Assembly: GCA_905160935.1 (NCBI GenBank)
Contig: CAJHZI010000884.1
Coordinates: 1,139,501 to 1,203,500 of the forward strand
DNA length: 64,000 nt
Source of the DNA: Enchytraeus crypticus
Taxonomy: Eukaryota; Annelida; Clitellata; Enchytraeida; Enchytraeidae
Direction: 5' to 3'
Shown: positions 1 through 64,000 of the stretch, one piece after another
Position numbering within the stretch: position 1 is the stretch's first letter
How the letters are laid out: each line of letters opens with the position of its first letter
Translations under genes and position numbers: made by a program
The notes under the pieces: generated by a model
The model's input: only the letters and a program-made list of their open reading frames with translations
Database searches by the model: none
Told to the model about the DNA's origin: nothing

Positions 1-519
1 TGATGATAATTTACCCAGCTATAGGCCTATTTCAGACTAAATAATCTCACTAATAATTCTACGAAGTTCATCAGTAAACATGACACTGAAAGTTAGATAA
101 TAATTTACTTTATTATTTATTAATAATAATAATTTAATTCAGTAAAATAGATATTAGGCCTAATTGCAGCAGTATTTAATTAAATAAACTTGCTCTATCC
201 TTGGAATACCCTAAAATGCCGAAAGGACTTTCTTTAAATGATCAAATATAAAATTCACACATCGGCGATGTTTAGTTTTTGTTTACCTTGAAGAAGTAGA
301 GCTGTATAGGAGCAAATCCCACATATTTATCCGTGAGATTCCCTGTCCAGTGTATCGCGGCATCCACCCCGTCCGGAAGTCCAGGCCAGTCCTCAGAAAT
401 CTTCTTAGGGTATCCGGTTACTATACCATCCACGTCCACTCGAGCGTATTGCGATCCTGTAGTATAGCGTGTATTTATATCCTGATACGAGTACTGAATG
501 TAGACTTATATATATTAAG

Positions 520-548
520 ACATTTATGTATATATATATATTTATATA

Positions 549-646
<98 letters not shown>
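520..646. repeat. (TA)n-(TG)n compound microsatellite
   Basis: A TA-rich run of about 75 bp passes directly into a pure TG run of about 50 bp. It abuts the end of a dispersed LINE-3'-end repeat that starts at 647. Open frames here are only repeat translations. The 1-519 stretch before it shows no gene or repeat I can recognise. Confidence 0.95.
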
Positions 647-647
<1 letters not shown>

Positions 648-800
648 CTTCTTCAGTGCACTGCCAAGTGGCAGGTTCAAGGTACATATTCATACTCAAA
701 GTCTGTTTTCTTGCGCCATAAGAGCACTCCTTAGATCAACAAGTTAATCCCTTCACAAAGTCTATGCCTTATCCATACCCTATGTAGCCTATAGCTTGGG
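647..800 (-). repeat. Dispersed LINE 3'-end copy
   Basis: On the minus strand it ends with the hairpin CTGCCACTTGGCAG followed by TGCACT, then runs into the microsatellite. The body (actcaaagtctg, taagagcactcc, caagttaatccc) is shared with 31170-31370 and 37925-38070. The family is tied to a LINE by the copy at 54104-55090, where the same end follows reverse-transcriptase coding sequence. Confidence 0.7.
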
Positions 801-1170
801 GAAAAGTATATATGTTAAAAAATATATATATGTATATATATATATAATATTATATTATATATAATATATGTAAATAATTATATATACATGCATAATATTA
901 TATTATATAAATATATATATTATATATATATTATATATATATATATATAAGTACATATTTCTATAAAATATAACTCGCCTAGAATCTATATTACGATAGC
1001 CTATAGCTTATTAACAATTTTGCCATAAATTAATATATATATATATATATTTAAATATATATTATATTTATATATATATACTGTATATATATATATATAT
1101 ATATATATACTGTATATATATATATATATACATATATATAAATATATATATATATATTGTATATATATAT
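801..1170. repeat. AT-rich low-complexity tract
   Basis: Almost entirely TA, TAT and AATAT repeats with short palindromes. No coding signal. Confidence 0.85.
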
Positions 1171-3536
1171 CGGTAGAAGAGTGAAATAGTTGACCTCCCT
1201 GATATCACAATTTTATGACGAAATAATAGACCTAATGTCACATATCAAGCTGCACTATAAATCTATAAAAGTCATTCAATGCTCTAGACAAACAATACAA
1301 TTAAATGCTCACCTTTAAAAACAATTAATTCAGTTCCAACTGCAACGATGGCGTCTAGATTCGCTTTTTCGCACCAGTTTTCTTCCATAGGCCGCACTTT
1401 ATCTGAGCAGAACAAAACAATATGCTCCCTTATAATAATGTAGATTTTATATAAATATTTATCAATATTTGAAGCTAGAAATTCTGCACAACTTCCTGTG
1501 TTGAGTCCGGCACAGTGAGAATAGACCAACAGAAACATATGTATTTCCATAGCAATTAAATACAAGAAAGTGTGGAGAAGGTTAGTCTTTTGAGAAGGAG
1601 TTACCCTGTTAATAATGGAGTGTACTGACGAAGTGTAGGACAATAACGAGATAGGAGTGCTCACCTTGGACCTGCCATTTGGCATAACACTGAAGAGAGA
1701 AAGATTCTACACAAATATTTTATTAAATAATCAATGTATAAATAGACAATAAATATATGTATGAACAAGTTTAGGCCCTAACTAACAAAATTGAGTTAGG
1801 CTGTAATGGCAGAGACATCAAATTAGGTGGATTAACCAAGGAAAAACTATATGCCATCGCTTATTTCTCTGATTTCACTCTGAGTCATTACAAAAAAGTG
1901 ATTATCTATAATGCGATTTATTGTTTTTAATCTAGCAATTTTGAGTCGTTAGGAAGGTTACATTTACTATCACCTCTAATATCAATCGTGGATAAAATAT
2001 AACCTCTTTTTGTGAAAATCAAACGTTTAATAAACAAAATGGTTAGTCAATCAATCAATAAGAATTTAACAATCAATAAGAAGTTAGCGTCCGTTTAATC
2101 GTCATTGAGCATTGTCAGGGTCATCTCAAGCAGACGCTGCATCAACAAAAGCTAACGAAACCAAACAATGATATTAAGTATACAAAAACCGCAAGAGAAA
2201 ATGGGTTCAAAACAGTGCAAGTCTAAAATCTAAGGTAAGAGGGTCAATGAGACCTGTGGCGAAAAGTGATGGGTTTCAGCCTGCGCAGGAAAGTGCTACT
2301 ACAATTAGCCCTACATGATCAAAGATCTAGTGGTAGAAAATTCCATAATGTTGGATTAGAAAACATAATTTAATTAAGGTTTTCCCTTACTGTCATATCA
2401 TACTAACTCGCCACATTGAAATCTACAGGTCTTGAGAGACCGGGTAGAACATGTACACTATTGAGACGTGTTAGGACTGATGTTACAAGTCTTCAAGACT
2501 TCCCAATCCAGCATAAGCTCCGTTAAGTCGTTAATTCAGAGATCGTTTTATAAATTACAAAATTTCAATGCAGTAAATATTGTCATGGGCCTGATATAGG
2601 AAATTTTTTTACAGAGAAAGTGCGACTTAACACCGCTCGACACTTGAACCGTAGACATTGCGAGCTATCGCTCAATTGCCGTACTCGATTAGCACCTTCA
2701 AGCATTTAAAAATTATACAGTAAAGGAAATAAAAATGAATAAAATAATTATGCATTAATAAAGAAATTGACAATTTTTTCTACTGTTAATAATTGTACTT
2801 TTGCCTTTAGTTTTCTCAAGTAGAGCAAACTGAACGTATGGTTAGTCATTGTCAATGAATTTGCATGAACATGAGCATTTACTTGCATGCTTTTGTCAAT
2901 TAGGTAACGATATAAACATACACGTCTATAAAAAAACGTGTCAGAATTTTGTTTGTTCAAGGCCCTAAAGGTTAAGTGCACTAGTGAAAAGCTCTAGCTT
3001 CTACATATAGAAATATGTATTATTATCGACTAAAATAGGTATAAACAACAAAGTATGTCTGGTACAACTTTACAAATATATCTAGAATGACAACAGCCAA
3101 ATATAGCCTAGCGCTGATACTTAAAAACCAAATAGGTCAACTGCAAACGTTTGAAATTTGTTGAAATGCATCGCTTATAATTTGGCATGAACTTTGAAAG
3201 GTTGTTATGCAGCAGAATTCGCTTACTTTCACTCAGTAAACGATAAAGTAGGCCTATATTTGATTAAAAGTACAGCTAGGTTACTCAATACACTCACTCA
3301 ACCAGTAACCTTATTGCACTCTGCTAACATGGTTAAAGTGAGCCAAGTGAACGAGATTGATCAGTAGACGCGTTTAACTAAGTACTCGATAAATAAATTC
3401 CTCTCATCGCACAAAAATAATTTCTTTCAATCAGTGTGTAAGCTGCACGTAAATGATGCAGATAGGTAATAATGAGAAGCATTTCCTGCCATCTAGTACC
3501 AGATATAGTAGTCTCAGTTTTTCAACTGAATTATAG
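1171..3536. other. Intergenic, no gene seen
   Basis: No conserved protein or RNA gene is recognisable on either strand. At 1640-1690 (+) there is one more LINE-3'-end copy, with the core GGACCTGCCATTTGGCA followed by ACACTGAAGAGAG. The minus-strand frame at 1284-1685 runs through that repeat and has no recognisable domain. Confidence 0.6.
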
Positions 3537-4960
3537 TAGAAATGGGAATTTAATGAATCTCCAGAGTTCGGGTTCGGTTGGGTTCGTTGAAAATGAAAGT
3601 TCGGTTCGGTTCGGGTTCGTTTCTTACAAGGGTTCGGGTTCGGTTCGGGTTCGGCTAGCTTTTCAACTCGCAAGAGTTCGATTCGAGTTCGAAATGGTTT
3701 GGTTTGGGTAATATTGCAATTGTTTAACTTTACTTATAATAATAATGGTTACGACAAACATGTTTAAATTGATTTATGGTAAATATGCTTAAAATTTATA
3801 AAGTCCTAATAGCTGCCATATTTTTTCACCTGGGTAAAAATATGACAATGAAAAAAGGAGAGAAGTGGTATTTATTCCTGTACATTTCTTAAAATATTGT
3901 AAGTTGACCAACAAATGTTCATAATAGAGATAATTAGCTTTATTATTGTCTGAAATATTTCCTTGATTACGAGCAAATAGTATGCTTCATCAATTTTAAT
4001 TTTTTTGTCACTATATTCCTATACATTTGATACGTTTATAATTAAGTGGAAATGTCTTGGCTAAAAGTTGATCCAATATTTCCGAGACAAAGTGCAATTT
4101 AGTAACATAAAAATGTCAAATAAAGATGAATTGGTAAACACGTGTACTTCCATAGAAAAATGATCATAATATACACCGTTTGCTATCAACTGACCAGTAA
4201 TAAGCTTCATAATTTACCTTAGGGTTTCAAATTTGAAACTCTCAGATCAATTATAAGTTACGAAAATAGTTATTAAATTATTGAATTGCTACGGTGCAAA
4301 ATTATCTACTCCAGATAGTCTTAACACAAGTAGAATGCCATATATAATTATTTGTAAATCTGGCTGCAAAAATATTAAGGTAGCACAATAAAATTATAAA
4401 AAAATCATAATTTGAATTTAACAAGAACAAATCCACCTAGATTGAGTCACACGTTTTCAGATTTTTATGGAATACTGTCATCACTTTTGTCTCTTTGATG
4501 TTAATCTTCATTCCATATTACAATGCGGTGCCATTCAGACTATCCATTTTCTTCTGTAGGCGCGTCTCGATTCCCGCTACCATTCCTTTGTACCGCTACT
4601 ATTTTAAAATTTGTGTCGGAACCAGCCTTACCTGAATATATGCTGTTAGATACTGTAAGACATGTAAATGCAAAAACTAATATATATTTGTATTGTTCTT
4701 CATATATATTTGTATTTGTACTATCTTTATTTAATGTCAGGCTGGTGAAGAAGAAAGGAACTACAAGAGTTTGGTTCAGTTCGGTTTGGACGAAGTCTGG
4801 GTTCGGGTTCGGTTCGGGTTTTGCCAGAGTGTGGGTTCGGGTTCGGTTCGGATTCGGTCAGAGTCTGGGTTCGAGTTCGGTTCGGTCAAAATTCTAGATT
4901 TTAGGGTTGGTCTGGGTTCGGTTCGGGTTCGGTTCGGGTTCGGTTCGATTCCCATCTCTA
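3537..4960. mobile_element. Non-autonomous hAT-type DNA transposon (1424 bp)
   Basis: The left end TAGAAATGGGAAT and the reverse complement of the right end, TAGAGATGGGAAT, match at 12 of 13 positions. They are flanked by the 8-bp direct duplication AATTATAG (3529-3536 and 4961-4968). An 8-bp duplication and a TAG-R-RATGGG-type end are typical of hAT elements. Both subterminal regions (about 3563-3710 and 4765-4955) hold short-period GGTTCGG arrays in the same orientation. No transposase is visible, so movement would need a transposase supplied in trans. Confidence 0.82.
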
Positions 4961-5400
4961 AATTATAGTAGCCTAATACTACCTTCTGTAGATTATTCTT
5001 GAAATTCTATACTTAATGTATTCTATATTTAAGTCTATTATAATTTTATTCAACTCTTTGGTATGGGATGTCAAAAATCCGAAATTTGGGAGAAAACTTA
5101 ACGCCCAAGTGATGTAAAAATCATTCTTCTGTGATTCTGAGGCTGTAGTTAGGAAGAAACTGTCAAAATCTTAAGCCCAGTATTTGAGTAGTTATCTCTT
5201 TCTAACAGTTAATTCAATAATAATTTGAAAAATTGAAATAATTATATTATTATGAACATTAAAAAATAATTAAATATAATGATAATAGTTGCAGTTAATT
5301 CAAGTCCCTGTTATCATACGGACTGTACTAACTGAAAAACGTTAATATATTGCTCATTGTATACATCTGCTGCCGATCTTTTTTTCTTTCTCGTTATATG

Positions 5401-5406
<6 letters not shown>

Positions 5407-5453
<47 letters not shown>

Positions 5454-5491
5454 TTACCATATGTATAATACACGTGTATATATACATGTAT

Positions 5492-5543
<52 letters not shown>

Positions 5544-5645
5544 TTATATATTTACTATATGTATAGTACACATTATAATACTAAAGGTTTAACGTCCGTT
5601 TCCTCATACAAGGATGATATCAGAGACGTCAGGGATGTATATATA

Positions 5646-5706
<61 letters not shown>
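5407..5706. repeat. TA microsatellite cluster with SINE tail
   Basis: TA arrays lie at 5407-5450, 5504-5545 and 5640-5706. Between them, 5580-5632 carries the tail motif AAAGGTTTAACGTCCGTTTC shared with 28702-28745 and 60256-60305. A LINE-3'-end copy (cttagtgtactgc...) follows directly at 5710. Confidence 0.8.
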
Positions 5707-5711
<5 letters not shown>

Positions 5712-5759
5712 CTTAGTGTACTGCTGCTGGTAGGTCCATGTTACATACTACAAAGCGCT

Positions 5760-6590
5760 TCCACTTTTCTGTCTTCTATATTCCTCTTCTTGTCCTGTAA
5801 AGCAGTCTCGAAGACCTGTCACACAGGCCATGACACTGCTATGGAAATTGTCGGAGTTTATTATTATTTTTTATATTATTATTATTATCATTAATATTAT
5901 TAATATTATTATTATGTTCACATGTGAATTAATCTGACCCATCAAATTCAAAATAGAGCTCCATCTTTCATCCAACTCACAATAGGCGCCGGTTGTAATA
6001 GCTAGTACGCTTAACTTTAGAATAGTCTAGTTATTAGGTTAGAGATAGGTTTTCAAAATGACTTTCTTTCAGCCAACCGTCTAAGCACTTCGAGTCAAAT
6101 ATCTTCGATACGTTTTAAAAGAATAAGCTTTGTATTGACATTTATAATGTTTTGCACTTAATGTATAACGTAAAATCTGTTTACTTATAACCGTTTAGTT
6201 GAATTCACTATATATCGTCAGAAAGCGGAAGTTTTTTGGTCATGTGGAACGAATTTATGAATTGTGTATTTTCTTCGGCGCCTATTGTCGCAAGTACGAG
6301 CCTGTCTGAGGCATCCACAGCCTGGGAGTGTGCCGCTGTTGAGCGCGCGGTGTGCCGGCGGCGTAATTCTCTGTCTCTTCCACTACACAGTAAACACTGG
6401 CTTGTTGATATAGCGCTTTCTAGGTTGGAAATGGTTCTTTTTTACTAGTCTTTACATTTCTCATACTAGTTATAATTTAGATACAAATACATCTGCAGAA
6501 GGCTTGCTTTACTTGTATAGAGTAATTACAATATGTAATGTTATATGTATAATATATAATCATCATAATGTGACAACATGACAGTTTTCT
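5760..6590. other. Intergenic, no gene seen
   Basis: ATT-rich at 5860-5915. A short GC-rich stretch at 6290-6375 stands out by composition, but the frame through it (6236-6448 +) has no recognisable domain. Confidence 0.5.
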
Positions 6591-6689
6591 TAGGGAATGA
6601 CGCCCCTGCCCACTCAATGTTAGTCGAGGCTGAGGAAGGCATAGGGGCCCACCTCGTCATATGCAGAACCATCCAAGAATAATGGTATA

Positions 6690-6822
6690 TCATAGGAATG
6701 TTATAGATGATTTAAAGATCCACTCGTATGTGGACTTGATGAGGAAAGCGGAAGACAGAGAAGAGTGGAGGTGTCATATACTATGGACCTGCCAGTAGGC
6801 AGTGCACTAAGAGAGATATAAT
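6690..6822 (+). repeat. LINE 3'-end fragment
   Basis: Reads gatgaggaaagcggaagac, then tggacctgccagtaggcagtgcactaag in two blocks. The first block translates to a basic K/R-A-E-D-R-E-W-like C-terminus of the kind that closes some LINE reverse-transcriptase ORFs. The second is the hairpin end found elsewhere next to microsatellites. Confidence 0.6.
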
Positions 6823-6838
6823 CATTATTACCATCCTA

Positions 6839-6963
6839 CCCGAATCACGAATCCCTGCCCGATCAGGGTCGGGATTAGAAAACCCTGCAACAATCCCTGG
6901 AATCCACGGTTGGTCTATTCTTCAGCAACCCGGACACAACGGGGATACGGACACAACACGGAT
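6839..6963 (+). repeat. Dispersed repeat family B copy
   Basis: Shares gatcagggtcgggattagaa, ggttggtctattcttc and caacccggacacaac-type blocks with 32870-33092, 34210-34385, 58125-58430 (+) and 53403-53660 (-). It looks SINE-like and has no coding capacity. Confidence 0.65.
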
Positions 6964-6966
6964 AAT

Positions 6967-6969
6967 ATG

Positions 6970-7025
<56 letters not shown>

Positions 7026-7085
7026 TATATATATATATACATGTATATATATATTTATATATATATATATATATAATATAATATA
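6967..7085. repeat. TA microsatellite
   Basis: Long TA array interrupted by short ACATG-type units. It abuts the family-B copy. From 7086 to 8015 nothing else is recognisable. Confidence 0.9.
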
Positions 7086-8015
7086 ACTATAACAAATATG
7101 CATTAGTATTATTATTTAGCAGACTCTCGGTCTACGTTTAGTTATGTACTGTAATCATTTATAATCGTAATTGACGCATTAGTTCTGCATGCAAAGCTGC
7201 TTTTAATCAACTTTTATCGGAGTCTTCATTTAACTGATCATCTCAGTTGAAACCCGTCAGTGGTAATGACCTGTAAAAATAATTTATCAGCATTGTATTT
7301 TGCAGCCTAATTAACTGAAATGCCTTCAGTATTCGGTCGATTATAGGTATCTGCATTTTTAGCATTTAAGTATATTTCAACTGACACCAGTCGATGCCAA
7401 GTGATGACTTCGAAAGTCAGCCATTATACCTTCTTAAGTAAGCCATTTTTATAACTTTTGAAGTTATAATGTAGCCATTATAACTTCTATTGAGAATCTC
7501 GTGTATGACTGAATTATTTAAAGGCGACAATGCCAGAATCTGAAGAAGTTACGTGATGCCCATATATTACCAATTTTGTGCATTTAGAATTGTAACTGGC
7601 TAACTAATGGCTCGTTTAAAAGTAGACTAATCAATGCAGTCGCATTAGTAGTAGTAGCTAGTAGCAGGATTGATTACGTGCACCGAGTATCTTTGCAAGC
7701 ATTATGAACGAGGTATTTGACTGTAGCAATATCAATATTGTATGTGCCACCTGGCTGGGGCAATGCATTGTGACTATCGGGTAAATTACGTGCAAGTTTA
7801 CGTAACTTGCACATGGTGTTTTTACGCTGATGCTGTGTAAGACTTGGGTATTGTGTTACAATTTCTAAAATCCATAGAAGAACAGGTGATTGTGTGCCCT
7901 ACAAAAGAAGAAAATACAGGTGAGCTGATGTCAATGTACTCTCACATAGGGTGCTATAGACTGAGCCAGGGTAACAACGGTTGTTAAGTAAACAGAGTGC
8001 TAGAGTTCTGCAGAG

Positions 8016-8107
8016 TTTGTGAATTGGGTCAGTGCAGGGTTTGTGAATTGGATCAGTGCAGGGTTTGGGAATGGGGTCAGTGCAGGGTTTGGGAATGGGG
8101 TCAGTAT
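8016..8107. repeat. 24-bp minisatellite, about 4 units
   Basis: Units of the form tttgkgaatkgggtcagtgcaggg repeat four times with few changes. The flanking 8108-8848 has no recognisable gene. Confidence 0.85.
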
Positions 8108-8848
8108 TCGGTAATCATGCCAATTTTTCCTTCCTCTGTTAATATAGTGAAACTGCTTAAAGCTCATGTAGAATGCTAAAGTGCCCTTAAACCCCCGCCT
8201 CTCTTTTGGAGAACTCAAATACAGGTTTAACAGTTGTATGTTTATCGAAATGGTAATATTGTGGTCTCAACTAAACCAATATTTTATACTGAAAGTATGT
8301 GTCATTTACAACGTTTTAGATTTTCTCTGCACTCAATAAAACGAAATAATATTGACATAAATCTTAAATAAATCTTTTCCTGTTAAACAAGGAATTGGCC
8401 TAGAAAAGGGTAAAAAAATATTGATGCTGCTGATTCTCTGTACTTAATCAAGGTAATAACCATCGAATGGTTTGATTCTTCATATTAAAAATGTATTATA
8501 TAAATGTTCTGGTTGATTAATATTTTCAATATTAGGTTGATGTATTGATTGACATTTGTTTGGTGCATGGATTGGAGCTAAATATACAAATTATAAGTAA
8601 ATAGTTTGTTTATTATAAATTTGACATGTATTTTTAAAGTCCTATTACACTATACATTTAACCATTAATATAAGTTTAAAATATTAAGGCAGTATTATTA
8701 ATTGCTTATCGTAAGAAACTACTAGACAGACCATGCAGAATGCAATGGGAAACTATCCCAATAAGCCACTTATTTCTTAGCCAAGACTACGTTAAAATCT
8801 GGCAAGGATCCGTGTCTCCTTGAGACCCTTGAAACCATTGCAATGAAA

Positions 8849-9346
8849 TCAACTTGATAAGCGCTCTGTATAAACGTGTGTCATGGACGGCCTTGCTGCC
8901 TGTTCGTCCTCGAGCGGTTGTCTACATCTGTACTCGCTCTCCGGCCGGCAGTGTTTCGAGACGGCAGCTTTTTCGTCGAATGTTTTACTAAAGGTACCGC
9001 TTGTCAGGAGGAACCGAGGTGCTGCGTCTTCAAATGATACTTCTTTCCTCGTATCATCCGTCTCGATAGGCCTTTCTTGTTCGTTACCGACTGAGTAGGC
9101 CAAGGTCCAACCCCCCTTGCCTACTTCGTTATTGGGTTCTCGGGAACCCGGCGCACAGCGTCCGCGCTGGACCGAGTCAGGAGTAGAAGCGTACTCCATG
9201 TCTTCTACGTATTTAAACGATGACGGTTGAGTTTCTGCCATGCTCCCTTGGTAGATTCTATCCCGTGATATTCGTGGTTCTCGGGGCGAAGTGATATGGT
9301 GACCCGAACCGGTAGTGGAAGCGTCTGCGTTATCTTGGGCGATCAC
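8849..9346 (-). CDS. Hypothetical ORF in GC-rich island
   Basis: An open frame of 165 codons on the minus strand. I do not recognise the protein. It is hydrophilic, rich in E, D, R, S and P, with no signal peptide or membrane segment. An internal ATG at about 9243 is another possible start. The surrounding 8870-10380 has clearly higher GC than the AT-rich flanks and many CpGs. That fits either a coding exon of an unknown gene or a fragment of a GC-rich retroelement such as a gag region. No reverse transcriptase or LTR is visible nearby to decide. Coding status is uncertain. Confidence 0.3.
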   Translation of the reverse strand: MIAQDNADASTTGSGHHITSPREPRISRDRIYQGSMAETQPSSFKYVEDMEYASTPDSVQRGRCAPGSREPNNEVGKGGWTLAYSVGNEQERPIETDDTRKEVSFEDAAPRFLLTSGTFSKTFDEKAAVSKHCRPESEYRCRQPLEDEQAARPSMTHVYTERLSS

Positions 9347-9615
9347 GGTTTGATTTTCTACCCTGCTTCCTATTTTTACAAACTGGTATAGTAAATAATT
9401 ATATGATTGGTTGTATTAACTGCGACGACCTTTATCTTCTTTACCCTATTAAAACTTCCCTATATCCCTTTTTTAGACTTATTCTTCCCTATCTCTTTTC
9501 CTTTATTGGTCTTTCCGTAGTTTCTACTTTGCTGAAAGTAGTATAATTTGGCCTTCCGTGTAGTCGTTGAGAAATTCGTTGATAGTCAACTGGTAATTGG
9601 TAATCCTACTCCCGT

Positions 9616-9970
9616 CTGCAGAGACGAACTCGACCCAGGCGCTTACCAAATACCTGCAGAGACGAACTCGACCCAGGCAATGCCGTTGTTAGCCTCCCGC
9701 CTGCAGAGACACACTCGACCCAGGCGCTTAGCGAACACCCGCAGAGACGAACTCGACCCGGGTATCGCCGTGGACTACCAGCCTCCTCGCCTGCAGAGAC
9801 ACACTCGACCCAGGCGCCTAGCAAATACCCGCAGAGACGAACTCGACCCGAGTATTGCCGTGGACTACCAGCCTCCTCGCCTGCAGAGACACACTCGACC
9901 CAGGCGCTTAGCGAATACCCGCAGAGACGGACTCGACCCGGGTATCGCCGTGGACTACCAGCCTCTTACC
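9616..9970. repeat. 90-bp GC-rich minisatellite, about 4 units
   Basis: The block ctgcagagacacactcgacc recurs at 9701, 9791 and 9881 with exact 90-bp spacing, and a divergent first unit starts at 9616. Each unit contains two related half-blocks around cagagac-ACTCGACCC. Because 90 is a multiple of three, one frame stays open and repeats a 30-residue R-rich peptide (9548-10015 +). Nothing else suggests that it is translated. Confidence 0.88.
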
Positions 9971-10589
9971 TGGGACTACCCAGGGGGACACCGAACTCTC
10001 TTGCCTCCAAATTAGCCTTCACGGCTTGGGTAACTAGTCAACCTGAGGGGCTACGAGCCTAGACTAACAAGCGAGCTTGAAATCTTTCGGCTAGACGAAG
10101 ACCAGATTTCTGTATACTAATCGTACTTTTGCCTTGGGATTGGGATATTACGTACTATCCTCCCTCGGTTCCCAGTACTTTCGCGTAGAAGGTTCTGGCC
10201 TCCCTGAGTTACTGCGCAGACGAACCACGCAGAACCCAATCTGCCTTTCTATGTATCGACGGCCGCTTTATAAACTAGTCAAGCGATCGACTTCAGCCAA
10301 CCACAGCACTTCTCGCTTAGTCGATTTACGCGTCAGCTGCGTCACTTTGGACATACCCTGCGTAATAAATTAGCTATACCCACCTATAAATTCGGCTTAT
10401 ATCATATATTATAAATCTTTGGAAAAAACCCTACGTCACTTAGTATTTATAAATAACAGCTGTATAATATTTGCTTTCGATCTATAATATATATTACTTA
10501 TATATAAATTGTGAACAAGGCGTGTTCATTACAACGTGTTTGGCCTGATATTATGTACATGTAGGCCTATCAATGACAGAAAGAGAGAA

Positions 10590-10647
<58 letters not shown>
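10590..10647. repeat. (GA)n microsatellite
   Basis: A pure GA run of about 58 bp ending 68 bp before the glycosyltransferase ATG. It may lie in the 5' UTR or core promoter. Function unknown. Confidence 0.9.
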
Positions 10648-10651
<4 letters not shown>

Positions 10652-10714
10652 CGAGAAAGAGCTTTATTGATTCTTGTTTTCTATCTGTTTTAGTTTCCGT
10701 GAAGTTTTCCAGCC

Positions 10715-12328
10715 ATGAGGCAGTCGGTAGTGTGTTTGCTCAGCTGCTCAGTCCTTGCAGTGACTTTCTTCTTTGTCTACTTTACTCTTAATCCCAAATA
10801 CCACCCGCACAATACCAGTACCAAGGATATTCTTGGAGAATTTTCTGGATATCCGGATTTAAAAGCATTCTGGCGAATTGACAAGACACCGAAAATTGTG
10901 AGCAAGCAAAATATCTCAACCAGTGAACTGACAAGAATGGATTTGCTTTATGAAAGTGTAATCCCTAGAGTGGATAATGTAAGTCGCATATTCCTATCAA
11001 TTTTTGACACAGCCTTCGCGGACATGGCCTACAATCTGTATCTGACGTCATTCAAACGGTTTTCAATATCCAACTTCCTGTTCATTGGAATCGACAAAAA
11101 GGCATGCACCCGACTCCACGCTATCTTTACACGTCACGGCGAATATATTGAAAATGACAATTTCTGTTTAAATTACTTCAATGACCCAGAAGGTCATGTT
11201 GCCAGTGTTTGGAACACTTCATCCTTCCAAAGGAAGTCCCACTACAAGACTAAAGTCATACTGGATACACTCCGTTTGAACGTTTCTGTGATCATTGTAC
11301 ATTTAGATATTGTTTTCTTCAAGAATCCACTACCGCATCTTAACTGTAGTAACTGCGATATAGAAATTCAAAATGATGTTTCAGCTTGGAATAGTGGATT
11401 CTATATTGCTCGACCAACTAGAGGCGCCATATTGGCTCATGAACAATCATTGCAAAGACATATTGTTTCCGATCGTACCAATCAAAAGGTGCTCGATTTA
11501 AAGTTTAAGACGATGGTAAACGATAGTGAAATAAGAATAAGGTTACTAAATAGAGAACTATTTCCCAGTGGAAAAGTCTATTTTGAAGGTCACCAGGTGA
11601 TGTTTAAAGGCGATTACAGTTGTGAGCAGTGCTTTCTAATGCATAACAACTGGATAGCTACGAAGGCAGCCAAGGTATATAGGTTCAAGGAGATTGGTTT
11701 GTGGCATGTTGATTTGAACGAGTATTACTCAAGTAAGGATAGAAAATACTTGACTTACGCAAATCCAATTGACTTCAGAACAAACGAAACATTTTTTATG
11801 GAAGCAACTGCTCTAAAAGTGGGACTTCTAATGTCATCTTTATTAAATCGCACACTAATACTCCCGAAGTTTCATTGTTACGGAATTATCAACTCTTCAG
11901 TGCATTGGGAGAATAAAACCTGGTGTTCTCTAAGTTCATTCTACAACATGAGTGCCTTCGACTGGCATTTCTACGGAAGATACAGAGAAAGCGAATTTTT
12001 GAATCATCCTCTGGTGCCGATGTCTGTCAAACAACGCTATTCGGATGCCTTTCTAATTCAATCCGAACTATCGAAAAAGTTAAATTTGACGACTGCCAGT
12101 CAAGCGTCTAAATTCACACCAGCTGGGGCTTCAGCAACTTCAGAAGAAGTTGTTCGATGGTTTGGAGGGCTAAATAATATCTCTGTGCTGAAGTTCCATT
12201 CTCTTTACGGACTCGATTCTCTACTTTCGGAATCGTACGTTAAGGATCCCGTGTTTAATGAGCTTTCTGGGAAAATATCATCCGCACTGGAGCGTGTTAA
12301 TTTTGTACAATTAAGGAAATTTCAGTAA
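10715..12328 (+). CDS. GT77-type nucleotide-diphospho-sugar transferase-like, type II membrane protein
   Basis: A complete intronless gene of 537 aa. Residues 5-27 form one hydrophobic segment after a short basic start, which is the type II Golgi-anchor topology. The lumenal part has many N-x-S/T sites. The pattern VHLDIVFFKNP (about residues 192-202), followed by WNSGFYIARPT (about 224), matches the Nucleotid_trans/GT77 fold, where a D-x-D loop precedes hydrophobics and N/R-P. Here the first acidic residue of the loop is His (HLD), so catalysis is not certain. The C-terminal third (from KVGLLMSSLLNRTLILPKFHCYG, in two blocks) resembles the second domain of long invertebrate members. The likely role is sugar transfer in the Golgi; donor and acceptor are unknown. 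Its stop lies only 277 bp before the Polinton's left end, so its 3' UTR may run up to or into the element. Confidence 0.82.
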   Translation: MRQSVVCLLSCSVLAVTFFFVYFTLNPKYHPHNTSTKDILGEFSGYPDLKAFWRIDKTPKIVSKQNISTSELTRMDLLYESVIPRVDNVSRIFLSIFDTAFADMAYNLYLTSFKRFSISNFLFIGIDKKACTRLHAIFTRHGEYIENDNFCLNYFNDPEGHVASVWNTSSFQRKSHYKTKVILDTLRLNVSVIIVHLDIVFFKNPLPHLNCSNCDIEIQNDVSAWNSGFYIARPTRGAILAHEQSLQRHIVSDRTNQKVLDLKFKTMVNDSEIRIRLLNRELFPSGKVYFEGHQVMFKGDYSCEQCFLMHNNWIATKAAKVYRFKEIGLWHVDLNEYYSSKDRKYLTYANPIDFRTNETFFMEATALKVGLLMSSLLNRTLILPKFHCYGIINSSVHWENKTWCSLSSFYNMSAFDWHFYGRYRESEFLNHPLVPMSVKQRYSDAFLIQSELSKKLNLTTASQASKFTPAGASATSEEVVRWFGGLNNISVLKFHSLYGLDSLLSESYVKDPVFNELSGKISSALERVNFVQLRKFQ

Positions 12329-12601
12329 TTGTTATGTTCAAACATTGTTATTGTTATTGCAAGCGTTCTGTATAGTTACAGTTAATTTAACAGTAACGGA
12401 GAAGCGATACTGTTGGAGAATATACATGTATAACTTTTAATGGAAGGAATGAGGAGTCAGTGTTACCCGTTAAAATGATCTCTAGAAGAAAGGTAATTTA
12501 TAGCATTATATTGTTATGAAAGGATCTATTTCAATGAATATATAGCGTACATAAGGTGTGTAAAATAATTAATAAGGCGTTATTTAGGACATGATTAGTT
12601 C

Positions 12602-12607
12602 GTGAAT
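12602..12607. repeat. Left target-site duplication GTGAAT
   Basis: GTGAAT directly precedes the left terminal inverted repeat and recurs directly after the right one (27734-27739). A 6-bp duplication is the Polinton/Maverick hallmark made by its retroviral-type integrase. Confidence 0.97.
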
Positions 12608-12748
12608 AGTAGTAGGATTATTGGGGGGCTAGGACAAAATGATATTCAAGGCAAAGTTATGCATAAAATTTAGCTCAAATCAATATTTAGCCTTGTCTTG
12701 CCTTGAATGATCCATACTCAAATGTTTATGAATAATTTAAGCACACCC
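12608..12748 (+). repeat. Left terminal inverted repeat, 141 bp
   Basis: Base-by-base comparison with the reverse complement of 27593-27733 shows no mismatch over 141 positions; similarity stops abruptly inside gcacaccc. It begins with AG, as Polinton ends usually do. The repeat contains the inner near-palindrome aaggc...gccttg. In protein-primed replication the 5' ends act as origins, so this is the predicted origin. Confidence 0.97.
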
Positions 12749-13527
12749 ACAGCTCACGAGGACAAAAACGATTTCAATTCACATCATTTCATCCACAAGG
12801 CAGAGACAAAATGATTTTAACAGGCATCTTTAGCCTTGATACCTAAGCTTATATCTATATTAGCCTTGTATCTAGCCTTGTCATCAACGTATGTACTGAA
12901 AGTATGATAACCACTCTCCTAGCCTAGCTGTAAACGGTCGGGTTAAAATAACGCAGCTGTTCAGCTACCTTAAAGAAACTATACATGTATGTAAAAGCCT
13001 ATACCCGAGACAGCAGAGTATACTCTCAGATACTTAGCTTAAAATAACAGCTGGATGTTTATATATACTGAGCGCTGTAAAAAGCTCTAGTAAAAAGACA
13101 CAGCTACTCGATGCCGATGCTCAGATGTTGTAACTCTGTGGAAAGCGAAAGTGAAAAGCCTATACGTGTATATTTCTACAGTATACTTTCCAAAATTCAT
13201 AAATGTAGTTACTTTATGAAGCAATCAATATATTTACTGTTACCCAAATATCAAATTCATAGCCATCTTCGCTGTGTCTTAAGCTAATGTACGTGGTACA
13301 CTGAGTTACACATCAGCAGCTATAATCTTTTTATAAGACAGCAGAGTATACACGAGTATACTCTGCTGCAGCCTACACGTTAAACAGCTGGAAAGTTGAG
13401 CTTCAGTAGTGGAGTGGTACTCATTCCGTGAATAGCAAAAACATAAATATATACAAGAAAATGAAAATATAATAAAAATTAAAAATATATGAATTTTATT
13501 TAAATTTATTTTCTTGTATATATAAAA
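12749..13527. promoter_or_regulatory. Left subterminal non-coding region with palindromes
   Basis: No conserved coding. It contains the 12-bp perfect palindrome AGAGTATACTCT (13015-13026). It also contains a perfect hairpin at 13339-13368, with 13-bp arms CAGCAGAGTATAC / GTATACTCTGCTG and a 4-base loop. Both share the GAGTATACTC core, which suggests a repeated protein-binding site for replication, packaging or the polymerase promoter. The short minus frame at 13306-13572 crosses this region and looks accidental. Confidence 0.6.
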
Positions 13528-16500
13528 ATGGAAACTCAAACGGTGAAACAATTGCGACTTGTCGCGAAGCAACGAGGTATTAAAAGATACTATTCTCTTC
13601 GCAAGGCAGAGCTTATTGATGCGTTGTCATCGACATCACAAACAATCGGTGGTGTTGTAGATTTGCTCAATTCTCCTGTACCAGATATTCAACAACCGAT
13701 TTTAGTTCCAACTAAATATAAGCCATCGTCTAAGATACATTATGAGAATTTCCTTGACACACCTGTGCCAGATATCAAATCCGAGATTCTTAAACCAATT
13801 AAGACTGGAGTAATGGCAACTATCAAATCATATTGGGATTGGCTGATAAGCGATGTACCAGCAAAAATTAAAAAGCCGATAAACGAATCTTTTAAAGCAC
13901 TAAAGTCTAAAGTTTTGAACATATTCGCTCAACATGAGGTAAACAAACATAAAATCAGTGAAACTAAATCAGCGTTAAAAGGATTCACAAAACAATACGT
14001 CATTGAAGGTAGAGATGGAGTTGATGCTGTGACATTTCTAAGCAGTATTCAACCACAAGTGTTAAATGTATTAAACAACAACCCTCAGTCAAAAGTTAAT
14101 CTAACACTCACATGTACAATGGAAAGGGTGGATTTGAAGACTGGGGAAATTACATCGTCTGACGCCCCTTTTCTTTCAAAAACTGAAATAATTTTACCAT
14201 CCACAGATACCGCAGAGGTGTATGAAAAGACTAAACGTAAAATGCTAGAGTCAATGGCTAATTTTCAGATGCGGGGTAGTAATTGGAGATTTCGCAGAGT
14301 GATGAAATTAGAAATAAATACCGTAGTATACAAACCGCTACGAGCTAGCTCCTATATTCCACTTCCTGAAGAATTAGCCGCTAAAAAGGCCATAATAAAT
14401 ATGAAGAATGAAGATAATCAGTGTTTTAAGTGGTGTATAGCTAGAGCCTTAAATAATATAGAAATACATCCTGAGCGCATTGATAAACAATTAAAGAAGC
14501 AAGCTGAAGAATTTAACTGGACTGGTATTGAGTTTCCGGTTAACTTGAAAAATATTGATAAATTTGAAAAGAATAATAATATTTCTATTCATGTATTTGG
14601 ATATGAAAAGCTATGGGCATGGGCTAAAGAAGAAGAAATAATACCATTAAGGATTTCAACATTTACTAGTCAAAACGCAGTAGATTTGTTACTAATATCA
14701 GAAGGTGAGATTAATCATTACTGTTGGATAAAAAACTTTAAAAAATTGATGGCAATTGATGGAAATCACCATGCAATGCACTACTGTAGGAGGTGCTTAA
14801 ACGGTTTCACAAGTGAAAATGCTCTTAATAATCACACTGAATATTGTTCACAACACGACGCTCAAAAAATAGTGTTGCCAGAACCTGGAACGTTTATGGA
14901 ATTCAATCACTACAAAAAATCGATGCGAGTACCATTCATAGTTTACGCAGATTTCGAGTCATTTATTAAACCGATTGATACACGTCAGCCGGATCCAAGC
15001 AGGTCAACCACTATCCGATACCAGAAACATACACCTAGTTCATTCTGTTATTACATCAAGTGTTTTGATGATAGCATTTACTCGCAAGCTCCAGTCACTT
15101 TTACTGCAAAGAATGAGAATGATGATGTTGCTCAAATATTCTTTGATACTTTAGAGAAAAATATAAAAGAAATATACCATCAGTTCAAGTTTTCTAAACC
15201 AATGATATTCGATGAATCTGCCGCGAAGAAATTCAAGGCCGCAAAATCATGTCATATTTGTGAAAAAGAGTTGGGTAACGATCGTGTCAGAGACCACTGT
15301 CATCTATCTGGCAAATTCCGAGGAGCAGCACACGATGAATGTAATTTACAATACAAAATTCCAAAATTCTTTCCAGTAGTTTTTCACAATTTATCAGGAT
15401 ACGACGGTCATTTATTTATAAAGAAGTTGGCAGGTGGACAAATTAATTGTATTCCGTGTAACGAAGAAAAGTACATCAGTTTCTCTAGGGAATTGCTGGT
15501 TGACAAGTTTATAAATAAAACAGGTAAAGAAGTCCTAGTGAAACGAGAATTGCGGTTTATCGATAGCTTTAGATTTATGGCTTCGAGTCTTGAGAAACTT
15601 TCAAAGAATCTAAGTAAAGATCAGTGTAAGAATATTGCAAGTAAGTATTCTGGAAAGCAATTGGATTTGCTGTTGAGAAAAGGAGTTTACCCGTACGATT
15701 ATGTTAGTTCGTCAGAAAGACTTGATGAAACTAAACTACCGCCAAAGGATGCTTTCTACTCAAAACTTAACGATACCAATATCAGTGATGAAGACTATAA
15801 ACACGCAGAGACTGTTTGGAAAGAGTTTGGTTGTAAAACATTTCGAGACTATCACGACTTGTACAATATATCTGATGTGCTTTTACTAGCAGATGTCTTT
15901 GAAAATTTTAGAGATGTATGTATGACCCACTATAAATTAGATCCTGCGTGGTCCTACACATCACCAGGACTAGCTTGGGATGCTGCTTTAAGACTAACTA
16001 AAGTTGAACTCGAATTGTTAAGTGACTACGACATGCTATTGATGATTAAGCACGGTATTAGAGGTGGTGTGAGCACAATATCAAACAGATATGCAAAAGC
16101 TAATAATAAATACATGATTGATAAGTTTAACGTTAATGAACCTTCTAAATTTATCAAATACCTTGACAGTAACAATCTTTATGGGTACTCGATGAGTAAG
16201 CCTCTACCCACACACGGATTCGAATGGATGACAGAAAAAGAACTGGAGAACTGGAAAGAAATGAAGTGTATACTCGAAGTTGACTTGGAATATCCAGCCA
16301 CGCTGCACGATCTTCATAATGACTATCCTTTAGCGCCCGAGATTGTGAAAGTGAATAAAGTGGATAAACTGATACCGAATTTGAATGACAAAACAAAGTA
16401 TATAATACACTACGAGAATTTGAAATTGTACGAAAGTCTGGGAATGAAAATTACTAAAATACACAGAGGTATAAAATTTGAAGAAAGTCCTTGGCTTAAG

Positions 16501-17352
16501 CCTTACATTGATCTAAATACTCAGCTAAGGACCAAGGCTACCAACGATTTTGAAAAAGACTTTTTCAAACTAATGAATAATAGTGTGTTTGGCAAAACTA
16601 TGGAGAATATTGAAAATAGGATAGATTTCAAATTGGTAGACGATAGAGAGAAAGCCATTAAATTAGCTGCAAAACCGTATTATGACCGCACAACTATATT
16701 TGATGAAAATCTTGTCGGCGTCCACATGAGAAAGACTAAATTGCTGTATAATAAGCCTATATACCTGGGCATGGCAATACTAGATTTAAGTAAAACTTTA
16801 ATGTACGACTTTCACTACAACTACATAAAGAACAAATATAACGATAAAGCCAAGCTGTTGTTTACAGATACTGATTCTCTGATGTACGACATACAGACGG
16901 AAGATTTTTTCGCAGACATTTCTAATGATGTCGAACAAAAATTTGACACCAGCGAATACCCTAAGGATCATCCATCAGGCATTAAGACTGGAGTTAACAA
17001 GAAAGTTATTGGTATGTTCAAGGACGAAGCCTGTGGAAAAGAGATTGCAGAATTTGTTGGATTGAGAGCAAAGTTGTACTCGTACAAATTAGCTGACGAA
17101 GAGCACAAGAAATGTAAAGGTGTTAAAAAGAATGTTGTTGAAAGGACAATAACGCATGACGATTATAGAGATTGTCTGTTTGAGAAAAGAAATCACATGA
17201 GAAGCATGAATGTCATCAGATCTCACTTGCATGAAGTCTACACTGAACAAGTAAATAAAATTGCTCTCAGCGCAGACGATGATAAGCGAGTAATCATGGA
17301 CGATGGGATACATACATTCGCGTATGGCAATTACAGGATAAAGACAGCATAG
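13528..17352 (+). CDS. polB: Protein-primed family B DNA polymerase (Polinton pPolB)
   Basis: 1274 aa, replicating the element by protein priming. Residues about 5-35 look like a SAP/Rho-N-type helical DNA-binding motif (VKQLRLVAKQRGIKRYYSLR). A Cys/His zinc finger with CRRC...H..YC lies at about 422-445. The exonuclease domain follows: Exo I DFESF (about 474), an inserted C-x2-C/HxH endonuclease VII-like zinc module (about 573-600), and Exo II HNLSGYDGHLF (about 619). The polymerase domain has motif A DSNNLYG (about 879), motif B NNSVFGKT (about 1016) and motif C DTDS (about 1113), then a KCKGVKK motif. All catalytic acids are present. The ATG is fixed by TATATAAAA touching it. It is the only long + gene of the left half and converges on the small gene at 17474. 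Confidence 0.97.
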   Translation: METQTVKQLRLVAKQRGIKRYYSLRKAELIDALSSTSQTIGGVVDLLNSPVPDIQQPILVPTKYKPSSKIHYENFLDTPVPDIKSEILKPIKTGVMATIKSYWDWLISDVPAKIKKPINESFKALKSKVLNIFAQHEVNKHKISETKSALKGFTKQYVIEGRDGVDAVTFLSSIQPQVLNVLNNNPQSKVNLTLTCTMERVDLKTGEITSSDAPFLSKTEIILPSTDTAEVYEKTKRKMLESMANFQMRGSNWRFRRVMKLEINTVVYKPLRASSYIPLPEELAAKKAIINMKNEDNQCFKWCIARALNNIEIHPERIDKQLKKQAEEFNWTGIEFPVNLKNIDKFEKNNNISIHVFGYEKLWAWAKEEEIIPLRISTFTSQNAVDLLLISEGEINHYCWIKNFKKLMAIDGNHHAMHYCRRCLNGFTSENALNNHTEYCSQHDAQKIVLPEPGTFMEFNHYKKSMRVPFIVYADFESFIKPIDTRQPDPSRSTTIRYQKHTPSSFCYYIKCFDDSIYSQAPVTFTAKNENDDVAQIFFDTLEKNIKEIYHQFKFSKPMIFDESAAKKFKAAKSCHICEKELGNDRVRDHCHLSGKFRGAAHDECNLQYKIPKFFPVVFHNLSGYDGHLFIKKLAGGQINCIPCNEEKYISFSRELLVDKFINKTGKEVLVKRELRFIDSFRFMASSLEKLSKNLSKDQCKNIASKYSGKQLDLLLRKGVYPYDYVSSSERLDETKLPPKDAFYSKLNDTNISDEDYKHAETVWKEFGCKTFRDYHDLYNISDVLLLADVFENFRDVCMTHYKLDPAWSYTSPGLAWDAALRLTKVELELLSDYDMLLMIKHGIRGGVSTISNRYAKANNKYMIDKFNVNEPSKFIKYLDSNNLYGYSMSKPLPTHGFEWMTEKELENWKEMKCILEVDLEYPATLHDLHNDYPLAPEIVKVNKVDKLIPNLNDKTKYIIHYENLKLYESLGMKITKIHRGIKFEESPWLKPYIDLNTQLRTKATNDFEKDFFKLMNNSVFGKTMENIENRIDFKLVDDREKAIKLAAKPYYDRTTIFDENLVGVHMRKTKLLYNKPIYLGMAILDLSKTLMYDFHYNYIKNKYNDKAKLLFTDTDSLMYDIQTEDFFADISNDVEQKFDTSEYPKDHPSGIKTGVNKKVIGMFKDEACGKEIAEFVGLRAKLYSYKLADEEHKKCKGVKKNVVERTITHDDYRDCLFEKRNHMRSMNVIRSHLHEVYTEQVNKIALSADDDKRVIMDDGIHTFAYGNYRIKTA

Positions 17353-17354
17353 GA

Positions 17355-17452
17355 CTGATGTCGTCTCGATACGAGTACGTCGAGATGTCATTAAGAATCA
17401 TACGTTTTGTGTTTCTATTTTCATTAATATTTCAAAACCAAATGTAGTTTGG
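17355..17452 (+). terminator. 3'-end hairpins between converging polB and the small gene
   Basis: Twelve nt after the polB stop, TCTCGA...TCGAGA (17364-17369/17380-17385) can form a 6-bp stem. It lies within the block GTCTCGATACGAGTACGTC, which recurs in inverse orientation at 20905-21125. A second stem, CCAAA-TGTAG-TTTGG (17438-17452), lies 22 nt after the stop of the opposing gene, next to AATAAA at 17454. Transcript 3'-end function is inferred from position. Confidence 0.45.
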
Positions 17453-17473
17453 AAATAAACTTTTTATATTTCT

Positions 17474-17821
17474 TTATAACCATACAACCCCAGCATCATC
17501 GTTCGTGCTTTTGTTAAAACCATCAATCTCTGCATACAACTTTCCTTTATATTTTCCGGAATTGATTCGTCTTACAGTAAAATCAAATCTTTTAGGCTTA
17601 TTTTCCAATTTTTCCTTTTTAATATATTCATTAATCTTATTTGTAGACCACACTTTTATAGGGTTATCACCCTCATTTTCTACAACATACAAAATATATG
17701 ATTTACCAAATCTTCCATCTATTGATTTCATTCCTATTACGGTATAGTCATATCCCTCCTGAAGTTCTTGAAATTTGATAACGTTGGATTGAGTGTTTTC
17801 GTTAGAGTTTGTAGTTGTCAT
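17474..17821 (-). CDS. Small OB-fold-like protein, putative ssDNA-binding
   Basis: 115 aa. After a disordered N-terminus (about 1-14, T/N/S-rich) comes a beta-rich domain: YTVIGMKSIDGRFGKSYILY, then a second half FDFTVRRINSGKYKG. Alternating strands with aromatic and basic residues and the R-F/Y-G-K-S-Y-I-L pattern suggest an OB-fold single-strand DNA-binding protein, which would suit displaced strands in protein-primed replication. This is an inference from pattern, not from a recognised family signature. TATATAAA touches the ATG. It lies 36 nt downstream of integrase. Confidence 0.6.
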   Translation of the reverse strand: MTTTNSNENTQSNVIKFQELQEGYDYTVIGMKSIDGRFGKSYILYVVENEGDNPIKVWSTNKINEYIKKEKLENKPKRFDFTVRRINSGKYKGKLYAEIDGFNKSTNDDAGVVWL

Positions 17822-17857
17822 TTTATATAGCTAAGATAATTATTTAAAAAAAAATCT

Positions 17858-18865
17858 TTAAACTAAATTTTGTAAATTTGCAACAGGAATCCATTCATTG
17901 TACTTTTTACTGTAACCCACCCATTTGACCAAAGCATGTTCAACACCTTTAATCTTTTTCCGTTGCAGTACCTTTTCCATTCTATATATTTCTTGATTAG
18001 TTTTCTGCAATTCTTCGGCATAGAAACCTCCTTCTAATACCTCACTTGATTGATCCTTCAGTATATATGTAACTGGTGAAGTATACTTTACTTTAACTAC
18101 TTGGAAAACCTCTTCAGACCAATTGGGTAGGTATCCCTTTTCAAAAACACCCTTAATCCGACTAATTCTAACTCTATCACCAACCTCAAATTTTCGATTC
18201 GTTTCCAAATTTCTATACTTCCTACTGTTAATTATAAATGCTTCGTTTTCCTTTCTACTAGCCTCTGCTGGAGTCATTTTTACGGTTGAATGCTTTGTGT
18301 TGTTATACATGACAATTAATTCGTTTATCATATCAATCCAATTTCTCGTATTTTCAGCCGTAAACCTCTTCCACATTTTCTCCTTGATGCTTCTATTGAA
18401 ACGCTCAACAACTGCCGATTTATGTTCTCCAAATGTAGAGTATTTTTTAATACTATTTTTCTTTAACCAATCATCCATATTCTTGTTGTAAAATTCCTTA
18501 CCCTGATCCACCCACAAGAACTTTGGCAACCTGTCTGAACTTTTTACAATAAATTTGAAGGCTTCGGCTACAGTTTCGCCTCTCTTGTCTTTCAACGGAA
18601 CGCTCCATGCATACTTGGAAAACACATCGATGACGTTAAGCATGTATCTGTGGCCCTTATTAGCTCTACTCCATTCCTGCATTTCGATTAAATCTGCTCC
18701 CCATATCTCATCAACTTCAAACACGTGAACTTGACGTCTTGTAAATTTTCTACGAATCGGTTTGTGTAATTCTCTAGCCAATTCTTCAAAGGGTCCAACG
18801 TTTCGCTTCAAACCTTTTCTTCGCTGGACCCCTCTATTCGTTTTTTGACTCAACACCAAGACCAA
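17858..18865 (-). CDS. int: Polinton integrase (rve family) with C-terminal chromodomain, no ATG
   Basis: An open frame of 335 codons counted from a TTG at 18865; the frame is open up to 18880. The DDE triad is D58 (WGADL), D120 (WVDQGKEF) and E154 (AVVERFN), giving D-x61-D-x33-E. Residues about 293-335 (YRMEKVL...ALVKWVGYS...W) form a chromodomain, which usually directs insertion toward modified chromatin. It performs strand transfer of the element ends, producing the 6-bp duplication. There is no ATG before the catalytic core: the first in-frame one is after D58. The frame overlaps the end of the PLA2-like gene by 47 nt in the +1 frame next to an A6 run (18841-18846). It may be made by +1 frameshifting, by reinitiation at a non-AUG codon, or be disabled by an indel. 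Confidence 0.92.
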   Translation of the reverse strand: MVLVLSQKTNRGVQRRKGLKRNVGPFEELARELHKPIRRKFTRRQVHVFEVDEIWGADLIEMQEWSRANKGHRYMLNVIDVFSKYAWSVPLKDKRGETVAEAFKFIVKSSDRLPKFLWVDQGKEFYNKNMDDWLKKNSIKKYSTFGEHKSAVVERFNRSIKEKMWKRFTAENTRNWIDMINELIVMYNNTKHSTVKMTPAEASRKENEAFIINSRKYRNLETNRKFEVGDRVRISRIKGVFEKGYLPNWSEEVFQVVKVKYTSPVTYILKDQSSEVLEGGFYAEELQKTNQEIYRMEKVLQRKKIKGVEHALVKWVGYSKKYNEWIPVANLQNLV

Positions 18866-19364
18866 ACTTTGCCTTATTTTTCATGATGTGGTATACAAAT
18901 CGAGCCATATTTCTTTGTGCACTATCAAATCTTGAATCATTAGCAATTTCGTATGCTCGATGAGCCAAAGCTTCGTCGCTTATATTTCTGCTCGCTGTAT
19001 CGGTATTTGCAGTATAAAACTGGTCGTGCAATTTACACATTCCATCCAACTCATTTATACCCTGATAACCTTCGCGATTTCTCAGTTCGTACTTTGTGCC
19101 TGGACCGCAGTACGAATACTTGTTGAGATTATTAAATGAACCGTTAGGTACGTACTCTCCACGTCTGGCAGGTAAATGTAGTTCTCCAACTGTATTTCCA
19201 ACTGCCGATAACACATTATTAAACACACCCTGACCCGAGACAAATTTTGACTTTTTACTTCCACACACTCCACAAATGGCAAATTGCTGTTTTCTATTAT
19301 TAGCAGTCAACCTTTCCTGCGTCTGTGTAGAATCAGTTTTCCTTTTACATTTCAAGCAGTACAT
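18834..19364 (-). CDS. Zinc-ribbon plus phospholipase A2-like virion protein
   Basis: 176 aa. The N-terminal 1-43 form a zinc ribbon with CLKC and CGVCGSKKSKFV, the DUF5679-type module of Polinton and related proteins. Residues about 83-125 carry YCGPG (calcium loop) and LDGMCKLHDQFY, the catalytic His-Asp of PLA2-like domains such as those in parvovirus minor capsid proteins. Such domains act on endosomal membranes in known virions; here that role is inferred. The start is supported by TTTAAAA before the ATG and by the zinc ribbon beginning at once. The gene follows MCP and its end overlaps integrase, so it takes the place of a structural protein upstream of an enzyme. Confidence 0.85.
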   Translation of the reverse strand: MYCLKCKRKTDSTQTQERLTANNRKQQFAICGVCGSKKSKFVSGQGVFNNVLSAVGNTVGELHLPARRGEYVPNGSFNNLNKYSYCGPGTKYELRNREGYQGINELDGMCKLHDQFYTANTDTASRNISDEALAHRAYEIANDSRFDSAQRNMARFVYHIMKNKAKFGLGVESKNE

Positions 19365-19368
19365 TTTT

Positions 19369-19400
19369 AAATTACATTATAAAATTTTATAACGTAATTT
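19369..19400 (-). terminator. 32-bp palindrome downstream of MCP
   Basis: AAATTACATTATAAAA and TTTTATAACGTAATTT pair at 15 of 16 positions with no loop. It lies 17 nt after the MCP stop and just before the PLA2 gene's ATG (19364), so it can be a 3'-end signal, a promoter element or both. Confidence 0.5.
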
Positions 19401-19417
19401 TCATATTAGAAAACTTA

Positions 19418-20797
19418 TTAATCTATAATAATCGGAGTCTGACCATCGGATGTTAGGTACATCACTCTATCGGAAAGTATCGTAACATACATATGAGTAT
19501 GTTCTGGAACATTTTGACTAAATTTAAAATTAAGTTTCATATTCATAACATCAGTTTTGACTTTTTCACTCTGATGTCGTACATCAAAGACTAGTAGTGG
19601 AAATAGCTTTTTGTAATTCATCATATCGATCTGTGTACCTCCAATTAAATGATTAAAACCAAAGTGTTCCTTCTTAAATTCATCTGCCATAGCGCAGAAA
19701 TCTACATAGTCATTTGTAGCAAAGTTTATTCTCGGTTCATCTGCAGGATATCTCTGATCATTCAATTCAACAAAAGCACTAGTCAAGTTAAGGTGATCAA
19801 ACACAGCTGGATTTTGTTCCTGTGTTCTTGATTTGTCAGTTTGAAATCCAACAATTATCCATCTAGGCTTTTTCATTCCAGCGTCTCTATTGATCATCCA
19901 TTCAAATTCCTGTACATCTCGTGTAACTGTAGTATGTTGGTCAGTTCTTCTGCTAAAACTTATTGGAATTTTCCTTTTACTTACAACAGACTCTCGCAGT
20001 GAAGTTATCATTTCAACTGACGGTTTTATTCTTGGTACCATCCACCTAATATCCGTTAGTGAAACTTTACCTTCAAAAACGTTATTCGCTTTATGAATTG
20101 CTGATGTGTTTTCTGTTCTAGTGAACCTCAACGTATGTCGCAAATTGTAAAGTACTTTGTTATAATCGGAAAATCCAAATAGATGCGAAAATGGAATGTT
20201 GAATGAAAATTGACCTGGCGCATCGTTGTTCATTAGAAGTTGTCGGCGAATCGCAAATCCTTCATTGTAATCTGGATTTTCTTGCGGTGTAAAATGATTG
20301 GCAACAATGGCTGCGCCTCCTGCAACTGCTGGAGATTGTCTATATTTAGAGGACACTGCACCAACATTTGTGTCCTTTCTCCAACATTGATTCAATCCCG
20401 CGCTGCTATTGAAATCGTCAGGATAAGACAAATAACCCAACATTGACGTGGTCTGTCCAGGAAAATGTAATGATTCAACTGATTTACCTCCTAGATCGTA
20501 CTCAATACTAGAAAAGAGGTATGGAATAGCATTATTAATCAAAGCTATTTGAGCTGTTGCATCAAAGGCATTGTTATTATCATTTCTTAGTAATCTTCCC
20601 TTAATTTTAAGAAAGCTCTTAGATATGTTGTAATACGAATCACTTGCAGGGATATCAATTTCAATAACATTAGGGCTATCATTAAAACCAGCTTTAGTCT
20701 GTGGAATAAAAGACGAGAATTGAGAACTTTCTACACTATTGTCAACAATTATTGACGATGGTTGTGTGAAAATTTCGTTTGGCACTTCAGTTTCCAT
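19418..20797 (-). CDS. MCP: Major capsid protein, double jelly-roll
   Basis: 459 aa from the ATG at 20797, where TATATATAAA touches the start. The frame is open 118 codons further upstream (to 21151), but that part is three 18-residue repeats plus a low-complexity hydrophobic run encoded by tandem DNA repeats, so I treat it as untranslated. The protein has the Polinton capsid pattern: an N-terminal strand-rich segment (IEIDIPASDSYYNISKSFLKIKG in two blocks), then ALINNAIPYLFSSIEYDLGG, and a second jelly-roll half ending near MYVTILSDRVMYL. It would form the hexon-like shell with the minor capsid protein. No break is seen. Confidence 0.93.
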   Translation of the reverse strand: METEVPNEIFTQPSSIIVDNSVESSQFSSFIPQTKAGFNDSPNVIEIDIPASDSYYNISKSFLKIKGRLLRNDNNNAFDATAQIALINNAIPYLFSSIEYDLGGKSVESLHFPGQTTSMLGYLSYPDDFNSSAGLNQCWRKDTNVGAVSSKYRQSPAVAGGAAIVANHFTPQENPDYNEGFAIRRQLLMNNDAPGQFSFNIPFSHLFGFSDYNKVLYNLRHTLRFTRTENTSAIHKANNVFEGKVSLTDIRWMVPRIKPSVEMITSLRESVVSKRKIPISFSRRTDQHTTVTRDVQEFEWMINRDAGMKKPRWIIVGFQTDKSRTQEQNPAVFDHLNLTSAFVELNDQRYPADEPRINFATNDYVDFCAMADEFKKEHFGFNHLIGGTQIDMMNYKKLFPLLVFDVRHQSEKVKTDVMNMKLNFKFSQNVPEHTHMYVTILSDRVMYLTSDGQTPIIID

Positions 20798-20904
20798 TTT
20801 ATATATATGTAAAATTAATTTTAAACTAAAAACAAAAAAAAAGTACAAACAGGTTGGTAAAAGCAGATTACGATCAGTATTGTAGTATTGTAGGTCTATT
20901 ATTG

Positions 20905-21125
20905 GATACTCGTATCGAGACGACATCTTGACGTACTCGTATCGAGACGACCTATATCTATCTTGAAATTTTAAAACATTTAGGTCGTACTCAAATCGAG
21001 ACGACCTATATCTATCTTGAAATTTTAAAACATTTAGGTCGTACTCAAATCGAGACGACCTATATCTATCTTGAAATTTTAAAACATTTAGGTCGTACTC
21101 AAATCGAGACGACATCTCGGCGTAC
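20905..21125 (-). repeat. 54-bp direct repeats upstream of MCP
   Basis: Three units with exact 54-bp spacing (gacgac blocks ending near 20952, 21006, 21060 and 21113), each holding a GTCGTCTCGAT/TTGAGTACGAC-like core. Two extra cores lie at 20907-20951. The same core lies after polB at 17358-17385 in opposite orientation. It sits in the interval between the 103-aa gene's 3' end and the MCP start, so a promoter, enhancer or 3'-end role is possible. Confidence 0.85.
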
Positions 21126-21149
21126 TTTAAAGGGGGGCAAACTGACTTC

Positions 21150-21177
21150 AAATTTACACCACCTTTGGTGTAAATTT
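21150..21177 (-). terminator. Perfect 12-bp-arm hairpin after the small virion gene
   Basis: Arms AAATTTACACCA and TGGTGTAAATTT are fully complementary with loop CCTT. It starts 16 nt after the stop codon of the gene at 21194, the same spacing as the palindrome after MCP. Confidence 0.6.
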
Positions 21178-21193
21178 AACCAAATATTTTAAA

Positions 21194-21490
21194 CTAAAAT
21201 CGTTTTAATCCACTGCCTGATTTTCTTAATTGTTCTAGTATCTGCTCTGATTCTGGAGTTAGCTGACTATTTTTGCTTTTTTCTGCTGCTATCTTTCTAA
21301 TGAGTGCTTTACTAGCCTCTGTCATTCCGAATGCAGCAATATCACCTACTGCTCCTAGCATTGGCTTTGCAATTAAATCTTTATTCTGATAGACGTACGA
21401 ACCCACATCTTTCAGTGTATCAACAAATCCCCGTCCATGTACCAGAGTTTGTTTTGAACTGTATGCTTTGCATTTCTCTTTGACAATCAT
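21194..21490 (-). CDS. Small putative virion/membrane-active protein
   Basis: About 98 aa if started at the ATG at 21490, where TAAAA touches the start; an ATG 5 codons upstream (21505) is less likely. A basic N-terminus is followed by the amphipathic stretch GRGFVDTLKDVGSYVY, then AKPMLGAVGDIAAFG and a charged C-terminus ending GSGLKRF. Small basic/amphipathic proteins between the capsid genes of Polintons are thought to be core or membrane-active components, like adenovirus minor proteins. I do not recognise a defined family. It lies between the MCP and the minor capsid gene in one co-directional block. Confidence 0.6.
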   Translation of the reverse strand: MIVKEKCKAYSSKQTLVHGRGFVDTLKDVGSYVYQNKDLIAKPMLGAVGDIAAFGMTEASKALIRKIAAEKSKNSQLTPESEQILEQLRKSGSGLKRF

Positions 21491-21517
21491 TTTTACTAAA
21501 TACAATATATTTTTAAA

Positions 21518-22252
21518 TTAGATTTTTTCTCTAATTAGTAATACTACAGTAATTCTTTCACCCATCAGATCGATAAGTTTGTTGTCTTGATCGGTCAGCC
21601 ACAGTTTTATACTATCAATTTCACCTCTGTGAACTATTGGTAAAAATATCAATTCAGGAGTAGGATTCTCTATGATTTTATAGCCTGGATTTACTCTCTG
21701 TGTGAATGTATGTATCACATTAGATTTATTGCTATTAAGATAGTTCCCAGTAGCAATATCGCAATGGACTTGTATCGAATTGACTTTTTCTATATCTATT
21801 ATATTTGGAGATAGATGAATTCCTTGTGATAAGCAGACGTTTTCATTGGTGAAGCCAAGAGTAGGCCCTATTGAATTTTCCAGTCTGAAATCAACCATGT
21901 ACTTTTCATCTGATATAGTCAAAATTGTCTTGAAAATTAAATGACTTATGTTTATATAATATTTTTCATTATTTGCATCGTAGTCGCCGTTTTCTCGCAT
22001 TTCTCTTTGAATCGTAGCGTTAATATCTTTTAATTCGTAAGCACCTTTTGAAAGCGTGATTATTTTCCAAGTACTTCGGCCGTCGGTGGAATATTTAAAT
22101 TTATTGTTGACTTCTGTGATGTTTGGAATTGTATTATACGTCATCAGAGATATAAATGCTACTTCATACTTTCTATCACAATCCAATCTTATTGGAGGGT
22201 GCAGATATGTAGTAAAATCTGTTGACGTGCTCGACAGAGTTAATTTCGCCAT
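21518..22252 (-). CDS. mCP: Minor capsid (penton-like, single jelly-roll) protein
   Basis: 244 aa. The N-terminus (KLTLSSTSTDFTTYLHPPI) with the following YEVAFISLMTYNTIPNI is the characteristic opening of Polinton minor capsid proteins, and the C-terminus ITVVLLIREKI is the usual closing strand. Predicted beta-rich throughout with no membrane segment. By analogy with adenovirus and virophage pentons it would fill the capsid vertices. ATTAAAAA touches the ATG. The length is normal for the family and the frame is intact. Confidence 0.88.
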   Translation of the reverse strand: MAKLTLSSTSTDFTTYLHPPIRLDCDRKYEVAFISLMTYNTIPNITEVNNKFKYSTDGRSTWKIITLSKGAYELKDINATIQREMRENGDYDANNEKYYINISHLIFKTILTISDEKYMVDFRLENSIGPTLGFTNENVCLSQGIHLSPNIIDIEKVNSIQVHCDIATGNYLNSNKSNVIHTFTQRVNPGYKIIENPTPELIFLPIVHRGEIDSIKLWLTDQDNKLIDLMGERITVVLLIREKI

Positions 22253-22289
22253 TTTTTAATGACAGGATTAAATTTTTAAATTGGATATT

Positions 22290-23156
22290 TTAGAGAACTT
22301 CGAAATGGTTTTTATATATAACATCGTACAACCCTTTGGTGATTACTCTAATTCTTAATAACTCATCCAAAATGCTAACTGCGGTATTATACACTCCAGT
22401 GTTTCCAGCTTGTAGAGCTGCTACATTTTCATTCAATAGACGAACCAATTGATCTGAGCTTTCATAAATTATAACCTGGTCTGTTTTAGGCCTGCCTCTA
22501 CCACGCTTTTGTTGAACCAGCGTTTTCTTTTTCTTCTTATTCTTCAGTCCTTCACCCAAGAGCTCACTCCCTGCTTTTGCCTTTGTTAATATGCTCTTGT
22601 ACTTCTCTAGTGTTTTCTGTTGAGACTCGCATATTTTTTTCTCACCCTCTGTCTTTTTACTGTTACTTCCCAAGTACTGCCCTATTCGTCTATTACGCGT
22701 TTGAATCTCCTTTAATGTTGCTTCAATTTCGTTGTTTTCGTACACTTCACTTGGAAGTTTCAGGTCGAGTAGTTCTAGATTCTCTCGATCACTTTCATTG
22801 AGATTCTTGTCTAAATTAATAATTAAAGGATCCCTCCTTGGCGTGGATTCTCGTTCAGGAATTGGGGAATCATAAAATGGCATTGCCTGTATAGCCTCTC
22901 TTTGATCATTTGAACGCATCAATTGATTAGTAAAGGGAACTAAAATATCACTCAAGTTTTGCTTGTTGTCGACAATCTTTTGTTCTAGAATTTGAGCCGT
23001 TTCCCTCGTAGTATCAATTAACGGTTTGAACAACTTTGCTTGACTCTCATATGCCTGTTGATTACCAAGTTTCTCATTCCGAAACATTTGTTTGGCTTCG
23101 TTCTTGGCTTTTGTAAACCGGTTAATATCAAACTCTTTCATCATTTTATTAGACAC
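22290..23156 (-). CDS. Coiled-coil and AT-hook protein, PX-like
   Basis: 288 aa. Residues about 5-90 are helical and charged (likely coiled coil). A linker rich in E, R, N and K follows to about 210, then a lysine run and the AT-hook KRGRGRPK (217-224). The last 60 residues (from about 228, SSDQLVRLLNENVAALQAGN) form a helical domain seen at the end of a conserved Polinton protein. It likely binds AT-rich DNA and may be a core or scaffolding protein; this is inferred. TAATAAA touches the first ATG. Other ATGs lie 4-5 codons in. Confidence 0.65.
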   Translation of the reverse strand: MSNKMMKEFDINRFTKAKNEAKQMFRNEKLGNQQAYESQAKLFKPLIDTTRETAQILEQKIVDNKQNLSDILVPFTNQLMRSNDQREAIQAMPFYDSPIPERESTPRRDPLIINLDKNLNESDRENLELLDLKLPSEVYENNEIEATLKEIQTRNRRIGQYLGSNSKKTEGEKKICESQQKTLEKYKSILTKAKAGSELLGEGLKNKKKKKTLVQQKRGRGRPKTDQVIIYESSDQLVRLLNENVAALQAGNTGVYNTAVSILDELLRIRVITKGLYDVIYKNHFEVL

Positions 23157-23159
23157 ATA

Positions 23160-23336
23160 AATTTTTTATTATGTATTTTTAGGTATTATTATGTATTTTT
23201 AGGTATTATTATGTATTTTTAGGTATTAGGTATTATTATGTAATATTATGTAATATTATGTAATATTATGTAATATTATGTATTATTATGTATTATTATG
23301 TATTTTTAGGTATTTTTAGGTATTTTTCGGGTATAT
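23160..23336. repeat. 10-20-bp AT tandem repeats between the PX-like and ATPase genes
   Basis: Units tattattatgtatttttagg, shortened to taatattatg and tatttttagg, repeat across about 175 bp. The array runs into the last 13 codons of the ATPase, so the ATPase tail is made of repeat sequence. Confidence 0.9.
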
Positions 23337-24024
23337 ACATTTTATTGTAATTTAACAAATATCGTCCACAATCAGGATCTTCCCACAGATTTATTACAAT
23401 ATATCCATGCTTTCTTGCCCACGCTTCATTGGAGATTTTTTCAAACTCTTTAAATGACATATCTCCCGATACGTGTGTTTCATAAAAATATTTCAGCGAC
23501 TTCTCATCATGTTGAAATAAAATAAAAATATTGGCATTTTGACGTATGCCATGTTTTTTCAGTTTATGTATGCTCTGACATAAATAGAATACATTCGCAT
23601 TATTGTGTCTACCTTGACAAAAATACTCTGTCATGACTTTCTGATCTTCATTCATGACGTCATCAAATATTACAACATGTGTTTTATTTGCATCGAGTTC
23701 CGAAGGGTGAGCAATTCCATCATCTGGGTTGTGAAAAGTAACAATATCTTTACCTGATTTAGATTTCTTTTTAACTACATCATTACAATCTCGAAGGTAT
23801 TTATAAGCATCTTGATCGGGTGTCATTGTGTACACCATGATATCGTCGTAATGCACTAATTTTTTCATAATAAAGTTCATCATTAGATTTGTCTTACCAC
23901 AACCGGTGCTGCCAGCTAGTATCATAAATATATTTTTAGGAAATATATCGTGATGCTTGCTCTCATAGTTGCTACCGTAAATTTTTTGATAAATTTTCGA
24001 ATAGTTAGTATTCAAGTCTACCAT
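23296..24024 (-). CDS. Genome-packaging ATPase (FtsK/HerA, A32-like)
   Basis: 242 aa. Walker A GSTGCGKTN (38-46) and Walker B VVIFDDV (117-123) are complete. A conserved downstream block, LCQSIHKLKKHGIRQNANIF, matches the sensor/arginine region of Polinton and virophage packaging ATPases. It would pump DNA into the capsid. ACATAAAA touches the ATG. The C-terminal residues YLKIPKNT come from the neighbouring tandem repeat, so repeat-length changes would alter the tail but not the core. Confidence 0.95.
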   Translation of the reverse strand: MVDLNTNYSKIYQKIYGSNYESKHHDIFPKNIFMILAGSTGCGKTNLMMNFIMKKLVHYDDIMVYTMTPDQDAYKYLRDCNDVVKKKSKSGKDIVTFHNPDDGIAHPSELDANKTHVVIFDDVMNEDQKVMTEYFCQGRHNNANVFYLCQSIHKLKKHGIRQNANIFILFQHDEKSLKYFYETHVSGDMSFKEFEKISNEAWARKHGYIVINLWEDPDCGRYLLNYNKMYIPEKYLKIPKNT

Positions 24025-24040
24025 TTTTATGTATTGGTCA

Positions 24041-24367
24041 TTATTTTAAATTGTTTCTCTCGTATAATTCATTTAATATATCGGTAAATTTAGATCCATT
24101 ATTCAGTTTATAAAGCACGTAAATGCAGTAATGACCGCAGATGACTTCGTTCGGTGCTTGAATTTTGAATGTATTATAATAACTTTCCTTATCTTTGCAA
24201 TAATTCTGAACTTCTAATGGAGGTATGAAACCGTAACTGTCAAAGTATAAACATTTACCATCATTACTATACAAAGATGTCCAGTGTGTTCCGTCTCCTT
24301 CGCTATCGTCTATATTAAGAATTAAACATTCGTTGTTACTTGCTAATCCATTTAGCTCGTCCCGCAT
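24041..24367 (-). CDS. Adenain-like maturation protease, no ATG for the N-terminal part
   Basis: From the internal ATG at 24367 it is 108 aa with the catalytic His in GTHWTSLY, an acidic residue in YFDSYGF, and Cys in CGHYCIYVLY, in the order His-Asp-Cys of adenovirus-type cysteine proteases. The same frame is open upstream to 24493, about 42 more codons. That part also looks like protease (a helical segment, then HFKGVFMRDEL), but no ATG occurs in it. It overlaps the 3' end of the 206-aa gene by 68 nt in the +1 frame. So the full domain needs a frameshift, a non-AUG start, or an indel explanation; the triad alone is within the ATG-started product. Confidence 0.88.
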   Translation of the reverse strand: MRDELNGLASNNECLILNIDDSEGDGTHWTSLYSNDGKCLYFDSYGFIPPLEVQNYCKDKESYYNTFKIQAPNEVICGHYCIYVLYKLNNGSKFTDILNELYERNNLK

Positions 24368-24425
24368 GAATACACCTTTGAAATGTGGAATTTTTAGCTC
24401 TTTGCATTTTTCTATAATATCAAAG

Positions 24426-25046
24426 TTACTTAGCGGTTTGATGGTTTTGAATGATTTTAGAAATTGGGGGAAGTTTACACCTCCCCTGTCTGGCTAAAAA
24501 AACTCCTGATCCGCCTCTTTCCAAATACAATCCATTACCCCACTTGGCTCCTTTCAAATTCTTGACGCATCCACCGAGTCCAAATTTCTTCAACGCATTT
24601 GATAGCGTTTTACCTATAACGGGGATTGGAGCTATTGCGTCGCTGATTAAGCCTGCGCCGAGTTGTTGCTTGGTTATGTTTTCCAATTCTTGATTATGTC
24701 TCTTCATTTCATTTGTCTGTCTAGTCGAATTCACTGCCGAGCTAATTCCACCTGCCAATCCACCTATAGCTCCCACGATGGCGGGAATGGCTGCTGCCAA
24801 CAACGGCAGAAATCCTCCATTCTTTTCCATGTACTTTAATTGTGCTCTACTCAGACACAATTCTATTCCAGATGTAGCCTTTTTAATTTTATTAATTTGA
24901 GTTTGGGTGAGAGGAAGATTCGTATTACCCGACAAATTCTTTTTTAATATTCGTATTTTAACCTCTCTATCATGATCGCACGCGCTCTTTAGTTTTTGGA
25001 CCTGACCTTTAGTCAACGTTACACCGTAGTTTGTATACTTTGACAT
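24426..25046 (-). CDS. Hydrophobic glycine-rich virion-like protein upstream of protease
   Basis: 206 aa. The N-terminal half has two similar repeats of the type VTLTKGQVQKLKSA and LPLTQTQINKIKKA, then LSRAQLKYMEKNGGFLPLL. Residues about 80-105 are a hydrophobic, glycine/alanine-rich segment (AAAIPAIVGAIGGLAGGISS). The C-terminal part is Gly- and basic-rich. This is a widespread Polinton gene, probably a membrane-active or core virion protein comparable in position to adenovirus VI/X; its function is not proven. TATATAAAA touches the ATG. Its last 68 nt overlap the protease frame. Confidence 0.72.
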   Translation of the reverse strand: MSKYTNYGVTLTKGQVQKLKSACDHDREVKIRILKKNLSGNTNLPLTQTQINKIKKATSGIELCLSRAQLKYMEKNGGFLPLLAAAIPAIVGAIGGLAGGISSAVNSTRQTNEMKRHNQELENITKQQLGAGLISDAIAPIPVIGKTLSNALKKFGLGGCVKNLKGAKWGNGLYLERGGSGVFLARQGRCKLPPISKIIQNHQTAK

Positions 25047-25077
25047 TTTTATATAACATTTAAATTTTTATTATAAA
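25047..25077. promoter_or_regulatory. 31-bp divergent start region
   Basis: Only 31 bp separate two opposite ATGs. Each has its own start-touching box: TATATAAAA before the minus gene and TTATAAA before the plus gene. There is no room for separate conventional -30 TATA promoters with 5' UTRs. Confidence 0.7.
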
Positions 25078-26352
25078 ATGAGTACTATATCGAAAACTGG
25101 TGGCAAATCGCATTCAACAACTGGTGATTTGATGGAGCATGTAGACTCAGTTTTCAGGCCAATTGTCAAGCTTGTTGATAAACTCGACAGTATCAAACTT
25201 GACAAAACTGGAGGAGATATCACCGGAGACATTAATATGAGCAACAATAGAATTTTAAACGTTAAACATCCTCCTGAAACGGATGCGGATGTTGTCACAA
25301 AGGAGTACTGCGATCTTTATGTTAACGAGTTTGCTAAAAATTTAAGAGTAGACATCCTAAAAGAAGTAGAACAAAACGTAGTTGCTAATGACATTGCTAT
25401 ACAAAAAAATATTGATACGAAACTCAGTGTGAATGGTGGTTCAATGAATGGAGACATTAATATGAGCAACAATCGTATAACTAATGTTAAAGAACCTGAA
25501 CAAGACAGTGACGCCATTAGTAAGAATTATTGTCGGAAATTGATCGCACACGCTGAATCGGAAATTAGGAAACGCATGGTACACATTAATGGTGATTCCA
25601 TGACTGGTAGTTTATATATGAATAATAATCGTATCACTTATGTTAAACACCCTCCTGAAAATGACGCTGATGTCATTACAAAGAGGTATTGTGATGAGAA
25701 ATTTATAAAATTAAACGAAGATATTGATTCACTGGGTCGCCATGTTAATACTGACATACCGAACAGAATGACTGAACTTCAAAATGATCTCCTTTGGAAA
25801 ATGCAAGAAGCTAGAAATTTTGACAAAGTGCTTTTGCTAATATCAACTCAAAACGACGAAATTACAAATGAAAATTTGATAAAGGTGGCTGACCATCTGA
25901 CTGAACTTTTTAAAATCTTTCCAGACCTTACGAGTTACAAGTCAAAGTTTCTTGCAATATATTCTCGAGTAAAGAGCATACTATCGATATTCTCACAACT
26001 AGAGGATGTGGAGTTGCTCCCCGAATTTACACATTTTATTTACATGAATGATCTGAAAAATATCATTATACACATTATTCAGGAACTAAATGTTCATCAA
26101 TTCATTACATTTAAAAATGCTTTGATTCGAGCTAAATTACTGGCAGCTATGCCAGAAGAAAGGATCTTAATTGTAAAAAAATGTCGTAAAATAATAAATA
26201 GATTTGTTAAACATTGTGATCCACAAAGACAAAATCAAGATTTGGATCTCTTGGTACAAAAGAATCTATTAATTCTCGATTTAGGTATTGTATATTTTAG
26301 CAGTGAGCTACTGAAGCAGATTGTAATATTAAGTGAGCAAAAAGGCGTTTGA
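25078..26352 (+). CDS. Fibre-like protein with three phage-tail-fibre-type repeats
   Basis: 424 aa. Three repeats at 45-79, 120-152 and 171-206 follow the pattern G-G/D-x-M/I-x-G-x-I/L-x-M-x-N-N-R-I-x-x-V, then P, then DA-x-x-x-x-K-x-Y-C. This is the known tail-fibre shaft repeat of bacteriophages (GxMxGxIxM...DAxxKxYvD), a trimeric beta structure. Residues about 210-424 are helical, charged and leucine-rich, with no repeat. No signal peptide or membrane segment. By position in a capsid-coding element it is a candidate vertex fibre or attachment protein, which is an inference. It converges on the 134-aa membrane gene. Confidence 0.72.
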   Translation: MSTISKTGGKSHSTTGDLMEHVDSVFRPIVKLVDKLDSIKLDKTGGDITGDINMSNNRILNVKHPPETDADVVTKEYCDLYVNEFAKNLRVDILKEVEQNVVANDIAIQKNIDTKLSVNGGSMNGDINMSNNRITNVKEPEQDSDAISKNYCRKLIAHAESEIRKRMVHINGDSMTGSLYMNNNRITYVKHPPENDADVITKRYCDEKFIKLNEDIDSLGRHVNTDIPNRMTELQNDLLWKMQEARNFDKVLLLISTQNDEITNENLIKVADHLTELFKIFPDLTSYKSKFLAIYSRVKSILSIFSQLEDVELLPEFTHFIYMNDLKNIIIHIIQELNVHQFITFKNALIRAKLLAAMPEERILIVKKCRKIINRFVKHCDPQRQNQDLDLLVQKNLLILDLGIVYFSSELLKQIVILSEQKGV

Positions 26353-26360
26353 CTTGGATA

Positions 26361-26404
26361 TTAACGCTATCGTTAAATTCGTTAATAAATGTATTAACAA
26401 ATTT
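26361..26404. terminator. Two hairpins between converging genes
   Basis: TTAACG-CTAT-CGTTAA (26361-26376) is followed by a longer stem whose arms are AAATTCGTTAATA and TATTAACAAATTT (26375-26404), with one mismatch and loop AATG. They fill the 54-bp gap between the fibre-like stop (26352) and the opposing stop (26407). Confidence 0.55.
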
Positions 26405-26406
26405 TC

Positions 26407-26811
26407 TTATGTGAATTCAGAAATGATCTGATTGTAGGATGCCTCCGTTAGATTTCCATTACAGCTGACTACAAAGTCAAATCTATCATTGAGCTTATTC
26501 AGTTTTTCAATTTCTGTATTTAGTTTATTACTTTTAGCTTGAAAATTGAATTTATTGGCGAAGGCTGTCAATATACCGCTTGTAGTGGATAACACTATTA
26601 TAGCAACAGGTGGGATTACAACAGCTGTAGCAGTTGCAGCTAGCACTGCGGAAATTACAATCGAAGCTACCGCGGTAGTGTAGGAAAGTGTTTTTACAAT
26701 CTTTCGCTTTCGCTTTAGTTTTTTAACAACTGTTTGCCTTTCTTCAAGCTTTCTAATTAAAAATGCTTTCAGTTTACTTGAAAGCGAAGTGCCATCTACT
26801 GTGTCTGTCAT
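26407..26811 (-). CDS. Two-helix membrane protein with C-terminal coiled segment
   Basis: 134 aa. A basic cluster KKLKRKRK (about 30-37) is followed by two hydrophobic segments (about 43-60 and 64-82, rich in A, V and I), then a helical region KLNTEIEKLNKLNDRFDFVV and an acidic end. This layout (cytoplasmic basic, two membrane passes, coiled helix) resembles SLATT-like and common Polinton membrane proteins. A role in membrane remodelling, exit or entry is possible; no family is certain. ATATAAAAA touches the ATG. Divergent from the AT-hook gene, 83 bp away. Confidence 0.6.
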   Translation of the reverse strand: MTDTVDGTSLSSKLKAFLIRKLEERQTVVKKLKRKRKIVKTLSYTTAVASIVISAVLAATATAVVIPPVAIIVLSTTSGILTAFANKFNFQAKSNKLNTEIEKLNKLNDRFDFVVSCNGNLTEASYNQIISEFT

Positions 26812-26894
26812 TTTTTATATCAACAAATTTTTTAAAGTAACTATGATTTTTTTAAATTGATTTTCATTTAAATAAATTATCTTGCGTATATAAA

Positions 26895-27212
26895 ATGAAA
26901 GACTCAACCGCCGAAGTGAAGCTTGAAGAAGTGAGAGACGAAGATAAGACAACAAGAAAAAGAGGAAGACCTAGAAAATATCCGCCAAAAGAAGTTGATC
27001 CTAACAAGGATATAGGCCTAAGGTATGAGTACTTGAAGACTATAAGAAATAATCCTAGACCTGTGAGATTGGAAAACACACTCACTGGTGAAGTTGTGGA
27101 ATTCAAGTCGACATATGAAGCTGCTAAAGAAACTAAACATTATACAAAGTTCTTTATTATAAACGATGGTAGGATTGTTGATGGCTGCTATAAATTTACA
27201 ATGGTTAAATGA
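26895..27212 (+). CDS. AT-hook protein with NUMOD1-like segment
   Basis: 105 aa. Acidic/basic N-terminus, AT-hook RKRGRPRKYP (about 22-31), and a C-terminal half with VRLENTLTGEVVEFKS, then YEAAKE and an I-x-x-G-R-I...Y-K-F pattern. It resembles the NUMOD1-type small DNA-binding modules found near homing endonucleases. It likely binds AT-rich DNA, perhaps as a regulator. TATATAAA touches the ATG. It is the last gene before the right end. Confidence 0.6.
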   Translation: MKDSTAEVKLEEVRDEDKTTRKRGRPRKYPPKEVDPNKDIGLRYEYLKTIRNNPRPVRLENTLTGEVVEFKSTYEAAKETKHYTKFFIINDGRIVDGCYKFTMVK

Positions 27213-27215
27213 AAG

Positions 27216-27241
27216 TTTTAATAGTATATTTACTATTGAAA
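27216..27241 (+). terminator. Hairpin after the AT-hook gene
   Basis: TTTTAATAGT and ACTATTGAAA pair over 10 positions in RNA, with one U-G wobble and loop ATATTT, starting 3 nt after the stop codon. Confidence 0.5.
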
Positions 27242-27247
27242 CAGGAT

Positions 27248-27347
27248 TAGCTCGTCAATATGCTGACGAAGCAAAACTGTAGGTCTTTACATCCTGCTTA
27301 CCGCACTGCGATGACTCATTGTCATTTGGTTGTTGCGTAACGAGCTA
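27248..27347. other. Multi-hairpin structured region at the right end
   Basis: Outer arms TAGCTCGT and ACGAGCTA enclose three hairpins: TCGTCA/TGACGA; AAGCA/TGCTT with inner TGTA/TACA; CGCA/TGCG with inner ATGAC/GTCAT. The first hairpin shares bases with the outer stem, so the two may alternate. No tRNA A/B boxes are seen. It could be a packaging or replication signal, or a small structured RNA. Confidence 0.5.
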
Positions 27348-27356
27348 TTTATAGTT

Positions 27357-27391
27357 GAATAGAAACTGGGTTTTTCCATTAGTTTCTATTC
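27357..27391. repeat. Inverted repeat, 11-bp arms
   Basis: GAATAGAAACT and AGTTTCTATTC are exact complements around a 13-base spacer. Part of the right arm recurs in inverse orientation at about 27440-27460. The rest of the region to 27592 is non-coding. Confidence 0.7.
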
Positions 27392-27592
27392 TCGGTCAAA
27401 TGATTATGAGTCATGGAAAGTTTTCAAGGTCACTTGAGCAAGAAACTAATGAATGGAAAATTCCTATTTACTTGAAGGTAGAGCTAGGCTAAATATAGAA
27501 TTGAGCTAGGCTATAGGGCCGGGCTGTGCTTAAACTTCAGGACCATCGTCTAGCATGAAAGCTAAAATTGAAATTAGCCATTTTTAAGGCTG

Positions 27593-27733
27593 GGGTGTGC
27601 TTAAATTATTCATAAACATTTGAGTATGGATCATTCAAGGCAAGACAAGGCTAAATATTGATTTGAGCTAAATTTTATGCATAACTTTGCCTTGAATATC
27701 ATTTTGTCCTAGCCCCCCAATAATCCTACTACT
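27593..27733 (-). repeat. Right terminal inverted repeat, 141 bp
   Basis: Exact reverse complement of 12608-12748, ending ...AATCCTACTACT directly before GTGAAT. Identity of both ends indicates recent insertion, or end-to-end correction during replication. Confidence 0.97.
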
Positions 27734-27739
27734 GTGAAT
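27734..27739. repeat. Right target-site duplication GTGAAT
   Basis: Matches 12602-12607 exactly. From 27740 to 28700 the flank is AT-rich, with a short minus family-B fragment at 28440-28475 and no gene seen. Confidence 0.97.
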
Positions 27740-28701
27740 ATTGTGAAACGAATAGCAAAAGCAGTGGTACAAAAATTAATAGATAAATCGTTAGGATACA
27801 CTATAAAAGGCTATGGACACTGCACAGAAATAAAGAGTTGAAATATACGGACCCAAGCAGCTAAATAATTCTAATGGTGAAATCTTGATAAACTGTTTGA
27901 AAAAGAAAAGCTTTCAAGTAGGATAGGTGTCACTGCTAACGGGCTATATTTATGTATTGCTCTGGAACCAGACCCTTCAGGTCAAATAGATGTAGAAAAA
28001 AATGAGTGAACTTAAAAATGAATTTAAGGGAATGAGTGAACCTAAATTACCAAGTTTGTTTTGAATTAACAGCAAACAATATCACTTGAAGTCTTGGGTG
28101 TAAATATATTGAATCCATAATTCGATAGTGTAATGTATAAAGATAGTGTAGTGTGATAGTGTATAAAGAACTAAAACTCAATAGAATGTAGTGAACTGAA
28201 CTGTAACTTTATAATTGTAGCCAAGATGATTCATAAATTTAATGACTCTAATATGATTATTTGGATATGGCGGAAAAGATTTAATTGAAGAGTTGTCAAT
28301 AAGTAGAAATTATGTTTTGTCTAAAACAGATCTTGTATGATTTATGTAAGAAAAATTCTAAATTAATTAATGCACATCAAGCATGGCAAATTTAAAGTTA
28401 TTTTACTAAAATATTAATTTATTTAGTTTTCTAAATCCGACCCTAGCTAAACTGGGATTTAAGGGGAAATTATAACGATAAGTAATTTATTTAGCGAATG
28501 AGATTGACATTATAATGGATAGTTTGAAATGATAACGCTAATTTTAACTAGCTCCAAAACGCTTATATGATTTTGTTACAAACTCGTTATTTCAACGTTA
28601 ACGCCCATGTTTGTTAGTAATTGGTTTTTAAAGTAAACGATGAAAGTACGGATTGTTAAATATCATTGTTATATATATATAAATAATAATAATAATTAAT
28701 A

Positions 28702-28745
28702 AAGGTTTAACGTCCGTTTCCTCATACAAGGATGATGTCATGGAC
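28702..28745 (+). repeat. SINE-tail copy
   Basis: Contains AAAGGTTTAACGTCCGTTTC followed by ctcatacaaggatgatgtca, preceded by an ATT-rich run. Shared with 5580-5632, 60256-60305 and, reversed, 45025-45080. Confidence 0.7.
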
Positions 28746-28989
28746 TTCCCTCCCATCACATGTCACCAAAAATCGATTCATCCCAAACGATCTCAAAATT
28801 AAGTTTCAAGAACGCGGAATTGGAAGCGATATTTCTACATCAGTTTCCTTATGATAATTTCGGCGCAAAAATTAAAATTAAAATTGCTAACTCCTCATGT
28901 GATGGCGCAATAATGTTGTTTCTAAACTCTTTGGGGTGTAGTCCCCAATCCAAGGTTAAGGGATTACAGCAATCATAAACCTCAGCCAT

Positions 28990-29190
28990 CTCTCTCTCTC
29001 TTTCTCTCTCTCTTAGTGCACTGCCAACTGGCAGGTCCATGGTATATAGCGCCTCCAGTGCCTCCACGCTTCTCTGTCTTCCGTTTCCTCTTCATGTCCT
29101 CATATGAGTGAATGAGTCGACATGAAGAGGAAAGCGGAAGACAAAGAAGCGTGGAGGCGTTATGTATCATGGACATGCAAGTAGGACCTC
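28990..29190. repeat. Fold-back pair of LINE 3' ends with (TC)n
   Basis: Left copy (29012-29099) and right copy (29119-29185) are inverted relative to each other. gcctccacgcttctctgtct and gacaaagaagcgtggaggc pair across a spacer of about 20 bp. The TC microsatellite touches the left copy's hairpin end. This fits twin-primed inversion during LINE insertion. Confidence 0.7.
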
Positions 29191-29424
29191 TACCATATAG
29201 TAACAGTAATTATCTGCTATAATCACCTCCACCCTCTACCATAGCCCTTTACCAAAACTCTACCGACAATAACTATCATATATCTGACTCGTACATAAGC
29301 CACAGAATTATAGTTACGTCTGTATGTCCAGTATGTGTACCCCGTTTCTTCATCCGAGCCTAGCTCGTAAATCAACGGGCTTAACAGCAGCTAGTAATAA
29401 AATAATAGCAGAGTTGACATGATT

Positions 29425-29594
29425 TTAGCAACCTCTGTAAAGATACTGCATTCCTGCTATGTCGTCTGCGTGAAGGGCCACGTCAGGTTTGTAGCCTCTG
29501 TAAAACGGGGCCATTATCGCTTCATTAACTGGCGAGTGGCCCAAACCCAACGAATGGCCCAACTCGTGTACCGCCACTTGAAGGAGATTTGTTC
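29425..29594 (-). CDS. MMP exon 6: catalytic zinc site and C-terminus
   Basis: [20 protein letters not shown] carries the three zinc-binding His and the catalytic Glu231, and EAIMAPFY is the Met-turn. It ends in YLYRGC and a stop unless a weak donor at 29432 is used. Confidence 0.93.
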
Positions 29595-32500
29595 CTGTCA
29601 CAAGTAATTCAATACTTTAGTCGTTTAAGTTATGAATTATTTTAAGTATTAATACTCGTTAAGTTATTTTATTTTAAATGATAAATGCTCATCTTATGAA
29701 ACCCTACTGTTAGTGATAAATGGACTTGAACTGGAAGTCTAGTCTTTGAGGACTTGGACTTGACAATTATTATTAGGGTGACTTGAGCGCGAACCTCAGG
29801 GACTTGAACCTCTGGTACTTGAACCTCAGGGACTTGAACCTCTGGTACTTGAACCTCAGGGACTTGAACCTCTAGTGCTTGAACCTCAGGGACTTGAACT
29901 TGATGGTCATTACTTAAAGAGTGCAAAGGGATTGCTAAGAAATTGTTAAAGTAGTGACAAGTGGCAATTGACAAATATCAACTGATTTTCAGATAACATC
30001 TGTTCGAAATGTAAACTATGAAATATAACACTTTGAGTATTTTTAATTTTGAAGAAATTTAGGTTTAGCTTTAGAAAAAAGGCCATCCATCCAAATATTG
30101 GTGGGAAGGGATTCAGTGACTATAATGTCAAAGATGGCATAGAAAAAATCCTAATTCAAATTCTTCACATCAACCAATGAACCGTGGTCCACTTCACTAC
30201 CTTATGGTTCTTAACTTTATGTCGAAGTGAAATTTATGCCTCGGATACCCATTCCGTGACATATATTTCCAATGAACTATCTACAAAGCGGGCGTAACCG
30301 TGTAACATATAATTTAGTCAGACCTTTATCTCGTAAACATCCAATTAGATATGGATTGTACAGTATTATAAAATATTCAATTACTAATAGTTAATTTCAA
30401 TACCTATTAATTCATTTAATTTGCTAGTTAACTTAGTCAGAAAAAATAAGCAGCGTCTTTAGAACTTATTAGTAGGTGGGGGTTAACCGTGGCATTCTAT
30501 AGACATGACCGAAACTACAGTATGCTACTACAAAATTTCAATAGCTTAGTGGTTGGCTATTCCTGCCCTCTCATTTTTCACATCGACATGCGCTATCAGA
30601 TCATCTAGCACCCAACGTCTTCACCAAACTCTCTACCTCTGTTACAGAAGTATAAATAATTAAAACTTTATAATGTTAACGAAGTGAAGACTGTTAAATT
30701 AACTAGCCCAATTAAAACCTTTTTATCTTAAAAATTTCAAATTTCTATTTACCAACACTTGTGTCTTAAGCCTCAAATGTGGGGGTTTATTTAAATACTT
30801 GAATGCATCTAATACATGGCCTTCACTATACACGTATAAATTCGGCCATTGATTTCCAATTCATGACATTTCGTGACACTAACCGATGTAGCTTCCGCTG
30901 GTCCAAACTTCGTCTTCGTCAAAATGGATGTCTCCTCCGAATTTAGGGAAGAAAGCATGACCGAGAACCTTTCCGGGCCCGTCGAAGGGTTCCCCGTCCC
31001 CATGAGTCCCTGATGCGAACACGACCAGGATGTCTCCAGGGGATCCCTCAACGATCTTCAGACCCGGAACAGCACCACTCCATAACTTGAACATCAAACA
31101 TTAATAGCCTTTATTAAACATGAGAGAGTGGCTACATAAATCTGTACTGATTACTGTACATTCTTCTTTCTTCTTCAGTGCACTGCCAAGTGGCAGTTTC
31201 ATGGTACAGTACATATTCATACTCAAAGTCTGCTTTCTCGCTCCATAAGAGCACTCCTTAGATCAACCAATTAATCCCTTCATAAAGTCTATGCTTTATC
31301 CATACCTTATGTAGCCAATATAGCTTGGGAAAAGTGTGGCTTCTGAGGTGGTTTCCCCTTGCCTTTCTCAGTTTACTGTACATTATAAACTGCAAAAAAT
31401 ATTGCGTGAGATACGGGAAAGACAAATAGAAACCACTCACATGCAAGCAGTCGTATTTCTCTGAAGCTATGAGCTTCCTTAAGGTGTGGAGAAGACATAC
31501 ATGTAGTGTTCTGTCATTTTGCTGAACATATAATAGCTTTCAACGCTGAAAGATATTGTTTCAAAAATTGATGTGTTGCTCCTTGGGATTCTTTACCTTA
31601 TAACGTTGTTAGTTTTAAATACTTAAATGAGTTTAAGAAGTGTCTAGTTTCTGCTGATTTAAGAAAATTCGCAAGGAACAGATACGACTAGGATAGCAAA
31701 ATTTTAGCATTAATCTCATAAGTTTTGCATAATAGAGTTACTAGAAATTTTAGTATACTATAATTTTTTGTTTTAGAATTAACATCTTTTAGATTATGTT
31801 AAGTCAATTGAGTCGTCTATCTATTACTTTGTGCCGTTATGACCATAAATACATTGCAAATTTTATTGTTTTTAGTTTTGTTTAGTTGGAACCTGTAAGT
31901 GTCACTATTGTCCTCTGTTTTTTTTCCGTTCACGCATGCGCTTGGTATTTTTGCACTCAATAATTGACACGTACCACTACATGTGTAATGTAATAAAGGA
32001 AAATAAAAGAAAATAAATATAAAATAATTAAATTCTTGGTGCCGATTCACATTAAATTAAGTTTTAAGCATAAATAAAAATAGAAATTGTAACAAATACG
32101 TAAGCTAAACCAAAGAAAATTTAAAATTATAGTATGCTCTGAATGAATATAGATAAGAATAAAAGCTGCTCACACTTATATTCAACACTGTAACATAGAG
32201 GCCGTTCATTAGAAGGATACCAATGGCAGCATACCACTTTCTGAGCCAAACATTTTAATATCCAATTTGTACATGATCATATCACATGCTGGTTGTAAGT
32301 TTGTATGTTTTTAAGTAACAGCAGTAGGCCTAAGTTAACTTACTGTTACCTTAATCTTTGTGACGGTAGGTCGAGTGTGTCGAGTCGCCTTGAAGAGAAA
32401 CCTTGTGCTTCTGAACCTTGACGTTAAACACACTACAACCTATCACATGCGTACTCGACTCCTCTGTAATAGCCAATGCTTTCATAACTATAGCCTACAA

Positions 32501-34692
32501 ACTCTATACACGCATATTGTAGGCTTACTGCAATACAAGAAAGATTGTTTCACATGTATACGCTAGTTCAAATTACCATACCACACGATATAGGTCCAAT
32601 CCAAACAGGTCATTTATTATAATCATAAATAAGGTCGTTTTTAAAACATTTATTAGGTGCAGGAGCCTACCTCAAAAGCTTTCTTAATTTCACTTTTAAC
32701 TAGATCTGCTGATAAATCTGGAGTGAGACGGCCTGAGAATTCATATGTGATTGTGCTCTTTGGCCACACACTTCCTGAACACATACCATTTCAAACACAT
32801 TAATTAGTAATAATTTGTTAGTAATTCATTAATTGCTAGAATTACGTTAAAAACCATCATCATCTTCTCCTCTTAAATCTCAGTTTAACCAGGGTCAGGA
32901 TACGAATAAACTTTCTCCAGTCAAGTTTATCCATTCGTTTAAGTTTTGTAGCAATTACTGGAGTCTAGGCGCTCACCAACCGAATACCCTTTCTGACGTT
33001 GGTTTGGATCTAGTTTTTATGTCGTTTTCTGCGACATGTACATATTTACACGGTTGGTCTATTCTTCAAGCAACCCGGAAACAACACGGGGAGAATTATG
33101 TTAAAAACCAACATGATAAAATTAGTACGTTGCAGGTTTTGTATATATTAGACTGATACTTCTTAAAACTCACTTGTACATCTGTCACAAGATGAATGTT
33201 GTTGATTTAGTAAAACCAGCATATTTCATAACGATGAATGCTTTTCTTATAGTACCACGTAGTAACAAAAAATAACTACTTTTAAGTACATGTATATCCT
33301 AATGCACATTGATTTTAGTATTTCATTCCAATATTTGTGAATAGCACGATCAGACTAATTATGAGAAAGAAAGGACCTAAACCTTCCGCAACATATCTCT
33401 TACGACGCCGCCTGGCGATGTTGCCCATGTTCATCTGATCTTTCACCCCACACCTCGGCATCTTCATCATCTCTACCGTTGAGTTGTCGATAACACCTGT
33501 AGAATCAACAACAGCAACCTCGTTCATGACAACATTGAGTTGCTCCTTATATTCCTCGTATATTCTTATCTGACTTGTCCTCGTCAAATATTTTGAAACA
33601 ATAACCAAGTCATGATTGATAGTATAGAGGCATCTCTGTCAGCGCTTTCGTTGAGTTATCTGCAGCGTTTGCTTAAAAGATCTGAAAATATTGACTATAG
33701 CATCGTCATCATCATTAAGTTGCGCCCATCTACTTACCCCACATTTGCCTCAACTTACTTATCACTCATATCTAACTAAACAAACGAAAAAAACGTTGCT
33801 AGTAGAAATTTCACACTTCCTACTAAACGCAATAGTTTAAGTGACAAGAACTTTATTACCCGTATTATACTAGATGATGCTAGAAATTATTAACTTTAAC
33901 TTACATTGCTTTAACTTACATGCTCTCATAACCTACCTGTTTTTTAAATGACGAAATTGTTTTTTGCTACTGTTTACTAATACTTAGATAGATATACGTG
34001 ACTTCAGAGCTCTTAAAGTAGGATAAGTTTGGCTTAGTCATTTTTTAAATTTTATCTTATAATTTTCCATGTTATGTTTTGATTTTACGTTGCATTTCTG
34101 CTTGTATCTGTTACATTGCTATGTTATCTGTCATACTTTTACAGTCTGCTGTTTGTCAGATTGATAATGTAAATAAAAAGGAATAGATTAGAATTTTTAT
34201 TATCTAAATTTAATCCCTTTTTAACTAGATTCGGGATTAGAAAATTTTGTAGCAATTTATATAGCCTAGTCGCTCACCAACTGAATGCTCTCTCTGACTT
34301 TGATTCTGATCTTAATGCTTTGTCGCCTTTAACGACACGTGCAGTCTATTATTCAGCAGCCATACAACACACAACGCGGGTGAAAATAATGCCTATAGCA
34401 ATAAATAAAATTAAGTTTCCATAAAAATCTAATTTAAATCCAATTTAAAGCAATCATATTTACAAATAAAGATGATGATCAAGTCAAGAGCATTTACGGC
34501 AGAGATGGAATGAATACATACCAGTAACGTCTAGTCCTGCCATTCTCTGAAAACTAATCACTGCTAGTTTTAGCTTGTCTCCCGCATTTGCCGCATTCGT
34601 GTAGGATGCCAACTTATTCGACATTTCACTTCCAATGTAGGCGTACTGCTTGAAATATTCCTGTGTAAAAAACCATTCACATCCGAAGCATT

Positions 34693-34739
<47 letters not shown>

Positions 34740-36675
34740 TGCAGTGATGTTAGGCCTTGGCCTTGAGCCGGCCTTAAGGCCACTAAACCCCGGCCTTGGC
34801 CTTGGCCTTGCGAGTTCTGGCCTTGGCCTTGGCCTTGCACCATGGCCTTGGCCTTGGCCTTGATCAAGGCCAAGGCCAAAGTTGCTGTTGTACAGCATTC
34901 TGAATCGACTACTAGCCCTCAACAACAGTTGGCAAACTACATTGATAAAATTAATCATCCAGACGTTGAGAGTAGTGAAACTTCAATGAAGATTCTTTAT
35001 GAACTTGAGGAATTTGCTGCTCTATAGCCTCTCTTTCAACGTATTCTTTGTGTGTCTGCCACATCTGCTCCTGTGGAGAGAATATTTTCATAAAGCGGCC
35101 TCATAATGAGACCTCATGGCGCTCGAATGTGTAATTCAATGCTGGAAACCCTTATGTTTCTAAAGTGTAACAGTAATTTGTAAGAAATTCCTACTCTATT
35201 ACGTACTTTAGTCCTTATCGGATCGGTTTCTATATCTAATCTGATTTTAGTAATATATTAGCCTCTTCAGTGATACTTCTGCTATGAAGTTAGCCCAATT
35301 GACGTTAAAGGCCTTGGCCTTGGTCAGTGTCTTGGCCTTGGCTTGGTCATTATGGTCCTGGTCTTGGCCTTGGCCTTGGTCATTATAGTCTTGGCCTTGG
35401 CCTTGGCCTTGGAGTTTCTGGCCTTGGCCTTGGCCTTGAGGGTCATGGCCTTGTTAACATCACTGATATTCTTTAGTAATAGATTAGTCGCAACGACTAA
35501 ACAACGAATATATAATACGACCATGATGGAAGATAAGACGACCATGATGGAAGATAAGACGACCATGATGGAAGATAAGACGACCATGATGGAAGATAAG
35601 ACGACCATAGTTGAAGATAAGACGACCATGATGGAAGATAAGACGACCACAGTTGAAGAAAATACGACCATGATGGAAGATAAGACGACCACAGTTTAAG
35701 AAAATACGACCATGATGGAAGATAAGACGATCATAATGGAAGATAAGACGACCATGATGGAAGGTAGGACGACCATGATGGAAGATAAGACGATCATGAT
35801 GGAAGGTAAGACGACCATGATAGAAGATAAGACGACCATAGTTGAAGATAAGACGACCATGATGGAAGGTAAGACGACCATGATGGAAGATAAGACGACC
35901 ATGATGGAAGGTAAGACGACCATGATAGAAGATAAGACGACCATAGTTGAAGATAAGACGACCATGATGGAAGGTAAGACGACCATGATGGAAGATAAGA
36001 TTACCACGATGAAAGATCCAAGTAGTCTTATCTTCCACCGTGGTTATCTTATCTTCTAACGTGGTCCTCTTATGTAAATGATTCAATCACTTCACACAAT
36101 AAAATTAGAAAAGGGCACAAAGGTCCGAAGACTCTAACATGTGCCAAAATTAGTGATTTGATTAGCACTGTAGTATTAAATTAGACTAGAATAACAGCAT
36201 TTTGTGACTTTCTGTCAATCGCAATCATAATCGCACAAAGAAATCAGTTGACAACAGTGCGTTATATATAAAAATGTTTTACGCACAATTTACATCTCAG
36301 TTTTCGTACTTAGCCATAGAATTAGCATTTTATATTAGAATGAATAGAAATATTCTTCATTATATCTGTAGAGAAATGGGAAATCGAAGATTATTTTAAG
36401 CCTACATGCGCCAAGATGTTAGGTGTACTTAGACTGTTTATATCCTTATAAGTGCCTCGCGCCTTAATTAGGTTTACTATAATTTTGAGTTATCCTATCT
36501 GTTGATACTGCGCTAGTGCACTGTGCTAATAAATAAAAACACATAAATAAATGAAAGAAAGAAATAAACTTACCATCTGTTCCTCGGATGTTTGCATATT
36601 CGAGGAAGTGACATATGAAGTAAGAAAAGCGAGTAGTAGCGTCCGAGACAGCGCATGTAGACTTCCCTCAGTCAT
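29425..36675 (-). CDS. Matrix metalloproteinase, six exons, matrilysin-like
   Basis: Joined exons 36675-36574, 34660-34522, 33496-33383, 32774-32671, 31085-30884 and 29594-29425 keep one frame and give 276 aa. The domains in order are signal peptide (1-about 25), prodomain with [12 protein letters not shown], cysteine switch PRCGVKD (Cys96), furin site RRRRKR (109-114), and catalytic domain with [11 protein letters not shown] and zinc site [12 protein letters not shown] (His230, His234, His240), then the Met-turn. A secreted zinc endopeptidase of the extracellular matrix, activated by furin-type cleavage. With the stop TAA at 29425 there is no hemopexin domain; if GTTGCT at 29432 is a donor instead, more exons would lie downstream. 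GT and AG dinucleotides fit at every junction. Confidence 0.88.
29774..29912. repeat. 30-bp minisatellite in MMP intron 5
   Basis: Units of gacttgaacctctggtactt plus gaacctcagg repeat about 4.5 times. Confidence 0.85.
30884..31085 (-). CDS. MMP exon 5: structural zinc and calcium region
   Basis: [35 protein letters not shown] and [17 protein letters not shown] supply the structural zinc and calcium ligands. Acceptor AAG, donor GTTAGT, ends in phase 1. Confidence 0.95.
31170..31500 (-). repeat. LINE 3'-end copy in MMP intron 4
   Basis: Begins on plus with cagtgcactgccaagtggca and continues with the same body as 647-800 (agagcactccttagatcaac). Confidence 0.7.
31540..32010 (+). mobile_element. 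Second LINE-type 3' fragment (copy of 62410-62990)
   Basis: aaagatattgtttcaaaa and the following frame, with indels, match the end of the reverse-transcriptase-type C-terminus at 62419. The 3' non-coding blocks (cctgtaagtgtcact, ttcacgcatgcgct) correspond as well. Degenerate. Confidence 0.5.
32671..32774 (-). CDS. MMP exon 4: start of catalytic domain
   Basis: [20 protein letters not shown] matches the first strand of MMP catalytic domains, followed by SEIKKAFE. Acceptor TTCAG, donor GTAGGC. Confidence 0.9.
32870..33092 (+). repeat. Dispersed repeat family B copy in MMP intron 3
   Basis: Full set of blocks: ctcagtttaaccagggtc, ggcgctcaccaaccgaatac, ctttctgacgttggtttg, ggttggtctattcttc, then caacccgg. 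Confidence 0.75.
33383..33496 (-). CDS. MMP exon 3: cysteine switch and furin site
   Basis: [10 protein letters not shown] supplies the latency cysteine, and [11 protein letters not shown] supplies a furin-type site. Enters and leaves in phase 1. The donor GTTTAG is weak. Confidence 0.9.
34210..34385 (+). repeat. Dispersed repeat family B copy in MMP intron 2
   Basis: Shares tcgggattagaaaattttgt, cgctcaccaactgaatgc and the downstream gacacgtgcag block with the other copies; more diverged. Confidence 0.65.
34522..34660 (-). CDS. MMP exon 2: prodomain, peptidoglycan-binding-like
   Basis: Contains YFKQYAYIG and [15 protein letters not shown], the conserved MMP propeptide helices. Acceptor ACAG, donor GTATGT, ends in phase 1. 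Confidence 0.9.
34692..34737. repeat. (TA)n microsatellite
   Basis: TA array ending directly at the target duplication of the hAT remnant. Confidence 0.9.
34742..35465 (+). mobile_element. hAT transposon remnant (724 bp) in MMP intron 1
   Basis: Ends CAGTGATGTTA at the left and its reverse complement at the right form 11-bp inverted repeats. The flanks ATATTCTG and ATATTCTT form a near-perfect 8-bp duplication. GGCCTT arrays sit just inside both ends (34751-34880 and 35308-35455). Between them a broken frame (about 34885-35180) encodes [11 protein letters not shown] and, after a stop, [15 protein letters not shown], then [10 protein letters not shown] and [10 protein letters not shown]. These are the hAT transposase C-terminal dimerisation region. 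So this is a deletion derivative of an autonomous hAT. Confidence 0.82.
35513..36060. repeat. 21-bp minisatellite, about 25 units
   Basis: Unit cgaccatgatggaagataaga with variants (aggtaag, tagttga, cacagtt). Because 21 is a multiple of three, several frames on both strands stay open (for example 35484-36086 minus), but they are pure repeat peptides. Located in MMP intron 1. Confidence 0.92.
36574..36675 (-). CDS. MMP exon 1: signal peptide
   Basis: 34 codons, phase 0, from the ATG at 36675 to donor GTAAGT. The core [11 protein letters not shown] is hydrophobic, as in a signal peptide. Confidence 0.78.
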
Positions 36676-36679
36676 TTTG

Positions 36680-37820
36680 TCTACGTGATAATGTGTCCTA
36701 TCCTTGTCCTATCAAAATTCTACGGAGGTTACTAGGATACGTATACGTCCTGAATAGGCTCTAAATGCTCCCTCTTTGTCGATTTGCATAAAATAATTAC
36801 GAATAATTATAACAATAGGGACTAATTGAAATACTTTCAAAAACCTGCAATAAATTACTATAACACAAAACTTCTCTTATAAATACTGAATTGAATCTTT
36901 CATAAAATTCACAGCAAGGGTACTTTACTATTCTAAGTAACTAATTCTTTAGTGAATTTTTGTTATTTTTCTATTGAATACGACAAGATTATTTTGTAGT
37001 TCCTTTGCTTTTGCAGCAGCAGCATTGGATTAGAAAATACACTGTACAGTAGCTATATTGAACCTTTATTATGCACACCGACATTTATAATACGTTAGAG
37101 CCTTGAAGACTGTCCGTTTGTCAAATTTTCATGTCGTATTTTTGGAGAATGTATGAAATATTTCTAATTTTATGAAAATAAGTGATATTAAATTCAATAA
37201 TTACCTCATATTTATATCGCTTCATTAGATGCTAGAAAAAATGTAGCGAAATTTTATTAACACTCTTTTGAACCTATGTCGATTATACATGTATTTTATT
37301 TGGAAATATCGAAAATATCAGTTATTCCTTGGCTTAGCTATGCTATTGAACATTTAAATATGTGTTACATATTAAGTATGAGTATAAGCTGCTACATATT
37401 AAGACAAAGTATTAAGTATAAGCTTTTAAACTTAAGTAGACGATGACCTATTCTAGTTAGTTTCGATTAAATATACATGCATTGCTTAATTGCGCGTACT
37501 GTTTAATACAAGTTAGTAGTATAAAACATGATTCAGATCAAAAGTACAATTTTTCGTTTTTACTTTAACACTAAATGGGTCCTTTATAAGCCACTGAATA
37601 ATGGAATCAATATACAGTAGTTGATGATTGGTTCATCGCGGATCTCTCGGTCATGGCTTCGAGTGTAATGACAGCAATTAGCCTACTGGTTTAATGGCTT
37701 AGGTTAGATATATTCACTAATAATTAGCAGCCATGCTTATTAATCATACTCACTAGACTTGCACTATACTAACAGGCATTGTGCTTCCAATAAGAAAATG
37801 AACGATCTGGAAGATCACAC
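36680..37820. other. MMP upstream region, no gene seen
   Basis: AT-rich. Presumably contains the MMP promoter just above 36675, but no convincing TATA or initiator stands out. Confidence 0.4.
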
Positions 37821-37823
37821 ATG

Positions 37824-37827
<4 letters not shown>

Positions 37828-37889
<62 letters not shown>

Positions 37890-38070
37890 TCTCTATCTCT
37901 CTTTCTCTCTCTCTCGATCTCTCTAGTGTTCTGTCAAGCAGCATATAAATATATATATATATATACTCATATTCAGAGTTTGCTTCCACGCTCCATAGAC
38001 CAACAAGTTAATCCCTTCTAAAAACCATTCATTATACAGTGTACCTTATTATGTAGCTAATAGCTTGAAA
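37828..38070 (-). repeat. (TA)n, (TC)n and LINE 3'-end copy
   Basis: TA array 37828-37884, TC-rich 37890-37924, then the LINE-3'-end body (cagagtttgcttccacgctc, ccaacaagttaatccc) in the same order as at 647 and 31170. Confidence 0.7.
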
Positions 38071-38449
38071 CATACGATTTCTGATGATGTTTTCCATTGT
38101 TTTCCTCAGTTCCTGTTTAGCCTCCGTTCACAGAACGTGCATTATTCTTCAGTGTCCCTGACACAACACGGCAAAGTGGTTTTGCATATAAAATGTATAG
38201 GACTATAATAGGTATCTCAAGCATCGCGCAGACGTCACATGACGTCACATGACGCTTAGACGTCACATGACGTTTGGCTGTTCAGCGAGTTGCTGGTGAA
38301 ACGAGAGTGGTCGTTAGTCAATAATCAGTGAAATTCGGCCGATTGGTAGATTCTATTTTGCCGATTTTTTTATTATTCTACTATTATTATACTATTATAC
38401 ATGTTTGCGAAGTGGTCGCATTTCGGCTGAGTAAGACCTGATTTAACTA

Positions 38450-38580
38450 CGTTGAACCTATCTCTGCTCACGTGGAGAGGGTTGTGCATTAACTGATTTG
38501 GATTTTGAACCCAGTCCACTGACATCCGAGGCGAATACTCTAACCGATACGCCATATCCCCTCCTCTTAAAGGTCGTCAT
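38450..38580 (-). repeat. tRNA-derived SINE head
   Basis: On minus, TGGCGTATCGGTTAGAG resembles an A box and GGGTTCAAAATCC a B box at tRNA-like spacing, but the acceptor and T stems do not pair, so it is not a tRNA gene. 38600-39360 holds nothing recognisable. Confidence 0.6.
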
Positions 38581-39368
38581 TTAAAGTAATACATTGCGCA
38601 TAGGAGGAATCATAGGTACAAATATTTAATTTATTTCATATCGAATGTAACAATGAGAACAACATGGGTAATAACAAACAACTACCGTCGTCCTTTCACA
38701 CAACGAAAACAATAAGAGCCAATGCGATAAAATACTACACCATTGTTTATGTACAAGTAACGGTAAAATCAGTTAATTTTATTTCATTATGAGCGGTTTC
38801 TAACACAACATACACAGTAAGTATACTTTAATATACGAAATATGATTTGAAAAAGTGTATTTGTGTATTAGGCCTATAAACAAAAACACACCGCTGTAAA
38901 GAATTAGTTTTAAAGATTAAATTTAAAGCTTGAAATTGTTTCAAAACTCTGATAAATTTAAACATAAGATCTTAATTATATTTAAGCCAATGTTTCCAAC
39001 ATAATTCTGCATATTTTTAATAATTTCATTTCAATCACTTAAGGATTTAATTTGCTAAGTAGGTCTAGTATTTTAATATTGTCCTACTATAGCCTATATA
39101 TATATTATAGTTAGACATGTAATATTACAGATTATAGTTTTTTTTTAAATTCTGCAGTATTTATATATATTTTCTATGTAAAACCGTTTTAATTTTAGAA
39201 ATCTTAAATATTCAATTTAAATTCATATCAGATTGATTCAAACTTACAAGTGAAACGTTCTATAAAATACACTCAATATCTAATATGAAAATTCCACGTA
39301 TTTGACATCTATAGACGAAAAGAATCTTAAAATGGTTGAAAGGCAGGACACAAACACATATTTAATGA

Positions 39369-39372
39369 GAGC

Positions 39373-39432
<60 letters not shown>
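39369..39432. repeat. (GA)n microsatellite
   Basis: GA array with occasional AA interruptions. Confidence 0.9.
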
Positions 39433-39563
39433 TGAGTGAATGAGAGAAAAGGGAGAGATGCAACTGTTCCGGATTTATCCAACGTATTAGTTGCGTGTGG
39501 AACCCGAATCAGAAATACCAATGAGGATGAAATTCTATAAAATTATACAATATATAGATTAAA

Positions 39564-39565
<2 letters not shown>

Positions 39566-39609
<44 letters not shown>

Positions 39610-39877
39610 ATATATATATATGCAATAAAGAAGCTAACGTTAACGTCAGTTTCCTCACTCGAAAGCGATGTCAGTGACGGGAGAGCCCAGGATTTGAACC
39701 CGCACCATCTGATCCGCGGTCGAGTATATTTCCCTACTTCGCCACTGGCTCCAGCCGTAGATACAGGTACATGTACGTAGGTACTATACATTACAAATAG
39801 TATATATCCTGGGCTCGCCCGACACTGACATCGTTTTCGAGTGAGAAAACTGACGCTAACGTTGGCTTCTTTATTGT

Positions 39878-39912
<35 letters not shown>

Positions 39913-39925
39913 ATTACATATATAC
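39566..39925. repeat. SINE fold-back flanked by TA arrays
   Basis: Arms of about 70 bp (39625-39692 and 39806-39875) are inverted copies of the SINE tail (gctaacgttaacgtcagttt and aaactgacgctaacgttggc). Between them, on minus, lies a tRNA-like head with A box TGGCGAAGTAGG and B box GGGTTCAAATCC. Both outer sides are TA arrays (39566-39622 and 39880-39912). Confidence 0.75.
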
Positions 39926-40029
39926 ATACACCATATCTTACTACATGTACATACGTAAACAGTGTAAAGACTGCATAAAATATGTCATTATATTTTATAT
40001 TTATAATGTGCCTATACATGTAGGCCTAT

Positions 40030-41460
40030 AGTGTGCTGTTTCCCCGGAAGTAAGCTGCAGGCATCAGCGTGACTATATCTAGCGAGTCATGTAGTGGAGT
40101 AGTAATTATTGAGCAAGCCGCTTTACTGGTATTAACATTGTTTGGTGACAAGTGTTTTGTGTAGGAGCCAACAAGTAACCTTTTAGTTCATACCTTAAGT
40201 TGAACACATTAAAAAATAAATGTAAAGGCCCTTGTAAAAAAGTAAAATAATGTAATTTGCTAATGTTATTGAGATCTCCAGCGAAATCTCAATAACGTTA
40301 TCAAATTTCAAAATATTTACGCAAATATGTTGTTGTGTAGTTAAAATTTCTACACATAACCTGCATAATTTTCAAAGTATAATCACAAGTAAACAATTAT
40401 AGTATTTCTAAGAAAAAGTATCAGCATAGTTTAATAAGATATAATTATTAGCAGTGGCTAAAACTTTCTTCTACATCCGATAAATATTCCAATAGAAATA
40501 AGAATTATTGAAACAATTCTTGCAAATTTTATAAATTTGCATATATACTTAACGTTTCAGTTTACATGCAGTAAAACCCCATTGTAGATTGATTTAGTTG
40601 AAAACACTGTTGCGATCAACGGATGGGTAGTTAAATAGCTGCGTATACTTAACATAAGTTACTTAAAATTAAACAGCACTTGAAAGAATCAGTAATTAAC
40701 TCTACACGAAAAAGCTACTTGTTCAATAAGCCTTGTTAAACGAAGTTTGCTAACTTTACGTAGAAAAGTTGTAACTTTTTACAAACTAATATTTTCCCAC
40801 CAGATTTTGAGAGTAGATGTGAACATTTCTAATTTGGAAGACTGAAAGTTTAATGAAACTATTTTGAGCTTTGAAGAAATAATGAAGATTTCTCTCGCTC
40901 ATGATGGTTGTTTTAACCAGTCTGTAATAAGGTATAACGTTGTTTATATAAGTGAATTAATTCCATGATAAAATATAATAACTTTCATGACAGCAAATTA
41001 CTTGTACAATATCGAGTAATTATCTACAGATTTTGTTTATTATATGGGCAGAAAGCAATAGAGAAGAGTTGATAAAAAAAGGACGGAGTCCGTAACAACG
41101 TTTAACAGCAGAAATGAAATTTAAACTCTGGAATATTTAATAGACCTCTATTCGAACTAACATTCATACTATCATGGAATGACACCTACAAGTTATACTC
41201 AGTCAAAATTCATCTGATTCATCAGCAACATTAATCCAACCTAACATAACACCATGGATCTGCCAGTAGGCTGTAAACTGATAAATTTAGAATTTGCAAG
41301 AACCAAGCGAAGTCAGTGTTAAATGTTAATTACTCTAAAATTCTGATGTAGGCCTATATTTATTTAAAAACAAAGGACGTACGCCCACAGAATTAAAAGT
41401 TTGAATGCGAGTTAGGTTAAAACTCCGCGTAGTCGACAAGTAATAAGTTGAGATCAGTGG
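40030..41460. other. Intergenic, no gene seen
   Basis: Apart from a short LINE-3'-end core at 41253-41283 (ccatggatctgccagtaggc) nothing is recognisable. Confidence 0.5.
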
Positions 41461-41474
41461 GCATTGGTAAAGCT

Positions 41475-41700
41475 GGTAAAGCTAAGGTTAACGTCAGTTT
41501 CCTTACTCGAAAGCGATGTCAGTGACGGGCGAGCCCAGGATTTTAACTCCGTATATACTGATCCGCGATCGAGTATCTTACCGACTTCGTCAGTGGCTCC
41601 AACCAGTGGATTCAAATCCAAGGCTCTGATACATCTCAGACCTGGGCACTGACATACGCGATCTCTGGAAATTCTAAATCCGCTGACATACATGTACGGG
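41475..41700 (-). repeat. tRNA-derived SINE copy
   Basis: Same head and tail blocks as at 39625-39760 (gttaacgtcagtttccttac, cgaaagcgatgtcagtgacg, gatccgcgatcgagtatctt), followed by a second B-box-like gattcaaatcc. Confidence 0.7.
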
Positions 41701-44700
41701 CTGTAATCGATGACTGGACGGTTAAATGTCTCGTTCCGTAAGTAACTTCACTCCTCTTTGAGGAGCACACTTACAGAACTTACTTGCACACGAATTAGTA
41801 AAATAGTAACAAATAGAGTAGACTTTAGCCATAATAAGCTTCTATCTATTATCTGTGAAAATGGAACAGTTTTAAATTTTAGCCGAATTTGTTTCGTAAA
41901 ATTTGCATGAAGCTGCCTTTATATTGTAGACCTACCAAACGGCGACCAAAGTTATTCTATAGGCATGGTTGCTATGTTCGAAGAACGAAATAAATGATTT
42001 TTTTCTTCAATTTAGTTAACAACATTGTCTTATACGTAAAAGATCAACTCTACTTCGTAATACTAAAATACTTCTTGCAGCGTTTAAATATTTTGTTTCT
42101 AAGACGTGTGTTTTGAATTTTAAAAATGCAGCTAAATTTTAAATATCACCCTTCTGTCAAAAATACTTTTATTCTAAAGACGAGTACAATATAAAAACCA
42201 CATTTACAGCGCGGTAACAAACACTGTATCTAAAAATTATTACGTATATTATCCAAAGTGCTAATCATAATGTCCCGAAGTCTTTAGGATTTGGTTTGGA
42301 ATTAAAAGCAAGTAAATCACTAACAAATGGATACACGGATATACAAAGTGCTACACAGTGCTTTGGGAAGACGCGGTGCTGTAGAAGTGCGGCTAATAAG
42401 TCCACAGATGTAACAATTATTAACATGTATATAAATATCTAAAACCGTTTAATTCTCAAGATATACAGAGAATATCAAACCTTTATGAAACGCACGTAAT
42501 ATTCCGGGTTGTGTGTTTTACATTGTAAAACAGTCCAGAATATACAAATAAATATTGTGACACTAACAATCATTATATTGTATTAATAGTTAAATATAGC
42601 TGTATACGTATAGCGACCGTGTAAGGCAACTATTTAATAATATCGTTGGAAGTCATTTAATTACTTTTTAATTTATATTCGTAGTTGCTTGTTTGATTGT
42701 AGGTTTGCGTCGAATTTTTTCAGTGCTATTTTTGTGTTTCCTTGTAAGATTGTATTTGTAGTTTTCTTTGTCTTGCTACCTGAATAGTGAATTAAAGCTC
42801 TGTATAATACATTAACAGTCACTCGTCTGTCACTATGAAGTCCAAATACCATACAAGTCTTGACTCTACGAGCACTGGATTTGAACTGTGCATCTACTGA
42901 TCCACTGACGGACATCTTAAATATATAGTCAGTTTTTACAAGGCGGGTTTAGGTTGGACCAATAGCTTAATTATCATATCCCATCGCTATGCTACATTGT
43001 CAAGACTTAGTATAGAGGTCAGGACCTTTTGACATACATGCTTTAGCCTATTTTTTAACAATCAACATTACAACGTTCAGAGGAAAAGACTAGCATTTTA
43101 AGCAAAAGTTTGACTAAATATTCAAATTGCGGAAGCTTTTTAGATTCTCCTCTCTATTGATGGCCACAGGGATCCAGAAATAAGATGCTAATAATTATTG
43201 GGTTAGTTTCGCTGAGTAGCAGCTCGTCTGTAATACTATTAACTTGAAATCTTAATTCAACTGCAAACACAAGTTAAACTAAAATCTATTTTAGTGACAG
43301 AGTTATTACTAGTTTAAAAAATAAACTCAAGAAATTCTTCTGACAATTTATGATATCGCATACATGCATATTAAGCAGCTAAAAGTTATAACACACATTA
43401 GTGTGAAATGATCATCCACGCTAATATCTATCACTTTTATAATCACACGTCACGTCCAATTGAACATGTGAATATCAGAGATTTAAATACTACATAACAC
43501 AGCATAACAATACCGGGTCAAGAAGCACAATTGCTTCTTTATGACTCACAAGAAAGTAACAAACACAGCTAAATTTAAATTCATTTATCACCATAAAATC
43601 ATCACCAACTTTAACATAAGCACATTATTTCAAAAGAAAACTATATCAAATCAGCTCGACTGAGAGTTGATCCCAGGACCTCACGACCAGTCAGGTAATA
43701 CCTCATGCCTTACGTAATACACTCCGCGTTATGCAGGGTGCCAATCTGTCTTCTTAATACAGACCATTTGGTAATAGTTATACATGTAGTACTGTATTCA
43801 CAATGCCTTGCATCCGTGTTTCACGTCTGTTCTAAAACAATGTTATGTAGACATTTCTTTTTAAAATACGAAGCCGTTAAATCAAAGCAACACGAATATT
43901 TTTCCTCTATCAATACGATTTTCAGTCTCCAGATCGAAGTTGTAATTATTTCAGTACTCTTGCTCTAAGCCTTAAATCCTTGAGCACAATATAGTGGCAA
44001 CCCTCGATTTAGAATCCATACGATTAAGCAATACGAACTAATGTCACTTGTTTAATTACTTAATACAAACGAAACACGGATATTAATGAAAACAATCTAC
44101 GTTGCTCGTAACGAGTATCAAGCTTTAAAATAACTGTAAAGTTAGCGAAGATTAATACAAGATGTGATTTAATATATTTAGACCAGTGGCCAGACTAGTG
44201 CAATAATGTCGTCATCATACAACAGCGAGCTTTTCTGTAACATTATAAAGGGCTAGCCATATCTTTGTTAGACAAGATTCTTAACGTGCATGATACATTT
44301 ATGACTTCAAAGATTCGATACAAATAAGTGTTAATTGTAGAACATAGTTTAAGAATGAATATAGAAGTTAAATCTACACATCAACATTTAAGCTAGCAAC
44401 TTAAAAGCCTTAAAGCCTCATTCATTTAATGGAATTTTGATGTCTTTCAATAAACTATATGTACACGTATATTATCATAATTTAAGATCTAACAATTAAA
44501 TAAATTCGCTTGTATAAAGCAATGAAATTACATAGACTACTTGGCAAAACCACGTGAAGATTCGCATGAAATTTGTCAGACTATGAAATGTGTGAATATG
44601 AAATCTGTCGAATAATACAATTAATGCGTCCAAAACAAATAATAATCAGCCAAGCAATGTCGCATAATATATGGTATTATGTCATGTAAAAGCTTCAAAG

Positions 44701-45020
44701 AGCGAACATTAGGAGGTAAAATATACACACAAATCGAAAGTACAAAGATATTAATCATGCTTTATAATCAACAACAATATGCTACTTTTTCAACTTCTCG
44801 TCGCGGGTGTAATTTAAAAATGTGGAATCGGTTTATCTTCACTTTTTAAAATGCAGTAGCCTACTTGTCACTAACAGATTTTATCAATACTTCATATGCA
44901 GAGGAACTCCAACGTAAGAGCTCGATACATTTAAATGTTTAGTTAAAATCCTAAACTTTATTTCTAAACAGAGCGAAATAACTTGTTTGTAATCAATTAA
45001 TAATAATGGTCGATATCACT
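41700..45020. other. Intergenic, no gene seen
   Basis: Isolated tRNA-like fragments at about 42855-42915 and 43655-43715. No coding sequence or RNA gene is recognisable. Confidence 0.5.
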
Positions 45021-45024
45021 TTTT

Positions 45025-45230
45025 ATGGGGACGTCCCTGACATCTTCCTTGGATGAGAAAACGGACATTAAACCTGATTTATTATTATTATTAATATGAT
45101 TATTATTATTATTAATAATCAATCAATAAGAATATAACGTCCGGTTCCTCGCCATAAGGCAATGTCAGTTACATCTCTTGCAGAATCTGCACAAATAGGC
45201 GCCAAAGCACCACGCATAATTATTTTTATT
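45025..45230. repeat. Two SINE tails in opposite orientation
   Basis: 45025-45085 is the reverse copy (ggatgagaaaacggacatta, then ATT repeats) and 45115-45170 a forward one (ataacgtccggttcctcgcc), separated by ATT repeats. Confidence 0.65.
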
Positions 45231-45604
45231 AGTATTAATATAATTATTATTTAGGTAAATAGCTATTTTAACCACTAATAGCTTGTATGAGCACTAATCT
45301 ATGTTAGTATTAACTAACATAGCTTCTACATGCGCGCAATGCCTCGTTGATAGCAAGAGACAAACAACAATAAAGCTAGATTTCCTAACGAACCACCATT
45401 GTAGTCATACTTATGTATGATTACAAATAACATCAGCAGTAAAAATAGCAAAATATTTAAGTTCAACATCTACAATTAGGACAACATTGAGAGAAGGGTA
45501 ATTTGGGGATCGGAGCTCATGATTTATAAAGAAAGTTAGTATTTTTTAATCCAAAGCTATAACAAACTCTAACTCATTCATAAACAAGCTTTCTATGTGA
45601 ACTA

Positions 45605-48600
45605 ATGGTAGGCGACTTTATTAATTTACGTTTATTCCTGACAAGCACGATTTATCAATTACTTACTTATCTCACCAATTACTTACCATCAAAGGATGGT
45701 AAGGAATTTAAATCCGCTGCATTTATCATCTCATGCGACATAAAATATAAAGATATCATCTTTGATGAGAGCACCTGCCTGAGAACTGTTCTGTTAGAGA
45801 ATGGCAATATATTCAGAAGAACTCTTAAGTCAAGATAATCTACATTCTGTTAGTTTGTGTACATGATATATCGAATCGATTAACCTTTTGACATAATGTA
45901 ATTCTCTGTATCTCTATCAATGGCGTCTGTCTATACTCCTATTACCCTTAATGGTCTAATTAATAATGAATTAATAGCCAATGCCAAAATTGGTTATTAC
46001 ACTCCTGAATCTTCTAATGATGTTATTAACGACCTATATAAAAATTGTAATCTATCGTTATTTCATGTTAACACTAGAAGTTTAAATGCCAATTATATGA
46101 AACTCATAGATCTCTTAAATTCGTACAAAAATAAATTTGAAGTAATATTACTTTCTGAAATTTGGTCTACTAATTTACGATTTTTTGATGATGTATTTCA
46201 TAATTACAAGTTTGTATATTGCCCCCTGACTATACAAAAAGTTGGGGGTGTGGCTGTATTAATCCATAATTCTATCACCTTTGACATCATTGATTCATCC
46301 AATATTAATAATTTCTTTGATAATACAGCAGAATTCTTGGTCGTTGATATATTACTTATGCATGGTAAAATTTGACTCTATTTAATTTACAGACATCCGA
46401 GTCAATCGGCTACTGTCTTTATTGATAAATTTTTCAAGTTCCTTTCCATATGCAAGCCATTAAAAAAGAGTCTTATATGTGGTGATGTAAATATTGATTT
46501 GTTAAAATTTAGTGTGTTTAATTTCATTGATCGCTATGTTAATGAGCTGTCCAATTTGAACTTTATGCCGTTCTCGTTAATTCCTACGCATTATATTAAT
46601 AACTCGCGTAGCATAATTGACCATGTCTTCGCGAACTTCGGTTTTGATTATACTAAAAGCATCAGTGTAAAGTCCCTAACGGTTACAAGCGATATTACTG
46701 ATCACTATGCCAATGTTGTACTACTGGTTTCTAAAAATGAAAGAGTTAACTATTGTGATCGCCCTTTCATTAGAATTTATAGCACTCAAAAGATTAACAA
46801 CTTTCATGATCATCTCTCGAAAACTGACTGGACACCGATCTATAATTTGATTAATATTGATGAGGCTATTACTCATCTAACGAATTCCTTAATTGCTGTC
46901 TCTGAGCTGAGCTTTCCTTTAAATCGGTGCTCTCGTAAAACATATAAAGATAAGCCCTGGATCTCTAAACAGTTAAAGTCTAGAATTAAAATAAAAAACA
47001 ATCTATACCATACTTTCAAAAAATCTAACTTACCTCTTGATAAAACTAATTATCTGAATTACCGAAAAATACTTGATAAGGATATCAAAAACTTCCTTCA
47101 ATGTTATTATAGAAATAAATTAGACATAAGATTTAATTCAATTAAGAAATTTGGAGAACTTTGAATAATATTACCAGTTTCCGTGGTAAAAATAAGAATC
47201 AGACTATCGATCACTTAACTACAAATTCTGGTGTTATTAGAAATAACAAGGATATTGCGGAAGAATTTAATAAATATTTTATACAAAATAGTATACGGCT
47301 AGCAGAAGCGATCCCACGAAATGATGTATCATATTAGAGTTTTCTTAGCAGGGCTCTACCGCACTCTATTTTCCTAACTCCAACTTCCAACAGTGAAGTC
47401 TTAAATTTCATTCACTCCATGAATAAGAGTTATTCTACTGGCAATGACTCTATATCCAGTAAAATTTTACAATTATCTGCTAATTACATTGCAAACCAAC
47501 TTACCTTTATCATTAATAAATCGTTTGAATTAGGCTACTTTCCTGAGAATTTCAAATTAGCCAAGGTCATCCCTGTCTATAAAAAGGGTAAACATGACTT
47601 AGTGGAAAATTATAGACAAATTTCCCTCCTTAATAATTTAAGTAAAATATTTGAGAAAATCATGCATAAACGCATTACTACATTTCTAAATAAGTACGAA
47701 ATCCTTAATGAAATCAATTTGGTTTTAGATCCGGCCATTCTACCACTGATGCTCTTTTCTCTAGTGTAAATTTTTTATCTACTGAACATAAACATAAAAA
47801 CAAGACACTTGGAATATTTTTAGATCTCTCAAAAGCCTTTGATACTGTTGATCGTAACATTCTGCTTCACAAATTACATTTTTATGGAATACGTGGTACT
47901 GCCTATGATTGGTTTAACTCCTATTTATCTCGAAGAAAACAATACACCTTAATTGGTGACAGCATTTCTAGTGTGTTATCTGTTGATATCGGTGTTCCTC
48001 AATGTTCGATTTTAGGACCTTTACTTTTTATAATCTATATGAATGACATTCATAATGCCTGTTTATTTGGGTCCATAGAACTGTATGCTGATGATTCTAA
48101 TTTGTTTGTTAAACATAAGTCTATTGATGACTTGTTTATCTCTGCGAATCTAGCTTGCTCTGAAATAAGTAAATGGTTTAGAAGTAACAAGCTAACTGTA
48201 AATTGCTGTAAGTCTTCATATGTATTGTTCTACCCCACTAAAGACGATGAAGCTCTTATTCAAACTAACAATTTAACTGTATCCCTTGATAATAACTGCA
48301 TTAATAGAACATATGTTACCAAATTTTTAGGCTTTACATTAGATGAAAATTTGACTTTTGGTGATCATATTAAATCATTAATCTGTACAATTTATAATTT
48401 TAATAGTATGTTATACAATCGTAGAGATTTTATTCCTGTGAATTGTCGTAGAAATTTATACCTTTCACTGCAGCAATCAAGGACACAATATGGTATTGAA
48501 GTTTATGCTAATACTACCAAACAGTTGCTTCAACCCTTACATGTTGCATGTAACCGTGTTCTAAGAACTTTACAGAATAAACATAAATTTCATAATGTTA

Positions 48601-48884
48601 AGCAACTTTATATGAATTATAACGTATTACCAATTTTTCAGTTATTCCAACTGCATACTGGTAAACTTGTTTTTAAATGTATCAATTTCCCTGATCTGAC
48701 TATGTCAGTATCCATAAAATGTATTTTTATTGCTAATCAGATCTCGTTTGTGTATAATACAAGACTCTCCGAGACCAATTATTTGTGTTCTAGAACAATT
48801 TCAGAATTTTTTAATCTTATGTCTATAACTTTATCAATTCTTGAAACCAAATACCTCCTGATATCCGCAGTTCGAGGTCCCTAG
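45605..48884 (+). mobile_element. Degenerate non-LTR retrotransposon (APE endonuclease plus RT)
   Basis: The ORF1 C-terminal remnant is 45605-45838. ORF2 starts near 45920: APE endonuclease with LFHVNTRSLN, LLSEIWS, ICGDVNIDL, SIIDHVF and SDITDH, then reverse transcriptase with AKVIPVYKKG, LDLSKAFDTVDR, GVPQCSILGPLLF and the catalytic YADD, and a C-terminal YGIEVYAN block. Disabled by a stop at 46373, a frame change near 47160, a stop at 47335 and a frame change near 47740. CR1/Jockey-like in style; clade not settled. It has a 3' UTR to about 49220 with no clear poly(A). Confidence 0.88.
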
Positions 48885-49229
48885 CAATTCACTAAACGTT
48901 ACAAATATATATTGTTTGATGGTTTGTAAATTACTAAATTTTGGTTTCTTTTATGTAAATGTCCAGCTAGAATTGTTGCTTAGCTAAAGTGTGTATTTAA
49001 GTTGATTTTGCATTAAACATGACATTAATATAGCTGTAGACGGTGGTCAGCTAGATAAGATGTGTATCATCTTCCCTGACGGCCGTTGTTCTAGTTTCTT
49101 AAGACTGTTTGATACCCTGTGTTTCTGGGAATTTTTTATTTTATTTTATTTTTAAATGTTTATTTCTATTTGTATTTGTCAGTGATTTGGTGTTGATGCT
49201 GAAATAAACACATAATTTAGAAATGTCTA

Positions 49230-50478
49230 AGTCTGAAACAATTGGCAATTTTGATTTGGTTAAGTTCTTTAAATGCTTGGTGTTGGAACTTCTTATTTTT
49301 GGACATCAAAAAATGTTTTATCCGCAAAAAATTTACTGATTCAAGATTCAAAACTAAGCAGTTGTTATCAAATTCTCCGACAGGCGGGACCAGTGTGGAA
49401 CCAGATTATTCAACAACGACTCTGGTGGAAGCGTGGGTTGTTCAACCAAGTGTTGCGCAGTTTAACATCGATACATGAGCAACATCATAATTATCGCTCG
49501 TTTGCTTAGTACGCAATTATACACTCAATGTAGCAAACGCCCATGCATGATCTTATGATTTACATGTAATGCTTAGTATATTAGTTTAACAGCATAGTGG
49601 TGACACATATGTATGACAAACATCGTGGGACACCAGTCTCCCAAATATTATCGACTGAACCATAAACCAAATACACACAAATGTTCGCGCATTTATAGGC
49701 AGAAATGTAATCATGACAACAACACATCAAGTAGAGTTACACAAAAATTATAGTAATGAAAGTTTACTCATCAAAATATTTACATAACGCACAGGTTTAA
49801 TAATTATAATAAAATAAGGTAATTTGTCAATTGTATGCGAGTTCAGTTACCACCAACACTTCAATTCAAACCACATTATACATGCGTTTCATAATTTTTG
49901 TGCTGTGCGAGAAGCATAATTGAGACTAGAGATTGAGAATACAGTCAACACATGAATCAAGAAGAAATACTGATTTACTCAGAACGTTATTTTTGTTGTT
50001 CTTAATGGAGAAAACTAATGTGATAATTATTGTTAATGTGGTAATAACTAATATGATCTTTCATACCTTACATCCAAATACTTTGACTTATGACTATCTC
50101 AGTACTTCATCAATCTTATTTGTTCGCATTTTTCCCACTGTTGTAAGTTATGTGCGTGTAAATTTATTATATAAAAATACGTCTAGATATGTTGATTGTC
50201 AGATTGATATTAGTTAATTACAACTAGGCCTACTTGCTTAATTTACACAAGAGTCATAATTAGAATTTGTGAACATTTAGACAAATACGTAAATTTCATT
50301 ACAAACCATTTTACATCCGTCATTGTGAGATGATTTGAACTAGCTTTACAATACTGCTGCAGACATTTCCAAGCACAGTGAAGAGCCCCTTTAAGTTTAT
50401 TACTACATACTTGCATTGAGCGAAGTGTCCTTTGCAATGAGCTAATGCTCAAGGGCTGTCCTCTAGGCGCTGGATAGT
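49230..50478. other. PMCA downstream region, no further gene seen
   Basis: Short frames at 49242-49509 have no recognisable domain. Expected to include the PMCA 3' UTR just below 50479. Confidence 0.45.
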
Positions 50479-50679
50479 TTAGGCCATCACTTCTTTGCTC
50501 GGAGACTGAGGGGATATTGGTCCAGAGCCTACCTTTGCGCTGGGAGAAGTGGGTTCCGTTTCCACTGATCCGGCGGCTCGCGCAGACATGGATACCATGG
50601 AGGAAAAAGAAGGCTTGCCTCGATATGGAAGCTTGGAAGCTACGGGACCCGGTTCCTGGAACACATTGGCTACTCGAAT
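50479..50679 (-). CDS. PMCA alternative last exon 2
   Basis: 66 codons plus a stop: [19 protein letters not shown], then a Ser/Pro-rich tail ([20 protein letters not shown]). It starts with the same IRVAN block as the 57.7-kb exon but diverges after it. Acceptor TTTTCAG, phase 0. An internal GTAGGC after SPSAK could act as a donor. Confidence 0.82.
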   Translation of the reverse strand: MRVANVFQEPGPVASKLPYRGKPSFSSMVSMSARAAGSVETEPTSPSAKVGSGPISPQSPSKEVMA

Positions 50680-50848
50680 CTGAAAACAATGTAAGAGTAA
50701 GTCCAATAAAATGAAAAAATAATATGAGTGTTAAATCGTATATACATGTAGTCCAAAATAGTTGATAAGATTTCATTTGAGACGTAGAAAAACTAAGGAG
50801 GTGCTGATGATGAGATGAAATACAAGAATAACTAAAGAGAGACAGAGA

Positions 50849-50882
<34 letters not shown>

Positions 50883-51326
50883 CAGAGAGACAGAGAGAGT
50901 GAAAGAGAAATCTCTGTCTTACTTCACAAAGTAAGATTGAGATTTCTTATGAAATTTGAAACTCATACTTCTTCACCTTTGTGGATATTTAAAATTAAAT
51001 GCCGCACTTTCACACAAATGTTCTAAACTGGTGGTGTCGTTTGAAATAATTTGTAATCAAGGCAGCCATATAACATAGTATAATGTGTACATGTACAGTG
51101 TGTCTTTTATAACTGATGCCCTTATTATTATTACAATAAAGGCTCATTAGCCGAAGGATGCTCTCGAAATTTACATAATTTGACTAGCAGTCAATTCTCC
51201 AAAATACAAATTTCAGTTTAATATCTTGAACAACAGGAAAGTTATAAATTTTCGAGTATGAGTGTGGTCAACTAAGGAAATTCCAGTATATAAATATATG
51301 TATATATATATAGTAGCATATATATA

Positions 51327-51374
<48 letters not shown>

Positions 51375-54300
51375 TGAAGAGAGAAATTCATTTTTTTATA
51401 GTTACTTATAATACCATCAGAAAGTATTTACTAATTCATGATCCTTGGACTGATTCTGAAGATACTGAATTTGTGCTAGTTTTAATGGATATGATTATAC
51501 CTTGTGACATAATGTTAGAGTTAGAGACTGCACTGTGACTTGAGGTTTTCTCTTCCGGATGGGGCCTTAAAGACCCAGTTATGTGGTGTCAGGCCGAAGG
51601 ATAGATAACCTTAGGGTTCCATTTCCCATTTAACCCATCGGTGTCGACCCTATCGAAAGGGTAACTGAAAGAAACTTATTGGATTTTTTAAATTTGTGCA
51701 CTATGACTTTGTTTTCATTGTGTTCGATGTTGTCTTAGGCGACAGTAACTCTCTAATTGTTTACGGTTATTGTTGTTAGTCGATGAAAAAGAGAGACCCG
51801 AAACTGTGCAATACTTTAGATAAGGAAAAGTATTACCAGCTTAAAACTTTGTGCTGTGATAAGTCAAACTGCTCGTTCGTCTAAAAAAAAGGTCGTCTCA
51901 ATACATACATGCATGTGCTTTATGCATTGCACTTAAATTTACTACTATTTTATATTCAATGCATCGACACTACGTTAACTAAAAAAGATTCAGTTAAATT
52001 CAATTTGTCTAATATTACATCTAATCTAATTTAAGCTAATGTGAATGATCCGTGTACCCTGTTTATCTAGTGCATATGCTATAAATTTAAGAAGAATTAG
52101 CCTTACAATATAAGCATGTTCACGCTAGTTCACGCTAATTCACGAAAAGCATGAGGTTCTCGATCATTCTATTCTCTACCTCCTGATCTTCGCTCATGTT
52201 CTACTACTTCCTCTTTCCCTTGTAGGTTGAAAACACATTCTTCTCCGCCATAGATTGTTTTCATCTAGCCTGACTATTTTTTGATCACCGGACCGGAACC
52301 GTTTAGGATCTTTCTTCTTTCGACTAGAAAATGTTCAATATCGAGGTATCGGATATTTCAGTAAATTGTTTGAGAGGTTTACTGCCATTTATTTGAGTGA
52401 CTTTTCCTGTTTCACGAAAATATGAGAATAAGAGGTCTTCTTTTTTATTTTTTTTAAATTAAAAGAGATTGTCTTCTTAAACATAGATAGCATATACTAA
52501 ATTCAACCTTTTTCTTGTTAATTTAACTTAAGATAAAAAAGATGTTCAAAATGTAAAACAATCATTCTCAATTAAATACTGCGATTTTAATTAAAGGCAT
52601 TGCATTATAGCATTTTTGCAGTTAAAGTGTTAAAGAGCCAGAAAGAAGAAATCAAATGTTTTTATTGAAGACAATAACAACATTTGATTTCTACATCGTA
52701 TTTTCTTTGACCCTAACATCATGAATAATAATAATAATAATAATCATCATCATCATCATCATCATCTTCATCATCATCATTTTAAAAATATCAAAATGTT
52801 CACATGAACACTAATCCGTAGGAAATATTCCAGGAAAAAGATTTTTGCAAATGGCTATCAAATTTAATTACAGAATTACAATCAGCGTATATGCTTTATT
52901 AGATCAAACTGGTATTAAACATGAAGACAATTATTTTGTAATTATTATCCTTAATAACTAGGACAGGTTAGTGCTGTTACAACAGAGCATCGGTATTATT
53001 AACATTCCGAAGCAATAACTAAATGTAAAAACGCTGCAAATTTAAAGGAAAAAATACCAAGAAAAGGACGGGTATATCAGAAACCGAGTTATTGAACAGA
53101 CATGAACTTAGTCGCAACAAAACACACAAGCTATCGTAGTATCTTCAGAAAATAAGTATGACATATCTTAATATCAGAAAATGTATGGTAGAAAAATGAA
53201 GAATATACAGCAGTATTATCACAAATGCAGGAATTATTTAATATCATAGATACAATTTTTGTACAGTTACGTACACATTACACTCTACATGACATTTGAA
53301 TAAGCGCTGAACAACTCTAGTACGTTTCTCAGTTAATTCGACGGTTGCGATTGAAAATGTATCATGTATTTATTAGGACAAATTAATGATAAAATATTTA
53401 TACTCTTCTCCGTGTGGTGTCCGGGCTGTTTGAAGAATCGACCAACCGGTGACTACGTGTCGAAGAGGACGACTAAAGCAATAAGATCCAAATTAATGTC
53501 AGAAAAATCATTCGGTTGGTAAGCATCTTGGCTCCATACATTGCTACAATTTTTTTTAAACAAACGGAAGAGATTATAACAGATTGACTGATGAAAATAT
53601 GGTATGGGACCGACAGGGGTGGAGATGGTCTATTCGTATCCCAAACCTAGTTAAACTAGGCATTAAAGAGATGATGACGCTATTGAATGATATAACATTT
53701 AAACTACGAACACCAATATTTAATTAAGTAGGATCGATGCTCCAAATATATTAATTTATTAATGTAGATTTTTAGTTTTATTACAATTACAATCTTCCAA
53801 GAAATGAGAATCAAATTAAAGTGTGCTTTAAGAACTAAATATGACAAATCTGACGTATTGACGAACTAAGGAAAAAACAATGCAACAAAAAACCATTGAT
53901 ATCTCAAAAGTAACCGTAAACTGCAAGCATTCAGATCAAAATAATGAGAAAAACGTTCATTCAAGATGTCAATTACGAAGGAATATGCAACAAAAATGAT
54001 TAAAAAGGCAGTCATTCGACGCTAATCCTATTCGTTGATTTTTCTTTATAGTGAATCAGGGTAATGACTCTAAGGAACGAAAGTAAAAGATCAAGCTAAT
54101 CTTTTTCTCTCTAAGTGCACTGCCTCTTGGCAGGTCCATGGCATATAACTCCTCCAAATATTTCTATTCTCTGCCTTTCTCTTCATATCAACATATGAAG
54201 TAATTATCAAATCATCCACCATCTCAAGTCTCGGTCTTCCCCTAACATTTTTCTTCCATTTTTACCTCAGCTACCTCGTTCAGCAAAGCCATTCCTTCTT

Positions 54301-57300
54301 AGTACATGACCCATCCAGTTCTTCTTTCTATTCCTTATGTTATTAATCAATTGACTCTTTATGCCAAACCTATTTAGAACTTCTTCATTCGTAATTTTGA
54401 CAATCCATTTGATCTTCTCCATTCTTCTCGATTGCCACATTTCGAATGCTTCTAGTTTCTTAATATCGTCCTTTCTTAACGACCATATTTCACGACTGTA
54501 CAGTGGCGTGGTCCATAGTAAAGTACTAACAATCTTTATCTTCGTGACTTTCTTCAAACTTTTTGTTAGTAATTCTTTCCTCAAAGTAAATGCTTCTTTT
54601 GCTTGAGCAATTCTACACTTTATTTCTGTTCCATATTTCACATCTTTTGTTAATGTGCGTCCTAAATATCTGTAACTCTATACCTGTTCTAACTTCGTAT
54701 GGTCCATTTCTATATTAACTCTTCCTCCTTTTCTAGATATTCTTGTCACTTTGGATTTTTATATCAATTTTCATTCCACACTTTAATGCAGTACTGTTCA
54801 GGTCATTCATAATTTTCCGCAAACCCACTTGCTATCAATCATACCTTCTTGATCTTCGGCAAATCTTACATCCTTCACTAGTTAACCAGAAATTTTTATT
54901 CCTTCTTCAATGTTATCCATTTCTTCCAGCATAACTGCCTCTGCGTAAATGCTAAATAGAAGTGGTGACACTCAACAGCGTTGTGTTATTCCCATTCCTA
55001 TTTCTCCATTTTTGGTAACTCCTGTTGAACTTTGATAATTGTCTTTTGATTCATGTACAGATTCGTAATTAATCTTCTATCTCTTCAGTTCACTTCAATT
55101 TCTCTCAAAAGTAATAGAAGCTAACTCTAACGTAACATTTTAAAAATGAAAAATGAAAGCTGGAATATCAATTTTCTTTCTGAATTTTTATGCTCCGATC
55201 ATTGTAAATTAAATTTAAGCAATGCCATCATCACATCTACTGGTGACTTTAAATGCAATAGTGAAATGGTAAACCAATTAAAAAACTTAATTACTTTACA
55301 TTAATTAAATTGTAAGAATTATCAGAATTGTAATGGATATGTGCTCTACTAAACCTCAGAGGAGATTCAATTCTATAGGAAATACAAAAATAATTACTAA
55401 AAGTAATTTTTAGTCATTAATTACTAAAAGACATTGAAAGATTTCCGAACAACGTTCATAGAGGTAAAACCAGAACTTACGAAGACGATTCCCTAAATCA
55501 TTGTAAAACGAGGAATAAATGTATTGTTCGATTCCTCAAATATTCCCCAATAAATACACATCACGCTTAACGAATCCAGGCTAAATATATGCATTAAATT
55601 TGAGTCGAACACTGACAGAATTTAAATGTTTAAATCCCTTAACCGCAACGAGAAAGTTGAAGAAAAAAAAGATTTTCTCAACAAACGAGTAGAGACTGCA
55701 CAATAGAGACATGCCTACTGGCAAATACTTCTTACTAATGAGTATGAGCAATAAGATAAATCGATATCATAAAAGTAAAATATTATTAACACTAATATTA
55801 AAATACGATTGCTAATATTAAATAGTAATATTAATACTCATATTATGGCAATTGAAGAGGCAACTAGTGTATAAGCACACAATATGCCTGATCCAGAGGT
55901 ACAGAGTGGTCATCTAGTATTGATATAGAGACAGAGAAGTAATATACAGCGGGGTAACATCAGAATAGGAGTGATTAATCGTGAGATTGAAAGACATGTG
56001 GAGTTGTAAACATAAGAAATATTAAAGTACTAACACGTTCAACATTGAATTAGTTTATACTGAATACTACAGAAAGACCTTTCGTCTTGGAGTCACTATA
56101 GAAGTGATAAATTTTATCGCCACTTTGGCCGTTGAATATAGTGACGTGGTATCAACGACAATACTGTCAATGTTCAGATATTTGACTAGATTATTACAAT
56201 GACTATGATCATTACAAAGACTAATCTACAACACAATTACATCGTTTATCTTAAACCGCAGAGCTATTTCAGCCGGCTAAATTTAACATAGAGGTTAAAT
56301 TACAGTATATGCTGCTACAACTATTTCATGCAATCCACTAATTAATACAAACAATCAGTGTAATACGAAAAATAATAATTCAATTAAAAGCAAAATCTGC
56401 GCAAACTAAAATCTTTCAGTATAATAAAACTATTACAACAACTGCAGAAGGAGAGTAATTTGAAAATTTTATACATCATTACTGCACTCAACTTTCAAAT
56501 GATGTAATGTGCGAGTATTGAGTTAAGTGCATCTATTGCTGAATAGATTAACCTTATTCACGTAGACAATTTCTGGCAATAATAATACTTGATCAAACCA
56601 TGCGATAATTTGTAGTAGGAGGTAAAAAATACCACCCAACAAGAAGATAACTATAGCAACGAATTGCCGTATTAAGAATTAAATGTGAAATAATCGTTAA
56701 TTGTGCATTTTACCGACATTGATAAGTACTGGAAGACTATGAGATAGAACAACAGTAGCATACCCGCACAATTAACAGAAAGGGAGAGAGAGAGAGAGAG
56801 AGAGATAAAGAGAGAGAGAGAGAGAGAAGAGAGAGAGAGAAATAAATAAAACCAGAAACTATGCTCCAAATAATACTGTACAAAATAAATACGATAACAG
56901 AACCTGGACAATAGCATAACCTATCATTTAGAGATTGTCAAGCAAATGTCTTTAAACAAATTGTCTATCTTTCTTAACAGCAGATAATGATTGCTTTCCT
57001 TATGTTAGTTTGTGACGTCATATAGGTATTAGCCGATGTTTCCTATCATTATAAACATGGAAATCTTGTGCGACCTTTGAGAGTCGTAATCTCTGTAAAC
57101 ATTCAACTTTAAACAATAAACCGGGAACAGGCGATGCAGAAGTTCTGGAAGAATATATAGAAGTAGCTGAAGGAGCGGATCCACACAATCTCTACCCGGA
57201 GTAAGGGATAAAATTCAGCACGAAAAACAATGAATATCCATACTAAACATTCATTTTCAAAAGTTTAGACAATATGTAATGAGAATTTGTATATTAAACA

Positions 57301-59128
57301 TTTTTTGTTTTTCGTATTGCAGTCATTGAGCAGGGCATTATAAATCTCTCTCTGAAACTTAGGGAGGGATTTATATTTCAATATATAAACTGCGTAATCC
57401 CTCAGTTTATACACTTTTATATAATCAACTTCGCTTTGCTATCACATATAAGCAAATTTTTCCAGATAAGTATTTTAAAGGGGGAGATCGATCCATCACT
57501 CGTCTTTAAGGATCCGCTACAGGGCGATGAAATGAGGAGGAAGAAAATTGTTCTAAATGTTCGGCAGCTGTCGACCATCACGACTGGTCTCACTATCGAA
57601 GCTCGCCTGTTTTCTCAGAACGCGACCGTTCTGAATCGAGTACTGACTGTGTATAGAAGAGGCGCCGCTTGGCTTTCGTTCAAATCTTTCCTCGTCAAGT
57701 CCCACTCGGAAAGCATTTGCTACACGAATCTGGAAGAAACGAAACAAAACTAAACGTAAACTAAATGAAGATAACCGGAAGTAAACTAAAGAAGTTAACC
57801 GGAACTAAATTTTGATAGACAAATAAACAACGGTATGTAAATCGAAAGACTAACGAATGATTGAGGTATACTACATCAAACAAGAAGTTACATTGAAACT
57901 GAAGTAAAATTGTAATAATTTAATAACGTAACTGCTCCGAAATTAATTAAATGATACAAACTTAAATTAAAGCAATCTAAATCAAAATAGGCAACAAAAA
58001 GTTAAGGAAGAATGATATGAACTACTAAAACCAAATAATCTGAACAAAAATCAGCATAAATATACGAATAAATATGGGACAATGGGACTTTATAAAATAT
58101 GCAAGTAAACTAAATCATCATCTTCTTCTTCCCTTAAATCCCAGTTTAACTAGAGTCGTGGTACCAGTAGACTGTCTCAAATCCTCTTTGTCCTACATCA
58201 TATCATCAGCCAATCACCTATTTGAGCCTTTTTCATTCGTTTAAATTTTTGTAGCAATTTTCGGGAGCCTAGGCGCTCAAAACCCGAATACCCTTTCTGA
58301 CGTTGGTATTGATCTTAGTGCCTTAGTCGCCTTCTATGACAAGTGCAGTCACCGGTTGGTCAATGCTTAAAACAACCCGGACACAACACGGGGACCCCGG
58401 GCACAACACGGGGAATGCAAGTAAACTAAATAAGGTTAAAATTTAACTTTTATTAGAGAAAAGTCTATTGATGAAAAAGTTATCCCTAAAATGGCTAGGT
58501 CCTTGAAAATTCAAGTATAGCTTTTACCCAGTGAAATATTACATCAGTAGTATTATCCCTTTTAGAAAATTCTCAGTTCCCGCTTAGTCGCCTCTTATGA
58601 CATGCTTCTAAATCAATCTTATTATTAGTTTTGACTTTTCTTCAGGATATGTTTATATTTTATCAATGTCAAACTAACGCAAAAATAATTTTGACAGAAA
58701 TATCTTGAATAGTAATCTGCGATTTTTTCCTTCTGATTTACTAAAACAGTTGCCTAGGACAAAGATGGCAATAGCGGAAACGGCAGAAAAATATATCCAA
58801 AAGGGCTTATAAAAGCGATTACCAAAATGTTAACGTTAATTTAAACCACAACTATATTCACTAACACTAGATCCTAAAATAATCTAACCTATTATTATAA
58901 ATTTGTAAGCAATTTATCAAACTACTAGCCCTGAAAAATATAAGCGATTCAAACACAACATGGTAACCATCCTCGATGACAGATGATCGAAGACAACGCC
59001 ATATTCTCCTAATAGACAATATTATGGCATCATCTTATGATGGCATCATCTTATGTAACATCTCATTTAGAACTAACTAAAGGACACACTATGACTATGT
59101 CGACAGCACACGGCAACAATGACAGCTA

Positions 59129-59161
<33 letters not shown>

Positions 59162-61000
59162 TTCCCATATCGCGCCTTCAGCCTTCCTGGCATCAGCGAT
59201 GGGAACGAGGCAGTTGCAAGATGCCATCCTTCATAAGTGCTCCCTTTCTGTCGATAGATCCATTGACGTTGCGTTGTCAGTTTGGTTCAAAAGCCTCACC
59301 TCCAGTGCTCCACCTTCTACCTCAGTCAGTAACCAGAAATCATGGGACCGTCCTATAGTGGATCGGATTTATAACAGTCTGTTAGAATCTCAGTCCAATG
59401 CAGTAGACAGAGCACGACTCCTAGCTGTATCAACCAAAAGAAGCAGCGACTGGCTTAACGCTCTCCCTGTTGCTTCTTGTGGGCTTTTTAGAAAAAAAAA
59501 TTACATCAGTAGTATGAAGGCAAGTACAATGAGGCGATTCGAGTAGCCGTTAGTTTCCGTTTAGGGGCGAAAACTTGCGAGCCTCACATGTGCCCCTGCG
59601 GTCATGATGTCGACGCTTTAGGTCTCCACGTCCTCTCCTGCAAATGAAGCTCAGGTAGAATGTCTCGCCATCACAATTTAAATAACTTAATATGGCGAGC
59701 ACTTTCAAGAGTAGGCATCCCTTCCTCTAAGGAACCAAGTGGGTTGTCCAGATCAGACGGCAAGCGTCCGGTCGGCCTGACTTTAGTGCCCTGGTGCAAC
59801 GGTAAATGTGCCGTATGGGACGTCACGGTCATTGACACTATGGCAAACTCCTACCTGAATACGACTTCAGTCACAGCCGGTGGAGCTGCTGTTCATGCCG
59901 CCTCTAGGAAGTTGAATAAATACCGTGATCTGTCCTTAGGATATGAAGTTGTTCCTGTGGCCATTGAAACCATGGGCCGGATGAATCCCGAAAGAGTTGA
60001 CTTTATCAATGGCATAGGCAGACTTATTGCAGAGCAAACCGGCGATAAGCGTGAGACATCTTTTCTTTGGCAAAGGCTTTCCATGACTTTGCAAAGATTT
60101 AATGCAGTCTGCTTCAACAATTCTTTTAAGCCGATTGATGACCTCGAGTAGCCGGGCGGCGATTCGGCACGTATTGCTTGAATCGTTTTTATTAAACCCC
60201 AGGTTCTTTACCCCGGGGTAAATTTATAATAAAAAAAATAAAAAAATAAAAATAAAGGTTTAGCGTCCGTTTCCTCATCCAGGGACGATGTCAGGGACGT
60301 CTCCAACGTCCTCAGCTCTTCTAAAGTATAACTACAAAGATTAGACAATATAACACGTCCGTTATATCCAGACTCCAGGAACCGCTGATGAACCTATCTG
60401 AGCTATCTCTCATTGTTTCCTACGCATCCAAGTCGTTTGCTTTAAAGAAATCGACAACAACGCTTCGATATTTTCAGTACAGTGACTTCACAACAAAAAA
60501 TAACAACTTTTTCCTAACAGAGCAATTTATTCATAAAATTAAAAATTATTGTCAACGATATAGGCCATAGTACTAAGCCTGCTATAAAGCTTTAATCCAC
60601 GAATTAGTAAAATCATTTTTAAAAGATCTACCATAGGAACATCTCTCTACACCAGGCAATATTGCCCTCAGCTCTTGTCAAGTTTAAGAATGAATTGTAA
60701 TGATAAATAAGGTAAAGAAATGGTAATGATAGTAAGGTAAAGAAATGGTAATGATAAATAAGGTAAAGAAATGGTAATGATAAATAAAGTAAAATTAAAC
60801 GTTGCAATTAATAGTGAAAACGAAAAGTAAAGGAATGATCCTTTACAGCACGGTATCCGTTAAGAAATGCGGATCTGACGGTAAAAAAACAAAAAATGTA
60901 CAGTTTATTGCAAAACATAATGATACACGGAACTTTCCAACAATAACATATGCAATAAGTGCGTCACACAGAGAATAACGAGGAAAAAAAAATATACACA

Positions 61001-61075
<75 letters not shown>

Positions 61076-63955
61076 TGTATATATATAATAGCAGATAGAG
61101 GTAGAAGACCTGATGCTGAAGCCTGGAGAGTCCACGGATCCACAGGATCTGCCCTCTCTGTCCCGCGTCATCAGTCAGCGTGTCCTCCTCCGCCTCCTTC
61201 TCCAGCTGCTCTATCTCCTGAGGCGAGGCAGCCCCGAGCACGAGGTTCTTGGGCAGGCGATGAGTGGGCACACACGTGATCAACTGCTCGTTCAATCAAT
61301 CAATTGTTCAATTGAAAGAATTGTTAATTAACTAATTACTTAAAAAGATAGATTAATCAATAAATTATTAAATCTATAAATTAATAATAATGAAACTTCA
61401 TTTTAGCGTGCCTTATCCCTATTCGGGGTCGATACGAAGAGGACTGGATAGGAAATTAATAAATCTATAAATTAATAAAAATCAAATAAGTTAATAAAAT
61501 CAAATCAATAAGTTAATCGGCAATAACATAATAAAACAGTGAATCAATGAAACAATCAATCAGGCAATCAATTAGTTAATCAGTCAGTCAAGAAGTGCAA
61601 TTACTCATTTAGTTAATTTATCAATTAGGTCATCACATAGCAAAGCAACATTTCAATAAAAAATCAGACGTTCAGTCAGCTAGTAAGGCATTTAATCAAT
61701 CAATCATTTGTCTTGGAAACACATTCAAACATTACTATGAAATTCAAATGGAGCTTTCAGGAACGGTTTAATCGATCCCGTATTCAGAGCTACACATATC
61801 AAACACGGGGTTGTAAAAGGCGCAGATAGAGAGACGCTTGAATTGTTGAGTGAACTCCAGTAAAGTATTTAACGTAATTACTATGAACCGACATGGATTT
61901 TTCATGTTTCACGCCAACCTGTTTAGTACGAGAACATATAGCAAAAAACTTTCAAACCGCTACTTCAACATTGGATGTTATACATTCACGACCGGAGAGA
62001 TTACTGGAAGAAGAATATTTGAAAGTCAAAAATCTAATTAATTCCTAACAAGAATAATCAAAGAAACAAAAACTTCAGTTGTCAGCTGCACATACCTGAC
62101 CCCATAGGAGTTCTCCCACGCCAAGAAATAAGCACCACAACCACTGGGCGGGGGTTAGACCTTTAGTGTAGAAGAAATGACCCCCGAACTGTATGATCAG
62201 TATCTGCAGTAGAAATATAGTGTGTCAGATAATAAAATACAATCTAATAAATGAGGGTTTAATGTACCTTCGATTATTGTGCTATAAAATGCAAGTATAA
62301 GCTTAAAAAAATTATCACTGGATTAGTCGATCTACCTATAGATGCGTAATTTTTTTCTTTAAAAAATGGAAAACAAGAAATACCGGTTCAAGTTTATACA
62401 TGAATAAATTTCATTTTAATGTTGAAAGATACCATTTCAAAAACCGATGCATTACTTGTTGGGAGTTACCTACCCTCTAATGCTGTAAATGCGTCTTCCC
62501 TAAACTCTTTTAAAAGGTGTCTGGAGGGTATTAATGTAAGCAAATACCTTAAAGAGTTAAGGGATTGTTCTATATCATTCTTTTATCTTCTGTATATGCT
62601 ACTTTCTATCATATTATCAGACTTTTAATTTTTTGTAAGTATTCTAGTGCTTTTACTGTTTTTAATTTAGAATTGTTATGTGTCAAATAGGTGCAGGAGC
62701 TAAAGTAATTTGTTTAATTGGCACTGTGGGCAGATATTTATGATATTGTTGATTGTCTTAATAATTATACTACATGATTCGCTAAATTTATCTTAGCACA
62801 TAATTAGGGCCCATACCAAGGATTTAATTGAAATAATTAATAATTAATGCAAATTTTTGCATTTTTAAATTCGGAATTTGTAAGTGCCACTTGTGGGCCT
62901 TTATTTCTTTTCATGCGCTCTAACTGTTTATTGCGAACGTCAACTGTGATATGTCTAAACTAAATGAAATAAAATAAATCTAAATATACAGGTGTCGAGT
63001 AAATTATCAACAGCGGGATCCTCCATAACTGAAATTCAAAAAGATGTAATAAACATAATTATTTAAAAAGCTAATTTATTCAAAATAGGGCTACAAAAAT
63101 AAAGATAAAACCCAACAAAAAAGTAATATTTTCTAGTTAATGAATCACTTTATTAGCTTATTATTGTAGTAGCGATGAAACTTGAAATTCAGACAAACTG
63201 AGAAAAAAGGGAAATTGAGAAAAAAAAAGTTTCTAAGGTGATCTAGTATTCACATCTCAAGTATCTATTGTAAACTATCATTAGTTTGTAGCATTGAAAT
63301 ATATAAATTTACTAGGAGTGGCTGGGTGACGCTAGTAGCTGACAGATGACGGGCTTTTAGAGTTACAGCAGTTAGTAAAATAGTCTATTACAATGCACCT
63401 CCCCTTCACAATAAATTGTCAAAAATAAGAATAAAAGAAAAAGTCTGGAAATCTGAACCCACAACATAATTTGAAGAACGTCTTATCAGTTGATGTCAGT
63501 AGTAGGATCGACTAGGCGCCAGAATGTTGTTCGATAAATGAGGGTTCAAATCCAGTGCTCGCCTCGTCATCAACTAACCTTAAAATTAGGTTACAGTAAA
63601 CATTAGCCTTTAGGCATTCTTTCCACTTAGCACAGTCTGCAGTCTTGTATTACACATACCTGAGCGAGCATGGTACAATATATACCTGAGCAAGCATGGT
63701 GCTACACATATCTAAGCAAGCAAGGTGATATGTATACCTGAGCTAGCATAGTGCCGACCCAGATGCCGAGGAAGACTGGATTACGACTGAGACCCTCCAC
63801 AACGTTGCGCTGACCGTGAATCTTTCTCGCGTTGATCTCGTTGAAGAGTGTCATCATGACGAATGTGTTGAAGATGATTGTAAAGTGCTGCGAGGGTTGA
63901 GGTAACGCCCCCTCCTTCTCTAACCGTCCATTATCTATGTCGAATATTTTTTCAC
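50479..63955 (-). CDS. Plasma-membrane calcium ATPase (PMCA), 3' part with alternative last exons
   Basis: Exons 63955-63738, 62203-62096 and 61283-61110, then either 57729-57553 or 50679-50479. Together they encode transmembrane segments about 8 to 10 and the cytosolic tail of a P2B-type calcium pump. Diagnostic blocks: [61 protein letters not shown] and [14 protein letters not shown], the last being the start of the calmodulin-binding site. The ATPase core lies upstream beyond the window's end. The gene exports calcium from the cell. Phase is 0 at the splice to both last exons, so they can replace each other. Confidence 0.92.
50838..50902. repeat. (GA)n with CAGA interruptions
   Basis: GAGACAGAGAGA-type microsatellite. 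Confidence 0.9.
51297..51372. repeat. (TA)n microsatellite
   Basis: TA array with two gtagcatata interruptions. 51373-52720 has no recognisable feature beyond a possible SINE-like segment at 51540-51660. Confidence 0.88.
52724..52780. repeat. (AAT)n-(CAT)n microsatellite
   Basis: AAT units followed by CAT units. Confidence 0.9.
53403..53660 (-). repeat. Dispersed repeat family B copy, reversed
   Basis: Starts tccgtgtggtgtccgggctg, continues gaagaatcgaccaaccggtg and ends cctagttaaactaggcatta. All blocks are in reverse order to 32870-33092. Confidence 0.75.
54104..55090 (-). mobile_element. Degenerate LINE fragment (RT C-terminal part and 3' end)
   Basis: On minus, broken frames give [32 protein letters not shown] and the intact 54641-54267 frame with [33 protein letters not shown] and [12 protein letters not shown]. 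These are typical of the RT-to-C-terminal region of animal non-LTR elements. It ends in the hairpin CTGCCAAGAGGCAG plus TGCACT and a GA/A-rich tail. This copy shows that the dispersed hairpin repeat is a LINE 3' terminus. Confidence 0.78.
55100..56770. other. PMCA terminal-exon interval, no gene seen
   Basis: AT-rich and unstructured. One short LINE-3'-end-like core at 55707-55725 (agacatgcctactggcaa). Confidence 0.45.
56781..56843. repeat. (GA)n microsatellite
   Basis: GAGAGA array with AAA interruptions. Confidence 0.9.
57553..57729 (-). CDS. PMCA alternative last exon 1
   Basis: 58 codons plus a stop: [37 protein letters not shown], then [12 protein letters not shown]. Resembles the IRVVNAF...S-I-H tail of animal PMCA. 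Acceptor CCAG, phase 0. Confidence 0.88.
   Translation of the reverse strand: MRVANAFRVGLDEERFERKPSGASSIHSQYSIQNGRVLRKQASFDSETSRDGRQLPNI
58125..58430 (+). repeat. Dispersed repeat family B copy, longest
   Basis: Runs from aaatcccagtttaactagag through gcctaggcgctcaaaacccg and ctttctgacgttggtatt to gacacaacacgggg, which is duplicated at its end. Confidence 0.78.
59128..60151 (+). mobile_element. LINE C-terminal fragment after (AAT)n
   Basis: An AAT microsatellite (59128-59158) precedes frames 59199-59546 and 59660-60151. They encode [29 protein letters not shown], a C-x-C-G zinc-like [20 protein letters not shown] block and [28 protein letters not shown], then a basic end. This is the familiar cysteine-rich C-terminal domain of certain invertebrate non-LTR reverse transcriptases. 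Stops and frame changes near 59545 and 59647 disable it. Confidence 0.75.
60225..60310 (+). repeat. A-rich run and SINE tail
   Basis: AAAATAAAA run followed by aaaggtttagcgtccgtttc and the ggacgatgtcagggacgtct block. Confidence 0.7.
60705..60795. repeat. 26-bp tandem repeat, about 3.5 units
   Basis: Units ggtaaagaaatggtaatgat plus aaataa. Confidence 0.85.
61009..61090. repeat. (TA)n microsatellite next to a PMCA exon
   Basis: Ends 20 bp below the donor site of exon 61283-61110, so it lies just inside that intron. Confidence 0.92.
61110..61283 (-). CDS. PMCA exon: C-terminal junction and calmodulin-binding start
   Basis: 58 codons, phase 0 to 0: [17 protein letters not shown], an acidic stretch, and [16 protein letters not shown] with the Trp anchor. 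Donor GTCTTC. Another copy of this splice choice exists in vertebrate PMCA genes (site C). Confidence 0.92.
61290..62090. other. PMCA intron, no gene seen
   Basis: CAAT/TAATCAAT-rich low-complexity sequence at 61290-61710. Nothing else recognisable. Confidence 0.5.
62096..62203 (-). CDS. PMCA exon: transmembrane helix about 10 region
   Basis: 36 codons, phase 0 to 0: [36 protein letters not shown]. Acceptor TGCAG, donor GTATGT. Confidence 0.92.
62410..62990 (+). mobile_element. LINE-type 3' end
   Basis: The frame 62419-62628 reads [20 protein letters not shown], the usual closing motif of Jockey/CR1-like reverse-transcriptase ORFs. A 3' UTR (tgtaagtgccacttgtgggc) and an AATAAAATAAATCTAAATA tail follow. 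Same family as 31540-32010. Confidence 0.6.
62991..63737. other. PMCA intron, SINE-like fragment
   Basis: 63490-63570 has gactaggcgccagaatgttg and gggttcaaatccagtgctcg, a tRNA-like A/B-box pair. The rest holds nothing recognisable. Confidence 0.5.
63738..63955 (-). CDS. PMCA exon: transmembrane helices about 8-9
   Basis: Starts in phase 1 after acceptor GCAG and reads [11 protein letters not shown], then [20 protein letters not shown] and [16 protein letters not shown]. Donor GTATAC. Confidence 0.93.
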
Positions 63956-64000
63956 CTGCGTGCAATAGGAATCAATCGATAAATTAATTTAACTTTAATT

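Follow-up and report, generated by a model that had tools for sequence, protein, structure and literature searches.

A young Polinton/Maverick with candidate −1 frameshift signals ahead of its integrase and protease frames

Introduction

Animal Polintons, or Mavericks, have been described for vertebrates (PMC8097293) and as the Sf-Mavericks (PMC5803895), and excerpts of these two papers serve as the comparison here. According to the excerpt of PMC8097293, AGT AGT is the commonest end motif among vertebrate Mavericks, and particles of animal Polintons had not been observed as of 2021. Marks of adintoviruses include an OTU-like domain in PolB and a hexon that BLASTP recognises against reference adintoviruses. 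Their definition also takes in an integrase with a C-terminal chromodomain, and for them KnotInFrame suggested slippery sequences near the 3' ends of Penton genes and possible Hexon-Adenain fusions (PMC11071296, in excerpt). In protist polinton-like viruses, fibre proteins carrying phage-tail-fibre repeats have been described (PMC12220804, likewise in excerpt). Two questions about Polintons concern the route by which integrase and protease are expressed and carried, and the infectivity of the animal elements. In retroviral Gag-Pro-Pol, a canonical heptamer and a stem lead to a structural protein fused to an enzyme; the heptamer is TTTTTTA in HIV-1 and AAAAAAC in some retroviruses.

Here we report direct observations on the ends, target duplications, gene set, copy number, capsid-gene selection, gene mosaicism and slip-site anatomy of an element lying in a stretch of 64,000 nucleotides (the window), which an earlier note had described as a recently integrated Polinton.

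Results

The element is 15,126 bp long (12608..27733 of the window). Its left terminal inverted repeat (12608..12748, plus strand), which starts AGTAGTAGG, and its right one (27593..27733, minus strand) are 141 nt each and 100% complementary, as the earlier note had said, and they carry the short terminal repetition AGT AGT of Polintons/Mavericks. The hexamer GTGAAT, also noticed before, is indeed duplicated at both flanks (12602..12607 and 27734..27739, no strand assigned), a 6-bp target-site duplication as in that class. Perfect repeats and duplications are compatible with a damaged copy, as the window element illustrates.

A search of the 524-Mb genome for other copies, which had been proposed as a check, gave 361 candidate capsid-gene places; 40 of them were scored, and all were at least 95% identical. 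Ten of these 40 were not fetched, hence stand outside the gene counts, and a more divergent element (C325) with unreadable junctions was excluded from every gene count. Among 12 complete copies, window included, 11 have 6-bp target-site duplications, each one different; ten were found by direct match and the eleventh (C182) after allowing for a missing AGT unit, and C410 has reiterated ends and a target-site duplication without a match. Over 11 copies the arms of the terminal repeats show 5 mismatches in 2,170 positions (summed by hand, boundary positions and C410 excluded), the raw script total being 11 in 2,043 (boundary positions included, C182 excluded). Since the duplications differ in 11 of the 12 complete copies, the family is young and has integrated repeatedly; it is of high copy number and integrates still, or did so until very recently. 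An abundance of old copies sharing one set of flanks was to have spoken against a young element; instead, many of the copies examined are young, and these differ in flanks and target duplications. When the flanks of the window element were joined as a query for the empty site, just the two halves of the window locus were matched, and the assembly holds no empty allele. Segmental duplication was rejected as the source of the many copies, as the flanks of complete copies have nothing but short, repeat-like stretches in common and the duplications differ. An assembly chimera as sole cause was rejected too, the same element recurring on other contigs with target-site duplications of its own. The family shows mosaic genes and variable ends, and single-base indels occur also elsewhere in young copies (capsid, penton, polymerase, pX). 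No relative was confirmed in IMG/VR with the capsid, integrase, polymerase and integrase-alignment queries, and positions 1-8000 of the window had no match when the INPHARED phage collection was searched for near sequences.

The pPolB-like polymerase gene (13528..17352, plus strand) has a Rho_N (SAP-like) N-terminus and an Endonuclease_7-like zinc motif. Exo and motifs A, B and C were located by eye at residues 472, 878, 1017 and 1113; with regard to the OTU-like domain of adintovirus PolB, Cys and His motifs were seen by eye only, and neither a Pfam DNA-polymerase model nor a significant PDB match by sequence was returned. A 115-aa protein (17474..17821, minus strand) is OB-fold/SSB-like by eye only, with no Pfam match above cut-off. 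The integrase frame (17858..18865, minus strand) has an rve core (E=4e-10) and matches retroviral integrases by profile (best E=5.1e-8), as in Polintons/Mavericks, and ends in a chromodomain (Chromo E=1.1e-6), as in adintoviruses. Further along are a virion-type protein with DUF5679 and phospholipase A2-like (PLA2) regions (18834..19364, minus strand) and the capsid gene (19418..20797, minus strand; PF21738 E=1e-42, nothing significant in PDB by sequence), upstream of which lies a 54-bp tandem repeat of 3.4 units (20932..21113, minus strand). Proteins of 103 aa (21194..21505) and 288 aa (22290..23156), both on the minus strand, have no assigned function; the ORF between them (21518..22252, minus strand) gave no significant profile match and is a probable minor capsid (penton) protein from position and size alone. 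The packaging ATPase found in Polintons/Mavericks is present in a poxvirus A32-like form (23296..24024, minus strand; PF04665, Pox_A32, E=3.3e-7). It is followed by a candidate adenovirus-type cysteine protease frame (24041..24493 from stop to stop, minus strand; Peptidase_C5 E=0.006, which does not reach the curated cut-off) and an adenovirus pX-like core protein (24426..25046, minus strand; E=0.0014, below cut-off), whose C-terminus is shifted in the window copy. Near the right end, a small protein (26407..26811, minus strand) has weak DUF4231/SLATT (two-membrane-segment) matches below cut-off and a dN/dS of 0.15-0.27 in the 7 copies differing from the window, and a 105-aa protein (26895..27212, plus strand) has a weak AT-hook match and two allelic types among copies. 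The earlier identification of a young Polinton is supported, within a repeatedly integrating family whose genes include a pPolB-like polymerase, an integrase, an ATPase, a candidate protease and capsid proteins; the window element is a young integrated Polinton/Maverick, adintovirus-like and recently integrated.

A fibre-like protein (25078..26352, plus strand) has a conserved N-terminus, three repeats of a phage-tail-fibre motif (PHROGs tail fibre E=1.5e-11) and a C-terminal tip differing between copies; among 12 copies the tips fall into four exchangeable types. Nothing significant was found for it in PDB by sequence, and AlphaFold gave no usable model (mean pLDDT 43). Pooled dN/dS was 0.37 for the capsid gene, 0.36 for penton and 0.18 for PLA2 (29 copies each), and 0.18 for the integrase (25 copies; C776b, C757, C195 and C500 were dropped from the 29, their coverage not being above 0.9). 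In neutrality tests on a single pair, P was 6.8e-5 for capsid, 1.2e-8 for PLA2, 6.7e-14 for integrase and 1.8e-4 for polymerase. It can be seen that purifying selection acts on the capsid genes, as on the replication genes.

The integrase frame has no usable ATG and is the −1 frame directly after the PLA2 gene. At this joint the candidate signal (18788..18846, minus strand) consists of AAAAAAC at 18846-18840, a 5-nt spacer and a 13-bp stem between 18834 and 18788. The heptamer stands at the PLA2 end in 27 of 30 loci; among these 27, the −1 frame runs uninterrupted to the end of the fetched piece, 305 codons or more, in 17 and is interrupted in 10, the window included. In 24 of the 27 the first ATG of this frame is codon 55 (numbering from 0), four residues past the first catalytic Asp of the integrase (triad by eye); in C720 an ATG stands at codon 13. 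The stem has −19.9 kcal/mol in the window, and of the six copies folded, five have z between −4.2 and −5.0 and the sixth −2.7. No covariation was detected in it, 95.0% of cells being paired versus 95.4% in shuffles (14 distinct sequences of a nearly invariant stretch). Among the best 120 integrase homologues listed, 40 are one-ORF PLA2-integrase fusions with the same joint and 80 are unfused in the database.

The protease frame, too, lacks a usable ATG, the first one falling within the conserved N-terminal region, and is the −1 frame directly after the pX-like gene. The second candidate signal (24466..24501, minus strand) comprises TTTTTTA at 24501-24495, a spacer of about 8 nt and a stem between 24486 and 24466. 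TTTTTTA is present in the window and in all 11 other complete copies, and in all these 11 the −1 protease frame is open to the end of the fetched piece. Just one compensatory pair occurs in this stem among 4 distinct sequences, and 130 of 500 shuffles attain that number. In C123 the fold is ordinary (z −1.5) and an ATG occurs at codon 7 of the protease frame; near that codon a Met start is found in 7 of 7 protease-only homologues, a count biased by gene callers, which require a start codon. In C647 and C436 a run of eight T joins pX and protease in one frame, with no slip needed. The dipeptide FL, which TTT TTA would encode, lies within the last 16 residues in 96 of 111 pX-only homologues, and 2 of the 120 pX-protease matches listed span both proteins and read FF at the joint, as expected for a −1 slip.

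Across 12 ORFs of the window, canonical heptamers stand in frame 11 times, and the two strongest downstream folds belong to the AAAAAAC and TTTTTTA signals. The family shows the layout of −1 frameshifting, with an in-frame X XXY YYZ heptamer followed by a spacer, a downstream structure and a −1 ORF. As judged from sequence, integrase and protease are likely made through Gag-Pol-like −1 ribosomal frameshifting.

The window copy differs from its relatives at both joints. It lacks one base just past the PLA2/integrase slip site that all 29 other fetched loci have in the alignment (a separate count took in 28, C195 not being covered). A second base is missing just past the pX/protease slip site, where all 10 comparable copies have it; the eleventh (C123) is divergent there and not comparable. 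Owing to these deletions, both within short single-base runs, the window's −1 frames close after 12 codons (integrase) and 8 codons (protease), and neither enzyme frame is any longer −1 to its upstream gene. Of the long undamaged frames claimed earlier, the long open frames are there, but 'undamaged' does not hold. As assembled, the window copy is cut off from integrase and protease, unless the deletions are assembly errors. That it could still make particles if both enzymes were expressed, as had been proposed, is doubtful for this copy alone, both −1 fusions being interrupted. Because both are lost through the two deletions, it would need other copies in trans, and other copies in the genome might complement it.

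Discussion

We consider it probable that the locus represents a young high-copy Polinton whose integrase and protease would be made as −1 frameshift fusions, and whose window copy would need help in trans. A −1 slip at AAAAAAC would give a PLA2-integrase fusion, and one at TTTTTTA a pX-protease fusion; frameshifting would set a low enzyme dose and have a structural protein carry each enzyme into the particle, as in retroviral Gag-Pro-Pol. Replication would be protein-primed from ends starting AGTAGT, virions would be built from the double jelly-roll capsid, ATPase, PLA2 and pX proteins, and the fibre-like protein with its exchangeable tips may attach the particle to cells.

The two enzymes might instead be expressed from spliced or separate transcripts, or through reinitiation at internal or non-ATG starts, and the heptamers would then be there by chance in an A+T-rich element. 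Splicing could operate here, non-AUG starts occur in general, C720 has its early ATG in the integrase frame, some relatives have a protease Met near the start, and stem 1 is without covariation. However, both heptamers lie in the upstream frame near its end, with the enzyme in the −1 frame both times, and are followed by the two strongest folds of the 11. Moreover, 40 of the 120 listed relatives have PLA2 and integrase fused in one ORF at the same joint, and in 24 of 27 loci the first integrase-frame ATG comes too late to include a catalytic Asp. Expression without a slip is therefore judged quite improbable. A separate doubt concerns the window copy, which would be intact and self-sufficient if its two deletions were assembly errors. 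Short single-base runs at both deletions fit such errors, and the single-base indels elsewhere in young copies would be expected of errors or decay alike; two independent errors exactly at the two frameshift signals would, however, be a coincidence, and we hold an intact window copy to be somewhat unlikely.

It may also be asked whether the family spreads only within the genome, as a transposon with capsid genes as passengers. The 361 candidate capsid places (40 scored) in one genome, and four IMG/VR queries that confirmed no contig relatives, would suit such a life. Purifying selection on capsid, PLA2, penton and the fibre N-terminus is nevertheless comparable with that on the polymerase, and fibre tips are swapped as modules, which makes purely intragenomic spread very doubtful. 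With a little better than even confidence, we suggest that the lineage consists of DNA viruses with a retrovirus-like expression plan, in which PLA2-integrase and pX-protease would be made in low dose via two separate −1 frameshifts. The integrase would enter the particle tied to a membrane-piercing protein and the protease to a DNA-core protein, the first fusion having become fixed in one frame in distant relatives, and a swappable phage-type fibre would set the target cell.

Such fusions would offer a concrete mechanism for the expression and carriage of Polinton integrase and protease. That relatives have one-ORF fusions points to an integrase carried along with a virion protein, and fibre-tip exchange among otherwise near-identical copies is what is expected of particles needing to find cells. 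New here are the two predicted frameshift signals, which would tie integrase to PLA2 and protease to the pX-like protein.

Like retroviral Gag-Pro-Pol, the predicted arrangement links structural protein to enzyme through canonical heptamers and a stem; unlike it, the bearer is a DNA virus-like element, and the enzymes would be joined to two separate structural genes. With animal Polintons/Mavericks (adintoviruses, Eupolintoviridae), as the excerpts of PMC8097293 and PMC5803895 present them, the family has in common 6-bp duplications, AGT AGT ends, a POLB with an Endonuclease VII-like match, an rve integrase with chromodomain, PLA2 'CAP', ATPase, capsid and purifying selection on core genes, together with a candidate protease. 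To the Mavericks as described there it adds the candidate PLA2-integrase and pX-protease −1 signals and the phage-fibre-like gene with exchangeable tips. In contrast to the adintovirus frameshift candidates (PMC11071296, in excerpt), the donors here would be the PLA2 and pX genes and the products integrase and protease. Compared with the fibres of protist polinton-like viruses (PMC12220804, in excerpt), the fibre-like gene here belongs to a Polinton with polymerase and integrase, and its tips are swapped among copies of one genome.

Structure and gene content of the element

The Polinton/Maverick element occupies positions 12608-27733 of the window (15,126 bp), as delimited by its inverted arms and target duplication. 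The terminal arms, which start with AGTAGTAGG, are 141 bp long and 100% complementary, and GTGAAT is present at both flanks. Profile searches of the window ORFs identified an integrase (rve plus chromodomain), a DUF5679 and phospholipase A2-like protein (PLA2), a double jelly-roll capsid protein (PF21738, E=1e-42) and a Pox_A32-type ATPase; the matches to adenovirus protease (E=0.006) and to adenovirus pX (E=0.0014) were weak and under the curated cut-offs. The polymerase (1274 aa) was assigned from motifs read by eye and an Endonuclease_7-like motif, and no polymerase profile was reported in the searches of this ORF.

Repeats of 54 bp lie upstream of the capsid gene (20907-21126) and are related to an inverted copy near the polymerase stop (17357-17389). 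Their core is found five times at the window locus and at C171, twice in each of six other loci and nowhere in the other 22 of 30; the repeats are possibly a control region in expansion. About 16 copies of the 10-bp A+T-rich repeat TTATTATGTA are found at 23166-23324, between the ATPase and the 288-aa gene. The small protein encoded at 26407-26811, with weak DUF4231/SLATT matches below cut-off, is perhaps pore or holin-like; its DNA alleles are 86-100% identical, with dN/dS of 0.15-0.27 in the copies that differ. Outside the element, a host-type ORF with a Nucleotid_trans domain (10703-12328, E=1.3e-20) ends about 270 bp ahead of the left target duplication, and non-LTR-like retrotransposon fragments (reverse transcriptase, E=3.9e-24; weak endonuclease, E=0.0038) lie at 46376-48884.

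Independent integration and age of the copies

The genome (524 Mb, 802 contigs) was searched for further copies. The arms gave 196 candidates, of which 40 were scored (34 at 99-100% identity, 6 at 77-81%); the capsid gene gave 361 candidate places, with all 40 scored at 95% identity or more; and the fibre N-terminus gave 244 candidates (40 scored). Both ends were fetched for 13 elements including that of the window, and the divergent element C325 was left out. Among the remaining 12, an exact 6-bp duplication was seen directly in 10 (window included), and C182 provides an eleventh if its left end is short of one AGT unit. The one exception, C410, has reiterated ends and no matching 6-bp duplication. 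All 11 duplications differ from one another and the flanks have only short repeat-like matches in common; therefore, these copies are independent integrations.

Over 11 copies the arms differ at 5 of 2,170 positions (about 0.2%), summed by hand without boundary positions; the raw script total, with boundary positions and without C182, was 11 of 2,043. At an insect-like mutation rate of 3e-9 per site per generation, which may not be that of the host, this divergence corresponds very roughly to some hundreds of thousands of generations. The copies were chosen by closeness of their arms to those of the window, so the sample leans young. The earlier note had taken the element for a recent integration and proposed a search for empty sites; the joined flanks of the window's element retrieved only the two halves of the window locus, and no empty allele was found in the assembly.

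Selection on virion and replication genes

Thirty of the 40 scored capsid loci (361 candidates) were fetched, and the window was compared with 29 of them. Pooled dN/dS was 0.37 for capsid, 0.36 for the probable penton gene (21518-22252), 0.18 for PLA2 and 0.28 for the ORF at 21194, and 0.18 for integrase (25 copies); for the polymerase it was 0.28-0.53 (11 copies). Neutrality was rejected in 13 of 13 single-pair tests, with P from 0.009 (the short fibre N-terminus) to 1e-14. These results indicate that virion genes are constrained about as firmly as replication genes. Relative to the window frame, copies free of stops and frameshifts numbered 18 of 29 for capsid, 10 of 29 for penton, 14 of 29 for PLA2 and 11 of 29 for the 21194 ORF. 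For integrase there were none among 25, which means that the window itself is the odd one out.

Candidate frameshift signals at two gene junctions

In other copies the integrase frame starts after a stop, overlaps the PLA2 end and usually lacks an early ATG. PLA2 ends with AAAAAACGAATAG in 22 of 30 loci (window included), and a variant in five more retains AAAAAAC. This canonical slippery site (signal 1) is kept in 27 of 30 loci, and a short spacer separates it from a stem of at most 13 bp; the site is absent in C171, C283 and C425, each of which has other frameshifts. Of the 27 heptamer loci, 17 have a -1 frame that stays open until the fetched piece runs out (at least 305 codons), and 10, window included, have an interrupted one. 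In 24 of 27 the first ATG of this frame is codon 55 (numbered from 0), the exceptions being the window, C720 (codon 13) and C195; codon 55 lies 4 residues beyond the first catalytic Asp of the triad, as read by eye. PLA2 and integrase form a single ORF with the same joint in 40 of the best 120 integrase homologues (of 2,419 at E<=1e-3), at about 57-67% integrase identity. These relatives lend independent support to signal 1.

At the second junction pX reads GTT TTT TTA, and the -1 frame leads on into the conserved protease N-terminus. TTTTTTA (signal 2), a spacer of about 8 bases and a G+C-rich stem are present in the window and in 11 of 11 other complete copies; in C647 and C436 a run of 8 T fuses pX and protease in one frame. 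Among the 120 listed of 142 homologues, 111 contain pX only, 7 protease only and 2 span both. FL lies within the final 16 residues of 96 of the 111 pX-only proteins, and FF stands at the joint of the two spanning ones, as expected from a -1 slip.

Eleven in-frame canonical heptamers occur across the 12 ORFs of the window element; ranked by stability of the fold downstream, the two junction heptamers come first (-19.9 and -14.1 kcal/mol), ahead of the next at -12.3. With 400 shuffles each, the fold z-score of signal 1 was -4.2 to -5.0 in all but one of six copies and -2.7 in the remaining one; that of signal 2 was -2.7 (window), -3.9, -3.9 and -1.5 (C123). Several observations count against the signals. 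No covariation was found in stem 1 across the compared copies; in stem 2, both sides of one pair are altered in the divergent allele C123, the sole compensatory change seen, and this was equalled by 130 of 500 shuffles. In some relatives the protease could start at an ATG of its own, and the early integrase ATG of C720 argues in the same direction.

The window copy departs from the others at both sites, with a 1-base deletion directly past the slip site of signal 1 (versus 29 of 29 other loci) and of signal 2 (versus 10 of 10 comparable copies). The -1 frames consequently end after 12 and 8 codons, respectively. The earlier note's full virion gene set, able to make particles, therefore fails for the window copy alone as assembled; copies in which these frames are open occur in the genome. 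Since both deletions fall in short single-base runs, they are possibly assembly errors.

No report of frameshifting into the integrase in Polintons was found in passages of PMC11071296, PMC12567637, PMC5803895, PMC11071308, PMC8097293 and PMC12220804; its novelty is judged against this literature only. PMC11071296 suggests slippery sequences close to the ends of Penton genes, and fusion of Hexon with Adenain as a possibility.

Mosaicism and variable ends

Identity changes abruptly between genes along one copy. Relative to the window, C746 is 86% identical in integrase, 99.6% in PLA2 and 95% in capsid, and C778 is 99.7% in pX, 78% in fibre and 99.7% in the 105-aa gene; identity of C778 falls to 0.59-0.76 at 25431-26331, from 0.92-1.00 to the left and 0.86-1.00 to the right. 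Searched against PHROGs, the fibre-like protein hits families of tail fibres, with a best E of 1.5e-11. Among 12 copies, of which that of C410 is broken, its N-terminus is conserved, its repeats number two or three and its tip is of four types.

Arm length varies between copies, from 141 bp up to about 394 bp. At the polymerase-side end, C479 and C410 bear 394 bp of the opposite end's terminal sequence; at the same end, the N-terminal part of their polymerase gene also differs. The fibre region and right arm of C410 are present twice, about 4.4 kb apart (C410:2109479 and C410:2113864), and its accessory end looks tandemly duplicated. The loss of an AGT unit in C182 would be the expected product of a protein-primed start that does not jump back, a mechanism inferred from the copies observed; jumping back has already been proposed for Mavericks in PMC8097293.

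The polymerase-side end is repeated in tandem in two loci: C410 has two 430-bp units and C340 three, each unit opening with a perfect 141-bp arm. Reiterated ends are known from protein-primed linear DNAs, and the tandem ends of C410 and C340 are reminiscent of them.
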